A stretch of DNA of 64,000 bases from Gordonia humi (GTDB lineage Bacteria; Actinomycetota; Actinomycetes; Mycobacteriales; Mycobacteriaceae), in contig NZ_JACIFP010000001.1 of the NCBI RefSeq assembly GCF_014197435.1, positions 4,588,001-4,652,000 of the forward strand, written 5' to 3'. Numbering within the stretch: the stretch's first letter is position 1; each line of letters starts with the position of its first letter. The notes under the pieces are model-generated. The model made no database searches. It saw only the letters and a list, made by a program, of their open reading frames with translations, and was not told where the DNA came from. Position numbers and translations under genes: made by a program. This document shows, piece by piece, positions 1 to 64,000 of this stretch.

Positions 1-1395
1 CGCCTCGGTCTCGGTGACCTCCACATCGCGCACGTCGATCTCGACCCCGGCCGCGGGATCGCGGCCGTCCGAAGCCGTACGCAGCACCGCGTTGGTCACG
101 GTGCGGGTCACGTCCCACGGTTCGGTGTCGCCGAACGCCCATTCGCGGGTGGCGCCGGTCGGCTCGCCGAGTCGGCCGGCGAGATCCGTGCGACGGTCCC
201 CGCCCCGCGAGGACAGCTGCGCGGCGACGTCGCGCAGGATCGCCTGCCCGAGTCGTCGCATCGCCTTGGGGCTGAGTTTGAGGCTGCCGTCGGGGTCGCG
301 GCGGAAGAAGCCCTGATCGCGCAGGGCCTTCTCCAACTCCGACAGGGTGCGGGCGTCGACGGCCGCCTCGTCGCCGAGTTGGCGGGCGAGGGCGTCGAGG
401 TCGATGTCCTCCATCTGCGCGCCCGCGTACCCCTGCGACAGTTGCTCGGCGAGTTCTTCGAGTTCGGCGATGTCGCGCAGTGCGGCGGCGCCCTGGCCCA
501 TGCCCATCGGATCGTCGCCGGAGAACTCCTGGGAACCGCTCCAGTTCAGATCGGGGCGGGCCTGCCGCAGCGCGTCGTCCATCCGCCCGAGAGCGTTCAT
601 CAGCTCGGGCGAACCGAACGCCTGCTGCGAGAGCTCGGCCAGTTCGGCCTGCTGCTCGGGTGTGAGCGAGTTGAAGAACTGCTGCGCGGCCGCCGACCGG
701 CGTGCCAGCGCGTCGATCAGTTCGTCGATGTTCTCCGGACCCTCGGGAAAGAACTCCCCGTGCTTGTCCATGAACTCGTCGAAGTCGGCCTGCGAGTCCT
801 GTCCGGCATTGTGCTTGTCGAGCAGTTCGTTGAGGTCGCCGAGCATGTCCGCGATCCGCTGCCGGTCCTGCTCGGTCGCCCCTTCGAGGGCCTCCTTCAT
901 CCCGGAGAAGCGCTGCTCCAACGCCTCCCGTCCGAGGAGGTCGGAGATCTTCTCGTAATCGGCGCGTGCCTGCGGGCTGCGCCAGTCGTAGTCGGAGAGT
1001 TCGCGGACGGCCTGTGCGGTGGACGCGGGCAGACTGCCGATCTGCATCTCGGCGAAGCGGGCGTCGTCGTCGAGGTCACGGGCGAGTTGCTTGCGCTCGC
1101 TCAGCACCGCGGAGTCGAGGAGTTCGCGGATCTCGTCGAACGTGCCGTCGAGATTCCGGTTCCGCAGCAGTTCCCGCCGACGGCGGTTCGCCTCCTCGGC
1201 GAGCCGGTCCAGACCGCGCGTCGACGAGCCACCTCGCCGCAGGAACTCGCGCATCGCACGCTCGGGTGACACGCCCTCCATGACGTCGTCGCCGATCGCC
1301 TTCAACGCCTCCCGCAGGTCGACGGGCGGCGCGAGCGGATCCGGCCCGCCGGTGTAGCGGCGGTACCGGGATCGATGGAATCGGTTACGCGCCAT
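1..1395 (-). CDS. vWA-type partner protein of AAA+ ATPase, N-terminal part only
   Basis: The first 465 codons of a protein that runs off the left edge. Its ATG overlaps the stop of the upstream AAA+ gene by 11 bases, so the two are translationally coupled. The visible part is highly charged and looks helical, with many Asp/Glu/Arg/Ala-rich stretches. It shows no catalytic motif. The DxSxS metal site of a von Willebrand factor A domain is not in the visible part and would have to lie in the missing C-terminus. The call therefore rests on context: a MoxR/ChlI-like AAA+ ATPase followed by a vWA protein is a standard pair, and M. tuberculosis Rv0958-Rv0959 occupies the same place near purH. Such pairs act as chaperone or metal-insertion machines; the client here is unknown. 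Confidence 0.7.
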   Translation of the reverse strand, partial: MARNRFHRSRYRRYTGGPDPLAPPVDLREALKAIGDDVMEGVSPERAMREFLRRGGSSTRGLDRLAEEANRRRRELLRNRNLDGTFDEIRELLDSAVLSERKQLARDLDDDARFAEMQIGSLPASTAQAVRELSDYDWRSPQARADYEKISDLLGREALEQRFSGMKEALEGATEQDRQRIADMLGDLNELLDKHNAGQDSQADFDEFMDKHGEFFPEGPENIDELIDALARRSAAAQQFFNSLTPEQQAELAELSQQAFGSPELMNALGRMDDALRQARPDLNWSGSQEFSGDDPMGMGQGAAALRDIAELEELAEQLSQGYAGAQMEDIDLDALARQLGDEAAVDARTLSELEKALRDQGFFRRDPDGSLKLSPKAMRRLGQAILRDVAAQLSSRGGDRRTDLAGRLGEPTGATREWAFGDTEPWDVTRTVTNAVLRTASDGRDPAAGVEIDVRDVEVTETEA

Positions 1396-2839
1396 CAGCT
1401 TCGAGCTCGTCGTCGACGACGGCCACCGAGTAGGTGGTGCGTCCGTAGTCGTCCTCGTCCTTGCCGATCCGACGGGCCAGGTACAGGCCCTCCAGAGCGA
1501 GTTCGAGAGCGCTGGCGCGTTCGGCCGGTTCCAGTGCGTCGAGGCGACCCGCGATCTCGTCGACCACCTTCATCACCGCGGCGTCGTCACCGATCGCGTC
1601 GATGACCTCGGCGGCGGGCACCCGATCGCCGGTGAGCACCGGCTGACCGTTCTCGAGGGCGGTGACCAGCGGGCGCATGTCCACTCCCCCGAGATGTGCG
1701 CGGACGACGTCGGCCACCGACTTGCGAAGCAGGTAGTCGAGGATCTCCAGTTCGCGGCCCTCTTCGCCCGACTCGAACTCGATCTTGCCGCGCAGCACCT
1801 CGATGACCGACTGCAGGTCCACCGGGCGGGCGACGGGCAACTCCTCCCCGGTCACCGCCGACCGGTGCAGGGCCGCCGCGGCGACGGTCTCGGCGGCCGC
1901 GATCGAGAAGCGCGCCGAGACACCGGACCGCTGGTCGATCGAGGGATGCTCGCGGGCGTAGCGCGTGAAGCGGGCGAGCGCTTCGACCAGATAGGTCGGG
2001 ACGCTCGCGACGAGGTCGGCCTCCTGCTCCACGACGTCGATCTCATCGTCCAGGTCGAGCGGGTAGTGCGTACGGATCTCGGCGCCGAACCGGTCCTTGA
2101 GCGGCGTGATGATGCGACCGCGGTTCGTGTAGTCCTCCGGGTTGGCGCTGGCGGTGACGATGACGTCGAGCGGCAGTCGCAGGCTGTACCCGCGGACCTG
2201 GACGTCACGCTCCTCCATCACGTTGAGCATCGACACCTGGATGCGCTCGGCGAGGTCGGGCAGCTCGTTGATCGCGATGATGCCGCGGTGCGAACGCGGG
2301 ATCAGCCCGAAGTGAATGGTCTCCGGATCGCCCAGACTGCGTCCCTCGGCGACCTTCATCGGATCGATGTCGCCGACGAGGTCGGCCACCGACGTGTCCG
2401 GGGTCGCCAGCTTCTCCCGGTACCGTTCGGTGCGGTGACGCCACTCGATCGGCAGGTCGTCGCCGAGTTCCTCGGCGCGCCGGATCGACTCCGGCAGGAT
2501 CGGCGTGAAGGGATGCTCGTCGAGGTCGGAGCCGGCGATGACCGGCGTCCACTCGTCGAGCAGCCCCGACAGGGTGCGAAGCAGGCGGGTCTTGCCCTGC
2601 CCGCGCTCGCCGAGCATGACGACGTCGTGCCCGGCGATGAGCGCGCGTTCGAGCTGCGGGATCACCGTGTCGTCGAAACCGAGGACGCCCGGCCACGGGT
2701 CGTCGCCGGAACGGAGGGCCGCCAGCAGGTTGTGCCGGATCTCGTCGCGCACACTGCGTTCGACGTGATCGGACGCACGGAGCTCGCCGACGGTACTGAT
2801 CTGGGGCGCTTGGGTGGATTGATCTGCCACGTGTTCCAC
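1385..2839 (-). CDS. MoxR/magnesium-chelatase-like AAA+ ATPase
   Basis: A 484-residue AAA+ protein, homologue of M. tuberculosis Rv0958. Walker A is GERGQGKT at residues 77-84. The Walker B region is GIIAINELPDL at about 186-196, with Asn-Glu where most AAA+ proteins have Asp-Glu; as I recall, this is normal in this subfamily. Sensor-1 SAN is at 231-233, followed by a conserved stretch around the RGRIITPLKDRFG segment. The C-terminal half (about 290-484) is helical and acidic. It is cotranscribed with the downstream vWA gene (11-base overlap) and probably works with it as a two-part chaperone; the substrate is unknown. The start is GTG at 2839 with GGGG about 6 bases upstream; GTG at 2830 is an equally possible start. 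Confidence 0.88.
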   Translation of the reverse strand: MEHVADQSTQAPQISTVGELRASDHVERSVRDEIRHNLLAALRSGDDPWPGVLGFDDTVIPQLERALIAGHDVVMLGERGQGKTRLLRTLSGLLDEWTPVIAGSDLDEHPFTPILPESIRRAEELGDDLPIEWRHRTERYREKLATPDTSVADLVGDIDPMKVAEGRSLGDPETIHFGLIPRSHRGIIAINELPDLAERIQVSMLNVMEERDVQVRGYSLRLPLDVIVTASANPEDYTNRGRIITPLKDRFGAEIRTHYPLDLDDEIDVVEQEADLVASVPTYLVEALARFTRYAREHPSIDQRSGVSARFSIAAAETVAAAALHRSAVTGEELPVARPVDLQSVIEVLRGKIEFESGEEGRELEILDYLLRKSVADVVRAHLGGVDMRPLVTALENGQPVLTGDRVPAAEVIDAIGDDAAVMKVVDEIAGRLDALEPAERASALELALEGLYLARRIGKDEDDYGRTTYSVAVVDDELEADGA

Positions 2840-2887
2840 GCTACCCCGAGAATCCAGATGCGCTACGAGACAACGGGTATTCCCTGT

Positions 2888-3796
2888 TCACGACTCCTGT
2901 TCGACGAACGGTTCGACGACGCCCTGCGGTCCGGTAGGCCGGTCGCCGCGCAGGGTGACACGGTGCATCACACGCCGCTGCGTGTAGTCGCGGTTCGCGT
3001 AGTGCGCGGTGCTCCGGTTGTCCCACAGCACCACGTCGCCGAGGCTCCACCGGTGTCGCACGATGTGCTCCGGTTTCGTCAGGTGCGCGTAGAACGCGTC
3101 GAGGAGTCCACGACTCTCGGCGTCGGACACCCCCTCGATGTACGCGGTGAATCCCGGGTTGACGAACAGCGACTTGCGACCGGTCTCCGGATGGATGCGC
3201 ACGACCGGCTGGCGGACCGGCGTCAGTCGTGTCACCTCCTGGCCGTCCCAGACGTTCCCGCGGCCCGCGCGACGCTGCTGCAGGTAGTACCCGAACTCGC
3301 GTTCGCCGTCGTGCACGGCCACGAGTTCGTCGGCCAGGCGCTGCATCGGTGCCGACAGCGAGGCGTACGCGGCCGCGGCATCGGCCCAGTTCGTGTCGCC
3401 ACCGAGGTCGGGCAGCACCAGCGGCCGGAGAATCGACGCGGCGGGCGGGCGCGGCATGAACGTCACGTCGGTGTGCCAGACGTCGGCGAACCCGTTGTCG
3501 CTGCTGTCGAGGGCGTACACCTCGTCGGGCACGTCGCCGCTGTCCCACACCGGGTGGCCGACGGTGAGGTCGCCGAGTCGGGCGGCGAACTCGACGTGCT
3601 CGGCGTCGGTGAGGTCCTGGCCGCGCAGGACCAGCACCTTGTAGTCGGCGAGAGCGACGCGCAGCGCGGCGATCTGTGCGTCGGAGGCGGACGCGACGTC
3701 GAATCCGGAGATCGTGGCACCGTGCGTCGGGCCGATCTGCGCCAGGTCGAACTCGACTCCGGCGGTGACGACGGCACGGTCGATGAATGTGGTCAT
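2888..3796 (-). CDS. TauD/TfdA-family Fe(II)/2-oxoglutarate dioxygenase
   Basis: A 302-residue member of the taurine/2,4-D dioxygenase family. The iron ligands are visible as H108-x-D110 in WHTDVTF and H265 in the TAHY segment. R279 (MHRVTL) is the expected 2-oxoglutarate carboxylate anchor. The GGDTNW segment (about 132-137) is the family's conserved loop. Family members oxidise taurine, alkyl sulfates or sulfonates, or aryloxyacetates, releasing sulfite or a phenol; the substrate cannot be read from the sequence. It stands alone, with 92 bases to the TSUP-independent AAA+ operon and a 196-base upstream region. A TSUP-type exporter gene lies 5 kb away and could be functionally linked (sulfite export) but is in another operon. 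Confidence 0.88.
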   Translation of the reverse strand: MTTFIDRAVVTAGVEFDLAQIGPTHGATISGFDVASASDAQIAALRVALADYKVLVLRGQDLTDAEHVEFAARLGDLTVGHPVWDSGDVPDEVYALDSSDNGFADVWHTDVTFMPRPPAASILRPLVLPDLGGDTNWADAAAAYASLSAPMQRLADELVAVHDGEREFGYYLQQRRAGRGNVWDGQEVTRLTPVRQPVVRIHPETGRKSLFVNPGFTAYIEGVSDAESRGLLDAFYAHLTKPEHIVRHRWSLGDVVLWDNRSTAHYANRDYTQRRVMHRVTLRGDRPTGPQGVVEPFVEQES

Positions 3797-3992
3797 GACT
3801 TCGACGATGTCGCACCGAGCTCACCCGGTGAAGGGTTTCGCCCCGCGTGAGTTCAATTGACGAACATCGGGTCTCGGCCGGTGAGCGGCGGACCCACAGC
3901 AATGGTCCGTTCTCACGAGTCGACGAATTCAGCGAACGGCACATCGCGACACGGGACGCGACAGACGCTCTGCGCGGAACTGCGGCCGCACC

Positions 3993-4556
3993 TCAGAAGT
4001 TCGGATCGCGACCGATGAACGCCGCCAGCGCGACGACGGGGTCGGCGTCGCCGGGAACCGCATGCGCCGGACCGTATTGACCGGAGGATCGCAGGACGCC
4101 CTCCATCTGGCGCAGCCCGTCCAGGAGCACGGTCGCGAACTCGGGATCGAGATCGGGGCGCCTGGCACCCGCCCGTGCGAGATCCCACGTGTGCATGAAC
4201 ACGTCGGCGGTGTAGATCCGATCGATCGTCGATTCGAGCGATGAGGTGCCGAGGTACGGGTGGGTGAACTCACGGTCGGCGTCGTCGGCGTCGAACAGCT
4301 CCTGGACGGCCGCAGCATGCTCGGTCCATGCCGTCGTCGGAGCCTCGTCGACCGACGTGACCGACCGGAGAGCGACGCCGCCGGCCGCCAGGAACTCGGG
4401 CAGCCATCCGGTCAGGTGCCCGACGACGTCGCGGGCCGTCCATTCCGGGACCGGACTGCGCGCACTCCAGTCCGCGGTCGCGGCGACCTGCTCGGCGAAT
4501 CCGGAAGCGACGATCCGATGGCGCTCGGCGGGCGTCGCCTCGGTCAGCGCACTCAT
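3993..4556 (-). CDS. Mycothiol-dependent maleylpyruvate-isomerase-fold (DinB-like) protein
   Basis: 187 residues. A TIGR03086/MDMPI-type fold is suggested by the WTARDVVGHLTGW segment (H47) and the DVFMHTWDLARA segment (H122), the histidines that coordinate metal in DinB-like mycothiol S-transferases. Family members are metal-dependent mycothiol transferases or isomerases, and most have unknown substrates. It is the third gene of an ArsR-SRPBCC-MDMPI operon; its ATG overlaps the stop of the SRPBCC gene by 4 bases (ATGA), which fixes the start at 4556. Longer in-frame extensions upstream run through the SRPBCC gene in another frame and are not credible. Possibly involved in a thiol-dependent stress or detoxification response controlled by the ArsR protein. 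Confidence 0.82.
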   Translation of the reverse strand: MSALTEATPAERHRIVASGFAEQVAATADWSARSPVPEWTARDVVGHLTGWLPEFLAAGGVALRSVTSVDEAPTTAWTEHAAAVQELFDADDADREFTHPYLGTSSLESTIDRIYTADVFMHTWDLARAGARRPDLDPEFATVLLDGLRQMEGVLRSSGQYGPAHAVPGDADPVVALAAFIGRDPNF

Positions 4557-5035
4557 CGGCCCTCGTCCGCGAGCAGCGCGTCGAGCTTGACGTACCCCTG
4601 GTCGACGCCGACCTCCATCCCTGATGCCAGCCAGGCGTCGCGTCCTTCCATGCTGTCGACGAGCGACTGCGCGTGCAACCGCGTCCGGCCGTCGCCGAGA
4701 TCCTCGAATCGCAGGGTCTCGAGCGAGACGTCGTCGGGCATTCCCTCGAACGTGAAGGTCTGGACGATGACGTCGTCGCCGATGGTGTGGAAGCAGCCGC
4801 GGAAGCCGTACTCCTCGCCGTCGCGGCCCGCGACGTACCGCCACTCGCCGCCGTTACGAGCGTCCCAGGTGACGATGCGATTGGTCATGCCGTCGGGGCC
4901 CACCCAGCGGGAGAACAGCTCGGGATGGGTGTGCGCCCGCATGAGTTGGGCGGGAGTCGCCGCGAAGTCTCGAGTGATGCGGACGAGCGGAAGGGTCGGG
5001 TCGGCGTCGATCGACGCCTGCGGGTGTGCGTTCAT
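4553..5035 (-). CDS. SRPBCC/AHSA1-family protein
   Basis: 160 residues of the START-like AHSA1 (activator of Hsp90 ATPase homologue) type, with the typical RDFAATPAQL start, the THPELFSRWVGP segment and the C-terminal VDQGYVKLDALL helix. These small helix-grip proteins bind hydrophobic ligands; this subtype is very often paired with an ArsR regulator, as here. The ATG at 5035 overlaps the ArsR stop (ATGA), and its own stop overlaps the next start, so the three genes are translationally coupled. No enzyme activity can be inferred. Confidence 0.87.
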   Translation of the reverse strand: MNAHPQASIDADPTLPLVRITRDFAATPAQLMRAHTHPELFSRWVGPDGMTNRIVTWDARNGGEWRYVAGRDGEEYGFRGCFHTIGDDVIVQTFTFEGMPDDVSLETLRFEDLGDGRTRLHAQSLVDSMEGRDAWLASGMEVGVDQGYVKLDALLADEGR

Positions 5036-5391
5036 GATGCGTCCTCCTCGGGACGGGACGTGCGGGGTGATTCGTTCATCTCGGCGAGCACCGCGTCGAG
5101 CCGCTGGTATCTCGCCTCCGCCTGCCGCCGATAGCGTTCGATCCATTTCGTCATCAGATCGAACACCTCCGCGTCCAGGTGGACGGGGCGACGCTGGGCG
5201 TCGCGAGTACGTGTCACCAGACCGGCGTCCTCGAGCACTCGGATGTGCTTGGACACCGCCTGAAGACTCACGTCGTACGGCTGCGCCAACTCGTTGACGG
5301 TGGCGTCGGCCGCACTCAACCGGGCGATGATGTCGCGCCGCGTCGGATCGGCCAGGGCCGAGAAGACTTGCGACAACTGATCGTCGGACAT
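5032..5391 (-). CDS. ArsR-family transcriptional regulator
   Basis: A 119-residue winged-helix repressor. The LADPTRRDIIARL segment (about 14-26) and the recognition helix VSLQAVSKHIRVLEDAGLV (about 41-59) are classic ArsR/SmtB. No cysteine cluster for metal sensing is present, so it belongs to the non-metal subgroup usually found with SRPBCC proteins. It is first in the three-gene operon. A perfect inverted repeat 14 bases upstream of its start (5405-5426) is a strong candidate for its own operator, so autorepression is likely. Confidence 0.92.
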   Translation of the reverse strand: MSDDQLSQVFSALADPTRRDIIARLSAADATVNELAQPYDVSLQAVSKHIRVLEDAGLVTRTRDAQRRPVHLDAEVFDLMTKWIERYRRQAEARYQRLDAVLAEMNESPRTSRPEEDAS

Positions 5392-5404
5392 CGCGTCGAC
5401 TCCT

Positions 5405-5426
5405 TATTCAACTCGCCGGTTGAATA
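5405..5426. promoter_or_regulatory. Candidate ArsR operator
   Basis: A perfect 8-base inverted repeat, TATTCAAC and GTTGAATA, separated by 6 bases, directly upstream of the ArsR gene. The ATTCAA-n-TTGAAT symmetry is the ArsR/SmtB operator type. The sequence TTGAATACAAG at 5420-5430 recurs exactly at 5466-5476, so a second, weaker half-site lies 46 bases upstream. Confidence 0.6.
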
Positions 5427-5496
5427 CAAGTAGACGCTTGCAGACCGGATTTGTCAACCGATCAATTGAATACAAGCCTCGAGGGCCGTGACGCCC

Positions 5497-5892
5497 CTAC
5501 GAATGCACGCCCGACACGTAGAACCAGCGCCCGTCGACGCGTGCGAAAGTGCTCCGTTCATGCAGATCGCCACGACCGTCGGCGTCACGGTAGACGGCGG
5601 TGAACTCCACGACGCCGCTGTCGTGGAACGGCGAGCCGTCGACGACGTCGTCGATGCTCAGATGCAGCCAGCGCGTCCCCGGGTCGATCGCGCAGCCGTC
5701 CGGCCGCGTGTTCGGATGCCAGGACGCCAGCAGATACGGTTCGTCGCCGACGGCGAACGCGGTGAATCTGCTGCGCATCAGGGCCTCCGCCGTCGGCGCC
5801 GCCGCCCCGCCGAGATACCGGCCACAGCAGGCGTCGAGCGTCTCTCCGCTTCCACACGGGCATCGCTTATCCACCCGCCCAGAATCGCACAC
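5497..5892 (-). CDS. YchJ-family (UPF0225) SEC-C motif protein
   Basis: 131 residues from the outermost GTG. The N-terminal CPCGSG...CCG motif (about residues 12-24) is a SEC-C zinc-binding motif. It is followed by the NTF2-like YchJ domain with the ALMRSRFTAFAVGDEPYLLAS signature. Function unknown in general; YchJ proteins are widespread single-copy genes. An inner GTG at 5874 (VDKRCPCG) would give 125 residues and is just as likely, because neither start has a well-spaced ribosome site. The gene is divergent from the GntR/ABC operon. Confidence 0.87.
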   Translation of the reverse strand: MCDSGRVDKRCPCGSGETLDACCGRYLGGAAAPTAEALMRSRFTAFAVGDEPYLLASWHPNTRPDGCAIDPGTRWLHLSIDDVVDGSPFHDSGVVEFTAVYRDADGRGDLHERSTFARVDGRWFYVSGVHS

Positions 5893-5895
5893 CCC

Positions 5896-5946
5896 TTGAC
5901 ATATCCTCCGAACAGCTGCATGGTTAGTTAGTCAAGTAACTAACCA
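5896..5946 (+). promoter_or_regulatory. GntR-ABC operon promoter with palindromic operator
   Basis: TTGACA at 5896-5901 is a consensus -35. Downstream, 5921-5946 is a perfect 10-base inverted repeat (TGGTTAGTTA and TAACTAACCA around GTCAAG) that covers the region where the -10 and start site must lie. This fits a GntR/YtrA-type operator that blocks transcription until the repressor is released. Confidence 0.65.
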
Positions 5947-5964
5947 GAGAACAGGGAGGTGTGC

Positions 5965-6348
5965 ATGATCGACGACGGCAGACCCCTCTTCCATCAGATC
6001 GCAGACACCGTGTCGGACTCGATCATCGACGGCAGCCTCGACGAGGAGTCCCGAGCACCGTCGACCAACGAGTTGGCCGCGTTCTACCGAATCAATCCGG
6101 CGACAGCAGCGAAAGGCGTGAACATGCTGGTCGACAAGGGAGTCCTCTACAAACGACGCGGCGTCGGCATGTTCGTGGCGACCGGCGCCCGCGACCTGCT
6201 CCGGCGCGAACGACAGCAGGCGTTCGCCGACCGCTTCATCGAACCCCTGCTGTCCGAGGCCGACCGTCTGGGCCTGGCGCCCGACGACCTCGTCGCCCTC
6301 ATTCTCGACCGTTCGGCCCACCACTCCCCGGAAGGAGACCCCCGATGA
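5965..6348 (+). CDS. GntR-family (YtrA subfamily) repressor
   Basis: 127 residues. The N-terminal winged helix contains the PLFHQIADTVSDSIIDGSL and STNELAAFYRINPATAAKGVNMLVDKGVL signatures; the C-terminus is short (about 55 residues) with no large effector domain, as in YtrA-type regulators that control ABC exporters. The ATG at 5965 is preceded by AGGGAGG with 5 bases spacing, so it is preferred over the GTG at 5959, which lies inside that ribosome site. The stop overlaps the start of the ABC ATPase gene by 4 bases. Probably autoregulated through the palindrome at 5921-5946. Confidence 0.92.
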   Translation: MIDDGRPLFHQIADTVSDSIIDGSLDEESRAPSTNELAAFYRINPATAAKGVNMLVDKGVLYKRRGVGMFVATGARDLLRRERQQAFADRFIEPLLSEADRLGLAPDDLVALILDRSAHHSPEGDPR

Positions 6349-7247
6349 CCAGTACAGGCACCAGTGCCGTCAGCGCCCGCGGCCTGACCAAGACCTACGG
6401 CGACGTCGTCGCCCTCGACTCCGTCGACTTCGACATCCCGGAGAACACGATCTGCGGACTCTTCGGCCGCAACGGAGCGGGCAAGACGACGCTCATGTCG
6501 ATCCTGACCGCACAGAACTTCGCGACCTCCGGCCACGCCTGGATCTACGGCGAGGAGCCGTACGAGAACGCCCGTGCGCTGAGCCGCGTGTGCTTCGTCC
6601 GGGAGAGCCAGAAGTACCCGGACGACTCGCGACCGTTCCGCGCGTTCGCCGCGGCGAAGCTGTTCTTCCCCCACTGGGACGACGAGTTCGCGCAGCGCCT
6701 CATCACCGAGTTCCGCCTGCCGATGAAGACCAGGATCAAGAAGCTCTCGCGCGGACAGCTGTCCGCGGTGGGCGTGATCATCGGACTGGCGTCTCGCGCC
6801 GAGATCACATTCTTCGACGAGCCGTATCTCGGCCTCGACGCGGTCGCCCGACAGATCTTCTACGACCGACTGCTCGCCGACTACGCCGAGCATCCGCGCA
6901 CCATCGTCCTGTCGAGCCATCTGATCGACGAGATCTCCGATCTCATCGAGCGCGTCCTGGTGGTCGACGACGGCGCACTCGTCCTCGACGAGGACGCCGA
7001 CGCCCTCCGCTGCCGCGCGGTGACCGTCGTCGGCCCGGCGCCGGCGGTCGACGAGTTCATCGTCGGCCGTGAGGAGCTCCACCGCGAGACCCTCGGGCCG
7101 GTCGCATCGTCGACGGTCCTCGGCACCCTCACCGACGACGACCGCCGCCGCCTCGACGCCCTGCGGCTGACCACGTCGACGGTGTCGCTGCAAGAACTGA
7201 TCGTCCGATTCACCCAGCACTCCGAGCAGACAGGAGCAACCCGATGA
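6345..7247 (+). CDS. ABC transporter ATP-binding protein
   Basis: 300 residues. Walker A GRNGAGKTT at 41-49, ABC signature LSRGQ at 134-138 (variant of LSGGQ), Walker B ITFFDEP at 154-160 and switch H192. The C-terminal about 80 residues are an extra regulatory region typical of exporter ATPases of the YtrB/BcrA kind. It pairs with the membrane protein encoded next, with a 4-base overlap on each side, and is controlled by the adjacent GntR repressor. Such systems commonly respond to cell-envelope or antibiotic stress; the substrate is unknown. Confidence 0.93.
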   Translation: MTSTGTSAVSARGLTKTYGDVVALDSVDFDIPENTICGLFGRNGAGKTTLMSILTAQNFATSGHAWIYGEEPYENARALSRVCFVRESQKYPDDSRPFRAFAAAKLFFPHWDDEFAQRLITEFRLPMKTRIKKLSRGQLSAVGVIIGLASRAEITFFDEPYLGLDAVARQIFYDRLLADYAEHPRTIVLSSHLIDEISDLIERVLVVDDGALVLDEDADALRCRAVTVVGPAPAVDEFIVGREELHRETLGPVASSTVLGTLTDDDRRRLDALRLTTSTVSLQELIVRFTQHSEQTGATR

Positions 7248-7984
7248 CCACCACTCTCGCCCCCACGCGCACCTCGTCGCCGAACCGCATCGGCAAGGTG
7301 GTGCGGATGCAGCTGCTGAACAAGCAGACCTTCGTGTACCTCCCGCTCACCATCCTAGGCTCGGCGTTCGCGATCAGCCTGATGATCTACGGCATCATCA
7401 CGCTCGCCGTGGACGACGGCTCCACCGAACCCATGTACGGCGGCGGCTCGCAGGCACCGCTCTGGTACTTCCTGGCGGTGGGGATTCAGGCGTTGGCGTT
7501 CTCATTCCCGTTCTCCCAGGCCATGAGCATCACCCGCCGCGAGTTCTACCTCGGCACCTACGCGACGGCCGTCATCACCTCGGCGGTCCTGTCCGTGACG
7601 TTCCTCATCGGCGGACTGATCGAACGCGCCACCGACGGGTGGGGATTCAACGGCTACTTCTTCTACCTGCCGTGGATCTGGGACCAGACGCCTGCCGTCG
7701 CGTTCCTGCTGTACTTCACCATCGCGATGTTCGCGTTCTCGATCGGATTCTGGGGCGCGACGATCTTCAAGCGCTTCGGTACAGCGTGGCTGATCGCGAC
7801 GGGGGTAGCGCTCGTGCTGGTGATCGTCCTGGTGTGCTTCCTGGTCACCGTCTTCGACGGCTGGCCCGCCTTCGGCCGCTGGATCGTCGACCTGCGACCG
7901 ATCAGCCTGGTCGGGATCGTCTTCGCGCTCGATCTGATCTTCGCGGGGACGTCCTATCTGACGCTGCGCCGCGCGACGCCGTAG
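7244..7984 (+). CDS. ABC transporter permease
   Basis: 246 residues with six predicted membrane segments (roughly 33-55, 72-95, 105-125, 145-168, 178-203 and 217-240). It starts in an ATGA overlap with the ATPase gene. No periplasmic binding protein is encoded, so the pair is most likely an exporter. The sequence between segments 3 and 4 is short and rich in Gly, Phe and Trp. Substrate unknown. Confidence 0.88.
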   Translation: MTTTLAPTRTSSPNRIGKVVRMQLLNKQTFVYLPLTILGSAFAISLMIYGIITLAVDDGSTEPMYGGGSQAPLWYFLAVGIQALAFSFPFSQAMSITRREFYLGTYATAVITSAVLSVTFLIGGLIERATDGWGFNGYFFYLPWIWDQTPAVAFLLYFTIAMFAFSIGFWGATIFKRFGTAWLIATGVALVLVIVLVCFLVTVFDGWPAFGRWIVDLRPISLVGIVFALDLIFAGTSYLTLRRATP

Positions 7985-8024
7985 CCTCGACGCAGACGTC
8001 CGCATCCCGAACGAAAGGCCCGTC

Positions 8025-8507
8025 ATGACCGACGAACGCATCGAAGTGACCCGGGACGTCCCCGCGCCGCCCGCCGAGATCTTCGACGTCCTCCGCCGCC
8101 CGTACGGCCACATCGCGATCGACGCGTCCGGGATGCTGCAGTCCGCCACCGGCGACGCCGTCGCACAGGTCGGCGACTCGTTCGTCGTTCACATGGACCG
8201 CGAATCACTCGGCGACGTGGACCTCGGCAAATACGACGTCGAAGTGAAGATCACCGCATACGCGCCCGACCGGGAGATCGCCTGGACGATCTTCGGCACC
8301 ATCGAGCCGCCGATCGGACACGTCTACGGGTACCGCCTGGACCCGATCGCGAACGGAACGCGAGTCACCTCGTACTACGACTGGTCCGACGCCCACCCGA
8401 AGTGGAAGCCGATCTTCCCGGTGATCAGCGAGTCGTCGTTGAAGGCCACGCTCGGCATCCTCGAACGCGCGGTGCGTCTGGGCTATCCGGATCCCACGCG
8501 GGGCTGA
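8025..8507 (+). CDS. SRPBCC-family (polyketide cyclase-like) protein
   Basis: 160 residues of the helix-grip START fold: an N-terminal IEVTRDVPAPPAEIFDVLRRP segment, a central HVYGYRLDPIANGTRVTSYYDWSDA strand pair and a C-terminal long helix. It binds a hydrophobic ligand in this fold; function unknown. It lies 40 bases after the ABC permease on the same strand and may be part of that transcript. It converges with the TSUP gene. Confidence 0.85.
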   Translation: MTDERIEVTRDVPAPPAEIFDVLRRPYGHIAIDASGMLQSATGDAVAQVGDSFVVHMDRESLGDVDLGKYDVEVKITAYAPDREIAWTIFGTIEPPIGHVYGYRLDPIANGTRVTSYYDWSDAHPKWKPIFPVISESSLKATLGILERAVRLGYPDPTRG

Positions 8508-8540
8508 ATCCGGGTCGGCCCGTCCGGCACCCGAACGACG

Positions 8541-9287
8541 TCAGCTCACGGCCAGCCACACGGCGAGCCCCAGACCCGCGACACCGATGGCGATGCGGAG
8601 CGCGGTGACCGGCAGCCGGGCGACGACCGGAGGCCCGGCCCAACCACCGACCAGACAGCCCAGCCCCATCGCCGCCACGGCCGCCCACTCGACGGGGCCG
8701 AAGATCATGAAGCCGACCGCGGCGACCCCGTTCGCGATGCCGAGCAGCGTCGATTTCAGGATCATGGCCCGCGGCAGCGGCAGCGAGGTGACCAGCAGAG
8801 CCAACGCGACGAAGGCGACACCGGCGCCCGCACCGAAGTAGCCGCCGTACACCGATACCGCGAACACGCAGATCAGCCATAGCACGGGACGGTCGACGCC
8901 GCCGGAGATCCACGTCCGCAGTCTGGGCTGGATCAGCAGGGCGATCGAGGCGAACGCGACGAGGTACGGCACGACCACCGCGAAGACGCCGTCCGGCGCG
9001 ACGAGCAGGAGCAGCGCGCCGACCGCTCCCCCGGCCAGGGCCGCACCTCCGCTGCGGGCGAGCGCCCGCCCGCCGAGGTGATCGACCAGGTCGCGACCGG
9101 ATTTGGCGAAACTGCCGATGCCGACGGCCACCAGCGCGACGGTGTTCGTCACATTGGCGGCCAACGGCCCCAACCCCACGAACAGCAGGGCCGGATAGCT
9201 GATGATGCTCGCCAGTCCCGTCACGTAGCCGACGAGTCCGGCGAGGAAACCGGCGCCGACCAGGATCGACAGGTCGGCGACGGTCAT
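8541..9287 (-). CDS. TSUP (TauE/SafE) family membrane exporter
   Basis: 248 residues, almost entirely hydrophobic, with about eight membrane segments and two repeated Gly/Pro-rich halves. The GGYFGAGAGVAFV stretch is the family hallmark. TSUP proteins export sulfite, sulfoacetate or other organic anions. The start lies 3 bases after the purH stop, so it is probably read from the purN-purH transcript, although there is no obvious metabolic link to purine synthesis. Confidence 0.87.
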   Translation of the reverse strand: MTVADLSILVGAGFLAGLVGYVTGLASIISYPALLFVGLGPLAANVTNTVALVAVGIGSFAKSGRDLVDHLGGRALARSGGAALAGGAVGALLLLVAPDGVFAVVVPYLVAFASIALLIQPRLRTWISGGVDRPVLWLICVFAVSVYGGYFGAGAGVAFVALALLVTSLPLPRAMILKSTLLGIANGVAAVGFMIFGPVEWAAVAAMGLGCLVGGWAGPPVVARLPVTALRIAIGVAGLGLAVWLAVS

Positions 9288-9290
9288 CGA

Positions 9291-11000
9291 TCAGTGCGCG
9301 AAGTGGCGCGAACCCGTGAGGTACATGGTGACGCCCGCGGCCTTGGCCGCCTCGATCACCTCATTGTCGCGGATGGATCCACCCGGCTGCACGACGGCAC
9401 GGACGCCGCCGTCGATCAGGACCTGCAGACCGTCCGGGAACGGGAAGAACGCATCCGACGCGCCGACCGAGCCCTGCGCGCGGTCGCCCGCACGGTTCAC
9501 GGCGAGATGCGCGGAGTCCACGCGGTTCACCTGGCCCATGCCGACGCCGACGGACGCGCCGTCGGAAGCCAGCAGGATCGCGTTCGACTTGACCGCACGG
9601 CAGGCACGCCATGCGAAGACCAGGTCGGAGAGGGTCTGCTCGTCCGCGGCCTCACCCGTTGCGAGCGTCCAGTTCGCGGGGTCGTCGCCGTCGGCGTCGA
9701 TCACATCCCGCTGCTGCATCAGAACACCGCCCGACACGGGGCGGATCTCGATGCCGCCCGCGGTCGGCGCCTCGGCCACCAGGATGCGGACGTTCTTCTT
9801 GCGCTGCAGCACCTCGACGGCGCCCGCGGCATACGACGGCGCGATGATCACCTCGGTGAAGACGTCGGCGACCTGCTCGGCCATTTCGACGCTGACCTCG
9901 CGATTCGCGGCGATCACCCCGCCGTACGCGCTGACCGGGTCGCACGCGTGAGCGCGACGGTGCGCCTCGGCGATGTCGGCGCCCACGGCGATACCGCACG
10001 GGTTGGCGTGCTTGATGATCGCGACGGCGGGCTCGGCGTGGTCGTAAGCGGCACGCCAGGCGGCGTCGCCGTCGGTGAAGTTGTTGAACGACATCGCCTT
10101 GCCGTGCAGCTGCTGCGCCTGCGCGAGCCCGGCCGGTCCCGAGGTGGAGGTGTACAGCGCCGCGGCCTGATGCGGGTTCTCGCCGTAGCGGAGGACGTCG
10201 GCGCGCTCCCACGTGGCACCGGCCCAGACCGGGAGAATGGATGCGGTGCCGGCATCGTCGGACCCGCTCGCGGCGTCCGCACCATCGGACCCGCTCGCTC
10301 CGCTCCCGGCGTCCGCACCATCGGACCCGCTCGCTCCGCTCCCGGCGTCCGCGTCATCGGACTCGCTCGCGGCGTCCGGGGAGACCACCGAACTCATCCA
10401 CGAGGCGACAGCGACGTCGTAGTCGGCGGTGTGGCGGAACGCCTTGGCGGCCAGCGCCTTGCGCTCGGCGAGGGTGAAGCCGCCCGCCGCGACCGCGTCG
10501 GTGACCGCGGCGTAGTCGGACGGGTCGACGATCACTCCGACCGACGGGTGGTTCTTGGCGGCGGCGCGCACCATGGACGGTCCGCCGATATCGATCTGCT
10601 CGACGCACTCGTCGGGCGAGGCGCCGGACGCGACGGTCTGCGTGAACGGGTACAGGTTCACCACGACCAGCTCGAACGGGGCGATGCCCAGCTCATCGAG
10701 CTGCGCAAGATGATCGGCCTTACGGGTGTCGGCCAACACGCCGGCGTGCACGCGCGGGTGCAGCGTCTTGACGCGGCCCTCCAGGCACTCGGGGAAGCCG
10801 GTCAGCTCGCTGACCTCGATCACCGGGACGCCCGCTGCGGCGATCGTCTTGGCGGTGGAACCGGTGGAGACGATCTCGACGTCGGCCGCATGCAGCGTGA
10901 TGGCGAGCTCGGTCAGTCCGGTCTTGTCGTAGACGCTGACCAGGGCGCGCCGCACTGCCACTCGACGAGGGAGTGGGCGGCGATCTGCAGTTGCGTTCAC
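9291..11000 (-). CDS. purH: Bifunctional AICAR transformylase/IMP cyclohydrolase
   Basis: 569 residues catalysing the last two steps of IMP synthesis. The N-terminal MGS-like cyclohydrolase domain shows STGSTAKTI and the [10 protein letters not shown] loop. The C-terminal transformylase domain shows [10 protein letters not shown] and the [13 protein letters not shown] motif with its catalytic Lys. Usual length is about 510-530; the excess is a low-complexity Ser/Gly/Asp/Ala insert at about residues 203-250 between the domains, coded by a tandem 36-base repeat. The GTG start overlaps the purN stop (GTGA), as in the M. tuberculosis purN-purH pair. ATG starts further upstream lie inside purN in another frame and are rejected. 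Confidence 0.96.
10273..10344. repeat. 36-base tandem repeat inside purH
   Basis: Two identical 36-base units (10273-10308 and 10309-10344) are followed by a degenerate third (to about 10375) and preceded by a partial one from about 10255. Being 12 codons long, each unit adds a Ser/Gly/Asp/Ala-rich dodecapeptide without breaking the frame. Copy number probably varies between strains by slippage. Confidence 0.9.
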
Positions 11001-11632
11001 TTGAGGTGTGCCTTTCGTCCATCGGTGACAACGCCACGGGCGGCGAGCACGTCCACTACTTCTGGCAGAAGAGCGCGCTCGACGATCTTGATGCGTTCGT
11101 GCAGGGTGGCCTCGGTGTCGTCGGGGGCCACCTCGACGACGCGCTGAGCCAGGATCGGGCCGGTGTCCACACCGTCGTCGATGAGGTGGACGGTGGTTCC
11201 GGTGACTTTCACGCCGTACGCGAGCGCATCGGCGACGGCGTGCGCGCCGACGAACGACGGCAGCAGCGCGGGGTGGGAATTGACGATCGTGCCGCCGAAG
11301 CGGTTCAGGAACGCCGGTCCGAGGATCTTCATGAAGCCCGCGGTGACCACCCAGTCCGAACCGAAGTCGGCGACGGCGTGGGCGAGCGCACCGTCCCATG
11401 CGGCACGGTCCGGGTACTCCTTGAGCTTGCAGGCGATCACCGGGATGTCGGCGTCCGCGGCGATCTGTGCGGCGGCGCAGTCTCGGTCGACGACGACGCC
11501 GACCACCGTGAACGCCGCGTCCGGCGATGCCGCGTGATCGATGATCGCGGCGAGAAGTGTGCCGGTTCCAGATGCGAGTACCACGACGGGCGCGCGGTCG
11601 GAGGGCGCGGAGTCGTGGGGGGCTTCTGTCAC
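10997..11632 (-). CDS. purN: Phosphoribosylglycinamide formyltransferase
   Basis: 211 residues. It transfers a formyl group from 10-formyl-tetrahydrofolate to GAR. The nucleotide loop LASGTGTLL is at about 19-27; the catalytic triad is N118, H120 ([10 protein letters not shown]) and D156 (DDGVDTG). The GTG at 11632 is preferred: a TAAACT box lies 7 bases upstream, the usual spacing for a leaderless actinobacterial transcript. A GTG at 11698 would add 22 residues without family support and has no ribosome site. The gene overlaps purH by 4 bases. Confidence 0.94.
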
Positions 11633-11639
11633 GCGAATC

Positions 11640-11645
11640 AGTTTA
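11640..11645 (-). promoter_or_regulatory. -10 box for leaderless purN transcript
   Basis: TAAACT on the minus strand, 7 bases before the purN GTG, with no ribosome-binding site between. This places the transcript start at or next to the start codon. No clear -35 is visible. Confidence 0.45.
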
Positions 11646-11713
11646 GGGCATGCGCTGGGAAGGCCCGGAGCGGTATCGACCGAGGTGGTCGGGGCCACTG
11701 GGTCACGGGACTG

Positions 11714-13147
11714 TCAGTCACGGGACTGGGCCTCGGAGTCGACGCGGTCCTCGTCGCCGGTCTCCGTCTCGTCCACCGCCACGAAGTCATCGTCGGCCGC
11801 GGCCTCACCGCCCTCGTCCGAGACGTCCGAGGCGTCCGGGTCCTCGTCCGAGATGTCTGGACCCTCGTCCACGGCATCGCTGTCGGCATCGTCGTCGTCG
11901 GGCACGTCCTCGTCGGGCACGTCCTCGAACCACGAGTCCAAGTCGTCGTCGGCCGAACCGCGGCCGAGTCCACCGCCCGCCGCCCACATCACGCCGACGA
12001 CGAGTGCGCCGGCCAACAGGAGCCAGGCAAACGTGTAGACGCCCGCGATCGCTACGCCGACTCCGCTGTGGCCGAGTTCGCCGAGCTGCCCGCCCGCCAG
12101 CCACGTCCACGCGACGATCAGGGCCGCGGTGACCGCGGCGCCGATGCCGACCGCGCGCAGGTGGCGCAGCGGCTCGGTGCTGCGCGTATACCAGCCCAGC
12201 AGCAGCCCGGCCGCCAGCGGGATCAGGAACAGGAAGCCGCCGAGTCCGCCGATACCCGACTCGGGTACGGCGGCGACGATCGGCAGCGGCGGAACCGCGC
12301 CGCGCGACACGTCGAACGCGTCGACGACGGTGGACCCGAGCTGCGCGGTGGCCCCGGTCGAGACCGCGGCCGCGCCGATCATCATGTTCGGCAGGTACAG
12401 GATGCTCAGGACGGTGAGTCCGAGATAGCCGTCGAATGTGTTGCCGTCGCCGATCATCGCCGACACCGCACCCCAGTGGGTCGCGATGCCGAGGAACACG
12501 AGGATCGCACCGCCGGCGACGAGCACGCCGAAGGCGATGACTCCGCCTCGTGCGCCGACCCGTTCGGTGGCGGGGACCGCGAACTCGTCGAGGACGGGTT
12601 TCAGACTCGGAACCGCGATGCCGACGGCGATCGCGATCCCCTGCACCAGCAGGGTGAAGCCGAAGGCCTGGAGAGGATCCGGCTGTCCGACGGCGGTGAC
12701 GGCGGAACCGTCGGCGACCACGGCCAACGACAGCGCCGTCACGAGGAGCGAACCGCCGAGCGCCGCGCCGACGATGCCGATGAGGTCGGGCAGTTCGCGT
12801 GCGGTCGAAGCGCCGTCGGCGACGACCTTCACGGTCCCGAGTCCCACCAGGACGGTGGGCAGGAGCGGCAGCAGACCGAGGGTCACCCCGCTGAGGGTGA
12901 CGGGCACCTGGTTCACCGCCAACCAGCCCGCCGCCGCGCCGGACATGATGCCCGAGAGTCCGTCACCGGCGAGCAGCCGGACCACGGCCAGGACGATGAC
13001 GATCACCAGGACGGTGAGCCCCGGTACGAGCAGGGCCACCTTGACGAGGTCGCCGGTGGCGGCCTTCCGCGGCGCGGCGTCCGCACGACGAGCCAGGCGA
13101 ACCTGCCGAAGGCGGGTCGCCAGGGACTTCGACGAGGACGAACTCAC
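11714..13147 (-). CDS. perM: PerM-like DUF6350 membrane protein
   Basis: A 477-residue polytopic membrane protein with ten or more hydrophobic segments between about 35 and 410, a short basic cytoplasmic N-terminus and a strongly acidic tail (about 412-477, mostly Asp/Glu/Ser). Position and size match M. tuberculosis Rv0955 (PerM), which has been reported to support cell division and persistence. It lies 13 bases before the 34-kDa-antigen homologue stop in the same direction and 81 bases before the preferred purN start, so these genes may share transcripts. The acidic tail is unusually long and is probably disordered. Confidence 0.85.
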   Translation of the reverse strand: MSSSSSKSLATRLRQVRLARRADAAPRKAATGDLVKVALLVPGLTVLVIVIVLAVVRLLAGDGLSGIMSGAAAGWLAVNQVPVTLSGVTLGLLPLLPTVLVGLGTVKVVADGASTARELPDLIGIVGAALGGSLLVTALSLAVVADGSAVTAVGQPDPLQAFGFTLLVQGIAIAVGIAVPSLKPVLDEFAVPATERVGARGGVIAFGVLVAGGAILVFLGIATHWGAVSAMIGDGNTFDGYLGLTVLSILYLPNMMIGAAAVSTGATAQLGSTVVDAFDVSRGAVPPLPIVAAVPESGIGGLGGFLFLIPLAAGLLLGWYTRSTEPLRHLRAVGIGAAVTAALIVAWTWLAGGQLGELGHSGVGVAIAGVYTFAWLLLAGALVVGVMWAAGGGLGRGSADDDLDSWFEDVPDEDVPDDDDADSDAVDEGPDISDEDPDASDVSDEGGEAAADDDFVAVDETETGDEDRVDSEAQSRD

Positions 13148-13160
13148 GCCGCGGACAGTG

Positions 13161-14084
13161 CTATTTGTCGAGGTTCGGAGTGGCGGTGCCCGGATCGGTG
13201 GGCGGCTTCACGAACGCGGTGGTGGCGTTGGAATCGCCTGCGGGAGCCTGCTGCGCGGGCTGACCGTACTGGGTCTGCGCGTACTGGGCGGGCTGCGCCT
13301 GAGCGGGCTGAGCGGCCGACTGCGGGGCCGGTGTGTGCTGAGCCGGAGCCTGCTGACCGTAGCCGTACCCGTAGCCGTAGTCGACGGCCGGGGCCTGCGG
13401 AGCCGCTTGCTGCTGGGCCGCCTGCTGCTGGGCGACCGCGGCCGGGTCCGCGACGGCGTCGGCGAGCTTGACCTGGCCACCGGCGACCAGCAGCCACACG
13501 ACGGCCGCGACGGCCGACAGGATGGCGGTGATCAGCAGGATGATGGCGCCGACTCCACGGCCGCCGTCCTGAGTGGCGAACTGGAAGATCGTCACGAACG
13601 CCGCGACGACGGTCGCTGCGAAGACCGAGCCCACGACCCACTTCTCGACGCCGAGGACGAAAGTGGTCAGTGCGATCAGACCGGCGAGAGCCACCAGGAC
13701 GTACGGTCCGACGTAGCTGGATTCGAACAGCTTCGGCACCGCTCCGCTGTACCCGTCGGGTGCGCTGTACGCGCCCAGGAACCCGCAGAACAGTGTGATG
13801 ACGCCGAGCGCACCGATGACAGCGGCGAGGATCGTCGGGGTGTTGGCGGGCAGTCCCGGGTTGGCCGGTGCGGCGGGCGCGCCGTATCCGTATTGGGCCT
13901 GCTGCTGGTATTGCTGGCCGTATTGGGCCTGCTGCTGGGCGGCTGCCTGGGCCTGGGCGTCATAGCCCTGCTGCTGGCCGTACTGACCGCCGTACTGCTG
14001 GCCGTAGTCGGCCTGCTGACCGTACGGCTGCTGCCCCTGCTGGTTCTGACCGTAACCGTATCCGCCGGACTGGGGATAGCTCAT
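13161..14084 (-). CDS. 34-kDa-antigen family (DUF5336) membrane protein
   Basis: 307 residues. The N-terminal about 80 residues are Gln/Tyr/Gly repeats. Four membrane segments follow (about 84-106, 125-145, 151-171 and 177-200), then a Gln/Ala/Pro-rich cytoplasmic or surface tail. This is the architecture of M. tuberculosis Rv0954, and the position next to perM is also the same. A strong ribosome site (GGAGGAG, 8 bases before the ATG) supports the start. Function not established; the Q/Y-rich flanks suggest envelope or divisome interactions. Confidence 0.85.
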   Translation of the reverse strand: MSYPQSGGYGYGQNQQGQQPYGQQADYGQQYGGQYGQQQGYDAQAQAAAQQQAQYGQQYQQQAQYGYGAPAAPANPGLPANTPTILAAVIGALGVITLFCGFLGAYSAPDGYSGAVPKLFESSYVGPYVLVALAGLIALTTFVLGVEKWVVGSVFAATVVAAFVTIFQFATQDGGRGVGAIILLITAILSAVAAVVWLLVAGGQVKLADAVADPAAVAQQQAAQQQAAPQAPAVDYGYGYGYGQQAPAQHTPAPQSAAQPAQAQPAQYAQTQYGQPAQQAPAGDSNATTAFVKPPTDPGTATPNLDK

Positions 14085-14191
14085 CGTCTCAACTCCTCCG
14101 CGTTGAACTCGCCTCGTCCGCCGTGACGACGAACGCCGTCCACGCTAATACACACAACCTGAGAGGGTCGTGCACACATGTGACGGCGCGT

Positions 14192-16177
14192 CTACCAGCG
14201 GTGTGCTCGTCCCTGCTCGATGTACCAGTCGATGAGCGCATAATCGTCAACCGAACGCGGGTCGACGTTGACATCGCTGCGGCCGGCGAGGATCGCGGTG
14301 ACCGGCACCTCGAGCTTCTTGCCGGTACGGGTGTGCGGGATTCCCGGCGCCCGGATCACTTCGTCGGGGACGTGCCGCGCGGAGAGCCTGGTCTTGACCT
14401 GCGCGACGATCCGACCGACGAGGTCGTCGGTGAGTTCGGCGCCGGGGACCAACGTGACGAACAGCGGCATCCAGTACTTGCCGTCGTCTCCGTCGACACC
14501 GAGGACGAAGGCTTCGGCGACGTCGTCGACGGCCTCCACCACCTCGTAGATGTCGGCCGATCCCATGCGGATCCCGTTGCGGTTGAGCGTCGCGTCGCTG
14601 CGGCCGTGGATGGTCATGGATCCGCGATCGGTGAGCGTGACCCAGTCGCCGTGCCGCCAGACGACGGGGGCGTCGTTCCGGTCCCAGTCGTGGGCGAAGT
14701 ACGCGCTGCGATACTTCTGCCCGTCCGGGTCGGCCCAGAAACGGAGCGGCATGGACGGCATCGGCTCGGTGATCACCATCTCGCCGACCTCGCCGATCAG
14801 CGGCCGCCCCTGCGGCGACCACGATTCGAGGGCGGCGCCCAGGTGACGGACCGTCAGCTCACCCGCGACGACGGGGAGTCCCTGCGATCCGCCGGCGAAC
14901 GCCGAGCAGATGTCCGTTCCCCCGCTGACCGAGTTCACCGGCAGGCCCCGCTTGACGTTGTCGTCGATCCAGGTGAACAGGTCGGCGGCGAGGGTCGAGC
15001 CGGTGCTGCCGACCGTGTCCAGCGCCGACAGATCGTGATCGCGGCCGGGCACGAGCCCGGCCTTCCGTGAGGCCTGCAGCTGACCGGGGCTGGTGCCGAA
15101 GCAGGTCACGTGCTCGTCGGCGACGATCTGCCACAGACGGTCGGCGTCCGGGTACAGCGGCGAGCCGGAGTAGCAGACGATCCGCGCGCCGGCGAGCAGT
15201 CCGGCCGCTTGGAAGTTCCACATCATCCAGCTCAATGCCGTGTGCCAGAAGAACACCGAATCGGTGCCGAGACCGGAGTGCAGACCGATCTCTTTGAGGT
15301 GCTCGACCACGATGCCGCCGTGTCCGTGTACGATGCCCTTCGGTCGCCCCGTCGTACCGGAGGAGAACAGGACCCACAGCGGATGGTCGAACGGCACCTT
15401 GACCGGCCACTCCGCCAACCGCCGGTCGCCCCCTTCCCGTTGGTCGAGCCCGTCCCGTTGGTCGAGCCCCTCCCGTTGGTCAAGCGGAGTCGAGACCTCC
15501 TCCCACGTCAGGGCCCCGTCGACCGGCTCCCCCACGACGATGTGCGTGTCCACGCCGAGCAGTCGCGCGAGTTCGGTCGAGTCCGCCCGCTTGTCGACGT
15601 CCTTGCCGTTGAAGCGGTAGCCCGACGAGGAGAACAGCACCGTCGGTTCGAGTTGCGCCAAGCGCCCGGCGGCTCCCTCCGGTGCGTAATCCTGTCCGCA
15701 GCCGGACCAGATCGCACCGAGCGAGGCCGTCGCCAGGAACGCGATCACCGTCTCGGGGATGTCGGGCATGTATGCGGCGACCACGTCGCCCCGCCCGACT
15801 CCTCGATCGGCCAGCGTCCGCGCCACGGCCTCCACCGACACGGGCAGATCGGTCCACTCGACTTCCGTACGTCGCCCGTCCTCGGTGACGCCGACGATCG
15901 CGACACCGTCCCGGTCGGCGTGTGCCAGGACCGCGTCGACGTAGTTGAGTCGCACCGTGGGGAACCAGGACGCGCCCGGCATCGACGCGTCGGCGAGCAC
16001 CGGTCCGTCGCCGAGCGGTTCCGCCGCGATCGCATCGAGGTCGAAGAAGTCCCACACCGCGCGCCAGAAGCCGGACAGGTCGGTGACCGAGTACTCCCAC
16101 AGGTCGGCGTAATCGGTGAGGTCGCGGCCGGCACGGGCACCGACATCCTTGGCGAAGACGTCGATGCGACGCGTCAT
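14192..16177 (-). CDS. aacS: Acetoacetate-CoA ligase
   Basis: 661 residues of the ANL superfamily. It activates acetoacetate to acetoacetyl-CoA using ATP. It has an N-terminal ACAS-like region, the AMP-binding P-loop FSSGTTGRPKG at about 268-278, the HGRSDATLNRNGIRMG hinge near 527, and the C-terminal catalytic Lys in the TGKKLEVPV segment near 625. Residues about 228-250 (three LDQR-type units) come from a short tandem DNA repeat and are not part of the family fold. Its first 101 codons recur at 37661-37963, so this copy may be a hybrid formed when the neighbouring island inserted. It belongs functionally with the scoAB/thiolase/leucine genes 22 kb away. Confidence 0.94.
   Translation of the reverse strand: MTRRIDVFAKDVGARAGRDLTDYADLWEYSVTDLSGFWRAVWDFFDLDAIAAEPLGDGPVLADASMPGASWFPTVRLNYVDAVLAHADRDGVAIVGVTEDGRRTEVEWTDLPVSVEAVARTLADRGVGRGDVVAAYMPDIPETVIAFLATASLGAIWSGCGQDYAPEGAAGRLAQLEPTVLFSSSGYRFNGKDVDKRADSTELARLLGVDTHIVVGEPVDGALTWEEVSTPLDQREGLDQRDGLDQREGGDRRLAEWPVKVPFDHPLWVLFSSGTTGRPKGIVHGHGGIVVEHLKEIGLHSGLGTDSVFFWHTALSWMMWNFQAAGLLAGARIVCYSGSPLYPDADRLWQIVADEHVTCFGTSPGQLQASRKAGLVPGRDHDLSALDTVGSTGSTLAADLFTWIDDNVKRGLPVNSVSGGTDICSAFAGGSQGLPVVAGELTVRHLGAALESWSPQGRPLIGEVGEMVITEPMPSMPLRFWADPDGQKYRSAYFAHDWDRNDAPVVWRHGDWVTLTDRGSMTIHGRSDATLNRNGIRMGSADIYEVVEAVDDVAEAFVLGVDGDDGKYWMPLFVTLVPGAELTDDLVGRIVAQVKTRLSARHVPDEVIRAPGIPHTRTGKKLEVPVTAILAGRSDVNVDPRSVDDYALIDWYIEQGRAHRW
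15436..15489. repeat. 18-base tandem repeat in aacS, STSLDQQ-repeat family
   Basis: Three 18-base units beginning CCCGTTGGTCGAGCCC run head to tail; the third ends in GCGGAGTCGAGAC, matching the dispersed repeat found at four other places in the window. Translated on the minus strand the units give in-frame STPL-LDQR-type residues in AacS. Confidence 0.85.
15875..16177. repeat. 303-bp direct repeat, left copy (aacS 5' end)
   Basis: Collinear, without gaps, with 37661-37963. By eye I count about 17 mismatches in 303 bases. A central stretch of 152 bases (15887-16038) is identical, and most mismatches are in the 70 bases nearest the start codon. The two copies bracket the 16.2-37.7 kb island. 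Confidence 0.95.
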
Positions 16178-16286
16178 TCGGGGCTTCCTCTCAGGGCCGG
16201 GACAGTGCTTCCCTCACTGTAATCCGCGTCGCCGCGCCCGTCTGCCAAGATCGTGTGCGGCGCGAGACCTCGAATCTGGAGCGATG

Positions 16287-16529
16287 CACGGGCAGCTTTC
16301 GGGTATGACGCGTGCTCGCCTCCGCATGGACGACGTGGCGCCCCGTATTCGCGGGAACGTAGTCGACCATGCCCGGCATCCACGAGCCGAACAGGTCGCG
16401 ACTGGAGGCGATGAAGCGGGGCTGCTCGCCGGCCCGGAAGTCGATTCCGGGAGGAGCGAGGCCTATCTGCACTTCGACGATCTGACCCGACCGGAGCTTC
16501 TCGACGCGATCACAGTACGGCCGCAGCTC
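16287..16529 (-). pseudogene. Decayed C-terminal fragment of a CocE/NonD-type hydrolase
   Basis: Read on the minus strand from 16529, the frame gives a segment resembling the C-terminal jelly-roll end of CocE/NonD (X-Pro dipeptidyl) hydrolases: APPGIDFRAGEQPRF, then SRDLFGSWMPGM, then YVPANTGRHVVHA. After HVVHA the expected GGEHASY continues only in another frame, and KLPV returns in the first frame, so at least two indels are present. There is a stop just upstream of the fragment and no start. It is a relic at the left edge of the island, between aacS and the HIT-family gene. Recognition is from memory of the family's conserved tail. Confidence 0.6.
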
Positions 16530-16639
16530 GCACCGTCACCGGACCCGCGATGCAACGCATCGAGCGATGCGTCACCCGCACCTGGTCACGACGACGTCGC
16601 CGCATACGCGGCGAGTTCACCGAACGCCGGCCGCATCGG

Positions 16640-17098
16640 TCACCCCACTTCCTCTGCGGCGGGGCCCGTCGCATACCGCTGGTAGGCGGCGGCGACAGCG
16701 GGGACGAGAGCTGCTGCGGCTCGGCTGTCCACCCGCTCGCCCGCCAGCTGAAGGATCTTGCCTCTACGGCGGTCCGCGGGTACGTCGTCTCCTCGTGCGG
16801 TGATCAGCGCGTGGTAGTGCTTGTGGTTCTCCCCGAACGCCATCATGTAGGTGGCGGGCGCTCCCGTCACCTCCGCGACGGCGGCCGTGAGGTCCCTCGC
16901 GCGGCGCCCGAGTGAGGCCAGCTCCGCGTCGTTCAGACCCGTGATGAGTTCGGCATGGCGGCGGGCTCGCAGCACGATCCATCCCGGAACGTCCATTCCG
17001 GGGACGATCTCGCCGGCCCAGAGGTCGTCCCGGAATAGGACCATGTCCTCAGCGCATTCCTCCTGGACACACATGAGACAGGTGGTCTCAGCACTCAT
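16640..17098 (-). CDS. HIT-family-like protein
   Basis: 152 residues. H92-K-H94-Y-H96 in NHKHYHALI is the histidine-triad signature; the N-terminal C7-x2-C10 pair and C15 could bind zinc. HIT proteins hydrolyse or transfer nucleoside monophosphates. The ATG at 17098 has a GGAAAGGAAG site upstream; longer starts run into the promoter-proximal spacer. It is last in the minus-strand operon dioxygenase-flavin reductase-monooxygenase-HIT, 123 bases after the monooxygenase. Its role there is unknown. Confidence 0.72.
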   Translation of the reverse strand: MSAETTCLMCVQEECAEDMVLFRDDLWAGEIVPGMDVPGWIVLRARRHAELITGLNDAELASLGRRARDLTAAVAEVTGAPATYMMAFGENHKHYHALITARGDDVPADRRRGKILQLAGERVDSRAAAALVPAVAAAYQRYATGPAAEEVG

Positions 17099-17221
17099 TT
17101 CGATATCTTCCTTTCCAGCGGTGAAGCGTGGCGGACCCGGTGATCGGATCCGGTCCACGAGAGGCAGCACATAGGCGAGGCCGAGCACCGTGTGCATCGA
17201 CCTCGCCTCCTCACCGATCGC

Positions 17222-18427
17222 TCAGATGAGCGGAGTGATCTGATCGTCACGGCCGAGCAGCGTCTTGCCGTAGACCTCGTAGCTCACGGCGGGCATCGTC
17301 ACCGCATGGCGAGCAGCGACGTTCGAATCCCGCCAGATGCGCTGCATCGGGTTGACCTCGGCGAAGCTGCCTGCACCGTGCGCCGAGACCAAGGTGTCGA
17401 TCGCCTTGGTCACGTGCTCGATCACCCATGCGGTGTCGGCGCGTACTCGAGCGCGGACTAGCTCGTCGGGGTATACACCGGCCGCTGCAGCCGAATCGAT
17501 GTCGTCAGCCGCCCGGTAGGCGTGCAGGTGCGCCGACTCGATGTACATCGCGGCCTCGGCGATCTGGAGTTGGAAGGCCACCGAGTCCGACTGCGCCGTG
17601 TAGAAGGTGTAGGCGATCGCCTTCTTGTCAGCCTTCTCCGTGGCGATCTCCAGAGCCTTCCGCCCCATGCCGAGCTGAGGACCGGCCAGGACCAGCGAGA
17701 GCAGCGGTACGAACGCCGAGCGGTAGAGCGCCTCCTCCGAATGTTCGGTCGCGTACTCGCCCTTGATGGCGCCGGGCACGAGCATGATCCGATGTTCGGG
17801 AACGAATACGTCCTCGGCGATCAGGCAGTTCGAACCCGATGACCGCATTCCGGCGACGAACCACGTCTCCTCGAAGCCGAGTTCCAATCGCGGGAGCAGT
17901 GCCAGAGCCTGATCGATCACCTCGCCGTCGCTGTCGGTGATCGGGATCCCGAGGACCGCCCAGTCCGCGTGCCACGAGCCCGAGTTGTAGTACCACCGTC
18001 CGGAGACGCGGAAACCGCCGTCGACCTTCACCGCCTCCGACGTAGGAGCCAGGACGCCGGAGACCTTCGCATCCGGATTCTCCGCCCAGACGTCGTCCTG
18101 CGCCTTCTCCGAGAACAGACCGGTCATCCAGGCGCAGACGTTGCTCAGCGTGACGACCCAGGAAGCTCCGCCGTCTGCTTCGGCGACGGCGGCGGACACC
18201 TCGAGCATCGTCCGCATCGAGGTCTCGTAGCCGCCGTACCGACGGGGCTGAGCGATTCTGAACGCCCCGGCCTCGGTGAGCGCAGCGATCGACTCCTCCG
18301 GCACGCGACGGTCTGCTTCACCCTGGGCCGAGTTCTTCGCCAGGATGGGCTGGATCTCCCGGATCCGCTCGAGGATGTCCTCGCGAGTGGGCACATCGGC
18401 GGAGATGGATTCAGTGATGGTGGTCAT
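17222..18427 (-). CDS. Flavin-dependent monooxygenase, acyl-CoA-dehydrogenase fold (HsaA/HpaB-like)
   Basis: 401 residues of the class D two-component flavoprotein monooxygenases. These use FMNH2 or FADH2 from a separate reductase to hydroxylate phenols ortho to the hydroxyl group. Features: DGGASWVVTL and SGRWYYNSGSWHADWAV (substrate/flavin pocket) and the C-terminal YEVYGKTLLGRD tail. The cognate reductase is encoded 51 bases upstream. The ATG at 18427 is preceded by GAGGAA at good distance; the ATG 12 bases earlier would destroy that site. HsaA hydroxylates a steroid-derived phenol in M. tuberculosis; here the aromatic-acid importer and dioxygenase suggest a simple aromatic, which is inference. 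Confidence 0.85.
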   Translation of the reverse strand: MTTITESISADVPTREDILERIREIQPILAKNSAQGEADRRVPEESIAALTEAGAFRIAQPRRYGGYETSMRTMLEVSAAVAEADGGASWVVTLSNVCAWMTGLFSEKAQDDVWAENPDAKVSGVLAPTSEAVKVDGGFRVSGRWYYNSGSWHADWAVLGIPITDSDGEVIDQALALLPRLELGFEETWFVAGMRSSGSNCLIAEDVFVPEHRIMLVPGAIKGEYATEHSEEALYRSAFVPLLSLVLAGPQLGMGRKALEIATEKADKKAIAYTFYTAQSDSVAFQLQIAEAAMYIESAHLHAYRAADDIDSAAAAGVYPDELVRARVRADTAWVIEHVTKAIDTLVSAHGAGSFAEVNPMQRIWRDSNVAARHAVTMPAVSYEVYGKTLLGRDDQITPLI

Positions 18428-18478
18428 GGGGTTCCTCATTCGATTCGTTGGATTGTGACGACAGGTGTGCGCGATGTG

Positions 18479-19042
18479 TCAGTCCGAGATGCACGCGGCG
18501 ATCTGGTCGACGATCGACCGGCGCGGACGTTCGTTGAAGCGCGAGTGTGTGCCGAACACGCGATTGGCGTAGACGAGCGGCGCCTTCTCGGCGTTGCATG
18601 CCTTGGTCACCTGGCCGATCAGGAGCAGGTGGTCGCCGCCCTCGACCGCTTCACGCAGATCGCACGCGACCCAGCCCGCCGATCCCTCCACTCGCGGCAG
18701 ACCACTGTCGGTGTGCCACCGGGTAGCGGCGAACCGGTCCTCCCCTCGACTGGCGAATCGCATCGCGAGATCGTCCTGGCCGTGGTGGAGCACGTTCACG
18801 CCGAACCTGCCTGCCGCGATGATCCGACCGAGCAGCGCCGATCGGCGGTCGAAGGCCACCGTGACGAGCGGCGGATCCAGCGATAGCGATGCGAATGAGC
18901 TCGCGGTCGCTCCGTGCGGCCCGTCGGCATCCGCGGTCGTGACAATCGTCACCGGCGCGCAGACGCGCGCCATCAAGTCCCTGAAGCGCTTGGCGTCCAC
19001 GACGGCCCCGGCTTCGCTCGTGAGATCAGAAGTGCTGGTCAC
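18479..19042 (-). CDS. Flavin reductase (HpaC/HsaB-like)
   Basis: 187 residues of the flavin reductase-like FMN-binding fold: FRDLMARVCAPVTIVTT at the N-terminus, the HGATASSFASLSLDPPLV flavin-binding segment and the conserved RFGVNVL strand. It supplies reduced flavin to the monooxygenase encoded immediately downstream (51 bases). The dioxygenase gene is 30 bases upstream. Typical length for the family is 160-190. Confidence 0.92.
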   Translation of the reverse strand: MTSTSDLTSEAGAVVDAKRFRDLMARVCAPVTIVTTADADGPHGATASSFASLSLDPPLVTVAFDRRSALLGRIIAAGRFGVNVLHHGQDDLAMRFASRGEDRFAATRWHTDSGLPRVEGSAGWVACDLREAVEGGDHLLLIGQVTKACNAEKAPLVYANRVFGTHSRFNERPRRSIVDQIAACISD

Positions 19043-19072
19043 GATGGTCGACCTCCTCAGGTCACAGGTGGG

Positions 19073-19645
19073 TCAGTTCGCTCCGACGAGGACACTCATC
19101 GGATCGGGGAGGTCGGTCTGCAACGCCCACGTACGCGGTGTCAGTTCGTCGACCGAGGCACCGGCACGACGGGCGGCGAGCATGGCTTCGGGATCGAACG
19201 CCGGTCCGACGGAGTCTCCTGCGTATTCGGGTCCGTGCATGTACTCGGTGGCCTGATCCGGTTCCGCGAAGTTGTCGATCTGCATCTCGACGAAATGTCC
19301 GTCGGGATCCCGGTAGTACAGGGACGTCGTGACGCCGTGTGCGATGCACACCGCCGGCAGCACGCCCTTGTCTCGCAGGATCTCGTAGCGCTCGAGGAGC
19401 TGATCGAGGTGATCGAAGGTGTAGGCGACGTGGTGCATCGCGGCCGTCGTCGGGAGTTTGCGCTCGAGCGGTATCGGCGGGGTGAGCAGAGCGACGCGGT
19501 GGTGTTCCTCGTCGAAGGTGATGAAGCACAGCGCGTCGTCCTGGTAGACGATGTGACCGTCCAGGACGGAGCAGTACCATTCGGACATCTCCGCCGGCTG
19601 TGCCGTCTGGAATACCACGTGTGCGAATTTCGGCTTAGCGGACAT
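19073..19645 (-). CDS. VOC-family extradiol-type ring-cleavage dioxygenase
   Basis: 190 residues, one vicinal-oxygen-chelate module pair. The metal triad is consistent with H9, H71 or H72 and E120, the 2-His-1-carboxylate set of type I extradiol dioxygenases; the DPDGHFVEMQ motif around E120 is diagnostic. It is shorter than the two-domain BphC enzymes (about 290), so it belongs to the small one-domain type. First gene of the four-gene operon; ATG at 19645 with a GAGGAGAG ribosome site. The most natural role is cleavage of the catechol produced by the neighbouring two-component monooxygenase, but other VOC chemistry is possible. Confidence 0.8.
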   Translation of the reverse strand: MSAKPKFAHVVFQTAQPAEMSEWYCSVLDGHIVYQDDALCFITFDEEHHRVALLTPPIPLERKLPTTAAMHHVAYTFDHLDQLLERYEILRDKGVLPAVCIAHGVTTSLYYRDPDGHFVEMQIDNFAEPDQATEYMHGPEYAGDSVGPAFDPEAMLAARRAGASVDELTPRTWALQTDLPDPMSVLVGAN

Positions 19646-19773
19646 CTGAACTCTCCTCTGCACGGGGGAAGGGGAGGGAACACTCGGTTCCGAGATCTGC
19701 CACCGGACGAACGTTCTCCGCGTGTTGCGGAGCACTCCGTCGAATAGTGACTAGACCGATTCGTCAGGGTCTC

Positions 19774-19859
19774 TGTAACCTGACTCACTTCCCGGTGAAT
19801 CCCATGCTAGGGATCGTCGAATCAGCCGAATATCCAGTTAACGAGCACGATCATCCACT
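19774..19859 (-). promoter_or_regulatory. Conserved upstream element of the dioxygenase operon
   Basis: Three blocks (plus-strand order TGTAACCTGACTCAC at 19774, CCGAATA at 19826 and ATCCACT at 19853) recur in the same order upstream of the MFS/P450 operon at 28289, 28348 and 28367. The first block lies 129 bases upstream of the dioxygenase start, against 123 in the other operon. Probably binding sites for a shared regulator; the AraC protein encoded next to it is the obvious candidate. Confidence 0.6.
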
Positions 19860-19909
19860 AGACGAGAATCCGTGCGCCCACGATTTCGATCAGAGATCGA
19901 GATCCCCGA

Positions 19910-20929
19910 TCAGCGATGTTCACGGAGAGTCTTCGACGGTGATTCCCCGAACTTCTGCTCGTAGTACTGCGCAAATCTGCCGAGGTGGTTGAAGCCCCAG
20001 CGGAATGCGATATCGCTGACCGTCGCATCCGATTCGGAGGCGATAAGAGCGCCTCGCACGCCGTCGAGTCGCATATTGCGCACATACTGCGAAGGCGTCA
20101 TGCCGAATTGATCCATGAAGATCTTCTGCAGTTGACGCACTCCGACACCGGCGACCTCGGCGAGATCGGTCACCGTGTACTGGGACCCGGGGGCCGCCTC
20201 CAACCTGTCGAGAACCCGGCGCACCGCGGCGGGGGCACTGCCCTCATCGCGACTGTTCAGAATCACGTCGCTCATCGAGTTCTCCTGCCCCACGAGCAGA
20301 CCTGCGATCAACGCGCGTTCGAGGTGGCCGACCTGCGCGACCGTCACCGAATCCGGGCCCACTCCCCCCTCGGCGATCGTGTCGAGGAGGACCTGCAGTG
20401 TCGTCGCCCACCGGAGTCCTGCGCCCGAGGCGAGATCGAATCCGAGGTCGAATCTCACTCGATCGACGACTGGCCTGCCGATTATCCGCCCCAACTCCTG
20501 CTCCAGTGCGTTGCGGTCGATCTTAATGCTGACCTGCGTGTTATCCGCGGACCACCGCTCCAAGAATGTGCGTTCGCCGGGGGTGTAGATCGCCGCCCGG
20601 TCGGGGCCGGCGACGACGAACTGACGACCCGAACTGACGTCGAGGGCGCCCGATGTCGGCACGTCGATGTGGTATCCGTCGACGGCGCCCGGATCGATCA
20701 GCACGTCCGCCCCGAACCGGACGATGCCGACCGTCATGCACGACAGCCGTATCGCCAGCATCCGCGCACCAGTGAGCTCACGGAAGCCCCCGACGATCTC
20801 CAGCCGGGCGGGATAGAAGGATTCATTGATCGCACTCCGGTAGACGTCGAAATCATCAGTCGCGCACAATATCCCACGGCGCGACCGCGGAACGTCCTCA
20901 GTCGGCGCGACACGGGGGATCTCAACCAT
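19910..20929 (-). CDS. AraC-family transcriptional regulator
   Basis: 339 residues: an N-terminal AraC-binding-2 type sensor domain (to about 210), then two helix-turn-helix units at the C-terminus (YTVTDLAEVAGVGVRQLQKIF and the DIAFRWGFNHLGRFAQYYEQKFG motif). Regulators of this architecture typically activate aromatic-catabolism genes. GTG/ATG starts exist further upstream, but the ATG at 20929 has GAGG 6 bases before it and gives the usual family length. It sits between the dioxygenase operon and the divergent FAH/amidohydrolase pair, and is the likely island activator. Confidence 0.9.
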   Translation of the reverse strand: MVEIPRVAPTEDVPRSRRGILCATDDFDVYRSAINESFYPARLEIVGGFRELTGARMLAIRLSCMTVGIVRFGADVLIDPGAVDGYHIDVPTSGALDVSSGRQFVVAGPDRAAIYTPGERTFLERWSADNTQVSIKIDRNALEQELGRIIGRPVVDRVRFDLGFDLASGAGLRWATTLQVLLDTIAEGGVGPDSVTVAQVGHLERALIAGLLVGQENSMSDVILNSRDEGSAPAAVRRVLDRLEAAPGSQYTVTDLAEVAGVGVRQLQKIFMDQFGMTPSQYVRNMRLDGVRGALIASESDATVSDIAFRWGFNHLGRFAQYYEQKFGESPSKTLREHR

Positions 20930-21154
20930 CTCGAACCTCGATTCTGCAAACCCGCAGACCACGATACTAGCTTCGGAGTGATCCATCACACACGATGATT
21001 GTTTTCGCGTATCGGATTCCGCCGGTTCGCATATCGGATAGTCGTGCGCATCGATCACGAATACGGTCGGAGCGACCGTGGTCTGAGCGATCACGTCCAC
21101 CATCTGTCCCATGACCGCTTCATTTGGTCACCTTGTGAGGAAAACGAGGACAAA

Positions 21155-22042
21155 ATGCGTATCGCAAATGTCAATGACCGTGCCGCACTCGTCACCGGCG
21201 ATACGGGCTCCGAAGTGACCGTCGACCTGGCAGAGATCTCCGAAGGCCGATTCGGCCCCGTACTCGCCGATCTCTATTCGAATTGGGAGGAGTTCGCCGA
21301 TTGGATCCGCACAGTCGAAACCGCCGACGTCGCATCCAAGGGGGTCGCTCTCGACAGGTCCGCTCTGGGTGCGCCGTCACCTACGCCGCGTCAGGTGTTC
21401 GCCATCGGCTTGAACTACCGCGACCACGCGCTCGAGGCCGGCTTCGACATCCCCACTGCTCTCCCGCCGGTGTTCACCAAGTACGTCTCCAGCTTCTCGG
21501 GCCCGGATTCCCGGGTCACGATCCCGACCGATGGCAATGTCGATTGGGAGGCCGAGCTCGTCGTGGTCATCGGCCGCACCGCCCATCGAATCAGCGAGGC
21601 GAATGCCTGGAGCCATGTCGCGGGCCTCACCGTCGGTCAAGACGTCTCCGAGCGGATCTCCCAGCTCCGGGGCCCCGGCGCGCAGTTCGGGTTGGGCAAG
21701 TCGTTCCCCGGATTCTCCCCCCAGGGGCCGTGGCTGGTGACTCCCGACGAATTCAGCGACCCGGACGATCTGGAGGTCGGGTGCGCGGTGGACGACGTCG
21801 AAATGCAACGCAGCCGGACCGGGAACATGATCTTTCCGGTGTCACGCCTGATCGCCGATCTCTCCGCGACCGTCACCCTGTACCCCGGTGACGTCGTATT
21901 CACCGGTACGCCGGCGGGCGTCGGAGTCGCACGGGACCCGCAGCGCTTCCTGAAGCCTGGAGAACGTCTCACCACCTGGATCGACGGCATCGGCGAACTC
22001 CACCAGCAGTTCGTCGCCGAGGACGGTCGCCGGCATGGGTGA
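21155..22042 (+). CDS. Fumarylacetoacetate-hydrolase-family protein
   Basis: 295 residues. The metal-binding acidic residues are visible as E132 and E134 in DWEAELVVVIG and D163 in GQDVSER; the FTGTPAGVG motif follows near the C-terminus. Family members hydrolyse acylpyruvates, or hydrate or decarboxylate ring-cleavage products. The ATG at 21155 has a GAGGAC site; an upstream in-frame extension covers the promoter region and is not credible. It overlaps the amidohydrolase gene by 8 bases. A C-C hydrolase or hydratase acting after ring cleavage is the best guess. Confidence 0.9.
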   Translation: MRIANVNDRAALVTGDTGSEVTVDLAEISEGRFGPVLADLYSNWEEFADWIRTVETADVASKGVALDRSALGAPSPTPRQVFAIGLNYRDHALEAGFDIPTALPPVFTKYVSSFSGPDSRVTIPTDGNVDWEAELVVVIGRTAHRISEANAWSHVAGLTVGQDVSERISQLRGPGAQFGLGKSFPGFSPQGPWLVTPDEFSDPDDLEVGCAVDDVEMQRSRTGNMIFPVSRLIADLSATVTLYPGDVVFTGTPAGVGVARDPQRFLKPGERLTTWIDGIGELHQQFVAEDGRRHG

Positions 22043-23108
22043 AGCGACCCCCGCCCACATCGCACTCGTCAACGTCCGGGTGTTCGACGGACACCGACTG
22101 CTCGAGCCGGACGCCGTGGTCATCGACGGCCCGGTCATCGGAGCCGGCTCGACTGCACCGGAGATCGTCGACGCCGAGGGCGCCGCGCTGCTGCCCGGAC
22201 TGATCGACTCGCACGTGCACGTTTACGAACAAGCCGACCTCCATCGCCTCGCGGCATGGGGAGTAACAACAGGTCTCGACATGGCGTGCTGGCCCGCAGA
22301 GAGGGCCTCCGCTCTCCGAGCAGCCGTCGGAACCGCGGACTTCCGCACCGCCGGCCTCCCGGCGATCGGCGCCGCAGGTCCTCACTCCTGCATGCCCGGG
22401 ATGCCGAGCGAGGCGGTGGTCCGGACGCCAGAAGAGGCGCGTAGGCACGTCGCGGCCCGCGTCGCCGAGGGCGTCGACTACGTCAAGGGCGTCGCGGAGG
22501 CGCCCGGGGCCGGCGGACCGGACGTCGAGACGCTGCAGGCATTGGCCGCGGCGGCCCGCGACGCCGGACTGCTATCGGTCGTGCACGCAATCACCACCGG
22601 CGCATATGCGACCGCGGTCGCCTCGGGGGCAGACATCGTTACTCACACACCGATCGACGGAGCCATCGATCCATCCGATATCACCGCGCTGGCAGGTTCC
22701 AGTCGAGCCGTCGTTCCCACTATCACGATGATGGAGGGGATCCTCGCCGGGCCGAGACCGATCGACGGACTCCTTGCGAATCTGCGGGCCCTCCACACGG
22801 CAGGCGTGACGATCGTCGCCGGTACGGATGCGAATACGCAGCCGGGGCCACCGGCTCGCATCGAACACGGATCGAGCCTGCACCACGAGTTCGAACTCAT
22901 GGCAGACGCCGGGATGAGCCCTGCCGAGATCCTGCGATCTGCGACGACGGTTCCAGCCGGGGTCTTCGGTCTCACCGATCGCGGACAGATCCGTCCGGGG
23001 TCACGATCAGACCTCGTGCTCGTCGACGGTGATCCGACGACCGACATCCGAGACACTCGCAATATCCGCGCAGTGTGGTGCGCCGGCGTCCCGCAGCGCC
23101 TCTCCTGA
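22035..23108 (+). CDS. Amidohydrolase-superfamily hydrolase
   Basis: 357 residues. The TIM-barrel metal ligands are H60 and H62 (DSHVH), K151 (the expected carboxylated Lys), H184, H204 and D265 (GTDAN). The architecture is like imidazolonepropionase and Xaa-Pro dipeptidase relatives: an N-terminal beta-sandwich, the barrel, then the sandwich again. Substrates are usually amides, lactams or lactones. Coupled to the FAH gene by an 8-base overlap, so it should act on a neighbouring intermediate. It may mean that the degraded compound contains nitrogen or yields a lactone. Confidence 0.88.
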   Translation: MGEATPAHIALVNVRVFDGHRLLEPDAVVIDGPVIGAGSTAPEIVDAEGAALLPGLIDSHVHVYEQADLHRLAAWGVTTGLDMACWPAERASALRAAVGTADFRTAGLPAIGAAGPHSCMPGMPSEAVVRTPEEARRHVAARVAEGVDYVKGVAEAPGAGGPDVETLQALAAAARDAGLLSVVHAITTGAYATAVASGADIVTHTPIDGAIDPSDITALAGSSRAVVPTITMMEGILAGPRPIDGLLANLRALHTAGVTIVAGTDANTQPGPPARIEHGSSLHHEFELMADAGMSPAEILRSATTVPAGVFGLTDRGQIRPGSRSDLVLVDGDPTTDIRDTRNIRAVWCAGVPQRLS

Positions 23109-23113
23109 ACGAT

Positions 23114-23156
23114 ATGAATGCCGGGCATGTGCAGTGTGCACATGCCCGGCATTCAT
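23114..23156. terminator. Perfect 20-bp hairpin after the amidohydrolase gene
   Basis: Arms 23114-23133 and 23137-23156 are fully complementary around a 3-base loop (GTG), starting 6 bases after the stop codon. There is no long T-run. It lies between convergent genes. Confidence 0.8.
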
Positions 23157-23193
23157 CGTCGGCCGGTTCGCCGCCGCCGGCGCCAACGGAAAA

Positions 23194-23228
23194 GAAGTCG
23201 GCCGGCACCCCTGGTGCCGGCCGACTTC
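23194..23228. terminator. Perfect 16-bp hairpin before the convergent NTF2-like gene
   Basis: Arms 23194-23209 and 23213-23228, loop CCT, preceded by AAAA on the plus strand (a T-run when read from the minus strand). Likely terminator of the minus-strand P450 operon; together with the hairpin at 23114 it separates the two transcripts. Confidence 0.8.
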
Positions 23229-23256
23229 CTGTTCGTGATCGATATCATTCAGTCGC

Positions 23257-23865
23257 TCATTCGTCGGCCCCGCCCTGTGCAGCCCACCCGTAACACGCCC
23301 GATACAGTTCCTCGACCTCCGCCGGGCGGTCTTCGCCGTAGAGATCATCGGAGACCTCATAACCCGACTGCGCGAGGTAGTAACCGAGGAAACGGTACGG
23401 CGCTCGAATCGTCTGAAGGGCCTCCCGATCGATCTCCGGCACGTCACCGGGCACCGTGGGAATCAAGCTGTCTCGCTCATAGACGGGGTCGAGAGAGATG
23501 ATCTGCCACACACCCGAGGTCTGTTCGAGCCGATACAACAGCCGCGCATACGAGGTCAGATCCGCCTCGACTCCGCCGACGAGGTCCCGGAACTCGATAC
23601 CGGTCGAGATCTCGACGACGGCACGACGTCCGTAGACCGAGACCACCGGTGGCGACATCCGATGCGTCGCCTTCTGTCCTCGCCGACTCATGTCCTGCGA
23701 TGCCGCGATGAAGTCCGTACCGGATCCTCGGAACCAACTGAGCCGGATCTGCGCATCGGACCGGATGCACTCACGCATCTGGTCCCACCAGCCGCGATCA
23801 CGTGCCTGGCGTTCCTTCAGAATCACCTGCGCAATCCGCGTGACGTCATCGCTGTTTCCGTTCAT
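23257..23865 (-). CDS. SnoaL/NTF2-like protein
   Basis: 202 residues. The N-terminal RDRGWWDQMRECIRSDAQIRLSWFRG segment and the following beta-rich region are of the NTF2-like SnoaL_4 type found among small hydroxylation- or isomerisation-related proteins in aromatic and steroid catabolic clusters. It is the last gene of the MFS-P450-ferredoxin-reductase operon, 69 bases after the reductase. No catalytic residues can be assigned with confidence. Confidence 0.7.
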   Translation of the reverse strand: MNGNSDDVTRIAQVILKERQARDRGWWDQMRECIRSDAQIRLSWFRGSGTDFIAASQDMSRRGQKATHRMSPPVVSVYGRRAVVEISTGIEFRDLVGGVEADLTSYARLLYRLEQTSGVWQIISLDPVYERDSLIPTVPGDVPEIDREALQTIRAPYRFLGYYLAQSGYEVSDDLYGEDRPAEVEELYRACYGWAAQGGADE

Positions 23866-23934
23866 CGTTTCTCTCCTTCAGTCATTCCCCTGAGGCGCTC
23901 CGGCCCCAGGTGTTCGTTCATGCGGCCGTCGGGC

Positions 23935-25158
23935 TCAGACCGAGCGCGCCAGAGCGCGCAGGTCGGTGTCACCGGTCGCCTGATCGATGCTGACGGTCCC
24001 GCCGCCTGCGAGAATCCTGCGTACGGCCAGATGTGTGCTCGGGTCGTTGATCGACTCGACGGCAGCGAGTTCTCCATCGGCGAACCGGAACACCGAGTGC
24101 CGCTCCGACCCGCCGCGGACGACGGTGTGGTCGTCGTGACGGGTGTACCCGACGATCTGCAGCTTGGTGTCGTACTGATCCGTCCAGAAGTAGGGCACCG
24201 CCCGATACGGGCCGGCGTCGCTATCGCTGCAGATCCGGTCGGCGACGTAATGCGCCTGGTCGACGGCGTTCTGAACGGACTCGAGTCGAAGCTGCGCCCC
24301 GCGTCCATCGGGAAAGCTCGCACAGTCGCCCACGGCGAATACCGCGGGATCAGCGGTCCGCAGACGGTCGTCGACGACGACCCCGTCGCCCGTCGTGAGT
24401 CCCGCGTCGGCGGCCAGCGACGTGTTCGGCACGACCCCGACGCCCAGCACGACCGCGTCGGCGGGCAACCGCTCACCGCTCGACGTGACGACCTCGCTGA
24501 CCTGCCCGTCCTCTCCCACCAGTTCGACCACCGACGTGGTGCAGGAGATGCGGACTCCGTACGAGGCGTGGGTGTCCGCGAGTAGCCGAGCGGTGGTCCC
24601 CGACAGCGCTCGGGTCATGAGTGCGGGCATCGCCTCGAGCACGGTCACGGACGCCCCTCGTTTCCGGGCGGCCGCAGCCACTTCCAGGCCGATGAACCCA
24701 CCGCCGACCACCACGACTCGGCGGCCCTCGTGGAGGTGCTCACGCAGACGATCGGCATCGTCACAGGTGCGGAGCTCGACGACTCCCCTCAGATCACGCC
24801 CGGGCAGGTCGATCTGTCGAGGCGACGCCCCCGGAGCGAGGACCAGGCAATCGTAGCCGACCGCCGTACCGTCGTCGAGTGCAATGCGTCGGCCCTCCCG
24901 GTCGATCGCTTCGACGGAGACGCCGACACGTGTCGTCACCGCGTGATCGACGTAGTACTCCGGGGAACGCAGACCGAGTCGTTCGCGCGGTGTCGCCCCG
25001 GCGAGGTACGCCTTCGACAGCGGGGGACGGTGATAGGGCAGATGCGGCTCTGCTCCTATCAGGGTCACCGAACCCTCGAATCCGTTGTCCCGCAATCGCC
25101 CTGCGACGTGATGGCCTGCTGTCCCGGCGCCGACGATGACGACGGCCTGCCCGGTCAC
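23935..25158 (-). CDS. NAD(P)H-dependent ferredoxin reductase (FAD)
   Basis: 407 residues of the putidaredoxin-reductase type. FAD motif VVIVGAGTAGHHVAG near the N-terminus, NAD motif VVVVGGGFIGLEVAAAA in the middle, and the VFAVGDCASFPD FAD motif near 280. The GTG start overlaps the ferredoxin stop (GTGA). With the ferredoxin and P450 it forms a class I bacterial P450 electron chain in one operon. Confidence 0.93.
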   Translation of the reverse strand: MTGQAVVIVGAGTAGHHVAGRLRDNGFEGSVTLIGAEPHLPYHRPPLSKAYLAGATPRERLGLRSPEYYVDHAVTTRVGVSVEAIDREGRRIALDDGTAVGYDCLVLAPGASPRQIDLPGRDLRGVVELRTCDDADRLREHLHEGRRVVVVGGGFIGLEVAAAARKRGASVTVLEAMPALMTRALSGTTARLLADTHASYGVRISCTTSVVELVGEDGQVSEVVTSSGERLPADAVVLGVGVVPNTSLAADAGLTTGDGVVVDDRLRTADPAVFAVGDCASFPDGRGAQLRLESVQNAVDQAHYVADRICSDSDAGPYRAVPYFWTDQYDTKLQIVGYTRHDDHTVVRGGSERHSVFRFADGELAAVESINDPSTHLAVRRILAGGGTVSIDQATGDTDLRALARSV

Positions 25159-25478
25159 AGCTGACTCCGTGGAGTCTCGACGATCAGTCCGTCGAGCTCG
25201 TCGGACATCGTTATCTGGCACGACAGCCTGCTGTTCGGCTGTGCGGGCTCGGCCGTCGACTCGAGCATCTCCTCCTCGATCTCGTTCCGCTCGCCGGTCC
25301 GACCGATCCAGTCGTCGTGAACGTAGACGTGGCACGTCGCGCACATCATCGACCCACCGCATTCAGCCACGATCCCGCTGACGCCGCCGAGCATCGCGGC
25401 CTGCATCACGCTTTCGCCTGATACCGCGTCGACGATGAGGTCGCCGTTGTTCCTGTCCGTGAACGTTATCTTCGGCAT
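25155..25478 (-). CDS. [2Fe-2S] ferredoxin
   Basis: 107 residues of the putidaredoxin/adrenodoxin type. Cluster ligands C40, C46, C49 (C-x5-C-x2-C) and C87. Genes for its reductase (overlapping) and P450 (43 bases upstream) flank it, so it is the dedicated electron carrier. Longer starts overlap the spacer and have no ribosome site. Confidence 0.95.
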   Translation of the reverse strand: MPKITFTDRNNGDLIVDAVSGESVMQAAMLGGVSGIVAECGGSMMCATCHVYVHDDWIGRTGERNEIEEEMLESTAEPAQPNSRLSCQITMSDELDGLIVETPRSQL

Positions 25479-25521
25479 TGTTGTCCTAACTTCGTTCTCT
25501 ATTCGAATGCGTGCCGAGCGA

Positions 25522-26754
25522 TCATGGTCGAGCGGCTCCCACCGGCGCGCGATCGACGTCGTCGGTGTGCACGCGGACTGGCAGACTCGCCAACGCACGC
25601 AGGGTGTTGTTGAGTGCCGGCGTCGACGGCCCGGCCGGCTCCCAGCTGCCGACACGGTGCACCAGCGCCGTCAGAAGAGCCTCGGCCTCGGCCCTGGCGA
25701 CCATCTGTCCGGCGCACCCGTGGATACCCGCACCGAAACCGGTGTGACCCGCCGTGCGTCGGGTGATGTCGAAGCGGTCCGGGTCGTCCCACCGGGCGGG
25801 GTCGCGGTTCGCCCCCGCGAAGAAGACCATGACTTTCGCATCGGCCGGCACCGTGACCGATCCGATGCGCGCCTCGGTCGTCGTCGTGCGGAAGAAGCCG
25901 ATCACCGGCGAGTCGATGCGAACGACTTCGTCGAAGGCCGACCGCACCAGGGTCGGATCCGCGCGGAGCATCGCCCATTGGTCCGGGTGCTCGATGAACC
26001 TGCGAATCGCGAAGCCGAGTGCACTGACCGTCGTATCGACCCCCGCGGTGAGGAACGATCGGACGAGCATTCCGGCCTGCTCGTCACTGACCGTTCCGGT
26101 GTCCGCCGCCTCGTAGATCTGGGCGCCGAACCCGCCGGGAGTCAGCGCTCCGCGTGCACAGGTGGCCTCGACCCAGGGCCGGATCCGCGCGGCGCGGTCC
26201 ATCGCCTCATCGAAGCGAGCATTCCGTGGGCCGAGCGAATCGAACGTGACGCCGCCGTAGGTCAGTAGGTTCTCGCGATTCTCCGCGGGCAGCCCGAGGG
26301 AATCCGGGAAGACCTTGAGGACGTACGCCTGGGCGAGGTCGGCGACCACGTCGAACGTCTCCCGCTGTACCAGACTGTCGACGAGTGCTTCGGCCTCCGC
26401 CGCGAATCTGTCGCGCAAGTCGCGCAGCGCTCGCGGGGACAGGATCCGAGTGAACACTCCTCTGGTCGTGCTGTGCAGCGGTGGATCCGCCTCGAGGATG
26501 ATGCTCGGTGCCCGCCACGGCGTCTCCTTCAGGAGATTCGAGTAGCCGACTCCCGCCGCGTTCGAGAAGGTCTCGTGATCGCGCAGGACTGCGTCGACGA
26601 GGTCGTGCCGCGCGACGCCCCACACGCCGTATTCTCTGAAATAGAACGCGTCGCCCGATCCGCGTAACTCAGCGAGCCGCGGAAAGGGATTCTCGAGGAA
26701 ATCGTCGCTGAACGGATCGATGTCCGTCACCGGACAGTCGAGTGGCTCTGACAT
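25522..26754 (-). CDS. Cytochrome P450
   Basis: 410 residues. I-helix AGVDTTV at about 237-243 (acid-alcohol pair D240-T241), ExxR EVVR at 276-279, heme-binding loop FGAGIHGCAGQ with C347 as iron ligand. The N-terminal DIDPFSDDFLENPFP and REYGVWGVARHD segments resemble CYP199-like enzymes that oxidise para-substituted benzoates, including O-demethylation; that subfamily link is from memory. Cotranscribed with an aromatic-acid-type importer, a ferredoxin and a reductase. Confidence 0.94.
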   Translation of the reverse strand: MSEPLDCPVTDIDPFSDDFLENPFPRLAELRGSGDAFYFREYGVWGVARHDLVDAVLRDHETFSNAAGVGYSNLLKETPWRAPSIILEADPPLHSTTRGVFTRILSPRALRDLRDRFAAEAEALVDSLVQRETFDVVADLAQAYVLKVFPDSLGLPAENRENLLTYGGVTFDSLGPRNARFDEAMDRAARIRPWVEATCARGALTPGGFGAQIYEAADTGTVSDEQAGMLVRSFLTAGVDTTVSALGFAIRRFIEHPDQWAMLRADPTLVRSAFDEVVRIDSPVIGFFRTTTTEARIGSVTVPADAKVMVFFAGANRDPARWDDPDRFDITRRTAGHTGFGAGIHGCAGQMVARAEAEALLTALVHRVGSWEPAGPSTPALNNTLRALASLPVRVHTDDVDRAPVGAARP

Positions 26755-26834
26755 GTGTTTCGTTTCCTTTCGCTTCGTTGATAGGTGTGCGCCGGGACCT
26801 CTCGATCCGCGTACGCACCTGCCTGCTCGACCGG

Positions 26835-28166
26835 TCAGGCCTGCGCCGCGCGCCGAGCTCCGCTCCGGGCCCGATCGGTCGTCGGCAGCGAGATCACTGC
26901 GACGAGCACCGCCCCGATCAGCAGTGGGATCGCGAACAGCAGGAACAGGGATGACGGCGACCAGTCACGGTCGAGCAGGATGCCGGCGAGTGTCGGCGAC
27001 AGAATCGCGCCGAGGCGTCCCACCGCGGACACCCAGCCGACTCCGGTCGCTCGGACGGCGGTCGGATAGCAGTCCGGCGCCAACGCGTACAGCCCGGTAG
27101 CGCTCGCGTTGACGAAGACTCCGACCGCGATCGCCGCAATGAGCGCGGTCGCAAGACTGCCCAACGCGGTGCTCATCGCAACGAAGGCGATACTCGCGCC
27201 GATCAGCGCCGCGACGGCCAGCTTTCGGCTCGAGACGACGACTGCGAGAAGGCTGAACACCAGTGTGGCGGCCACGCCTCCGAGGTTGAGCAGCATGCCT
27301 CCGCTCACGCCCTGTCCGGCCGACAGCCCGCTCTCCTGCAACAGCTTCGGGGTCCAGCTGGTGGCGAAGTAGAACGCGGCCATCATGATGAAGAACGCGA
27401 GTCCGAGCAGGACCGTTCGGACTCCGTTCCGGCCGCTCAGGAACGACTGGGACGAGGTCTCCTCGGTGACGATCTCCGGCTCCGGCAGTGCCGACAGCGG
27501 CTCGAGCCCCATCTTCGGAAGAGTGGCATTCAGCTCGTCCAATGCACCTGCCGGCCGGCGTGCGACGAGGTAGTCGATCGATTCGGGCATCTTCGCCCAC
27601 ACGACCACGGCAAGGACCAGCGTCAGCATGGCTCCGATCACGAAGCTGGCCCGCCAGCTGAATGTGTCCATCACGGACGAGACGACCACGCCGCCGATGA
27701 CTCCGCCGAGCGGGAGCCCGCACGTGTAGATCGCGATCATCGTGCCGCGCCGACGACGGGGAGAGAACTCCGCGGTGATGACCGGCAGGCTGGCTACGAG
27801 ACCACCGATACCGAGGCCAGTGACCACGCGGCACGCTCCCAGTTGCACCGCATTGGTCGTCGCTGCGGCCGCGCCCATGGCGACGACGACCGCGATCAGG
27901 CAGTACAAGGTCAAGCGGCGGCGCCCGATGCGATCGGCGAGCGGTGCGATGAGCGCCGACCCGACCGCCATTCCAACGAGAGCACTACTGAGAAGAACCC
28001 CCGTCTGCGCACCGCTCAGGCCCCACTCCGTCTCGAGTTCCGGTGCTGCGAACGCCATCAGGAGAAGGTCGTATCCCTCGGACAAGACTATCGCGAGACA
28101 TATTCCGACGACCATCATCTGATATCTACTCATCGGCGCATTGTCGATGGATTCACGAATGTTCAT
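26835..28166 (-). CDS. MFS transporter, aromatic acid:H+ symporter-like
   Basis: 443 residues, 12 membrane segments. The first segment carries SEGYDLLLMAFAAPEL, close to the DGYD motif of AAHS transporters (PcaK/BenK type); loop 2-3 carries the PLADRIGRRR motif, and a large loop lies between segments 6 and 7. ATG 28166 has AAGGAG 4 bases upstream; the alternative start 21 bases earlier has none. First gene of the P450 operon, so its substrate is probably also the P450 substrate. Confidence 0.88.
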   Translation of the reverse strand: MNIRESIDNAPMSRYQMMVVGICLAIVLSEGYDLLLMAFAAPELETEWGLSGAQTGVLLSSALVGMAVGSALIAPLADRIGRRRLTLYCLIAVVVAMGAAAATTNAVQLGACRVVTGLGIGGLVASLPVITAEFSPRRRRGTMIAIYTCGLPLGGVIGGVVVSSVMDTFSWRASFVIGAMLTLVLAVVVWAKMPESIDYLVARRPAGALDELNATLPKMGLEPLSALPEPEIVTEETSSQSFLSGRNGVRTVLLGLAFFIMMAAFYFATSWTPKLLQESGLSAGQGVSGGMLLNLGGVAATLVFSLLAVVVSSRKLAVAALIGASIAFVAMSTALGSLATALIAAIAVGVFVNASATGLYALAPDCYPTAVRATGVGWVSAVGRLGAILSPTLAGILLDRDWSPSSLFLLFAIPLLIGAVLVAVISLPTTDRARSGARRAAQA

Positions 28167-28288
28167 CAGACTCCTTTTCGCCCACATTGAGGACGTGTGT
28201 GGAAAGTGCGCGTACGCACGAGATGATTACCCCTTCGAAACAACCGACACCTATCCGAAGGTGAGCGAAGGAACATCTCGTCGGAGTG

Positions 28289-28373
28289 TGTAACCTGAAT
28301 CACCTTCGCTATTCAATAGGCTAGAGTTTCCGAGGACGCATTCCCATCCGAATAGCGTCGGCACCTATCCACT
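28289..28373 (-). promoter_or_regulatory. Conserved upstream element of the MFS/P450 operon
   Basis: TGTAACCTGAATCAC at 28289-28303 differs by one base from the box at 19774; CCGAATA (28348) and ATCCACT (28367) follow in the same order. An 8-base inverted repeat (CGCTATTC at 28307 and GAATAGCG at 28350) is also present. Candidate binding region for the AraC regulator. Confidence 0.6.
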
Positions 28374-28402
28374 TGGCGAATCACCAGTGATTCTCCATGC
28401 AC

Positions 28403-28451
28403 GACGAGGCCCGAAGGGATCCGATAGAGCCGGTTCCCTTCGGGCCTCGTC
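28403..28451. terminator. 17-bp hairpin after the E2 gene
   Basis: Arms 28403-28419 and 28435-28451 are perfectly complementary with a 15-base loop, 34 bases beyond the E2 stop codon. It separates the E1-E2 transcript from the MFS/P450 promoter region. Confidence 0.8.
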
Positions 28452-28484
28452 TTCTTCAGTTATCAATCCGTCTCGATCTGCGAC

Positions 28485-29603
28485 TCAGATCAATCGCGCC
28501 GAACCCTGTTCAGATTCGAGCGTTGTTCGCACGGCGGTCAGATAGCGCGCAGCATCCGCACCGTCCACGATCCGGTGGTCGTACGACAACGACAGATACG
28601 CCATCGATCGGGCTTCGATCCGAAGGCCGTCGGCGTCCCGGATCGGGACGAGCCGCTCGACCACGGAGCCGATGCCGAGAATCGCCGACTGCGGCTGGTT
28701 GATGATCGGTGTGTCGAACAGTGCACCGCGACTTCCGGTGTTCGTGATCGTGAACGTTCCGCCACTCAGTTCGTCCGGGGCTATCGTCCCGGCCCGAACT
28801 CGATCAGCGCATCCTCCGATGGCCTTGGCGAGTTCCGTGAGACTCATCCGGTCGGCATCGAAGATGACCGGCACCATCAGCCCCTTCTCGCTGTCCACCG
28901 CCATCCCGAGATGCACGTAGTCGTGATAAGTGACCTCGGTGCACTCCGGGTCGAGCGATGAGTTGATCACCGCGTGATCCCGCAGCGCGTCGACCGCTGC
29001 GGCGACGAAGAACGGCAGGAACGACAACTTTGTCCCGGTCCGCTCCAGGAATTCGTCCTTGGTTCGGGCGCGCAACCTCACGATCTCCGTGACGTCGACC
29101 TCCACGACACTCGTCAACTGCGCCGACGTCTGCAGAGACGCGAGCATCCGCTGCGCGATCGTGCGCCGGATGCGCGGCAGCTTCTCAGTCCGGACCCTGT
29201 CGTCCGACGGGGTCGACAACGACGGCGGCGTCACCTGCGCGACAGTGCTCGGCACTGCTGGTGCCGGCTCCGGTGTCGACTCCGGTGTCGACTCCAGTTC
29301 GGGTGCGGACACCGCGTCAGGCGCCGACGTGGACGAACGGGTATCGCCGCCCGTCGCACCGATGGTCGCGACCGCGCCGCCCACCTCCACCTGTTCGTCC
29401 TCGCCGATCAGGATCTCGAGGAGGACGCCGGTCGCGGGTGACGGCACCTCAGTGTCGACCTTGTCGGTGGCCACCTCTAGAAGGGGCTCGCCCTTCTCGA
29501 CGTGCTCCCCCGCGACCTTCAGCCATGTCGTGATCGTCGCCTCCGTCACGCTCTCGCCGAGCGAGGGCAGGACGATCGTGGTCGTTGTCGATGTGTTGCT
29601 CAT
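28485..29603 (-). CDS. 2-oxoacid dehydrogenase E2 (lipoyl acyltransferase), short form
   Basis: 372 residues. One lipoyl domain with the lipoylated K48 in EVATDKVDTE, a Pro/Ser/Thr-rich linker (about 88-135), then the acyltransferase domain ending in the catalytic SYDHRIVDGADAAR motif (HxxxDG). I do not see a peripheral subunit-binding domain in the linker, which normally holds E1 or E3; actinobacterial E2 proteins are usually longer with two or three lipoyl domains. It lies 17 bases after the E1 gene. No E3 gene accompanies it, so it presumably shares the housekeeping dihydrolipoyl dehydrogenase. Confidence 0.88.
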   Translation of the reverse strand: MSNTSTTTTIVLPSLGESVTEATITTWLKVAGEHVEKGEPLLEVATDKVDTEVPSPATGVLLEILIGEDEQVEVGGAVATIGATGGDTRSSTSAPDAVSAPELESTPESTPEPAPAVPSTVAQVTPPSLSTPSDDRVRTEKLPRIRRTIAQRMLASLQTSAQLTSVVEVDVTEIVRLRARTKDEFLERTGTKLSFLPFFVAAAVDALRDHAVINSSLDPECTEVTYHDYVHLGMAVDSEKGLMVPVIFDADRMSLTELAKAIGGCADRVRAGTIAPDELSGGTFTITNTGSRGALFDTPIINQPQSAILGIGSVVERLVPIRDADGLRIEARSMAYLSLSYDHRIVDGADAARYLTAVRTTLESEQGSARLI

Positions 29604-29620
29604 TCCAATGCCCTTCTCGG

Positions 29621-31957
29621 TCAGTCGACCAGATCGAGTGCGGCTCGAACGATGCTGTCCGCATCGATGCCGTGGTATCGGTAGACGTCGTCGAGCGATC
29701 CGACCTGTCCGAACGAACTCACTCCCAGCGCAGTTCCGGCGACGCGGTTGACCCCGGTCAGGAACGCGAGAGTATGCGGGTGCCCGTCGAGGACGGTGAC
29801 CATCGGCGCCGCGCGATCTGCGGGGAACACCTGGTCGAGCACCCAGGAAGGGCCGCCGCCGACTCCGCGGCGCGCCTGGATCGCCTCGAACAGCAGGCCC
29901 GGGCTCGTCACACACACCACCTCCACGGCGATGCCCTGCGCAGCCAGCCGCTCCGCCGCAGCGATCGTCTCGGGGACGATCGCGCCCATCCCGACGACCG
30001 TCACATCCGGTGTGTCGGCACGCCGGAGCGTGTATGCGCCGGCGACGACCTGTCGGCGGCGCCGCTCACGTGCGGCGGAGTCCTCCGGGACCTGTGCCAG
30101 AGTCTGATCGACCGGACGGGTAGACAGTCGCAGGTACGACGAGGAACCGTCGGGACGGCCGAGTCGCGAGATGCTGTCGAACAGCGTCCAGTTCACATCG
30201 ATGGCGAAGGCCGGCTCGTAACTCACGCAGCCGGGCTGTTCGAGGCCGATCGACGGGGTCTTGATCGACTGGTGCGCACCGCCCTCTGCTGCGAGACTCA
30301 CACCGGACGGCGTACCGACGAGAATCGACTGACCACCCGCATAGATCCCGTACGACCACGGCTCCAACGCGCGCTCGACGAACGGGTCGTACATCACGCC
30401 GATCGGGAAGATCGGCTCGCCCCACCTGCTCCAGGTCGCCCCGAGCTCCCCCATCAGACCGACCAGGTTCGTCTCGGCGATTCCGAGCTCCATATGCTGT
30501 CCCGTCGGCCTCTCCCGCCAGTGCAGAATCGTCTCCGGATCGTCGGCGAACCAGTTCTGCCGCTCGGTGGGCGACCACACGCCGACCTTGTTCAACCAGC
30601 CCGCGAGATTAGTCGTCGACGAGACGTCCGGACTCACCGTCACGATGCGTTTGGCCGCATCCGGCGCCTGCCTGCTCAGATCCAGCAGGGCTCGCCCCAA
30701 CGCAGCCTGCGTGGTCGACGTCCCCGTCGGGGTGCGACCGGTGTCGGTCGGCACCGCCGGCGGTGCCGTGAGTTCCACGGGAGGCCGCTTGAGCCGCTGC
30801 GCCGTCGCAGTGCAGACCCGCCCTTCGGGCGACCGCGCGTCGAACCGACCCCATGGAGCAGCAGGATCCATACCGAGCTCCGCCGCCAGCTGCACATACT
30901 CCTCATCGGTGAGCAGCGACGAGTGGTTCTGCGGGTGTCCCTGCGTAGGCAGGCCGTTGCCCTTGATCGTGTAGGCGATGATCGCAGTCGGACGGGTGTC
31001 GTCGATCTTCGCGTACGCCGCACGCAATGCCGGAAGATCGTGCCCACCCAGGTTGCGGATGGCAGCCAAGAGGGTCTGGTCGTCGAGCGCTGCGATGAGC
31101 TCCGCGATCGCCATTGCACCCTCACCCTGTCCCGGCAGCCTGGACCGGACCTCGTCGGCCTCGCAGCGCAGGAGTCGTTGGTACTCGGGGTTCGGCATGT
31201 CGACGATCCGCGTCCTCAACGCATCACCGCCCGGACGAGCGAACAGCGATTCCAGCAGCTCTCCGAACTGGACCGTGATCACCTGCCACCCGGCCGCAGA
31301 GAACATCGCCTCGATCCGGCCCGCCGCGATGTTCGGCACCACACGGTCGAGCGACTGACGGTTGAGGTCCACGATCCAGACGATCTCACCGAGATCGGCC
31401 ACGGAGGTGTCGAGGACCGCCTCCCACACCGCGCCTTCATCCAGTTCGGCGTCTCCGACGAGTGAGTACTGCCGACCGGCCCCGGTCCCGCAGATCGTCG
31501 TGTCCACGTAACGTCGGGCGAAGGCGCCCCAGATCGGGGCGGTCGCGCCGATACCGACCGAGCCGGTGGAGTAGTCGACGGGGTCGGGGTCCTTCGACCG
31601 GCTGGGGTACGACTGCAGGCCGCCGAACTCGCGGAGGGTGGTCAGGTACTTCTCGTCGAGTTCGCCGATCAGGTAGTTGATGCCGTGCAGAACGGGGGAC
31701 GCGTGGGGCTTCACCGACACACGATCACCCGACTGGAGCTGGCCGAACCACAGCGACGTCATGATCGACACCATCGAGGCACACGACGCCTGATGGCCGC
31801 CGACCTTCAAGCCGGTAGGGTTGGGCCGCACTCTGTTGGCATGATGAATCATGGCGGTCGAGAGCCAGAGGATGCGCTTCTCGATCGTCGACATCACGTC
31901 GACGATCGCGGCCGAATCACTCGATGAGGATTCAGTGGGAATACCGATGCTCGTCAC
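29621..31957 (-). CDS. 2-oxoacid dehydrogenase E1, homodimeric (AceE-like) type
   Basis: 778 residues, transketolase-like. The TPP/metal motif starts at GDAELDEGAVWEA and closes at VDLNRQSLD, as in AceE. N-terminal HHANRVRPNPTGLKVGGHQASCAS and the PQNHSSLLTDEEY segment are also AceE-like. It is shorter than AceE (about 900), so parts are trimmed. GTG at 31957 with AGGAAG upstream is preferred; an extension would run into the promoter. It forms a two-gene unit with the E2 gene and is divergent from an Lrp regulator. Substrate is some 2-oxoacid, possibly one released by ring cleavage in the island. Confidence 0.85.
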   Translation of the reverse strand: MTSIGIPTESSSSDSAAIVDVMSTIEKRILWLSTAMIHHANRVRPNPTGLKVGGHQASCASMVSIMTSLWFGQLQSGDRVSVKPHASPVLHGINYLIGELDEKYLTTLREFGGLQSYPSRSKDPDPVDYSTGSVGIGATAPIWGAFARRYVDTTICGTGAGRQYSLVGDAELDEGAVWEAVLDTSVADLGEIVWIVDLNRQSLDRVVPNIAAGRIEAMFSAAGWQVITVQFGELLESLFARPGGDALRTRIVDMPNPEYQRLLRCEADEVRSRLPGQGEGAMAIAELIAALDDQTLLAAIRNLGGHDLPALRAAYAKIDDTRPTAIIAYTIKGNGLPTQGHPQNHSSLLTDEEYVQLAAELGMDPAAPWGRFDARSPEGRVCTATAQRLKRPPVELTAPPAVPTDTGRTPTGTSTTQAALGRALLDLSRQAPDAAKRIVTVSPDVSSTTNLAGWLNKVGVWSPTERQNWFADDPETILHWRERPTGQHMELGIAETNLVGLMGELGATWSRWGEPIFPIGVMYDPFVERALEPWSYGIYAGGQSILVGTPSGVSLAAEGGAHQSIKTPSIGLEQPGCVSYEPAFAIDVNWTLFDSISRLGRPDGSSSYLRLSTRPVDQTLAQVPEDSAARERRRRQVVAGAYTLRRADTPDVTVVGMGAIVPETIAAAERLAAQGIAVEVVCVTSPGLLFEAIQARRGVGGGPSWVLDQVFPADRAAPMVTVLDGHPHTLAFLTGVNRVAGTALGVSSFGQVGSLDDVYRYHGIDADSIVRAALDLVD

Positions 31958-32084
31958 GTCTTCACTTCCTATCCAGGTGCGCTCGTCTGAGAGGAAATCG
32001 ACGGAGAGTTCATTCACGTACGAGGACGGACGAGGCGGTACCGGCGATCCGATTGATTCCAGACGATCACAGATGATCGAACGA

Positions 32085-32125
32085 CTACTCAAAGGCTATG
32101 GAGTGGATCTGCCGACTGCATAGCC
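32085..32125. promoter_or_regulatory. Inverted repeat between E1 and Lrp genes
   Basis: The 424-base region between the divergent E1 and Lrp genes has no gene. It contains GGCTATG (32094) and CATAGCC (32119), a perfect 7-base repeat with 18-base spacing, preceded by CTACTCAAAGGCTA, which resembles CTATTCAATAGGCTA in the MFS promoter at 28309. GTGCA (32229) and TGCAC (32251) form a second spaced repeat nearer the Lrp start. Candidate Lrp sites. Confidence 0.4.
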
Positions 32126-32381
32126 GTATTGCGCAACTACCCATCCGGGAGGCGAACAGCTCTGCACGATCTGCTCGCCGAATAATCGATGCACGTAGGA
32201 TAGTGACCATCTGCGGGTGTTCCAGGCGTGCAATTCACCGGGAATTCACTGCACCAGCAGGTCTTCTACGGACGTATGAATCGCACTGTGTCCCTTCGGG
32301 CACAGCCGTCCACGCCTCTATGTCGGCGGATTCTGCATTCGTACGGATCCTGTTCAGTACGCACGATCGGAGTGGATCTTC

Positions 32382-32864
32382 ATGCCTACCGCACGCACCA
32401 TCGACGCCATCGACGCCAAAATCCTCGTGGCGTTGACCGAGGATCCCCGTGCCACGGTCCTCGCGCTGGCATCGAAGTCGAACCTCTCCCGAAACACCGT
32501 CCAGACCCGTCTCGCCAAGATGGACGCGAACGGTGTGCTGCGGAACTTCGATCGATCCGTCGATCCTGCCGCAGCCGGGTATCCGCTGACCGCATTCGTC
32601 TTCACCCGGGTCGCCCAACAGAGTCTCGCGCAGATCGCGAGCGCACTCGAAGCCATCCCCGAGGTGATCGAGGTCCACGGGCTCAGCGGACAGACCGACT
32701 TGTTGATCCACGTCGTCGCCCAAGGCGCAGACGATCTGTATCGCACCGCGGGTCGGATTCTCGGTATCGACGGCGTCGAACAGACCAACACCGCGCTCGC
32801 GATGCGGAAGCTCGTCGATTACCGAGTCACTCCGCTGCTCGCTCCTCTCGCGGCGCAGCGCTGA
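32382..32864 (+). CDS. Lrp/AsnC-family regulator
   Basis: 160 residues. N-terminal helix-turn-helix ([20 protein letters not shown] and [18 protein letters not shown]) and C-terminal RAM ligand-binding domain ([21 protein letters not shown]). Lrp proteins sense amino acids or related acids. It lies between the E1-E2 pair (divergent) and the acetolactate-synthase-like, MscR and aminotransferase genes (same direction), so it is likely to control one or both groups. Confidence 0.93.
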
Positions 32865-32953
32865 GTTCACCTTCGGTGCGCAGTCTGCACGCGTCAAACG
32901 TCTCCGAGCCGAGAGCGACGAGCAGACTGATCATCTTCCGGCGACCGGGTTGT

Positions 32954-33074
32954 CGGAGGCGCCGAGTACATGGTGAACTCGACGCCTCCGGCAGCGAACA
33001 TCTGTCGTTCACGCCTTTCCTCCGAGCCCGAGGATGTCCCGGCGGCCCATTCGAAGGATCCACCCCCTCCTTCG
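32954..33074 (+). promoter_or_regulatory. Leader with two hairpins before the TPP-enzyme gene
   Basis: The 245-base gap after Lrp holds a 13-bp hairpin with one mismatch (32954-32967 with 32977-32990) and a 7-bp hairpin (33053-33059 with 33068-33074) ending 36 bases before the start codon. The first could terminate the Lrp transcript; both together could form an attenuator of the acetolactate-synthase-like gene. No clear leader peptide was found. Confidence 0.4.
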
Positions 33075-33109
33075 TTACGCCGCGCCTGTGCCGACCGAAG
33101 GACGTACCT

Positions 33110-35107
33110 GTGAGTACCCCTGCCCCCACCCGACTCCGCCCCCGAAATGCGCTCTCCACCAGTACCTCCGAATCGGTTTCCGCCCCCCTAACGGGCGCCC
33201 GTGCGGTGGTGAGGACGTTGGAGAACCTCGGCATCGACTGCGTCTTCGGGATCCCCGGCGGCGCCATCCTCCCCGTCTATGACTCGCTTGCCGAATCACG
33301 ACGTGTCCGACACGTTCTGACCCGTCATGAACAGGCTGCCGGCCATGCTGCGACCGGATACGCACAGGCGACCGGCCGGGTCGGCGTGTGTATCGCCACC
33401 TCCGGGCCGGGCGCGACCAACCTGGTCACCGCGATCGCCGACGCCCAGGCCGACTCTGTGCCCCTCGTGGCCATCACCGGACAGGTCGCCCGTGGACTGA
33501 TCGGGACGGATGCGTTCCAGGAAGCCGACATCATCGGGATCACCGCGCCGATCACAAAGTACAATGTCATGGTCACCGACGCCGCCGACATACCCCGGGT
33601 CCTCGCTGAGGCCTTCCACATCGCTTCGACCGGGCGTCCCGGCGCAGTCCTGGTCGACATCCCGAAAGACGTGCAGCAGGCCACTGCCGCATACTCCTGG
33701 CCGGTGCGGGTCGACCTCCCTGGTTATCGTCCGAACCTCATGCCGAACGCCAATCGGATCCGAGATGCCGTGGAGGCCATCCGGACCTCGACCTCTCCGG
33801 TGCTCTACGTCGGCGGCGGTGCGGTCAAGGCCGAGGCCGAGGCCGATCTCCTGGAGCTGGCGGAGGCGACCGGCATCCCCGTGGTGACGACGCTGATGGC
33901 GCGCGGCGTGTTCCCCGACAGCCATCCCCTCCACTACGGAATGCCCGGCATGCACGGGGCCGTCGCCGCCGTCGCTGCACTGCAACGCAGTGACCTGTTG
34001 ATCGCACTCGGAACCCGCTTCGATGACCGGGTCACCGGTCACTCGGAGTCGTTCGCCCCGCATGCTCGGGTGATCCACGCCGACATCGATCCCGCCGAGA
34101 TCGGCAAGAACCGACCGGTCGACGTCCCGATCGTCGGAGACTGCCGGGAAGTCGTTCGCGCCATCGTCTCGGCGTTCCGAAGCAACCGCTCGGCGTCGTC
34201 AATGCGCCACGATCTTCGCGAATGGCGCGCCGTACTGGACGGCATCGAGCAGACGTACCCGGTCAGCTACGATCGGCCCGTCGACCAGTCGCTGTCCCCG
34301 CAAGCGGTGATCGAGACTCTCGGAGCGACGGTCGGCCCCGACGCGATCTACGCCTCCGGCGTCGGTCAGCATCAGATGTGGGCCGCACAGTTCATCGGAT
34401 TCGAACGACCGCGCACCTGGCTCAACTCCGGCGGCCTGGGGACGATGGGATACGCGGTGCCGGCGGCCCTCGGCGCCAAACTCGGCGCTCCGGAGCGCGA
34501 GGTCTGGGCGATCGACGGCGACGGCTGCTTCCAGATGACGAATCAGGAGCTGGCGACCGCCGCCATCGAAGGCGTCCCGATCAAAGTCGCACTGATCAAC
34601 AACGGGAACCTAGGAATGGTCAAGCAGCTTCAGGACGTCCACTTCGATGGCCGCCATTCGAGCATCGATCTCGCGACGCACTCGCATCAGATCCCGGACT
34701 TCGTCAAACTCGCCGAGTCGTTGGGTTGTGTCGCGTTCCGCTGCGATCGCGAAGACCAGGTCGACGATGTCATCGCGCGTGCGCGCCGGATCGCCGACCG
34801 GCCGGTCGTCATCGATTTCATCGTCAACGACGATGTCCTCGTCTGGCCGATGATCGCAGCCGGGGCGAGCAACGACGAGATCATGGCCGCCGACGGAATC
34901 CGTCCGCTCTTCGACGACGAGACCGAGTACTCGTCGCACACCGGTAGTCGTGCCCCGGTTCCGGGGCACCCTGCATCACCCCCAACCCGATCCAACCTTG
35001 AGGAGTACCCATGCCCCAGCACGTCCGCGGAGTCATCGCTCGATCATCCGGCGCGCCCGTCGAACTCACCGATATCGTCATCCCTGACCCAGGACCGGGC
35101 GAGGTGA
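33110..35107 (+). CDS. Acetolactate-synthase-like TPP enzyme (catalytic subunit)
   Basis: 665 residues. Closest in motifs to AHAS large subunits: [13 protein letters not shown], catalytic E74 in [22 protein letters not shown], the TPP motif [15 protein letters not shown] near 468 and [10 protein letters not shown]. There is no regulatory subunit gene (ilvN) next to it, unlike the housekeeping enzyme. GTG 33110 has GAAGGA 7 bases upstream. The frame runs 97 bases into the mscR gene; residues from about 612 onward are not AHAS-like and include a palindromic hairpin, so the original stop was probably lost. Could make or use an acetolactate-type intermediate or decarboxylate another 2-oxoacid. 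Confidence 0.8.
34950..34969. terminator. Palindromic hairpin in the 3' overlap region
   Basis: GTGCCCCGG and CCGGGGCAC around TT form a near-perfect palindrome, 41 bases before the mscR start. It lies inside the unusual C-terminal extension of the TPP enzyme, and would normally sit between the two genes. It may reduce read-through into mscR. Confidence 0.45.
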
Positions 35108-36096
35108 TCGTCGCGATCTCGGCGTGCGGTGTGTGCCATACCGATCTGACCTATCGCGACGGTGGGATCAACGACGAGTACCCGTTCCTGCTCGGTCACG
35201 AAGCCGCCGGTGTCGTCGACGCCGTAGGCCCCGGCGTCGACTCGGTCGCCATCGGCGACTTCGTCGTCCTCAACTGGCGAGCGGTCTGCGGAGACTGTCG
35301 TGCCTGCCGCCGCGGACGCCCGGAATACTGTTTCAACACCCACAACGCCACCCAGAAGATGACGCTGACCGACGGAACCGAACTCACCGCAGCACTGGGC
35401 ATCGGCGCCTTCGCCGAGAAGACTCTCGTCCACGCCGGTCAATGCACCAAGGTGAACCCCGCCGCCGATCCCGCCGTCGCCGGTCTCATCGGATGCGGTG
35501 TGATGGCGGGGCTCGGCGCTGCCGTCAACACCGGTGGCGTCGCCCGCGGCGATTCGGTGGCCGTGATTGGGTGCGGCGGTGTCGGCGCTGCGGCGGTCGT
35601 CGGAGCGAGACTGGCCGGCGCCACCACGATCATCGCTGTCGACCGGGACCCGCGACGACAATCCATGGCCACCGAGCTCGGTGCCACGCACACCGTCGAT
35701 GCCTCCGCTGTCGACACCGTCGCATCGATTCGGAGCCTGACCGGCGGGTTCGGGGCGGACGTCGTGATCGATGCCGTGGGCCGACCTGAGACCTGGGAGC
35801 AGGCGTTCTACGCTCGAGACCTCGCGGGAACAGTCGTCCTCGTCGGTGTGCCGACACCTGATGTGCGGGTCGACATGGCCCTGGTCGACTTCTTCTCGCG
35901 CGGCGGCGCACTGAAGTCGTCGTGGTATGGCGACTGCCTACCGGATCGTGACTTCCCCATGCTCATCGACCTCCATCTGCAGGGCCGGATCCCGCTGGAG
36001 CACTTCGTCTCCGAACGCATCGGCCTCGACGGGATAGAGGATGCATTCGACGCCATGCATGAGGGCCGAGGACTCAGGTCTGTCGTTACTCTGTAA
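35011..36096 (+). CDS. mscR: S-(hydroxymethyl)mycothiol dehydrogenase
   Basis: 361 residues, class III zinc alcohol dehydrogenase. The whole N-terminal half matches the mycothiol-dependent formaldehyde dehydrogenase pattern: [20 protein letters not shown] (catalytic zinc Cys), GHEAAG, structural-zinc cysteines in [16 protein letters not shown], the [11 protein letters not shown] segment and the IGCGGVG NAD loop. It oxidises the mycothiol-formaldehyde adduct (and reduces S-nitrosomycothiol). GAGGAG upstream of ATG 35011 confirms the start despite the overlap with the upstream frame. In this island it points to formaldehyde release, most simply by P450 demethylation. Confidence 0.93.
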
Positions 36097-36127
36097 CCGC
36101 CGCACGACTCAGTCGAGGGAGGCCCCC

Positions 36128-37213
36128 GTGCCGAACGCACGACCGATCCTGAGAGCTACGCTGGACGCGGTCCCCGCCTATGTGCCGGGCAGCACAGCAC
36201 CGGCGGGCTGGAAACTCTCGTCGAACGAGCTCGCCCACCCACCGCTGGACGGAGTGCTCGACGCCGTCTCCACGGCCGCGACGCAGATGAACCGGTACCC
36301 GGATCTGGCTGCAGTCGAGGTGCGCAGCAGTCTCGCCGATCGGCTCGACGTTCCCGTCAGACACATCGCGGTCGGTGCCGGGTCCAGCGAACTGCTGCAG
36401 CAGGTGATGCGGATCGCCGTCGACCCGGGAGATGAGGTCGTCTACGCCTGGCGGTCGTTCGAGTCGTACCCGATCGTCACGGGGCTCGCCGGGGCACGCG
36501 CTGTAGAGGTGCCGTTGAACGAGGACGAGTCGCACGATCTCCCGGCGATGGCGGACGCAGTGTCCGACCGTACACGGGCGGTGGTCGTGTGCACGCCCAA
36601 CAATCCGACCGGCCGTGCACTGCGGAGTTCCGAGCTCAGCGACTTCCTGGCTCGCATCCCGTCGACCGTGCTCATCGTCCTCGACGAGGCCTACACTGAG
36701 TTCGCGACCGGACCCGATCGTGTCGACGGCGCACGCATATACCGGGACCACCCGAATCTGGTTGTGCTGCGAACCTTCTCCAAGGCCTACGGTCTCGCCG
36801 GCCTGCGTATCGGCTACGCGATCGCCCACGAATCCGTCGCGGAGGCTCTTCGCAAGGCAGCAGTCCCGTTCGGCGTCTCGTCCGTCGCACAGGCTGCAGC
36901 CGTCGCATCCCTCGAAAGACACGATCGACTGATCCGACGAGTGGCCGCGGTCGTCGCCGAGCGCACTCGGGTCCGCGACACGCTGCGCTCACAGGGCTGG
37001 ACCGTCCCTGACAGCGCGGCGAACTTCGTCTGGCTCCGGCTGACGGACCGCACGTCAGACTTCACGGAACACTGCCGGCGAGTCGGAATCACCGTACGGC
37101 CGTACGAACCGGACGGAGTCCGGATCACGATCGGCGAGCCCGCCGCCAACGACGCTCTTCTACGGGCGGCAGGCACATACTCTTACCGCAATCGCGGTGG
37201 GCGCCGACAATGA
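36128..37213 (+). CDS. HisC-like PLP aminotransferase
   Basis: 361 residues, fold-type I, histidinol-phosphate/aromatic aminotransferase group. Motifs: SSNELAHPPL, GAGSSELLQQ, NNPTGRALR with N158-N159-P160, DEAYTEF and the PLP lysine K219 in TFSKAYGLAGLRIGY. Substrate could be histidinol phosphate, phenylpyruvate or a related 2-oxoacid; the catabolic context argues against a histidine-biosynthesis role. GTG 36128 has GGGAGG 5 bases upstream. A short frame starts in an ATGA overlap with its stop. Confidence 0.9.
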   Translation: MPNARPILRATLDAVPAYVPGSTAPAGWKLSSNELAHPPLDGVLDAVSTAATQMNRYPDLAAVEVRSSLADRLDVPVRHIAVGAGSSELLQQVMRIAVDPGDEVVYAWRSFESYPIVTGLAGARAVEVPLNEDESHDLPAMADAVSDRTRAVVVCTPNNPTGRALRSSELSDFLARIPSTVLIVLDEAYTEFATGPDRVDGARIYRDHPNLVVLRTFSKAYGLAGLRIGYAIAHESVAEALRKAAVPFGVSSVAQAAAVASLERHDRLIRRVAAVVAERTRVRDTLRSQGWTVPDSAANFVWLRLTDRTSDFTEHCRRVGITVRPYEPDGVRITIGEPAANDALLRAAGTYSYRNRGGRRQ

Positions 37214-37660
37214 CGCCCACCTGGATGCTGCTCGACGAACATACGCAACCACCCGGCGGATCATCCTCCCCCTCAACCATTCGCCCCTCCGCGCTCATGG
37301 GTCGGCTGGAGTACGGGTTAAAGGCACCGAAGGTCGGATCCCTTTCGACTACGCTGCACCCGGTGACAGCGCCTTCGGACATGTACTGGTCACCGGCGAC
37401 AATGGCATCCCGGATTGTCCGATCAGAGGCTTCCACGATCAGCACCGCCGCTGAGGTTCAGTACCCGCCAACGGTCCCGACGTCCTGAGCACACCGGCCT
37501 CCTACCGCTCGACCAGCCACCGAGCATGCGGTTCCAGATCTGCCGACCGGCTGGCCGCGTCTGCGTGTTCGTATGTGAAACGAAAGATCGTAATAGGGTG
37601 CCCTCCGTGTCTGCTTGCCGATCTTCGACGACCGCGCCAGTCGATGGTCCTGACTCGCTG
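37214..37660. other. 447-base stretch without a confident gene, right end of the island
   Basis: A 92-residue frame begins at 37210 in an ATGA overlap with the aminotransferase stop and ends at 37488; I do not recognise its product. On the opposite strand a frame ending in the aminotransferase gene gives VEASDRTIRDAIVAGDQYM, also unrecognised. One of them may be a gene remnant. The stretch ends abruptly where similarity to aacS begins at 37661. Confidence 0.5.
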
Positions 37661-37963
37661 CCCGTCCTCGACGACGCCGACGATCGCGACACCGTCCCGG
37701 TCGGCGTGTGCCAGGACCGCGTCGACGTAGTTGAGTCGCACCGTGGGGAACCAGGACGCGCCCGGCATCGACGCGTCGGCGAGCACCGGTCCGTCGCCGA
37801 GCGGTTCCGCCGCGATCGCATCGAAGTCGACGAAGTCCCACACCGCGCGCCAGAAGCCGGACAGGTCGGTGACCGAGTACTCCCACAGGTCGGCGTAATC
37901 GGTGAGGTCACGGCCGACCCGCTCGCCCAGATCCTTGGCGAAGACGTCGATCCGTGAAGTCAT
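37661..37963 (-). pseudogene. Truncated 5' copy of aacS
   Basis: An ATG and 101 codons of an acetoacetate-CoA ligase, collinear with the intact gene and about 94% identical by eye; then the frame enters unrelated sequence and stops at 37502. It lacks the AMP-binding and C-terminal domains, so it cannot be an enzyme. It is 177 bases from the IclR gene, which is where the functional aacS would be expected in an uninterrupted genome. It marks the right boundary of the island. Confidence 0.93.
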
Positions 37964-38140
37964 GGCAGTTCCTCTCGCGTGACGGGCGGCCCGATTCGAC
38001 TGTAGATCGTCGTCGGTCACGCCGGGCTCAGCAGGAAGATCGGGGGATCGTCGATCGCGTATTGCGCCTCGGAGCGGAGAGAGTCGGTCTTTTGGCTTCA
38101 CCGAGCGGCACTATGAGATCGAGGTCGCCAGGCGCAACCC

Positions 38141-38902
38141 CTACCGCACCCGCCTCGTCAGATCGTGCGCCGCGCGCAACAAAGCTTCACCCAGCTGTGG
38201 GCGTCGCGTCGCCGAGAATCGGGTCTGTACCCCGTTCAGGCTCAACGCCCATTCCGGTCGGCCCGCACGGTCGAATACGGCCGCGCCGATCCCCCAACTG
38301 CCTTCGACGAGCAGCGCCGGATTCACCGAGTAGCCGAACACTCTCGTCTCGGCGATACGCCGTTTGATACCCGCCGTCGAATGATCGTGCCCCCATTCGC
38401 CTTCCAAGTCGGCACGCTCGAGATAGCGGTCGATGTCGGTGTCGGGCAGATGCGCGAGAAGGACCACACCGGCCGACGCGATGCCGAGCGGCAACCGTTT
38501 GCCGGGATGCAGCACGTGGGAGCGCAGCGGGAACGTGCCCTCCTCCGCGGCGAGAACGACGGTCTCGTCGCCGCGTCGCGCGGACAGGAATGCGCTCTCT
38601 CCCGTCGAGCGGGCGAGGTCGCGCAGGATGTCACCCGCCGTGGTCGCGATGTCGTACCGCTGGGCGGCGATCGACCCGAGGATGTACAGCTCGGGTCCGA
38701 GCACCCAGAGTCCGTCGGGCGTGCGGTCGACGAGCCCCTCCTCCGAGAGCGACGTCAACAGTCGGTGGGCCGTCGCCCGCGGCAGATCGACGGCCCTGGC
38801 GAGCGCGGTGGTCGTCGCCCCGGCATCGGCGCTGTCGCTCAGTGCGCGCAGCAGTGCGGCGGTCCGGGAGATGACGGCGTTCCCCGCCTTCGGTGCGTCC
38901 AC
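38141..38902 (-). CDS. IclR-family regulator
   Basis: 253 residues. N-terminal winged helix (TTTALARAVDLPRATAHRLLTSLSEEGL) and the C-terminal effector domain (GKRLPLGIASAGVVLLA and the VFGYSVNPALL segment). Divergent from scoA with a 149-base gap and pointing towards the aacS remnant, so it most likely regulates acetoacetate use (scoAB-thiolase, and originally aacS). Confidence 0.92.
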   Translation of the reverse strand: MDAPKAGNAVISRTAALLRALSDSADAGATTTALARAVDLPRATAHRLLTSLSEEGLVDRTPDGLWVLGPELYILGSIAAQRYDIATTAGDILRDLARSTGESAFLSARRGDETVVLAAEEGTFPLRSHVLHPGKRLPLGIASAGVVLLAHLPDTDIDRYLERADLEGEWGHDHSTAGIKRRIAETRVFGYSVNPALLVEGSWGIGAAVFDRAGRPEWALSLNGVQTRFSATRRPQLGEALLRAAHDLTRRVR

Positions 38903-39051
38903 TGAGTGGACGCTACCTCATCCTATCTTCTATCGAGTGACCAATCCGAGGAAACTTTCGGCGGCGGCATTGCATGTCAGGGGCCATGAGTGATGACGTT
39001 CACTCAGCGACCGGCATCTTCTGGTCAACGAGCACGAGAGGAACCAGGCAC

Positions 39052-39813
39052 ATGGCAGACAAGTCAGTGGCAGATGCGGCGACAGCCGTGGCGGGCATCG
39101 GCGACGGCGCGTCGATCGCCGTCGGAGGATTCGGGCTGTGCGGCATCCCCGACCGGCTGATCGCCGCCCTCGGCGAGCAGGGCGCCGGCGGTCTGGAGTT
39201 GTTCTCCAACAACTGCGGCGTCGACGGCCAGGGCCTCGGCGTCCTGCTGGAGCTCGGTCGGGTGCGCCGCGTCGTCGCGTCGTACGTCGGCGAGAACAAG
39301 GAGTTCGCGCGCCAGTACCTGTCCGGCGAGCTCGAGGTGGAACTGACGCCGCAGGGCACACTCGCCGAGCGGCTGCGCGCGGGCGGCGCGGGCGTCCCCG
39401 CGTTCTACACCCCGGCGGGCGTCGGCACACCGATCAGCGACGGCGGTCTCCCCTGGCGCTACGACGCCGACGGGAACGTTCAGGTGGCTTCGCCCGCGAA
39501 GGAGGTCCGTGAGTTCAACGGCCGCCGCTACGTGATGGAGGAGGGCATCGTCGCCGACTTCGCGCTGGTGCACGCGACTGTCGGCGACCGTCTCGGCAAT
39601 CTCGTCTTCGACAAGACCGCGATGAACTTCAACCCGCTGGCCGCGATGGCCGGGCGCGTGACGATCGCCCAGGTCGAGCGGCTCGTCGAACCGGGCGAGC
39701 TCGACCCGGAGCAGATCCACCTCCCCGGCGTGTTCGTCCAGCACGTCGTCGAGACCGGCCCCCAGGACACTCGGATCGAGAAGCGCACCGTGCGTGCGCA
39801 GGCAGGAGCGTGA
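39052..39813 (+). CDS. scoA: 3-oxoacid CoA-transferase subunit A
   Basis: 253 residues. The [16 protein letters not shown] motif and the [23 protein letters not shown] segment are typical of the alpha subunit of succinyl-CoA:acetoacetate CoA-transferase. It transfers CoA from succinyl-CoA to acetoacetate together with the B subunit encoded next. ATG 39052 is preceded by GAGAGGAA; an upstream in-frame ATG at 38974 adds residues unlike the family. The sco pair is part of the same leucine/ketone locus in M. tuberculosis (Rv2503c-Rv2504c). Confidence 0.93.
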
Positions 39814-39815
39814 TC

Positions 39816-40460
39816 ATGACCGCAGCCACCACCATCGGCTGGACCCGCGATCAGATGGCCGAGCGCGCCGCACAGGAGCTGAGCGCCGACCAGTACGTGA
39901 ACCTCGGCATCGGCCTGCCGACGCTGATCCCCGGTTACCTCGACCCGTCGCTCGGCGTCGTCCTCCACTCGGAGAACGGCATCCTCGGCACCGGCCCCTA
40001 CCCGACCGACGACGAGCTCGATCCGAATCTGATCAACGCGGGCAAGGAGACGGTCACCGTGGAACCCGGTGCGGCGTTCTTCGATTCGGCGCTCTCGTTC
40101 GGCATGATCCGCGGCGGCCACCTCGACCTCGCCGTCCTCGGCGGCATGCAGGTCGCCCCCAACGGCGACCTCGCCAACTGGATGGTGCCCGGCAAGATGG
40201 TCAAGGGCATGGGCGGCGCGATGGATCTGGTCCACGGCGCGGCCAGGGTGATCGTCCTGATGGAGCACACCGCCCGCGACGGCTCGCCGAAGATCCTCCC
40301 CGAGTGCACGCTTCCGCTCACCGGCGCGGGCGTCGTCGACCGTGTCATCACCGACCTCGGCGTGATCGACCTGACCGACGGCGTCGCGACCCTCGTGGAG
40401 ACCGCGCCCGGCGTGACCCGCGACGACATCGCGTCCAAGACCGGCGTCGAACTCGCCTGA
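39816..40460 (+). CDS. scoB: 3-oxoacid CoA-transferase subunit B
   Basis: 214 residues. The catalytic glutamate lies in the LHSENGILG motif near residue 50; [11 protein letters not shown] is the typical glycine-rich turn. Works with ScoA. ATG 39816 is 7 bases after AGGAG; the GTG at 39810 overlaps the scoA stop but is only one base from that site, so ATG is chosen. It is 11 bases before the thiolase gene. Confidence 0.93.
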
Positions 40461-40471
40461 AAGGAATCTCA

Positions 40472-41671
40472 ATGACCTCCACCCGCAACGACGCCGACAC
40501 GTCGGTCATCGTCGCAGCCGCCCGCACTCCGGTCGGCAGACTGATGGGCGCGCTGAGCGGCCTGCCCGCCACCGAACTCGGCGCGGCCGCCGTGCGCGGC
40601 GCCCTCGAGCGCGGCGGCGTCGACCCGGCCGACGTCGACTACGTCATCATGGGCCAGGTGCTGACAGCGGGCGCCGGACAGATGCCCGCCCGACAGACTT
40701 CGGTGGCCGCGGGCATCGGTTGGAACGTGCCGGCACTGTCGATCAACAAGATGTGCCTGTCGGGCATCGACGCGATCGCACTCGCCGACCAGCTGATCCG
40801 CGCCGGTGAGTTCGACGTCGTCGCCGCCGGCGGCCAGGAGTCGATGTCGCAGGCGCCGCACCTGCTCATGGGCAGCCGGTCGGGCACCAAGTACGGCAAC
40901 GCCGAACTGGTCGACCACACCGCCTACGACGGTCTGCACGACGTGTTCACCGATCAGCCGATGGGCGCGCTGACCGAGGACCACAACTCGTTCTCCCGTG
41001 AGGAACAGGACGCATCCGCCGCGGCGAGCCACCAGCGGGCCGCCGACGCGCAGGCGCAGGGTCGGTTCGCCGAGGAGATCGTGCCGATCACGATCCCTCA
41101 GCGGCGCGGCGACGACATCGTCGTCAGCGCGGACGAGGGTGTGCGCGGCTCCACCACGCCGGAGTCGCTCGCCGCGCTGCGCCCGGCCTTCGCCGAGAAC
41201 GGCACCATCACCGCGGGCAACGCGTCGCAGATCTCCGACGGTGCGGCCGCGGTGGTCGTCATGCGCAAGAGCAAGGCGATCGAACTCGGACTGGAGTGGC
41301 TCGCCGAGATCGGTGCGCACGGCAACGTCGCTGGGCCGGACTCGTCGCTGCAGCGACAGCCGTCGACGGCGATCCTCGCCGCGGTCGCCGCACAGGGCAT
41401 CGACGTCGCCGACATCGACCTGTTCGAGATCAACGAGGCCTTCGCCGCGGTCAGCCTGACCGCGATGAAAGAACTCGGCGTGAGCGATGAGATCGTCAAC
41501 GTCGACGGCGGCGCCATCGCGATCGGCCACCCGATCGGCGCCTCCGGTGCGCGGATCGTCGTGCACCTGATCCACGAACTGCGCCGTCGCGGCGGCGGTA
41601 TCGGTGCGGCCGCACTGTGCGGTGCGGGCGGTCAAGGCGACGCGCTGATCCTCACGGTTCCCGCGAAGTAG
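40472..41671 (+). CDS. Acetyl-CoA C-acetyltransferase (thiolase)
   Basis: 399 residues. Nucleophile C95 in [11 protein letters not shown], the EINEAFAAV motif, the base His in [13 protein letters not shown] and the second Cys in ALCGAGGQG. It cleaves acetoacetyl-CoA to two acetyl-CoA, finishing the ScoAB/AacS route. Third gene of the scoAB operon (11-base gap), followed by a terminator hairpin. Confidence 0.95.
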
Positions 41672-41684
41672 CCCGCCCCACGAC

Positions 41685-41719
41685 GTCCCGCATCGCCGAC
41701 TCACTCGGCGGTGCGGGAC
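41685..41719. terminator. 15-bp hairpin after thiolase
   Basis: Arms 41685-41699 and 41705-41719 pair with a single G-U wobble around a 5-base loop, 14 bases past the thiolase stop. No T-run. It separates the scoAB-thiolase genes from the CMD gene. Confidence 0.7.
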
Positions 41720-41753
41720 ACTTGTCTCCACTGACGAGAAAGAAGGTCCGCTC

Positions 41754-42134
41754 ATGACTGCTTCCGACGACGCCTTCCACACCGGACTCACCGTCCGACG
41801 CGAGGTGATGGGCGACGAGTTCGTCGACCGCGCCTTGGCCCGGACCGACGGCACCGAATCGGCGGAGCTGCAACGTTTCGTCACCGAACACGTCTGGGAC
41901 GCCGCCTGGAACCGCCCCGGCCTGGCCCGCCGCGACCGCAGCCTCCTCAACATCGGCATGCTCATCGCGCTGCGCGCCCACGAAGAACTCACCGGCCACA
42001 TCCGCGGCGCCCTCACCAACGGCCTCACCCGCGAGGAGATCACCGAAGCCGTCATCCAGACCGCAGGCTACTGCGGCGCACCCGCCGCCCTGTCGGCGAT
42101 GAAGGTGGTACAGGCCGTGTTCGACGCGGAGTAG
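41754..42134 (+). CDS. Carboxymuconolactone-decarboxylase-family protein (PcaC-like)
   Basis: 126 residues. RREVMGDEFVDRAL and the GLARRDRSLLNIGMLIAL / HEELTGHIRGALTNGLTREEI segments match 4-carboxymuconolactone decarboxylases; there is no CxxC, so it is not an AhpD-type peroxidase. Despite the pcaC resemblance no other beta-ketoadipate genes are nearby, so its substrate is open. Confidence 0.88.
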   Translation: MTASDDAFHTGLTVRREVMGDEFVDRALARTDGTESAELQRFVTEHVWDAAWNRPGLARRDRSLLNIGMLIALRAHEELTGHIRGALTNGLTREEITEAVIQTAGYCGAPAALSAMKVVQAVFDAE

Positions 42135-42135
42135 C

Positions 42136-42188
42136 CCCTTCTCCGCCAGTTAGAACCGAATAGAGGTTCTGACTCGCGGACGAGGGGT
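42136..42188. terminator. Imperfect hairpin between convergent genes
   Basis: CCCC-TCCGC at the left pairs with GCGGA-GGGG at the right, enclosing an inner AGAACC/GGTTCT stem (42153-42158 with 42166-42171). It lies between the CMD gene and the convergent fadD gene and could serve both. Confidence 0.55.
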
Positions 42189-42197
42189 TCCGACCGA

Positions 42198-42215
42198 CTC
42201 GACCAACGGGAGGGT
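42198..42215. repeat. STSLDQQ-type dispersed repeat, short copy
   Basis: ACTCGACCAACGGGAGGG, a short reverse-oriented copy of the element seen in aacS, lying 6 bases from the fadD stop codon. Confidence 0.55.
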
Positions 42216-42221
42216 ATGCCC

Positions 42222-43892
42222 CTACCCCAGGCCCAGCATCTCGATGGACTTCTCGCGCATCTCGACCTTGCGGACCTTGCCGGTCACCGTCATCGGGAAC
42301 TCGTCGACGACGTTCACGTACTTCGGGATCTTGTGCCGCGAGATGTGACCGGTCGCGAACTCGCGGATCGCGTCGACGTCCAGTCCCTCGGCGCCTTCGC
42401 GCACGCGGATCCACGCCATGAGCTCCTCACCGTACTTCGCGTCCGGAACGCCGATCACCTGCGCGTCGACGATGTCCGGATGCGTGTAGAGGAACTCTTC
42501 GATCTCCCGCGGATAGATGTTCTCGCCACCCCGGATCACCATGTCCTTGATGCGACCGGTGATGCGGGCGTACCCGTCGTCGCCCATCACACCGAGGTCC
42601 CCGGTGTGCATCCAGCCGTCGGCGTCGATCGCCTCGGCGGTCTTCTCCGGCTCGTTCCAGTATCCGGACATCACCGAGTAGCCGCGCGTGCACAGCTCGC
42701 CGGTCTCCCCGCGCGGGAGCACGTCGCCGGTCACCGGATCGACGATCTTGATCTCCAGATGCGGTCCGACGCGCCCGACGGTGCCCACCCGCAGATCCAA
42801 CGGATCGTCGGTGCGCGTCTGCGTCGACACCGGGCTCGTCTCGGTCATGCCGTAACAGATCGACACCTGCGACATGTTCATCTCGTCGATCACCCGTCGC
42901 ATCACCGCCTCCGGGCACGGCGACCCCGCCATGATGCCCGTCCGCAACGTCGACAGATCGAACTTCCGACTGCCCCCACTGGTCCCGCTCCCGGCGACCG
43001 TGTCGAGCAGCGCCAGCTCCGCGATGAACATCGTCGGCACGCCGTACAGACTGGTGCACCGATACTTCTCGACCGCCGACAGCGTCGCCGCCGGATCGAA
43101 TCCGGGAGCCGGTATCACCATCGCCGATCCGTGCGAGACGGCCGCGAGGTTGCCCATCACCATCCCGAAGCAGTGGTAGAACGGCACCGGCAGGCAGATC
43201 CGATCGGCCTCGGTGTACGCCACCAGCTCGCCGACCATGTACCCGTTGTTGCCGATGTTGGTGTGTGTCAGGGTGACGCCCTTCGGCGACCCGGTGGTCC
43301 CCGACGTGTACTGGATGTTGATCGGATCCGACGCCGACAACCCGGCCGCGATCTCGTCGACGCGAGCGGACTCGTCGGCGGTCGGCTCGGTCAACAGCCC
43401 GGCGAACTCATCCGACTCGAACAACACCACCCGGCGCAGTTCCGGCGCCTGGTCGCGCACATCGGCGAGCATCTGGGCGTACTCGGAGTCTTTGAACCGC
43501 TCGGCGGCCAACGCCACCGACGTCCCCGACTGCTTCAACGCGTACGCCAATTCGTGCCGACGGTACGACGGATTCAGCACGACGAGGATCGCACCGATCT
43601 CAGCCGCCGCGAACTGCGTCAGCACCCACTCGAAACGATTCGGCGCCCACAGCGACACCCGATCGCCGGGCTGTACGCCCAGACGCAGCAGACCAGCGGC
43701 CAACGCACGCACATCGCGCCGGAACTGCGCGTACGTCCACTGCCGGTCGACGGCGGCGTCGATCAACGCCAGCGAGTCCGGATACCGCTCGGCGGTCCGG
43801 GCGAGCACCGCACCGATGGTGTCGGTGAGCAGCGCGGGCTCCGCTTCTCCACGGCTGTACGAGTCGGTGTCGGCGTACGTCTGGTCGGACAT
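42222..43892 (-). CDS. Acyl-CoA synthetase (AMP-binding, FadD35-like)
   Basis: 556 residues, ANL superfamily. P-loop YTSGTTGSPKG near 196-206, the YGMTETSP motif near 340, the DGWMHTGDLG hinge and the C-terminal MTVTGKVRKVEMRE with the catalytic Lys. Activates a medium or branched acid. Two adjacent ATGs exist (43895 and 43892); the inner one has the better distance to GGAGGA. It is the last gene of the accD1-accA1-fadE-maoC-citE-fadD run; M. tuberculosis has fadD35 in the equivalent locus. Confidence 0.9.
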   Translation of the reverse strand: MSDQTYADTDSYSRGEAEPALLTDTIGAVLARTAERYPDSLALIDAAVDRQWTYAQFRRDVRALAAGLLRLGVQPGDRVSLWAPNRFEWVLTQFAAAEIGAILVVLNPSYRRHELAYALKQSGTSVALAAERFKDSEYAQMLADVRDQAPELRRVVLFESDEFAGLLTEPTADESARVDEIAAGLSASDPINIQYTSGTTGSPKGVTLTHTNIGNNGYMVGELVAYTEADRICLPVPFYHCFGMVMGNLAAVSHGSAMVIPAPGFDPAATLSAVEKYRCTSLYGVPTMFIAELALLDTVAGSGTSGGSRKFDLSTLRTGIMAGSPCPEAVMRRVIDEMNMSQVSICYGMTETSPVSTQTRTDDPLDLRVGTVGRVGPHLEIKIVDPVTGDVLPRGETGELCTRGYSVMSGYWNEPEKTAEAIDADGWMHTGDLGVMGDDGYARITGRIKDMVIRGGENIYPREIEEFLYTHPDIVDAQVIGVPDAKYGEELMAWIRVREGAEGLDVDAIREFATGHISRHKIPKYVNVVDEFPMTVTGKVRKVEMREKSIEMLGLG

Positions 43893-43916
43893 CATTCCTC
43901 CGGGGGGGGTGAACTG

Positions 43917-44759
43917 CTAATCGGTGGGTCGGTGTCCCGCGCGAGCCAGGATCGCGCGGGCTTGAGCGATGAGGGGGCCGTCGATCATCGCCCCGTCGAG
44001 GGCGAAGACGCCGCCGTCGTGCTCCACGGCGCCTTCCATGACACGGCGCGCCCACTCGACGCGCTCGGGCGACGGCGCATAGCCCTCACGGATGTGCGAC
44101 GCCTGCGACGGATGGATGCAGGCGGTCGCGGTGAAGCCGAGCGCCACGGCGTCGCGGACCTCGGCGACGAGGCCGTCGACATCGGCGATGTCGGCGTGGA
44201 TGGCGTCGATCGCCGCCTTCTGGTAGGCGCCGGCCGCCAGGCGCATGCGCGCGCGGACGTACTTCGGGACGTCGCGGTACTCACCGGTCTCGGCCTCGTC
44301 GTCGCCGTAACGGCTCGACGATCCGCCCAGACCGGCGACGAGGTCCTCGGCGCCCCACATGAGACCGACGCAGTTCGGTGCGGCGACGATCTCCTCGGTG
44401 CGCATGGCGCCCATCGGCGTCTCGATCAACGCGATGGTGGGCAGGCCGTGGGCCGTGATCTGCGCCGGGTCCTCGGTCTTGGCCTGCATCACGAGGCGGT
44501 ACGGCGTGGCCTGGACGGCCTCGAGATCGAGGTCGTGGTCGGGTGTCCCCGCCGGGTTGATCCGCACGATCACGCGGTCGGGGTGCAGCGGATTCGCGAC
44601 GAGAGCCTCCCTGGCCGCCGGCTTGTTGCCGGGCGCCACGGCGTCCTCGAGATCGAGGATCACCATGTCGGCGCGGTCGAGTGCCTTCACGTACCGCTCG
44701 GGGCGATCGGCCGGGCAGAACAGCAGGGCGGGTCCGGCGGGAATCCAGGGGTCGGTCAT
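43917..44759 (-). CDS. citE: CitE-like acyl-CoA lyase
   Basis: 280 residues of the HpcH/HpaI aldolase (CitE) family. Motifs: LFCPADRPERYVKAL, DLEDAVAPGNK with the metal-region Asp/Glu, VRINPAGT, IETPMGA and WGAEDLVAGLGG, and the CIHPSQ segment. Homologue of M. tuberculosis Rv2498c, reported as a 3-hydroxyacyl-CoA lyase; here it would split a hydroxymethylglutaryl-type CoA in leucine breakdown. It lies 5 bases after maoC. Confidence 0.9.
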   Translation of the reverse strand: MTDPWIPAGPALLFCPADRPERYVKALDRADMVILDLEDAVAPGNKPAAREALVANPLHPDRVIVRINPAGTPDHDLDLEAVQATPYRLVMQAKTEDPAQITAHGLPTIALIETPMGAMRTEEIVAAPNCVGLMWGAEDLVAGLGGSSSRYGDDEAETGEYRDVPKYVRARMRLAAGAYQKAAIDAIHADIADVDGLVAEVRDAVALGFTATACIHPSQASHIREGYAPSPERVEWARRVMEGAVEHDGGVFALDGAMIDGPLIAQARAILARAGHRPTD

Positions 44760-44764
44760 CTCGG

Positions 44765-45262
44765 TCAGTTCTCCTCGGGTCGTAGCTTCACCAGCGTCGC
44801 GCGCGATGCCTTCGCGACGATCACACCGTCCTGGTTTCGGCCGATGTGCGTGATGTTCACGATGCCCTCCCCCGGCCGGGATGACGAAACCCGCTTGCCC
44901 GTGCACTCGGTCTCCGCGTACAGCGTGTCGCCGGCGAACAGGGGCGCGGGGAACGCGATGTCGCTGAAACCGAGATTCGCGACCAACGTGCCCTGCGTCA
45001 GCTGCGAGACCGACAGACCGACGATCGTCGACAGCGTGAACATCGAGTTGATCAGCCGCTGCCCGCCGAACCCGGGCTGTCGCGCCGCCCACGCGGCGTC
45101 CAGGTGCAACGCCTGCGTGTTCATCGTGAGCGTCGTGAACAGGACGTTGTCGGCCTCGGTGACGGTGCGCCCCGGGCTGTGCTCGTACACCGTGCCGATC
45201 TCGAACTCCTCGAACCAGAGTCCGCGCTGCTGGACGCGGGCCGCGTCCGGATCGCCGCTCAT
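44765..45262 (-). CDS. MaoC-like hydratase
   Basis: 165 residues, single hot-dog domain. The TEADNVLFTTLTMNTQALHLD segment carries the conserved D/H hydratase pair region; homologous by position to Rv2499c. Expected to hydrate an enoyl-CoA such as methylglutaconyl-CoA. The ATG overlaps the fadE stop by 4 bases. Confidence 0.9.
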   Translation of the reverse strand: MSGDPDAARVQQRGLWFEEFEIGTVYEHSPGRTVTEADNVLFTTLTMNTQALHLDAAWAARQPGFGGQRLINSMFTLSTIVGLSVSQLTQGTLVANLGFSDIAFPAPLFAGDTLYAETECTGKRVSSSRPGEGIVNITHIGRNQDGVIVAKASRATLVKLRPEEN

Positions 45263-46407
45263 GACGGCAGTCCCAGCGAACGGGCGATCAGCATGAGCTG
45301 GACCTCGGTGGTGCCCTCGCCGACCTCGAGGATCTTCGAGTCGCGGTAGTGGCGCGAGACGAGGTACTCGTTCATGAAGCCGTAGCCGCCGTGGATCTGA
45401 GTGGCCATGCGCGCGTTGTCCATCGCCGCCTCGGACGAGACCATCTTGGCGATCGCGGCCTCCTTCTTGAACGGCTTGCCGTCGAGCATGCGGGCGGCCG
45501 CGTCGTAGTAGGCCTGACGAGCGACGTGGGCACGCGCCTCCATACGGGCGATCGCGAACGACACCGACTGGTATTCCGCGATCGGCTTACCGAACGACTG
45601 GCGTTCCTGCGCGTACTTGATGCACTCGTCGACGCACCCCTGTGCCGCACCGGTCGCCAGACCGGCGATGGCGATGCGCCCCTCGTCGAGGATCGACAGG
45701 AAGTTCGCGTATCCGCGACCGCGGTCACCGAGGAGGTTCTCGGTAGGGACTCGAGCGTCGGTGAAGCTCAGCGGATGCGTGTCGGAGGCGTGCCAGCCGA
45801 CCTTGTCGTAGGCGGGTTCGGCGACGAATCCGGGAGTGCCCGCCGGGACGATGATCGTCGAGATCTCCTTGCGGCCGTCGGGCTTCTGCCCGGTCACCGC
45901 GGTCACCGTGACCAACGAGGTGATGTCGGTGCCCGAATTGGTGATGAACTGCTTGCCGCCGTTGATCACGAACTCGTCTCCGTCGACCCGAGCGGTCGTG
46001 GCCGTCGCCCCGGCGTCCGACCCGGCTCCCGGCTCGGTGAGACCGAATCCCGCGAGGTTGCGCCCGGCCACCAGGTCCGGGAGGTAGCGCTCCTTCTGCT
46101 CCTGCGTGCCGAACTTGTAGATCGGCATCGCGCCCAGGCTGACGCCCGCTTCGAGAGTGATGGCGACCGACTGGTCCACCTTGCCGAGCTCTTCGAGAGC
46201 GAGGGCGAGCGCGAAGTAGTCGCCGCCCATGCCGCCGAACTCCTCGGAGAAGGGCAGTCCGAACAGGCCCATCTGGCCCATCTGCTTCACGACCTCGTAC
46301 GGGAAGGTCTTGTCGCGGTCGTGCTGCGCGGACACCGGTGCGACGGCGCTCTGCGCGAAATCGCGCACGCTGGCCACGAGGTCGGCGTAATCCTGAGTCA
46401 ATTCCAT
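45259..46407 (-). CDS. Acyl-CoA dehydrogenase (FadE19-like, isovaleryl-CoA type)
   Basis: 382 residues with the full ACAD fold: GLTEPGAGSDAG (FAD loop), KQFITNSG, the GGYGFMNEY segment with a Glu at the position of the MCAD catalytic base, and HYRDSKILEVGEGTTEVQ at the C-terminus. Locus position equals M. tuberculosis fadE19, between accA1 and maoC. Most likely oxidises isovaleryl-CoA or another short branched acyl-CoA. Confidence 0.92.
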   Translation of the reverse strand: MELTQDYADLVASVRDFAQSAVAPVSAQHDRDKTFPYEVVKQMGQMGLFGLPFSEEFGGMGGDYFALALALEELGKVDQSVAITLEAGVSLGAMPIYKFGTQEQKERYLPDLVAGRNLAGFGLTEPGAGSDAGATATTARVDGDEFVINGGKQFITNSGTDITSLVTVTAVTGQKPDGRKEISTIIVPAGTPGFVAEPAYDKVGWHASDTHPLSFTDARVPTENLLGDRGRGYANFLSILDEGRIAIAGLATGAAQGCVDECIKYAQERQSFGKPIAEYQSVSFAIARMEARAHVARQAYYDAAARMLDGKPFKKEAAIAKMVSSEAAMDNARMATQIHGGYGFMNEYLVSRHYRDSKILEVGEGTTEVQLMLIARSLGLPS

Positions 46408-46428
46408 AGTCGAATCCTTCTCTGTTCG

Positions 46429-46492
46429 TCGGGCGGAGTCGAGACCTGCCGCCGGTCGGGACCTACTGCTGGTCGAGCGGAGTCGAGACCTG
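46429..46492. repeat. STSLDQQ-type dispersed repeat at the accA1 3' end
   Basis: Two imperfect units in tandem; the second contains TGCTGGTCGAGCGGAGTCGA. The accA1 stop codon lies inside it, and its last codons read VSTPLDQQ. Confidence 0.8.
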
Positions 46493-48535
46493 TTCGGCCG
46501 CCGCCACCTGTGCCAGCAGCTGCGCGGCGCTCACCTTCTCGCCGACCTTCACCGAGATCGCGGCGACGCCGTCGATCGGGGCGCGGAGAGTGTGCTCCAT
46601 CTTCATCGCCTCGACGACGACGAGCGGCGCACCCGCCTCGACGTCGGCGCCGTCGACTCCGGGCACGGCGACGACGGTGCCCGGCATCGGACTCGTCACA
46701 TCACCGGCGGCCGCTTCGGCGTCGGCGTCGGCCAACGACCGCAGCGCGGTGACCTGCCAGGTGCCGGCGTCACCGGCCACCCAGCGCCTCCCCTGCTCCC
46801 CGGACGGAGTCGACGGGTCGACGCGGACGGTCCATCGTTGCTGCACACCGTCGCAGACGAGGGCGAACAGGCCGTCGCCGCGCGGGGTGAGCACCGTGTG
46901 CGCGCTCCACGGCTCGGCGTCCTCGGACTCCACGGTCACCTCGGCCGCCACCGATCGGGCGTCGGCCGACGAGTGCAGGACCGCGGTGACCGTATGGGCC
47001 GCACCGTCGACGGACAGCCGCGACACGTACGACGATCCCGCACCGTTGCGGAACCCGAGCGCCGACGACCACAGGTCGTTCGGGTCGCCGAGGTCGAGAC
47101 CGCCGAGCGCCGCCGCGGTCAGTGCCTGCGGTGTGGGAGTCGGGGCCGCATAGTCGACGACGAGGCGATCGAGCAGTTCCGTGTCGAGTTCGGCCGCGCG
47201 GACGGCGGGCTGAGCCAGTACGAACCGACAGAAGTCGATGTTGGTGACCACACCGGTCAGCCGCGTCTGCGCGAGCGCCTCGTCGAGCCGGTCGACGGCC
47301 TCGGCGCGGTCGGCGCCGTGCACGATGATCTTGGCGAGCATCGGATCGTAGTCACTGCCGATCACGCTGCCCCGAGCGACACCGGAGTCGATGCGCGCAC
47401 CGTGACGGATCGGCCCGCTCGCCGCGCTCCCGTCGCTGCGCGGCCACACCAGGTCGGCGATCTCGCCGCCGGTCGGCAGGAAGCCCGCCGTCGGATCCTC
47501 GGCGTAGACGCGCGCCTCGATCGCATGACCGGTGAGCGTGACGTCGTCTTGGGTGAACGAGAGCTCCTCACCGCGCGCGATGCGCACCTGCTGCTCCACC
47601 AGGTCGAGCCCGGTGACGAGTTCGGTGACGGGGTGCTCCACCTGCAGTCGCGTGTTCATCTCCATGAAGAAGAAGTCCTCGGGGCGCAGGGCCGAGACGA
47701 TGAACTCCACGGTGCCCGCGCCGGTGTAGCCGACGCTGCGCGCCGCGTCGCAGGCCGCCTGTCCGATACGAGCGCGGGTGGCCTCGTCGAGCAGCGCCGA
47801 CGGCGCCTCCTCGATGACCTTCTGGTGACGACGCTGCAGCGAGCACTCTCGCTCGCCGAGGTGTACGACGTTGCCGTGCTCGTCAGCCAGGATCTGCACT
47901 TCGATGTGCCGCGGGGTGTCGACGAAGTGCTCCAGGAACAGCGAGTCGTCGCCGAACGCGGCACCGGCCTCGCGGCGCGCGGTGACGAGCGCCTCGGCCA
48001 GGTCGGCGGGGTCTTCGACGCGGTGCATGCCCTTGCCACCGCCGCCGGCGCTCGGCTTGATCAGGACCGGGAACCCGATGTCGGGTGCGGCCTCGATGAG
48101 GTCCGCGTCGGTCAGGCCGGGTCGGGACAGGCCCGGTACGACGGGGACGTCGCGGGCCGTCACCGCGGCGCGCGCGGTGATCTTGTCGCCCATGGTGGCG
48201 ATCGACTCGGTCGGCGGTCCGATGAACACGATGCCCGCCTCGGCCAGCGCCGCGGCGAACGCCTGGTTCTCCGACAGGAAGCCGTAGCCGGGGTGGACGG
48301 CGTCGGCGCCGGTCGCCTTCGCGGCGGCGATCACCTTGTCGATGTCGAGGTAGCTCCGCGACGCCTGCGCCGGGCCGAGGCGGACGGCCTCGCCCGCGGC
48401 GAGCACATGCGGTGCGTTCGCATCGGCGTCGGAGTAGACGGCCACCGACTCGACACCCATCGCGTCGAGGGTGTCGATGACGCGGACCGCGATCTCGCCG
48501 CGGTTGGCGACGAGCACTTTGCGGATGGTCTTCAT
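46463..48535 (-). CDS. accA1: Acyl-CoA carboxylase alpha subunit (biotin carboxylase/BCCP)
   Basis: 690 residues. Biotin-carboxylase domain 1-450 ([18 protein letters not shown]-grasp loop [12 protein letters not shown], the [14 protein letters not shown] motif); a central BT-type region; C-terminal biotinyl domain with the biotin Lys in [11 protein letters not shown] near 646. Partner of AccD1 encoded upstream; in M. tuberculosis AccA1-AccD1 is a 3-methylcrotonyl-CoA carboxylase. The last eight residues, VSTPLDQQ, come from the dispersed DNA repeat and are absent from the normal fold. Confidence 0.94.
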
Positions 48536-48550
48536 GGAAGTTCTCCTTTT

Positions 48551-48600
48551 TCGACCGCTCGTCGAGCGGGCGAAGCGAGTCGAAACCTATTGCTGGTCAG
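48551..48600. repeat. STSLDQQ-type dispersed repeat between accA1 and accD1
   Basis: Degenerate copy (CGAGCGGGCGAAGCGAGTCGA and TTGCTGGTCA core elements) in the 94-base gap between the two carboxylase genes. Confidence 0.65.
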
Positions 48601-48629
48601 GTCCGTGCCGATCGGGAGCCGGAGGGCGC

Positions 48630-50219
48630 TCACATGCGGAACACGCCGTACCCCGGCTCCGGCAGCGGCGCGTGCCGACACGCCTCCAGCGCCAGTCCGA
48701 GGACCGTGCGTGTGTCGGCAGGGTCGATGATCCCGTCGTCCCACAGCCGCGCGGTGGAGTAGTAGGCGTCGGACTGCCGCTCGAACTGGTCGCGGATGGG
48801 GGCCTTGAACTGCTCCTCGTCCTCGGCCGACCACTCGCCGCCCGCACGCTCGACGCCGGCGCGACGCACCGTCGCGAGGGTGTCGGCGGCCTGCGGCCCG
48901 CCCATCACCGAGATCTTGGCGTTGGGCCAGCTCCACAGGAACCGCGGCGAATACGCGCGACCGCACATGGAGTAGTTGCCGGCACCGAACGATCCACCGA
49001 TCATCACGGTCAGCTTCGGCACCGAGGCGCAGGCCACGGCGTTGACCATCTTGGCGCCGTTCTTGGCGATGCCGCCCTCCTCGTAGGCGCGGCCGACCAT
49101 GAATCCGGTGATGTTCTGCAGGAAGATCAGGGGGATCCTGCGCTGGTCGCACAACTCGATGAAGTGTGCGCCCTTGAGCGCCGACTCGCTGAAGAGCACG
49201 CCGTTGTTGGCGATGAAGCCGACGGGATGTCCGTGCACCGTCGCGAAGGCGGTGATCAGCGACGACCCGTAGTTCGCCTTGAACTCCGAGTACTGTCCGC
49301 CGTCGGCGAGGATCTCGATCACGTCGCGGACGTCGTACGGGATCTTCGGGTCGGTCGGGACCACGTCGTACAGGTCGGTCTGGTCGCGGGTCGGTGCGAC
49401 GGTCGGGCGCGTCTCCCACTGCGCGGGGATCTGCGGGCCGAGGGTCTTGACGATGTCGCGGACCTTGGCGAGCGCCTGTTCGTCGTTGTCGACGAGATGG
49501 TCGGTGACACCGGAGATCGAGCTGTGCATGGTGCCGCCGCCGAGGTCCTCGGCCGACACGTCCTCACCGGTGGCCGCTTTCACCAGCGGCGGACCGGCCA
49601 GAAAGATCGTGCCTTGGTTGCGGACGATGACGTTCTCGTCGCTCATCGCCGGGACGTAGGCCCCGCCCGCGGTGGACGATCCGAGCACCGCCGAGATCTG
49701 CGGGATGCCCGCCGCGCTCATGGTCGCCTGGTTGTAGAAGATGCGACCGAAGTGCTCGCGGTCGGGGAACACGTCGTCCTGGTTGAGGAGCATCGCGCCG
49801 CCGGAGTCGACGAGGTAGATGCACGGCAGCCGGTTCTGCGAGGCGATCTCCTGCGCGCGCAGGTGCTTCTTGACCGTCATCGGGTAGTACGTGCCGCCGG
49901 AGACCGTCGCGTCGTTGGCCACGATCATGCATTCGCGACCGTGGATGCGGCCGATGCCGGTGACGATGCCCGCACTCGGCGCCTTGTCGTCGTACATGCC
50001 GAACGCCGCGAGGGGCGCGACCTCGAGGAACGCGGTACCGGGATCGATGAGCGCGTCGACACGGTCGCGGGCGAGGAGTTTGCCGCGGCCGACGTGCCGG
50101 TCGCGTGCCTTGGGTCCACCGCCCTGTGCCGTGGCCGCGAGGCGATCACGGAGCCTCGCGACGTTGGCGCGGTGCCCGCTTGTCGAGACCGCCTGCTGGT
50201 CGAGCGAAGTCGAGACCAT
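48630..50219 (-). CDS. accD1: Acyl-CoA carboxylase beta subunit (carboxyltransferase)
   Basis: 529 residues. N- and C-terminal crotonase-like halves with the typical oxyanion Gly-Gly turns ([27 protein letters not shown] and [18 protein letters not shown]). ATG 50219 has AAAGGG 5 bases upstream. Its first residues ([16 protein letters not shown]) are coded by the dispersed DNA repeat at 50179-50217, so the native N-terminus was replaced or extended. First gene of the leucine-type operon, divergent from the oxidoreductase gene. Confidence 0.93.
50179..50217. repeat. STSLDQQ-type dispersed repeat at the accD1 5' end
   Basis: Contains the consensus TGCTGGTCGAGCGAAGTCGA and sits directly after the accD1 start codon, coding its N-terminal residues. 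Confidence 0.8.
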
Positions 50220-50447
50220 GCCCACCCTTTCGGTTAGTCGCCATTAACTGAACTTGAAGATACGCGATCTGCGTCACTTCCGCCAGGCCTGTCGAGAATT
50301 GTTCCATCCACCGTGACTGCGATCACAGATTCCGTTATCGTGGGGCCAGGTCGCCCACCCTCGCGACCGCACACACAATGCTGCGTGCCGACTCCACCAC
50401 CTCGGAGACGCCCACCGCAGCCGATACGCACAAGGCCAGGTGAACCC

Positions 50448-53400
50448 ATGACCGTCGCAGACAATCGTGCCCGCCAGACGGGTACCGAGCGGACGTCGTC
50501 CGCATCCTTCTCCCTCGACGACCGCTACACCCGGGAGTCGGGAAGCATCTACTTGACCGGCATCCAGGCGCTGGTGCGCATGGTCCGCGACCGCGCCGTC
50601 CTCGATCGCCGAAACGGTCTGCACACCGGTTCGTTCATCTCCGGTTACGAGGGGTCACCGCTGGCCGGATACGACCTCGAAATCGCCCGTCGTGCAAAGC
50701 TTCTCGATCCGTGGGACGTGGTCCACCGACCCGGCCTGAACGAGGAGATCGGGGCGACCTCGGTGATGGGGACGCAGGTCGCCGCCAAGGTCGGAACGCT
50801 CGCCGCCGACGCCACGGGAGCCAAACGCGACGGTGTCGTCGGCTACTGGTACGGCAAGGCCCCGGGTCTGGACCGTGCGAGCGACGCGCTGCGCCACGCG
50901 AACATCATCGGCACCCATTCGGTCGGCGGCGCGGTCGCGCTCGTCGGCGACGATCCGGGTGCCAAGAGTTCCACGGTCCCGTGCGCGTCCGAGATGGCAC
51001 TGGCCGATCTGTACATGCCGATCCTCTACCCCGCCGACAGCGCCGACATCCTCGACTTCGGCGTGCACGCCGCCCTCATGAGCCGCGTGTCGGGTCTGTG
51101 GACGTCGATGAAGATCTCCGCGCACGTGGCCGACGGCGCGTCGACCGCGGTGGTCGACCTCGATCGTTTCACCGTCGACTACGGCGGCCTGGGCACCAGC
51201 CCGCATGTGCCGTCCGGCCGACTCCTCGGCCCCGCGCTGATGGAGTTGGAGCAGAATCAGCTCACCACGCGTCTGCCCCGCGCCACCGAGTACGCCCGCC
51301 TGAACAAGCTCAACAAGATCGTCCAGCGCACCGGCGACGATCGGATCGGCATCGTCGCCGCCGGTAAGACGTACCTCGACGTGCGCGAGGCGCTGCGACT
51401 GATCGGCATCACCGACGACGATCTGGGCCGCCTCGGCATCCGCATCCTCAAGCTCGGCGTGGTGTACCCGATCGAGCGCGGCGTGCTCGACGAGTTCATC
51501 GCCGGCCTCGACGAGGTGATCGTGGTCGAAGAGAAGCGCGACTTCATCGAGACGATGATGCGCGACATCCTGTTCCGGCGCAGCGACGCTCCCGCGATAG
51601 TCGGTAAGGCCAACGAGGACGGCTCCACACTGTTCTCCCGGTTCGGCGAACTCGACGTCGACGCCGTCACTCGCGGTCTCGCGGGGCGCCTGGCCGCACG
51701 CCACCACATCGAACCCGCCCAGCGCTGGGTCGACGAGAAGAACGCGACGCGCGAGCGCATCCTGCTGCCGCTGGCCGTGCGCACCCCGTACTTCTGTTCC
51801 GGCTGTCCGCACAACAGCTCCACGAAGGTCACCGACGACACCATCGTCGGCGCCGGAATCGGTTGCCACGCCATGGTTCTACTGATGGAGCCCGAGCAGG
51901 TCGGTGAGGTCGCGGGCGTCACGCAGATGGGTGGCGAAGGCGCGCAGTGGCTCGGCATGGCGCCGTTCCTCGACGAGAAGCACTTCGTGCAGAACATCGG
52001 CGACGGCACATTCATGCACTCGGGTTCGCTCGCGCTGCGCGCGGCCGTCGCCTCCGGCGAGAACATCACGTACAAGCTGTTGTTCAACGGCACCGTCGCG
52101 ATGACCGGCGGTCAGGATCCGGTCGGGCAGATGTCGCTGCCGCAGATGGTGTCGCTGCTGCAGGCCGAGCGGGTCGCCAAGATCGTCGTCACCTCCGACG
52201 ACCCGAAGCGCACCAGGGCGCTCGGTCTCCCGTCCGGGGTCCAGGTCCGTCACCGCGACGACATGCTCGACGTGCAGCGGGAGTTGGCGGCGGTCACCGG
52301 CACGACGGTCCTGGTGCACGATCAGCACTGTGCGGCCGAGAAGCGACGCAAGCGCAAGCGGGGCACGTTCGAGACGCCGAAGCAGCGGGTGATGATCAAC
52401 GAGCGGATCTGCGAGGGCTGCGGCGATTGCGGCGCCAAATCGAACTGCCTGTCGGTGCACCCCGTCGACACCGAGTTCGGCCGCAAGACCCAGATCGATC
52501 AGAGCTCCTGCAACCTCGACTTCTCGTGCCTCGAAGGCGACTGCCCGGCGTTCGTCAGCGTCGTCCCCGGCCGCGAGCGCAGCCGTGAGAGGGTCGCGTC
52601 GATCGCCGGCGACGCCGTCGTCGCGCCGACACCCGCCCGCACCGACGGGAACTTCACCATCCGTGTCACCGGCATCGGCGGCACCGGTGTGGTGACCGTC
52701 TCGCAGATCCTGGCGACGGCGGCGACGCTCGACGGTCTGTCGGCGCGCACCGTCGACATGACCGGCCTCGCGCAGAAGGGCGGTGCCGTGGTCAGCGACA
52801 TCAAGGTGTCGGCCGGTCTCGTCGAACAGGCCGCGAAGGTCGCGTCGAACGACTGCGACGTCTACCTCGCCTGTGACCAGCTCGTCGGCGCCGACCCGGT
52901 GAATCTGAAGGTCGCCTCGACGTCGAAGACCGTCGCGGTCGTGTCGACCACCAAAGTCCCGACAGGCTCGATGGTCATCGACACGTCGGTCCACTTCCCG
53001 GAGTCGTTCGCCGTCCGTTCGGCGATCGACGACCACGTCGCACGGTCGGTGTATCTGAACGCGGGCGAACTGTCGGACGATCTGTTCGACGACGAGCAGT
53101 ACGCGAACATGCTGATGGTGGGCGCGGCGTTCCAGACGGGTTCGCTGCAGTTGTCGGCGAAGTCGATCGAGCGAGCGATCGAGGTGAACGGGGTGGCCGT
53201 GGAGGCGAATCTGCAGGCGTTCCGCCGCGGCCGTCAGGCCGTCGCCGCGCCGGAGGAGGTCCTCGCGGCCGCGAACTCGGTACGGGTCGTCGCCCCGGAG
53301 TACACGCCGAGCGACGCTGCTCGTCGTGCCGCACTCGCTCTCACCGGCGCCGGTGAGGACCTGGCGGGGGTGGTGATGCGGCGCTACGACGAGCTGATCG

Positions 53401-53969
53401 CCTACCAGAGCGAGAAGTACGCCCGCGCCTGGTTGACCGATGTGCAGCGTGTGCACCGAGCCGGTCACGGCGACGATCTGACCAGCGCCGTCGCCCGAAA
53501 CCTGTACAAGCTGATGGCGTACAAGGACGAGTACGAGGTGGCTCGTCTGACCGGTGACGCGACCTTCGCGGCCACTGTGGCCGACGAGTTCGGCGACGAT
53601 GCGAAGACCTCCGTGCGCCTGCACCCGCCGATGCTGCGCGAGATGGGCATGCGCAGCAAGATCTCTCTGGGAGCCTGGGCCGATCCGGCGCTGGCATCGC
53701 TCGCGAGGATGAAGCGGCTGCGCGGAACCAGGTTCGACCCGTTCGGCCGCGCGGACGTCCGCAGGATGGAACGCGAGTTGATCGTCGAGTACCGCGACGC
53801 CGTCGACCGCGTACTCGGATCCCTCGGCACCTACCCGGCGCCCGAACGCGTCGCGGCCGCGACCGCCATCGCCGATCTGCCCGACATGGTCCGCGGTTAC
53901 GAAGGCGTCAAAACCGCCAACGTGGAGCGGTACCGCGCGGAACTGGAGCGGCAGCTGAGCGCGTTGTAG
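50448..53969 (+). CDS. Indolepyruvate ferredoxin oxidoreductase, fused
   Basis: 1173 residues fusing all parts of a 2-oxoacid:ferredoxin oxidoreductase: an N-terminal pyrimidine-binding region (SGYEGSPLAGYDLEIARR), a TPP region with CSGCPHNSST and GAGIGCHAMV near 450-475, a ferredoxin-like Cys segment (ICEGCGDC, then a CNLDFSCLEGDC stretch) near 650-690, and the gamma domain (GIGGTGVVTVSQIL and MTGLAQKGGAVVSDIK) near 740. It converts aryl- or branched-chain pyruvates to acyl-CoA with ferredoxin. Placed next to the leucine operon where M. tuberculosis has bkdABC, it may supply isovaleryl-CoA from 2-ketoisocaproate; this is inference. Confidence 0.92.
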   Translation: MTVADNRARQTGTERTSSASFSLDDRYTRESGSIYLTGIQALVRMVRDRAVLDRRNGLHTGSFISGYEGSPLAGYDLEIARRAKLLDPWDVVHRPGLNEEIGATSVMGTQVAAKVGTLAADATGAKRDGVVGYWYGKAPGLDRASDALRHANIIGTHSVGGAVALVGDDPGAKSSTVPCASEMALADLYMPILYPADSADILDFGVHAALMSRVSGLWTSMKISAHVADGASTAVVDLDRFTVDYGGLGTSPHVPSGRLLGPALMELEQNQLTTRLPRATEYARLNKLNKIVQRTGDDRIGIVAAGKTYLDVREALRLIGITDDDLGRLGIRILKLGVVYPIERGVLDEFIAGLDEVIVVEEKRDFIETMMRDILFRRSDAPAIVGKANEDGSTLFSRFGELDVDAVTRGLAGRLAARHHIEPAQRWVDEKNATRERILLPLAVRTPYFCSGCPHNSSTKVTDDTIVGAGIGCHAMVLLMEPEQVGEVAGVTQMGGEGAQWLGMAPFLDEKHFVQNIGDGTFMHSGSLALRAAVASGENITYKLLFNGTVAMTGGQDPVGQMSLPQMVSLLQAERVAKIVVTSDDPKRTRALGLPSGVQVRHRDDMLDVQRELAAVTGTTVLVHDQHCAAEKRRKRKRGTFETPKQRVMINERICEGCGDCGAKSNCLSVHPVDTEFGRKTQIDQSSCNLDFSCLEGDCPAFVSVVPGRERSRERVASIAGDAVVAPTPARTDGNFTIRVTGIGGTGVVTVSQILATAATLDGLSARTVDMTGLAQKGGAVVSDIKVSAGLVEQAAKVASNDCDVYLACDQLVGADPVNLKVASTSKTVAVVSTTKVPTGSMVIDTSVHFPESFAVRSAIDDHVARSVYLNAGELSDDLFDDEQYANMLMVGAAFQTGSLQLSAKSIERAIEVNGVAVEANLQAFRRGRQAVAAPEEVLAAANSVRVVAPEYTPSDAARRAALALTGAGEDLAGVVMRRYDELIAYQSEKYARAWLTDVQRVHRAGHGDDLTSAVARNLYKLMAYKDEYEVARLTGDATFAATVADEFGDDAKTSVRLHPPMLREMGMRSKISLGAWADPALASLARMKRLRGTRFDPFGRADVRRMERELIVEYRDAVDRVLGSLGTYPAPERVAAATAIADLPDMVRGYEGVKTANVERYRAELERQLSAL

Positions 53970-53986
53970 GAGCACGCACGCATCAT

Positions 53987-54026
53987 CGGCGTGGTTCTCA
54001 GTCGTCCGTGACTGGGAACCACGCCG
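53987..54026. terminator. 17-bp hairpin after the oxidoreductase gene
   Basis: Arms 53987-54003 and 54010-54026 pair with one G-U wobble around a 6-base loop, 18 bases past the stop codon. Confidence 0.75.
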
Positions 54027-54172
54027 ACGGTGAGACCTAGCCGCACTGGAAGACTCCGCAGGTTCTCAAAGAGCGGAAGCGTGGACGACCCGTTCTTCGT
54101 CGATCCGAGCGCCGGCGTCCCGCTAGGGCGTGTCTCTTAACCGTTTCTCGCTGGTTCCGGCAGGATTGACGG

Positions 54173-54625
54173 GTGTCACGAACCGAGATGCTCGATGATC
54201 AGATGTGGGAACGGATCGCTCCGTTGATGCCAGTCGCGTCAGCGAAGGGCGGGCGCCCTTATCGAGACCACCGGCAAGTCCTCGAAGGCATCATCTGGCG
54301 GTATCGAACGGGCTCGCCGTGGCGAGATCTACCGGCAGAGTTCGGGTCATGGCGCACAGTGTGGAAACGCCATGACAGGTTCAGCAAGGACGGCACGTGG
54401 GAGGCGATCGTGGCGACGCTTCTGGCTGATGCCGACGCGGCCGGGTTGATTGACTGGGATGTCAGTGTCGACTCGACGATCAACCGGGCTCATCAACACG
54501 GCACGAACCTCCCGCGTGACACAGGGGGATCTGGCGAATTACAAGAATCTCGCGACGGAGCCTCCCGACCACGGGATCGGCAGGTCACGAGGTGGATTGT
54601 CGACGAAGATCCATCTGTTGAGTGA
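54173..54625 (+). CDS. IS5-family transposase, first frame
   Basis: 150 residues. The N-terminal DUF4096-like domain (MWERIAPLMP...GGRPYRDHRQVLEGIIWRYRTGSPWRDLP) and the first catalytic Asp D100 in VSVDST. After about residue 115 this frame stops matching the family and the sequence continues in the second frame, one base further on. Start GTG at 54173. Confidence 0.88.
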   Translation: MSRTEMLDDQMWERIAPLMPVASAKGGRPYRDHRQVLEGIIWRYRTGSPWRDLPAEFGSWRTVWKRHDRFSKDGTWEAIVATLLADADAAGLIDWDVSVDSTINRAHQHGTNLPRDTGGSGELQESRDGASRPRDRQVTRWIVDEDPSVE

Positions 54626-55070
54626 TGGTCACGGGCTGCCGTTGGTCGTGATCTGTGGTCCCGGACAAGCCGGGGACTCGCCGATGTTTCCCGAGCTCCT
54701 CGACGCGGTGCGAGTCATGCGAGTCGGGTCCGGGCGTCCGCGGACGCGCCCCGATCGGGTGGCGACGGACAAGGCGTACTCGTCAGCGACGATCCGTCGG
54801 TTGCTTCGAGGTCAGGGTATCGGTGCGGTGATTCCCGAGCGTGCCGACCAGATCCAGAACAGGAAGAACCGTGGCCGCTCTGGAGGACGACCGCCCGCGT
54901 TCGACGCGGTCAAGTATCGCGATCGTAATGTCGTTGAGCGCGGTTTCAACGCGTTCAAACAGTGGCGGGGTGTCGCGACGCGGTACGACAAACACAACGC
55001 GAACTACTGTGGCGGGGTGCTCGTGAGGGCGATCGTCCTCTGGCTCAAGAGGTTAAGAGACACGCCCTAG
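54450..55070 (+). CDS. IS5-family transposase, second frame
   Basis: Open from 54450 and functional from about 54510 by +1 frameshift. It carries GRSRGGLSTKIHLLSDGHGLPL, the second Asp in ATDKAY and the YREK-like Glu region RNVVERGFNAFKQWRGVATRYDK. A GGGGG run at the shift point (about 54523-54527) is a plausible slippery site. The element appears intact, so programmed frameshifting is more likely than decay. Confidence 0.85.
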   Translation: MTGMSVSTRRSTGLINTARTSRVTQGDLANYKNLATEPPDHGIGRSRGGLSTKIHLLSDGHGLPLVVICGPGQAGDSPMFPELLDAVRVMRVGSGRPRTRPDRVATDKAYSSATIRRLLRGQGIGAVIPERADQIQNRKNRGRSGGRPPAFDAVKYRDRNVVERGFNAFKQWRGVATRYDKHNANYCGGVLVRAIVLWLKRLRDTP

Positions 55071-55702
55071 ACGCTCGACGACCCCGCGTACAGCGCCCCG
55101 AGAGCCATCTCGGTCAGCAGCACCCGCAACCTGTCCTCGGGATACGACGGCAGACGGGGCGAGGAGTTGAGCAGGCCGAAACCGGCGTGCACGCGAACAC
55201 GGGCCTCGTCACGCGAGAGCGACGGGCCCACCGCGGCGACGAGGACGTCCACCCACCGTTCGACGTAGCGACGCTGGAGCGAGCGGACCGTTCGATTGGC
55301 GTCGGGGGTCATCGACGTGAGGTCGCGGTCCTGCACGGTGATCAGATCGGGTTTCGTCACCAGGACGTCGATGTGGAACTCGATGAGTCGCACCAGGACG
55401 TCGGCCGGGTCTCCCCCGGCTTCGACGACGGCCTCGCCGCCCGCGTGCAGGCGTTCGGAGATGTCGAGCAGCATCGTGTCGAGGAGATCGCCCTTGGACT
55501 TGAAGTGCCGGTACATCGCCGGACCGCTCACCCCGACCTCGGCACCGATGTCCTCCAGGCGCACCGCGGTGAACCCGCTGCGCGCCATCTGTCGTGCCGC
55601 CGCGGCGATCAGTTCCGCACGCCGTGCCGCCTTGGCCTGCGAACGACGAGTACCCGGTGCGGCGTCGCCTGCACCGGGTACATCGGTCGCAGAGTCTGGC
55701 AC
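55067..55702 (-). CDS. TetR-family regulator
   Basis: 211 residues. Helix-turn-helix FTAVRLEDIGAEVGVSGPAMYRHFKSKGDLL at about 44-74, then an all-helical ligand domain. Closest functional guess is the Rv2506-type TetR that sits with the M. tuberculosis leucine locus. The TAG stop is inside the CTAG that borders the insertion sequence, so insertion did not change the protein. GTG start with GCGAGGA upstream. Confidence 0.9.
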   Translation of the reverse strand: MPDSATDVPGAGDAAPGTRRSQAKAARRAELIAAAARQMARSGFTAVRLEDIGAEVGVSGPAMYRHFKSKGDLLDTMLLDISERLHAGGEAVVEAGGDPADVLVRLIEFHIDVLVTKPDLITVQDRDLTSMTPDANRTVRSLQRRYVERWVDVLVAAVGPSLSRDEARVRVHAGFGLLNSSPRLPSYPEDRLRVLLTEMALGALYAGSSSV

Positions 55703-55717
55703 GGTCCTCGCTGGGGT

Positions 55718-56467
55718 CTAGGCGGGCGGATACGGTCCCTGCCCACCGACTTTATCCTCGTGCAGTCCGTCGAGAAGGGTGGCCACCGACAACAGCGCGG
55801 CCTGGATGAAGCCGAAGATCAGTGCGATGTAGGCCCCCGGCCCGAATCCGACGAAGACCGGCAGTCCCATCGCACAGGCGAACAGTCCCAGCCATCCGAC
55901 CACCGATCCGAAGGCCAGATACGGCAGGAACCTGCGCCACTTGGTCGCGACGAGGCTGATGGTGCCGACGCCGATCGCCCCGAGCAGGATGAAGAACCAT
56001 CCCGGGCTCAGGATCAGCGACGGCGAGAAGAACGCAGGCACGTCCAACGAGTTGCCCACGTTCGACGCCCACTCGTCCGCGTCGCGTTCGATGGTCGAGT
56101 CGATCGTCAGCCACCCGAGAAACCCCATGAAGAACGTGACGATGCCGAACAACGACGAGCCCAGCGCGAGCTTCACCGGCATCGGCAGCATGGCCGCGAA
56201 CGACGGTCTCGGCGGCGCATATCCCGGAGGGAACGGAGGCTGCCCGGGCATCGGCCCGCCGGGACCGAACTGCCCCGGCCCGGGAGCGACCGGATACGCT
56301 CCGCTCGGCGGCGGCGGACCGGGGTGAGGCGTCTGCCACTGCTGGCCGGTCGTCGGGCCGGTCGGTCCGAAGGCGGCGGTGGGCTGCTCGAAACCGCCGG
56401 ACGTCGGAGACCCCGACGCGCCGGGCGGGCGGCTGTCCGACTGACCGGGGTGCTGAGGTTCGCTCAT
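55718..56467 (-). CDS. Proline-rich four-helix membrane protein
   Basis: 249 residues. About 90 N-terminal residues are Pro/Gly/Gln-rich and probably disordered; four membrane segments follow (about 105-127, 150-170, 180-205 and 212-238). The layout resembles the 34-kDa-antigen-like protein at 13161, but the sequences are not clearly homologous. ATG 56467 preferred over an upstream TTG at 56479, which has no better ribosome site. Function unknown. Confidence 0.75.
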   Translation of the reverse strand: MSEPQHPGQSDSRPPGASGSPTSGGFEQPTAAFGPTGPTTGQQWQTPHPGPPPPSGAYPVAPGPGQFGPGGPMPGQPPFPPGYAPPRPSFAAMLPMPVKLALGSSLFGIVTFFMGFLGWLTIDSTIERDADEWASNVGNSLDVPAFFSPSLILSPGWFFILLGAIGVGTISLVATKWRRFLPYLAFGSVVGWLGLFACAMGLPVFVGFGPGAYIALIFGFIQAALLSVATLLDGLHEDKVGGQGPYPPA

Positions 56468-56518
56468 GGACGTATTCAACCACTCACCAGGGGCGATGAG
56501 TGCCGTTTCGTCGGTCTG

Positions 56519-56959
56519 TTAATCGACGTAGACGACGCGCGTGCGCAACACGATGTCCTGGACGGAGCGTCGGCGTGTGGACAAGGCGACCCAGGCCAGA
56601 CCCACTGGGAACACCACACAGAACATCGCCCGTAGCAGAATCCGCGGAACACGCACCCGACCGCCTTTCGAGTTCGCCAATCGGAGGCCTAGAAACGCTT
56701 GTCCCACAGTGCGTTCGGTTACCGCCCAGCACAGGAATTGATAGGCGATCGACGCGACGACGAAACCGCCCGTAGTGAAGATCCACGACACCGTAGGGAA
56801 GTGGAATGTGCTGACATTGATCGTGAACACGACGAACGCCGCCGCGAGATAACCGCACCCCATCAGAACGAGCACCACGACGACGTCGATCCCGGCGGCG
56901 CACGTCCGACTGACGATCCCCGCGTCGCGCACTGGCGCCTTCGGGTGCGCCTCAGTCAT
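56519..56959 (-). CDS. RDD-family membrane protein
   Basis: 146 residues with three or four membrane segments. The R-(T)-x-A-x-x-(I)-D start (SRTCAAGIDVVVV) and the C-terminal RRRSVQDIVLRTRVV tail are the RDD hallmarks; TVGQAFLGLRL is also typical. Overlaps the nonapeptide-repeat gene by 8 bases and is probably cotranscribed with it. Role unknown. Confidence 0.82.
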   Translation of the reverse strand: MTEAHPKAPVRDAGIVSRTCAAGIDVVVVLVLMGCGYLAAAFVVFTINVSTFHFPTVSWIFTTGGFVVASIAYQFLCWAVTERTVGQAFLGLRLANSKGGRVRVPRILLRAMFCVVFPVGLAWVALSTRRRSVQDIVLRTRVVYVD

Positions 56960-57476
56960 CGCGAGGTTTCCGTCGCAGCATGCGCCCCATCAGATTCTCG
57001 ACGGCGTCGTCGGCGCGTTCGCTGCCGCCGCGCACATCCGAGATCATCTCGGTAGTGACCGTCGTACTCGCACCGCGCACCACCGACGAGATGTCCACAT
57101 CGTCCAGCAGTGCGTTCACATCGACGCGTGCGAGGGCCGCGTCCAGATCGAGAGTCGCCACGAGTGCATCCAGATCGAGACGGGCGACGAGACGCTGCAA
57201 GTCGACGACGTCGAGGACGGCATTGAGGTCAAGGGACGCCAATAGCCGGTCAAGGTCGACGTCATCGAGCAGCCGATTCAGATCGACCTTCGCAATCACC
57301 GCACCGATATCGAGCGCATCGACGATCCGGTCCGGGTCGACGCCTCGCAAGAGGACGTCGGTCAGGTCGATCTCCTCGGTCAGATACGTGATCGCCTCGC
57401 TCAGTACGAAGCGAATCGCGATGCCGGGCAACGCGATCGCCCGACTGGCCACATTCGAGACGAATCTCCTGATCAC
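56952..57476 (-). CDS. Nonapeptide-repeat protein of unknown function
   Basis: 174 residues from GTG 57476. After an amphipathic N-terminus, residues about 36-134 consist of roughly eleven 9-residue repeats with consensus [VLI]-D-[LVI]-[ND]-x-[LV]-[LV]-x-x (for example VDLNRLLDD, VDLDRLLAS, LDLDALVAT). The regular Asp-Leu spacing suggests a solenoid or a membrane-lying surface. It overlaps the RDD gene by 8 bases. I do not recognise the family. The start is uncertain because no strong ribosome site is present. Confidence 0.7.
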   Translation of the reverse strand: MIRRFVSNVASRAIALPGIAIRFVLSEAITYLTEEIDLTDVLLRGVDPDRIVDALDIGAVIAKVDLNRLLDDVDLDRLLASLDLNAVLDVVDLQRLVARLDLDALVATLDLDAALARVDVNALLDDVDISSVVRGASTTVTTEMISDVRGGSERADDAVENLMGRMLRRKPRDD

Positions 57477-57497
57477 CTGACGATCATGCCAGAACAC

Positions 57498-57539
57498 ACG
57501 ACGCCCCGGTGCCGCTTCGTAGCGGCGCCGGGGCGTCGT
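57498..57539. terminator. 19-bp hairpin after sucD
   Basis: Arms 57498-57516 and 57521-57539 pair with one G-U wobble and a TCGT loop; a further AGAACAC/GTGTTCT pair (57491, 57543) extends it. Begins about 20 bases past the sucD stop. Confidence 0.85.
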
Positions 57540-57558
57540 GGCGTGTTCTACGCGCGAA

Positions 57559-58461
57559 TCACAGCGCTTCGAAGAGCTCCCGAGCCAGGCGGGCGGTCTC
57601 GGACGGCGTCTTGCCGACCTTGACTCCTGCGGCCTCGAGGGCCTCCTTCTTGGCCTGCGCGGTGCCGGCCGAACCGGACACGATCGCGCCGGCGTGGCCC
57701 ATCGTCTTGCCCTCGGGGGCGGTGAAGCCCGCGACGTAGCCGACGACCGGCTTGGAGACGTTCTCCTGGATGTACGCCGCGGCGCGCTCCTCGGCGTCGC
57801 CGCCGATCTCACCGATCATGACGATCAGCTTGGTCTCCGGGTCCTTCTCGAACGCCTCGATGGCGTCGATGTGGGTGGTGCCGATGACCGGGTCGCCACC
57901 GATGCCGATGGCGGTCGAGAAGCCGAGGTCGCGGAGTTCGTACATCATCTGGTAGGTCAGGGTGCCCGACTTCGACACGAGGCCGATCGGGCCCTTGCCG
58001 GTGATGTTGTTCGGCGTGATGCCGACCAGCGCCTCGCCCGGCGTGATGATGCCCGGGCAGTTCGGGCCGATGATGCGGGTCTTCTCGCCCTTCTCGACGT
58101 TGTACGCCCAGGCGTACGCCGAGTCCTGCACGGGGATGCCCTCGGTGATGACCACGAGCAGCGGGATCTCCGCGTCGATGGCCTCGATGATGGCGTCCTT
58201 CGAGAACTTCGGCGGTACGAAGGCGATCGAGGTGTCGGCGCCGGTGGCCTTCATGGCCTCGGCGACCGAACCGAAGACGGGCAGCTCGACGGCGTTGCCG
58301 TCGGCGTCGACGTGCGACACGGTGGTGCCGGCCTTGCGGGCGTTGACACCGCCGACGACGTTGGTTCCGGCCTTGAGCATCAGGGCGGTGTGCTTGGTGC
58401 CCTCGCCGCCGGTGATGCCCTGGACGATGACCTTGTTGTTCTTGTTCAGGTAGATCGACAT
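57559..58461 (-). CDS. sucD: Succinyl-CoA synthetase alpha subunit
   Basis: 300 residues. CoA-binding [13 protein letters not shown], and the phospho-histidine H256 in [14 protein letters not shown] cycle step succinyl-CoA to succinate with ATP formation. Coupled to sucC (13-base gap); same order as M. tuberculosis Rv0951-Rv0952. Confidence 0.98.
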
Positions 58462-58474
58462 GTTCTCGGCGCTC

Positions 58475-59638
58475 CTACTTGTTCGCCAGCTCGGCGGCCT
58501 TGTCGGCGCCGGCGTCCATGGTGTCGGCGACGGTCACCAGCGGGTGGTTGGCGTCGGCGAGGATCTTGCGACCCTCTTCGACGTTGTTGCCGTCGAGGCG
58601 GACGACGAGCGGCTTGCTCGCGGCGTCGCCCAGCTTGGCCAGGGCGCCGACGATGCCGTTGGCGACCGCGTCACACGCGGTGATGCCGCCGAACACGTTG
58701 ACGAACACGCTCTTGACCTGAGCGTCACCGAGGATGACGTCCAGACCGGCCGCCATGACGTCGGCCGATGCGCCGCCGCCGATGTCCAGGAAGTTGGCGG
58801 GCTTCACGTCGCCGTGGTTCTCACCGGCGTAGGCGACGACGTCGAGCGTCGACATGACCAGACCCGCACCGTTGCCGATGACGCCGACCTGACCGTCGAG
58901 CTTGACGTAGTTGAGGTCGTTCTCCTTGGCCTTGAGCTCGAGGGGATCGGTCGCGTCCTTGTCGGCGAACTCGGCGTGGTCGGCCTGACGGAACTCGGCG
59001 TTCTCGTCGAGGGTGACCTTGCCGTCGAGTGCGAGGATCTCGTCGGACGGAGTGCGCACCAGCGGGTTGACCTCGACCAGGGTGGCGTCTTCGGCGATGA
59101 AGACCTCCCACAGCTTCTGGATGGTCACGGCCGCGGCGTCGAGGACCTCGGCGGGCAGGTGGCCGGCCTCGGCGATCTCACGAGCGAACGCCAGGTCGAC
59201 ACCCTTGACGGCGTCGACGGCGATGCGAGCCAGGCGGTCCGGCTTGGTAGCGGCGACTTCCTCGATCTCCATGCCGCCCTCGACCGAGCACATGGCCAGG
59301 TAGGTGCGGTTGGACCGATCGAGCAGGAACGAGATGTAGTACTCCTCGGCGATGTCGCTGGCCTCAGCGACGAGGAGCTTCTTGACGACGTGACCCTTGA
59401 TATCGAGCCCGAGGATGTTTTCGGCGTGTGTCTGCGCGTCATCCGGAGTAGCGGCGTACTTGACGCCTCCCGCTTTGCCGCGGCCGCCGACCTTGACCTG
59501 CGCCTTGATCATGACGGGCTTGCCGATTTCCTCGGCGATCGCCCGCGCATCGGCGGCAGTATCGGTCACCCGACCGGGTGTGGTGGGTACTCCGTGCTTG
59601 GCGAACAGTTCCTTCGCCTGGTATTCGAAGAGATCCAT
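58475..59638 (-). CDS. sucC: Succinyl-CoA synthetase beta subunit
   Basis: 387 residues. ATP-grasp domain ([14 protein letters not shown] near 45-58, [19 protein letters not shown]) and the C-terminal ligase part with [17 protein letters not shown] and [17 protein letters not shown]. Normal length. Start ATG 59638; promoter should lie in the 224-base gap to the divergent M23 gene. Confidence 0.98.
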
Positions 59639-59794
59639 TCAGCTCACCATCTGAAGTAAGTTTCGTCCGCCTCGGTGTAACGCGGACCATAACGGACTGT
59701 AATCCTGTCGAAGACTGCACTCACAGCGGGTGCGACCCCTTGTGCCCCATCTCACTCGGTTCTCGCTCAAGGTGGACTTAAGGCGGCCTGTTGG

Positions 59795-59818
59795 TTACCG
59801 TCAACAAGGTTGGTAACG
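59795..59818. promoter_or_regulatory. GTTACC/GGTAAC inverted repeat upstream of the M23 gene
   Basis: GTTACC (59795) and GGTAAC (59813) with 12 bases between, 45 bases before the peptidase start. Short spaced GTAAC elements are known MtrA-type sites at peptidase genes in related genera, but I cannot confirm that here. Confidence 0.35.
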
Positions 59819-59862
59819 AGATGGTCACGACAAACCGGATGCGATGACGAGGTGACGAGACG

Positions 59863-60678
59863 GTGGCGGTAGACGGCGCTATGTGTACGGAGGGATCCCC
59901 CTCCTCGACCGTCGCCGCATCGCAGCCCGCGTCCACCGGACGGCACCGGATCCCGGTCCCCTCCTCCAAGCTCAAGGCCCGCACCGCTCTTGTCGCGATC
60001 GCCGCGGGCGCCGGAGCCATCGCTGCGGGGACCGGCGTCGAGCACGCCAACGTCGCCGAGCCCGCCCCCGAGCCCCAGGCCCAGGCCGCGTCGCCCACCG
60101 TCGCCCTGGCCGCCTCGGGAACCGAGAGCGATCTGGGCCCGGGCGTCGTCGAGTCGACGCCGGACGCCGATATGAGCGTCTACGGCGATCAACTGACGCA
60201 GGGCACCAAGATCGCCAAGCAGAAGGCGGCGGCCGAAGCCGCCGCGCGCAAGCCGCTCGTCGTCAGCCCGATCCCGCTCGGCGTCTACGACCTGACGTCG
60301 GCGTTCGCGCCGCGCTGGGGCACCTTCCACGGTGGCATCGACATGGCGGCTCCGCTGGGCACGCCGATCCACGCCGCGACCGACGGTGTCGTCGTCCAGG
60401 CCGGTCCGGCGTCGGGCTTCGGCAACTGGGTGCAGATCAAGGCGCCCGACGGCACCATCACGATGTACGGCCACATGGCCAGCTCCGGCGTCAAGGTCAG
60501 CAAGGGCGACAAGGTGACCGCGGGCGACGTCATCGCGCTCGTGGGCAGCGAGGGCTTCTCCACCGGACCGCATCTGCACTTCGAGAAGTGGGTCCTGGTG
60601 GGCGGCAAGTACATGAAGATGGATCCCGCCATCTGGCTCGCCAAAGAGGGAATCCGCCTGTCGGCGCTGCACGGCTGA
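59863..60678 (+). CDS. M23-family metallopeptidase (LytM domain)
   Basis: 271 residues. An Ala-rich hydrophobic stretch (about 42-57) follows a basic N-terminus, so it is probably anchored or secreted. LytM catalytic domain at about 137-262: H156 and D160 in FHGGIDMAAPLG, H204 in MYGHM, H237-x-H239 in GPHLHFE. Hydrolyses peptidoglycan cross-bridges or stem peptides. Homologue of M. tuberculosis Rv0950c. GTG 59863 assumed; ATG 59881 is possible. Confidence 0.92.
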   Translation: MAVDGAMCTEGSPSSTVAASQPASTGRHRIPVPSSKLKARTALVAIAAGAGAIAAGTGVEHANVAEPAPEPQAQAASPTVALAASGTESDLGPGVVESTPDADMSVYGDQLTQGTKIAKQKAAAEAAARKPLVVSPIPLGVYDLTSAFAPRWGTFHGGIDMAAPLGTPIHAATDGVVVQAGPASGFGNWVQIKAPDGTITMYGHMASSGVKVSKGDKVTAGDVIALVGSEGFSTGPHLHFEKWVLVGGKYMKMDPAIWLAKEGIRLSALHG

Positions 60679-60706
60679 TCGCGGACCGGCCGAACACCGC
60701 GTCCTC

Positions 60707-63205
60707 TTACAGTTTCTCCCCGGGCAGTCCGCCCGCGGTCATCAGCGTCACGCGTCCCACGTTGCCGCCGAAGTCGAAGGTGATCCGTTCGGTGATACCG
60801 GTCCCCTCCTTGGCCACGGCCTTGCCCATCCCGAACTTCGGGTGGTTCATGCGGTCGCCGATCTCGTAGTGCACGGTCTTGTTTCGCGCGCGTGACGGGT
60901 CGGGAGCGCCGAACGAGGTACGACGGCTCGATCCGCCGAATCCCGATCCACCCGACGAGTAGCCGAACGCTCCGCCGGACGATTCACGTGGTGCCCGACG
61001 CGGTTCGGTTCGGCGCCAGTCGATCAGGTGCTGCGGAATCTCTTGGAGGAAGCGCGACTCCGGGTTCGACACCGGCTGCCCCCACGACGCGCGCGACATC
61101 GCGCGCGTCAGGTACAGCCGCTGCCGCGCGCGGGTGATGCCGACGTAGGCCAGGCGGCGTTCCTCGCTGAGTTCGTTCGGGTCGCCGAGGGCTCGCATGT
61201 GCGGGAAGTGCCCGTCCTCCCAGCCGGTGACGAACACGACCGGGAACTCGAGTCCCTTCGCGGTGTGCAGCGTCATCATGGTGATGACGCCCTCGCCTTC
61301 GTCGGGCACCTGATCGGCGTCGGCCACCAGCGAGACCTTCTCCAGGAAGGCGGCGAGCGATCCCGGCTCGGGTTCGCCCTCCTCCGTCGGAACGGGAGCT
61401 TCGAGGTCGACGTCGTCGGAGGCCTGTGCGGCCTCGAGGCTGAAGTCCCGGGCGACGGCGACCAACTCGTTGATGTTGTCCAGCCGCGCACCGTCCTGCG
61501 GATCGTTCGACGCCTCGAGTTCGGCGCGATAACCGGAGCGGTCGATGATCGCGTCGACCAGGTCGCCGATGTCGGCGCCCTCGGTGGTCGCATCGGCGAC
61601 AGCGGAGTCGGCCTCGTCGCCGCCCACCGCGCCGAACGACATCAGATAGTCGCTGCGCAGCCCCTCGATGAGGTCGACGAAGCCGGTGATCTGCTTCACC
61701 GCGCGTGTGTTCAACAGCGCGACACGCCCCTCGGTGGCGTCGATGAGCGCCTGGTAGAAGCTGACTCCCAGGTTCTCCGAGTGCACGGCGACGCAGGCCT
61801 CGGCGCGGTCGCCGATGCCTCGGCGCGGGGTGTTGAGGATGCGGCGCAGGCTCACCTGATCGTCCGGGTTGGCCACCACGCGCAGATAGGCCACGATGTC
61901 GCGGACCTCCTTGCGCTCGTAGAACTTGGTGCCGCCGACCACCTTGTACGGCAGACCGTGCCGCACGAACACCTCTTCGAGCGCGCGGGAGCCGGTGTTG
62001 GTCCGGTAGAAGACCGCGACGTCGGCGTAGGTGTGACTGGCCGAACCGCCGATCGAGTAGTCGACGAGCTGTTCGATCTCCTTGGCGATGAACGCCGCCT
62101 CGTCGCGGTCGGAGTCGGCGACGTAACCGGTGATGAGCTCGCCGTCGCCGGAATCGGTCCACAGTCGCTTCTCGCGGCGCCCCGTGTTGCGGGAGATCAC
62201 GGCGTTGGCCGCCGACAGGATGGTCTGGGTGGAGCGGTAGTTCTGCTCCAGCAGGATCGTCTCCGCATTCGTGTAGTCCCGTTCGAACTCCTCGATGTTG
62301 CGGATCGTCGCACCGCGGAACGCGTAGATCGACTGGTCGGCGTCGCCGACCACGCACAGCTCCGACGGCGACGTCCCGCCGCCGCCGCCCTCCGCAGGCT
62401 CCTCGCCGACGAGCTCGCGCACCAGGACGTACTGGGCGTGGTTCGTGTCCTGATACTCGTCGATGAGGACGTGTCGGAAGCGTCGTCGGTAGTATTCGGC
62501 GACCTCCGGATGACGTTGCAGCAGCGACACCGTCTCGCCGATCAGATCATCGAAGTCGAAGGCGTTGGCCGCGGCGAGGCGCCGCTGGTATTCGCCGTAG
62601 ATCTCGGCGACGGTCAGCGCCGTCGGATCACCCTCGGCGGCCGTGTCGGTCCCGCCCGACCGCGCGGCCGCGGCCGCCTCCTCCGGATCGACCAGTTCGT
62701 TCTTGTGATTCGAGATCTGCGTGCCGACACCTCGCGGGGAGAACTTCTTCGGGTCCAGACCGAGGTCGCGGATCACCATGCCGAGCAGCCGCCGCGAGTC
62801 GTCGGCGTCGTAGATCGAGAAGTTCGAGTTCCGGTCGCCCAGCAGACCGGACTGGGCGCGCAGGATCCGCACGCACGTCGAATGGAAGGTCGACACCCAC
62901 ATGTAGGCGGCGCGGGGACCGACGAGATCGATGACGCGTTCGCGCATCTCGGCAGCGGCCTTGTTCGTGAACGTGATGGCCAGGATCTGCCCCGGTGTCA
63001 CGTCCCGCTCGGCGAGCAGGAAGGCGATCCGGCGGGTCAGCACCGCGGTCTTTCCCGAACCGGCGCCCGCGACGATCAGCAGCGGGGCACCCTGGTGGAC
63101 CACCGCCGCTCGCTGTTGCGGGTTCAGCCCGTCGATCAGTTCGCGCCCACGGTCGCTCAGGTCCGCGTCGCCGTGGCCGGTTTGAGAAAGATTCACAGAG
63201 TTCAT
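60707..63205 (-). CDS. pcrA: ATP-dependent DNA helicase PcrA/UvrD1
   Basis: 832 residues, superfamily 1A. Walker A GAGSGKT at 47-53, motif Ia FTNKAAAEMRER, motif II DEYQDTN, motif III VVGDADQSIYAFRGA, motif IV NYRS, motif V HTAKGLEFPVVFV and VI YVGITRARQRLYL. The C-terminal tail with VHYEIGDRMNHPKFGMGKAV is the RNA-polymerase-interacting Tudor-like region of PcrA. Acts in repair and transcription-replication conflict. Position equals M. tuberculosis uvrD1 (Rv0949). Confidence 0.97.
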   Translation of the reverse strand: MNSVNLSQTGHGDADLSDRGRELIDGLNPQQRAAVVHQGAPLLIVAGAGSGKTAVLTRRIAFLLAERDVTPGQILAITFTNKAAAEMRERVIDLVGPRAAYMWVSTFHSTCVRILRAQSGLLGDRNSNFSIYDADDSRRLLGMVIRDLGLDPKKFSPRGVGTQISNHKNELVDPEEAAAAARSGGTDTAAEGDPTALTVAEIYGEYQRRLAAANAFDFDDLIGETVSLLQRHPEVAEYYRRRFRHVLIDEYQDTNHAQYVLVRELVGEEPAEGGGGGTSPSELCVVGDADQSIYAFRGATIRNIEEFERDYTNAETILLEQNYRSTQTILSAANAVISRNTGRREKRLWTDSGDGELITGYVADSDRDEAAFIAKEIEQLVDYSIGGSASHTYADVAVFYRTNTGSRALEEVFVRHGLPYKVVGGTKFYERKEVRDIVAYLRVVANPDDQVSLRRILNTPRRGIGDRAEACVAVHSENLGVSFYQALIDATEGRVALLNTRAVKQITGFVDLIEGLRSDYLMSFGAVGGDEADSAVADATTEGADIGDLVDAIIDRSGYRAELEASNDPQDGARLDNINELVAVARDFSLEAAQASDDVDLEAPVPTEEGEPEPGSLAAFLEKVSLVADADQVPDEGEGVITMMTLHTAKGLEFPVVFVTGWEDGHFPHMRALGDPNELSEERRLAYVGITRARQRLYLTRAMSRASWGQPVSNPESRFLQEIPQHLIDWRRTEPRRAPRESSGGAFGYSSGGSGFGGSSRRTSFGAPDPSRARNKTVHYEIGDRMNHPKFGMGKAVAKEGTGITERITFDFGGNVGRVTLMTAGGLPGEKL

Positions 63206-63276
63206 CGCCTAGCCAGGCTACCCGCGAGGTCCGACAGTCCCGACTCTCGACCCGGCCCGTGCGCCGTCGTCCACTG

Positions 63277-64000
63277 TCAGGGCGCCAGGCCCGCCATCAC
63301 CGGCGTTCCGACCCTGCCCTCGCCGGTGTGCAGACGCAGACCGGGCGTGACAGGGCGGATCTGCAGGGCGTCGCCGTGGCCGATCAGCTGCGCGTAGACG
63401 AAGTGCAGACCCGACGTCACCGGAACGCGCAGCGGCGCACCGCCCTCGAGCCGGAGTTCGATCTCACCGTCGCGGTCCGCGCAGTAACTCAACTGGACGG
63501 TCCATTGGATCTCGATGAGCGGACCGTCGAGCGGCAACCGCTGCGTACCGGTGATCCCCGGTCGGCGGCACGATCCGGCGCTCTCGGAGATCGTCCGATC
63601 GCGCGTCACAGCGCCGGGCACGGCCTTGCCGTTGGGATCCAGGACGACCAGATCGTCGGTGTGGGAACCGAAGTCCGGCCGCTCCGGCAGCCGCGCGAAG
63701 ATACGGCTGATCTGGTTGTTCGGATAGGCCACCGGGAGCAAGACCTCGAGCGGAACCGCCTGGTCGAACATCGTACGGCCCGCGTTGTCCTTCATCGACT
63801 GCTTCGCGTTGGCCAGATAGTCGGCGGTCGGGTCGTCGCGCCACGAGGTCGAGAACGCGCTCACCGAGACCATCGACGAGACGAGCACCAGCACTCCGAC
63901 GACGGCGGCCACCGCGACCGGGCGACGATCCGACCGTTCCGGAGCCAAATGCGCTCCGGCGGCGCGCGGAGCCGCGGCGATGAACGCGAAGGCGATCGTC
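63277..64000 (-). CDS. Membrane-associated protein, C-terminal part only
   Basis: Read from the right edge this frame is open without a stop. It gives a short hydrophobic piece, then a transmembrane segment (AVAAVVGVLVLVSSMVSVSAF) and about 190 extracytoplasmic residues with paired Cys. A TTG at 63948 could be a start, but the upstream frame reads as protein (FAFIAAAPRAAGAH), so this is more likely the C-terminal end of a larger polytopic protein. Not recognised. Confidence 0.6.
   Translation of the reverse strand, partial: TIAFAFIAAAPRAAGAHLAPERSDRRPVAVAAVVGVLVLVSSMVSVSAFSTSWRDDPTADYLANAKQSMKDNAGRTMFDQAVPLEVLLPVAYPNNQISRIFARLPERPDFGSHTDDLVVLDPNGKAVPGAVTRDRTISESAGSCRRPGITGTQRLPLDGPLIEIQWTVQLSYCADRDGEIELRLEGGAPLRVPVTSGLHFVYAQLIGHGDALQIRPVTPGLRLHTGEGRVGTPVMAGLAP

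Follow-up and report, generated by a model that had tools for sequence, protein, structure and literature searches.

An island of ~21.5 kb between two direct repeats of the aacS start in Gordonia humi is probably an acquired gene cluster for aromatic degradation. The reading that we favour, at a probability of roughly 0.57, is that a catabolic cluster of the ipp kind integrated at aacS by homology, leaving a hybrid gene, a ligated far end and a repeat core that was either converted or matched beforehand. The window is the whole stretch of DNA analysed, 64,000 nt of G. humi (GTDB lineage Bacteria; Actinomycetota; Actinomycetes; Mycobacteriales; Mycobacteriaceae), taken from assembly GCF_014197435.1 (contig NZ_JACIFP010000001.1, positions 4,588,001–4,652,000, forward strand).

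The repeats (15875–16177 and 37661–37963, both read on the minus strand) are collinear and gap-free over 303 bases with 17 mismatches, the longest identical runs being 152 and 78 nt; the length, the mismatch count and the 152-nt core agree with an earlier note on this DNA. Between 15300 and 38900 no other family of direct repeats of 30 nt or more was found (seed 14), and searching the whole genome with the repeat returned the second copy (E 1.3e-133) and, among the matches listed, one further match of 40 bases. No similarity in the same register was found in the 200 bases beyond either end. Direct repeats of a homologous segment lie at both ends, as Campbell-type integration requires. As the earlier note proposed, the left copy comprises codons 1–101 of an intact aacS with a hybrid 5′ end (14192–16177, minus strand), an acetoacetate–CoA ligase gene of 661 codons scoring over the cut-off of its NCBIfam models (PRK03584.1/TIGR01217), and the right copy is a truncated aacS start in which gap-free similarity stops at codon 101. 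The reading frame of this remnant runs on for 52 codons; in one search its matched aacS span reaches codon 109, an extension resting on few residues.

Divergence between the copies is concentrated in the first 54 bases, which hold 13 of the 17 mismatches; the other ~249 (nt 55–303) are near-identical, with four. Intact gene and remnant accordingly share 41/54 nt over codons 1–18 and 235/237 over codons 19–97. Nine codons differ in codons 1–18, five of them synonymously, which by sequence would fit differences between working genes; the three that differ in codons 19–101 all change the amino acid, and Phe45, kept in 10/10 relatives, is altered only in the remnant. The two closest relatives (G074 and G053) are somewhat nearer to the remnant start than to the left start, by 38/54 vs 32/54 and 35/54 vs 33/54, respectively, a comparison of 54 nt only, which weakly suggests that the remnant start is the native one. 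The proposal that today's aacS is a hybrid holds in this form, its first ~18 codons being of other ancestry than those of the remnant.

Immediately upstream of the intact gene lie 462 bp (16178–16639, minus strand) and a gene for a small protein (16640–17098, minus), with no Pfam match and a homologue (52%) in the G024 cluster; its HKHYH-type motif, read by eye, we take to be HIT-like. These are followed on the same strand by an HsaA-like oxygenase of the two-component flavin monooxygenase type (17222–18439; 281.6 bits with NCBIfam HsaA, against an equivalog cut-off of 450), an HsaB-like flavin reductase (18479–19042; Pfam Flavin_Reduct, NCBIfam HsaB-like below cut-off) and a glyoxalase/VOC-superfamily protein, a candidate ring-cleavage dioxygenase (19073–19645; Pfam PF00903, E 2e-13, in the frame 19073–19735; GC3 0.80). 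The ORF at 19062–19580, with a GC3 of 0.42, is in the wrong frame and was rejected as the gene of the VOC region. An AraC-family regulator (19910–21112, minus; profile match, AndR-like below cut-off) is overlapped by the ORF start of a fumarylacetoacetate hydrolase (FAH) family gene (20999–22042, plus; Pfam PF01557), the true start of which is uncertain. An amidohydrolase (22035–23108, plus) precedes a minus-strand series consisting of a SnoaL-like protein (23257–23865; domain match), ferredoxin reductase and cytochrome P450 genes (23935–26754; profile matches), an MFS transporter of aromatic-acid type (26835–28187; TIGR00895, below cut-off) and 2-oxoacid dehydrogenase E2 and AceE-like E1 genes (28485–32092; profile matches). 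On the plus strand follow an Lrp/AsnC regulator (32382–32864; domain match) and genes for an acetolactate-synthase-type TPP enzyme, an S-(hydroxymethyl)mycothiol dehydrogenase and a HisC-type aminotransferase (33170–37213; profile matches), and a junction segment (37214–37660, no strand assigned) leads from the aminotransferase gene to the remnant.

Genes of the island are uncommon elsewhere in Gordonia, in support of the earlier note's interpretation. Among 58 other Gordonia genomes the amidohydrolase is found in 2 (E ≤ 1e-40) and the oxygenase in 7 (E ≤ 1e-120), and the edge DNAs gave only matches of 25–46 bases, these being confined to 3/58 genomes for the region upstream of aacS and to one 30-base match for the right junction segment. 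The aminotransferase is uninformative, with HisC-type homologues in 371/397 genomes of the order. The E2/E1 region has 79% DNA identity over 3.3 kb to a Rhodococcus koreensis plasmid; no plasmid carrying the entire island turned up, 14% of the island being covered by the best match, and the right junction segment matched no plasmid. GC3 is 0.74–0.84 in the island vs 0.88–0.94 in aacS, the sco genes and an adjacent acyl-CoA ligase gene (FACS), but IclR, purH, citE and some other flanking ORFs lie in the island range or lower, and base composition was downgraded to a weak sign of foreignness.

By gene content, not protein sequence, the island resembles the ipp cluster for 2-isopropylphenol degradation in Rhodococcus sp. 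D-6, in which Table 1 of PMC12442392 gives an HsaA-like oxygenase, a reductase, a dioxygenase, an FAH and an acetoacetyl-CoA-synthetase-like gene. The island likewise has an oxygenase and flavin reductase of these families (family level, below equivalog cut-offs) and an FAH-family hydrolase; its candidate for the small dioxygenase is a glyoxalase/VOC domain protein with no NCBIfam match at E ≤ 1e-20. In contrast to the ipp cluster, the window has as its synthetase an aacS of the resident type, placed at the edge of the island; RibBA-type and nitroreductase genes were not noted, and the island has additional genes for P450, amidohydrolase, 2-oxoacid dehydrogenase and formaldehyde oxidation.

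Beyond the remnant lie an IclR-family regulator (38141–38902, minus; 88% to its counterpart at this position in G023), scoA/pcaI, scoB/pcaJ, thiolase and carboxymuconolactone-decarboxylase-family (CMD) genes (38974–42134, plus; profile matches) and FACS (42222–43895, minus), which precedes aacS in 37/42 relatives examined. The remnant had been said to lie where aacS would belong, with the prediction that island-free relatives carry aacS directly beside IclR. Among the present-day genomes examined neither arrangement was seen: aacS of relatives mostly follows FACS, none of 18 other IclR loci has aacS within 1.5-kb flanks, and G023 has the block with no aacS beside IclR. For a former arrangement both receive indirect support, since G053 retains a CMD scar (codons 41–60 and 110–126) between FACS and aacS, so that the IclR-scoAB-CMD block must once have stood between these genes there and aacS lay beyond it. 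The scar is indirect support for an ancestral order in which aacS adjoined the block on its IclR side. Neither two aacS starts without the island nor the island without an aacS repeat at its junctions was seen.

In the favoured reading, a cluster of the ipp kind (flavin monooxygenase, VOC-type protein and FAH, plus a 2-oxoacid-dehydrogenase module) would have been acquired horizontally when the resident aacS stood next to IclR, the last gene of a FACS-CMD-thiolase-scoBA-IclR block, and would have entered by recombination at aacS. The incoming DNA would have carried a donor aacS start at its end, and an exchange early in the gene would have joined the donor's upstream DNA and its first ~18 codons (~44 at most) to the body of the resident gene, yielding an intact hybrid aacS downstream of the reductase-oxygenase pair. 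The far island end would have been joined to aacS at about codon 101, probably after the incoming fragment had been circularised by ligation, with the resident start left as the remnant after IclR; the near-identical core would reflect either conversion towards the resident version or a match that the donor core already had. Donor, circle, ligation, conversion and a role of aacS in the pathway are what we infer from the arrangement; no donor with the island joined to aacS was found, nor any genome in which an intact aacS directly adjoins IclR. Homology of the two aacS upstream regions (4/400 nulls over 120 bp) was dropped as a line of evidence, because 2/30 distant-paralogue comparisons were about as extreme. 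In principle, recombination between the repeats could reverse the integration, and an open aacS of 661 codons would remain after excision.

Ligation of linear DNA followed by a single crossover has been described in E. coli (PMC3240628). The events treated there, including homology-facilitated illegitimate recombination (HFIR), similarly have homology on one side, an arbitrary junction on the other and no dedicated enzyme, but the HFIR inserts reported average ~1 kb with a deletion of similar size, whereas here 21.5 kb were gained and a partial duplication left. HFIR on sister chromosomes was set aside as the source of the identical core and kept as a variant only, the published inserts being small (PMC3240628). 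Merodiploids from transformation of Streptococcus pneumoniae, as reported in PMC3784515, also have direct repeats with a hybrid copy from incoming DNA, but there chromosomal segments of ~100–900 kb are duplicated, whereas foreign-looking DNA lies between the repeats here.

Possible, if unlikely, is a history in which aacS, or its 5′ part with the promoter, was duplicated first, conversion kept the core alike while the starts drifted, and the island landed later in the upstream copy by illegitimate recombination, with loss of the 3′ part. With 41/54 identical, the two starts resemble each other more than either resembles the start in any of ten relatives, and the identical core would follow from conversion between the repeats. 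However, two or three independent events are needed, the five synonymous differences among nine start codons fit two working lineages at least as well, and the matches listed for 24 other Gordonia genomes include no partial duplicate of aacS with the closeness of the remnant.

An integrative element acting at the aacS 5′ end, as SXT does at prfC and IMEVchUSA3 at dusA (PMC8409611), would produce the same topology, the incoming element providing the target gene with another 5′ coding end together with its upstream DNA and the native start lying at the far junction (PMC8409611). Unlike these elements the island has no integrase that was found, its shared core is ~249 nt, and its cargo is catabolic as far as identified. 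Tyrosine integrases and serine resolvases have no match in the window, in agreement with the earlier observation of none at the edges, the nearest lying ~158 kb from the island; the window has no tRNA, and IS transposases, relaxases and transfer genes were absent among the selected ORFs scanned with Pfam. The att cores of integrative elements are typically short, and we regard this explanation as very unlikely.

The repeat topology, direct orientation and lack of an integrase would suit the event envisaged in the earlier note, one crossover, without conversion, between the chromosome and a circle with a divergent 5′ piece of aacS. Each repeat position would then hold one donor and one native base, so mismatches should spread over the repeats, which they do not: of 15 mismatches in codons 1–97, 13 sit in codons 1–18 (expected share 27%; P 3e-6), and codons 19–97 show two, against an expectation of ~34 at this distance between lineages. 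This clustering requires conversion of the core, or a donor near-identical there, and makes the unmodified crossover decidedly improbable. Most improbable is a foreign remnant that arrived with the IclR-scoAB-thiolase-CMD block as its own aacS start, the left gene and its upstream DNA being resident: the block is missing at the site in 37/42 relatives examined, where FACS adjoins aacS, but the G053 scar shows it to be older than the window's lineage, G023 has it without aacS beside IclR, and the remnant start is somewhat closer to G074 and G053 than the left start.

Clusters related to the island often carry an aacS paralogue of their own (43–50% identity), namely 5/8 hsaA-defined Gordonia clusters and 4/7 amidohydrolase-defined family loci, both raw counts. 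In those five Gordonia clusters, reductase, oxygenase and FAH genes are followed by the paralogue on one strand; 3/8 hsaA-defined clusters have no such partner, among them the one most like the island (G024:C52). No synthetase is present among the identified island genes, and the hybrid aacS lies at the edge on the same strand as the reductase-oxygenase pair; unlike related clusters, where FAH adjoins aacS, the island has its FAH gene on the opposite strand. From this gene order, aacS may not be an accidental target, the hybrid standing where related clusters carry their own synthetase. More tentatively, and with a low probability, clusters that often have their own synthetase would dock at the housekeeping aacS of the host by RecA-type homology, shed the synthetase that they brought and adopt the resident gene, now placed behind new upstream DNA, with scoAB-thiolase covering acetoacetate activation for the neighbouring acyl-CoA pathway and the repeats keeping the arrangement reversible and amplifiable.

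Catabolic islands are mostly put down to integrases, transposons or plasmids. The junctions of this one suggest simple homologous recombination, and at a gene of metabolism that the incoming pathway probably needs. If this is true, catabolic clusters would use enzymes shared between pathways as landing sites, the hybrid gene would tie the end step of the pathway to the host, and the repeats would predict spontaneous loss or amplification of the island.

The 5′ end of aacS is present twice in the window, at 15875-16177 and 37661-37963, as gap-free direct repeats with 17/303 mismatches and a 152-base identical core, confirming the observation of the earlier note. Similarity ends at both edges (same register, 200 bases inspected each way), and no other direct-repeat family of at least 30 bases is found in 15300-38900; a genome-wide comparison (5.09 Mb, 3 contigs) lists, besides the second copy, a single match of 40 bases. 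The left copy makes up the first 101 codons of aacS itself (14192-16177, minus strand), an acetoacetate--CoA ligase gene that is intact at 661 codons. The right copy (minus strand), described in the earlier note as stopping after 101 codons, indeed lacks gap-free aacS similarity beyond codon 101, and the reading frame of this remnant stays open for 52 codons more. A ribosome-binding-like sequence, GAGAGGAA, precedes both copies (by eye). No match to a tyrosine integrase or serine resolvase was found in the window, in line with the earlier reading (nearest integrase match ~158 kb from the island), nor was any tRNA. Direct repeats, a hybrid gene at one end of the catabolic island, a truncated start at the other and no integrase fit homology-directed integration at aacS.

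The island is scarce in other Gordonia, in support of the earlier interpretation: its amidohydrolase gene is found in 2/58 other genomes of the genus at E<=1e-40 (G024, 66%; G069, 44%) and in 7/400 other genomes of the family sample at E<=1e-100, hsaA in 7/58 at E<=1e-120, and the DNAs at the island edges have matches of just 25-46 bases, near E 1e-3, in three and one of the 58. Island genes have GC3 of 0.74-0.84 (misread orf172 frame left out); aacS stands at 0.88, the remnant at 0.89, the sco, thiolase and CMD (carboxymuconolactone-decarboxylase-family) genes at 0.89-0.94 and the acyl-CoA ligase gene FACS (42222-43895, minus strand) at 0.90. Composition alone is a weak sign of foreignness, since GC3 is no higher than in the island in IclR (0.83), purH (0.80), citE (0.79) and ORFs g5961 (0.77), g347 (0.75) and g4260 (0.73), and still lower in two more ORFs, perhaps in wrong frames.

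The surroundings of aacS or FACS were examined in 42 other Gordonia genomes (24 via aacS, most with 1.5-kb flanks; 29 FACS loci, 11 overlapping), with the ten nearest relatives and G023 viewed over up to 20 kb. Gene order in relatives is FACS, aacS, DUF5336, DUF6350, purH, and FACS adjoins aacS in 37/42. A citE-like gene occupies the FACS-aacS position in G020, three genomes (G005, G007, G014) have just a 53-54% aacS, without FACS within the short flank, and an aacS orthologue is missing from G023. The window differs: next to FACS stands a convergent block of CMD, thiolase, scoB and scoA (38974-42134, between FACS and IclR), and beyond it come IclR, the remnant, the island and, last, intact aacS. 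The extra DNA relative to these relatives thus amounts to 26 kb in two parts (16178-42221), more than the 21.5 kb outlined in the earlier note.

The earlier note also placed ancestral aacS beside IclR. No present genome has this arrangement, aacS being within 1.5 kb of IclR at 0/18 other IclR loci (17 genomes), but indirect support comes from G053, one of the two closest genomes by aacS, where the ~200-base FACS-aacS gap holds a CMD scar (L094 15839-16045; codons 41-60, 85%, and 110-126, 82%) in the orientation and order of the window. Going by this scar, seen at 1/29 other FACS loci, the block was formerly between FACS and aacS in the G053 line and later deleted; this would put aacS on the side of the block away from FACS, the IclR side in the window and in G023. 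On G023 contig C159 (L105 4900-7969) the order is purN, purH, DUF6350, DUF5336, IclR (88%), scoA, scoB, CMD (84-87%), contig end, with neither aacS nor thiolase, and the sequence before DUF5336 resembles that of the window. A CoA-transferase apparently replaces aacS at the same site; adjacency of FACS to the block is inferred there, because FACS sits at the end of a separate contig. Short repeats of the GTTGGTCGAG type are found at the end of that FACS contig (L104 end) and occupy much of the FACS-aacS gap of G074, the other closest genome (L095 3895-4237).

Mismatches between the two copies are unevenly distributed: 13/17 fall in the first 54 bases, two at codons 45 and 47 and two in codon 98. 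Nine of codons 1-18 differ, five synonymously, a pattern of two working genes from different lineages. Three of codons 19-101 differ, all changing the amino acid, as a decaying remnant would show: Phe45 is kept in 10/10 relatives and altered in the remnant alone, Leu47 is kept in 9/10 (Val in G074), and codon 98 varies among relatives. The claim that aacS is a hybrid holds, its start diverging from the remnant and the remainder near-identical. A plain crossover with a divergent circle is not borne out: mean mutual base difference among the ten relatives is 48% in codons 1-18 and 29% in codons 19-97, so that lineages with 13/54 differences should show ~34 in codons 19-97 on this scale, versus two observed (share of mismatches in codons 1-18, P 3e-6). 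A difference in ancestry is thus probably confined to the opening ~18 codons (~44 at most), with the rest copied from one source. The remnant start is nearer to G074 (38/54 versus 32/54 for the left copy) and G053 (35/54 versus 33/54), a hint that it is the native one; in the other eight relatives the two starts are equally close to within 2 bases. Upstream of the two copies, 120 bp scored above chance (4/400 nulls); since 2/30 control comparisons with distant-paralogue upstream regions reached similar extremes (0 and 3 nulls out of 200), homology there was dropped and no claim is drawn from it.

The earlier interpretation, a single crossover between a circle carrying the aacS 5′ part plus the island and chromosomal aacS, is therefore partly supported. 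An incoming fragment ending in aacS could have been closed by ligation, which would explain why the junction falls at an arbitrary point, codon ~101; in E. coli, linear DNA is reported to integrate by ligation and then a single crossover (PMC3240628). The mismatch pattern further requires that the core was converted towards the resident sequence, or that the donor core was already the same.

Towards aacS, the minus strand of the island encodes a VOC-superfamily protein, flavin reductase, HsaA-like oxygenase and small protein. Deeper in are an AraC regulator, FAH hydrolase, amidohydrolase, SnoaL-like protein, ferredoxin reductase, P450, aromatic-acid transporter, 2-oxoacid dehydrogenase E2 and E1, Lrp regulator, acetolactate-synthase-type enzyme, mycothiol-dependent formaldehyde dehydrogenase and HisC-type aminotransferase. 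The P450 and formaldehyde dehydrogenase hint at a demethylation step, and the S-(hydroxymethyl)mycothiol dehydrogenase (35011-36096, exceeding the NCBIfam cut-off) suggests that the pathway releases formaldehyde. Within 28485-35107, the E2-E1 DNA shares 79% identity with a Rhodococcus koreensis plasmid; a second plasmid of the same strain carries E2-E1-Lrp-acetolactate synthase in the order of the window, and in G017 the module adjoins FAH and aacS.

A close parallel is the ipp cluster of Rhodococcus sp. D-6, which acts on 2-isopropylphenol and includes an HsaA-like oxygenase, reductase, small dioxygenase, FAH-family protein and acetoacetyl-CoA-synthetase-like gene (PMC12442392). Ten Gordonia hsaA matches beyond this genome (E<=1e-120) define eight clusters in seven genomes. 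In five of the eight clusters (G003, G006, G021, G044, G046), a single strand carries reductase, oxygenase, FAH and, after ~1 kb, an aacS paralogue of 46-49% identity; aacS is absent from the DNA fetched for the other three (two in G024, one covered over ~46 kb and one over its entire 20-kb contig; one in G052, 20 kb). At amidohydrolase-defined loci beyond this genome in the family sample (~20 kb fetched), aacS lies next to FAH in 4/7 and is absent in 3/7 (G024, G631, G640). G008 and G017, chosen by their aacS, were left out of these counts; 4/9 loci so chosen have no FAH match. On G008 contig C5 (L171) a second aacS, 64% identical and closer to the housekeeping type than other cluster paralogues, lies ~1 kb downstream of a FAH gene. 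Of the Gordonia clusters found, the one most like the island, on G024 contig C52 (L137), combines three hsaA-like genes with amidohydrolase, SnoaL, FAH and E1/Lrp, yet shows no aacS in the ~46 kb fetched.

With aacS a partner in related clusters, no synthetase seen among the island genes themselves, and hybrid aacS lying downstream of reductase-oxygenase in the same orientation, aacS is likely part of the island pathway, judging from neighbourhood and raw counts. By the same neighbourhood argument, insertion may have been guided by homology with an aacS that the donor cluster itself carried. A crossover between the two repeats would yield an open 661-codon aacS after IclR, and excision and amplification of the island via the repeats are testable predictions.
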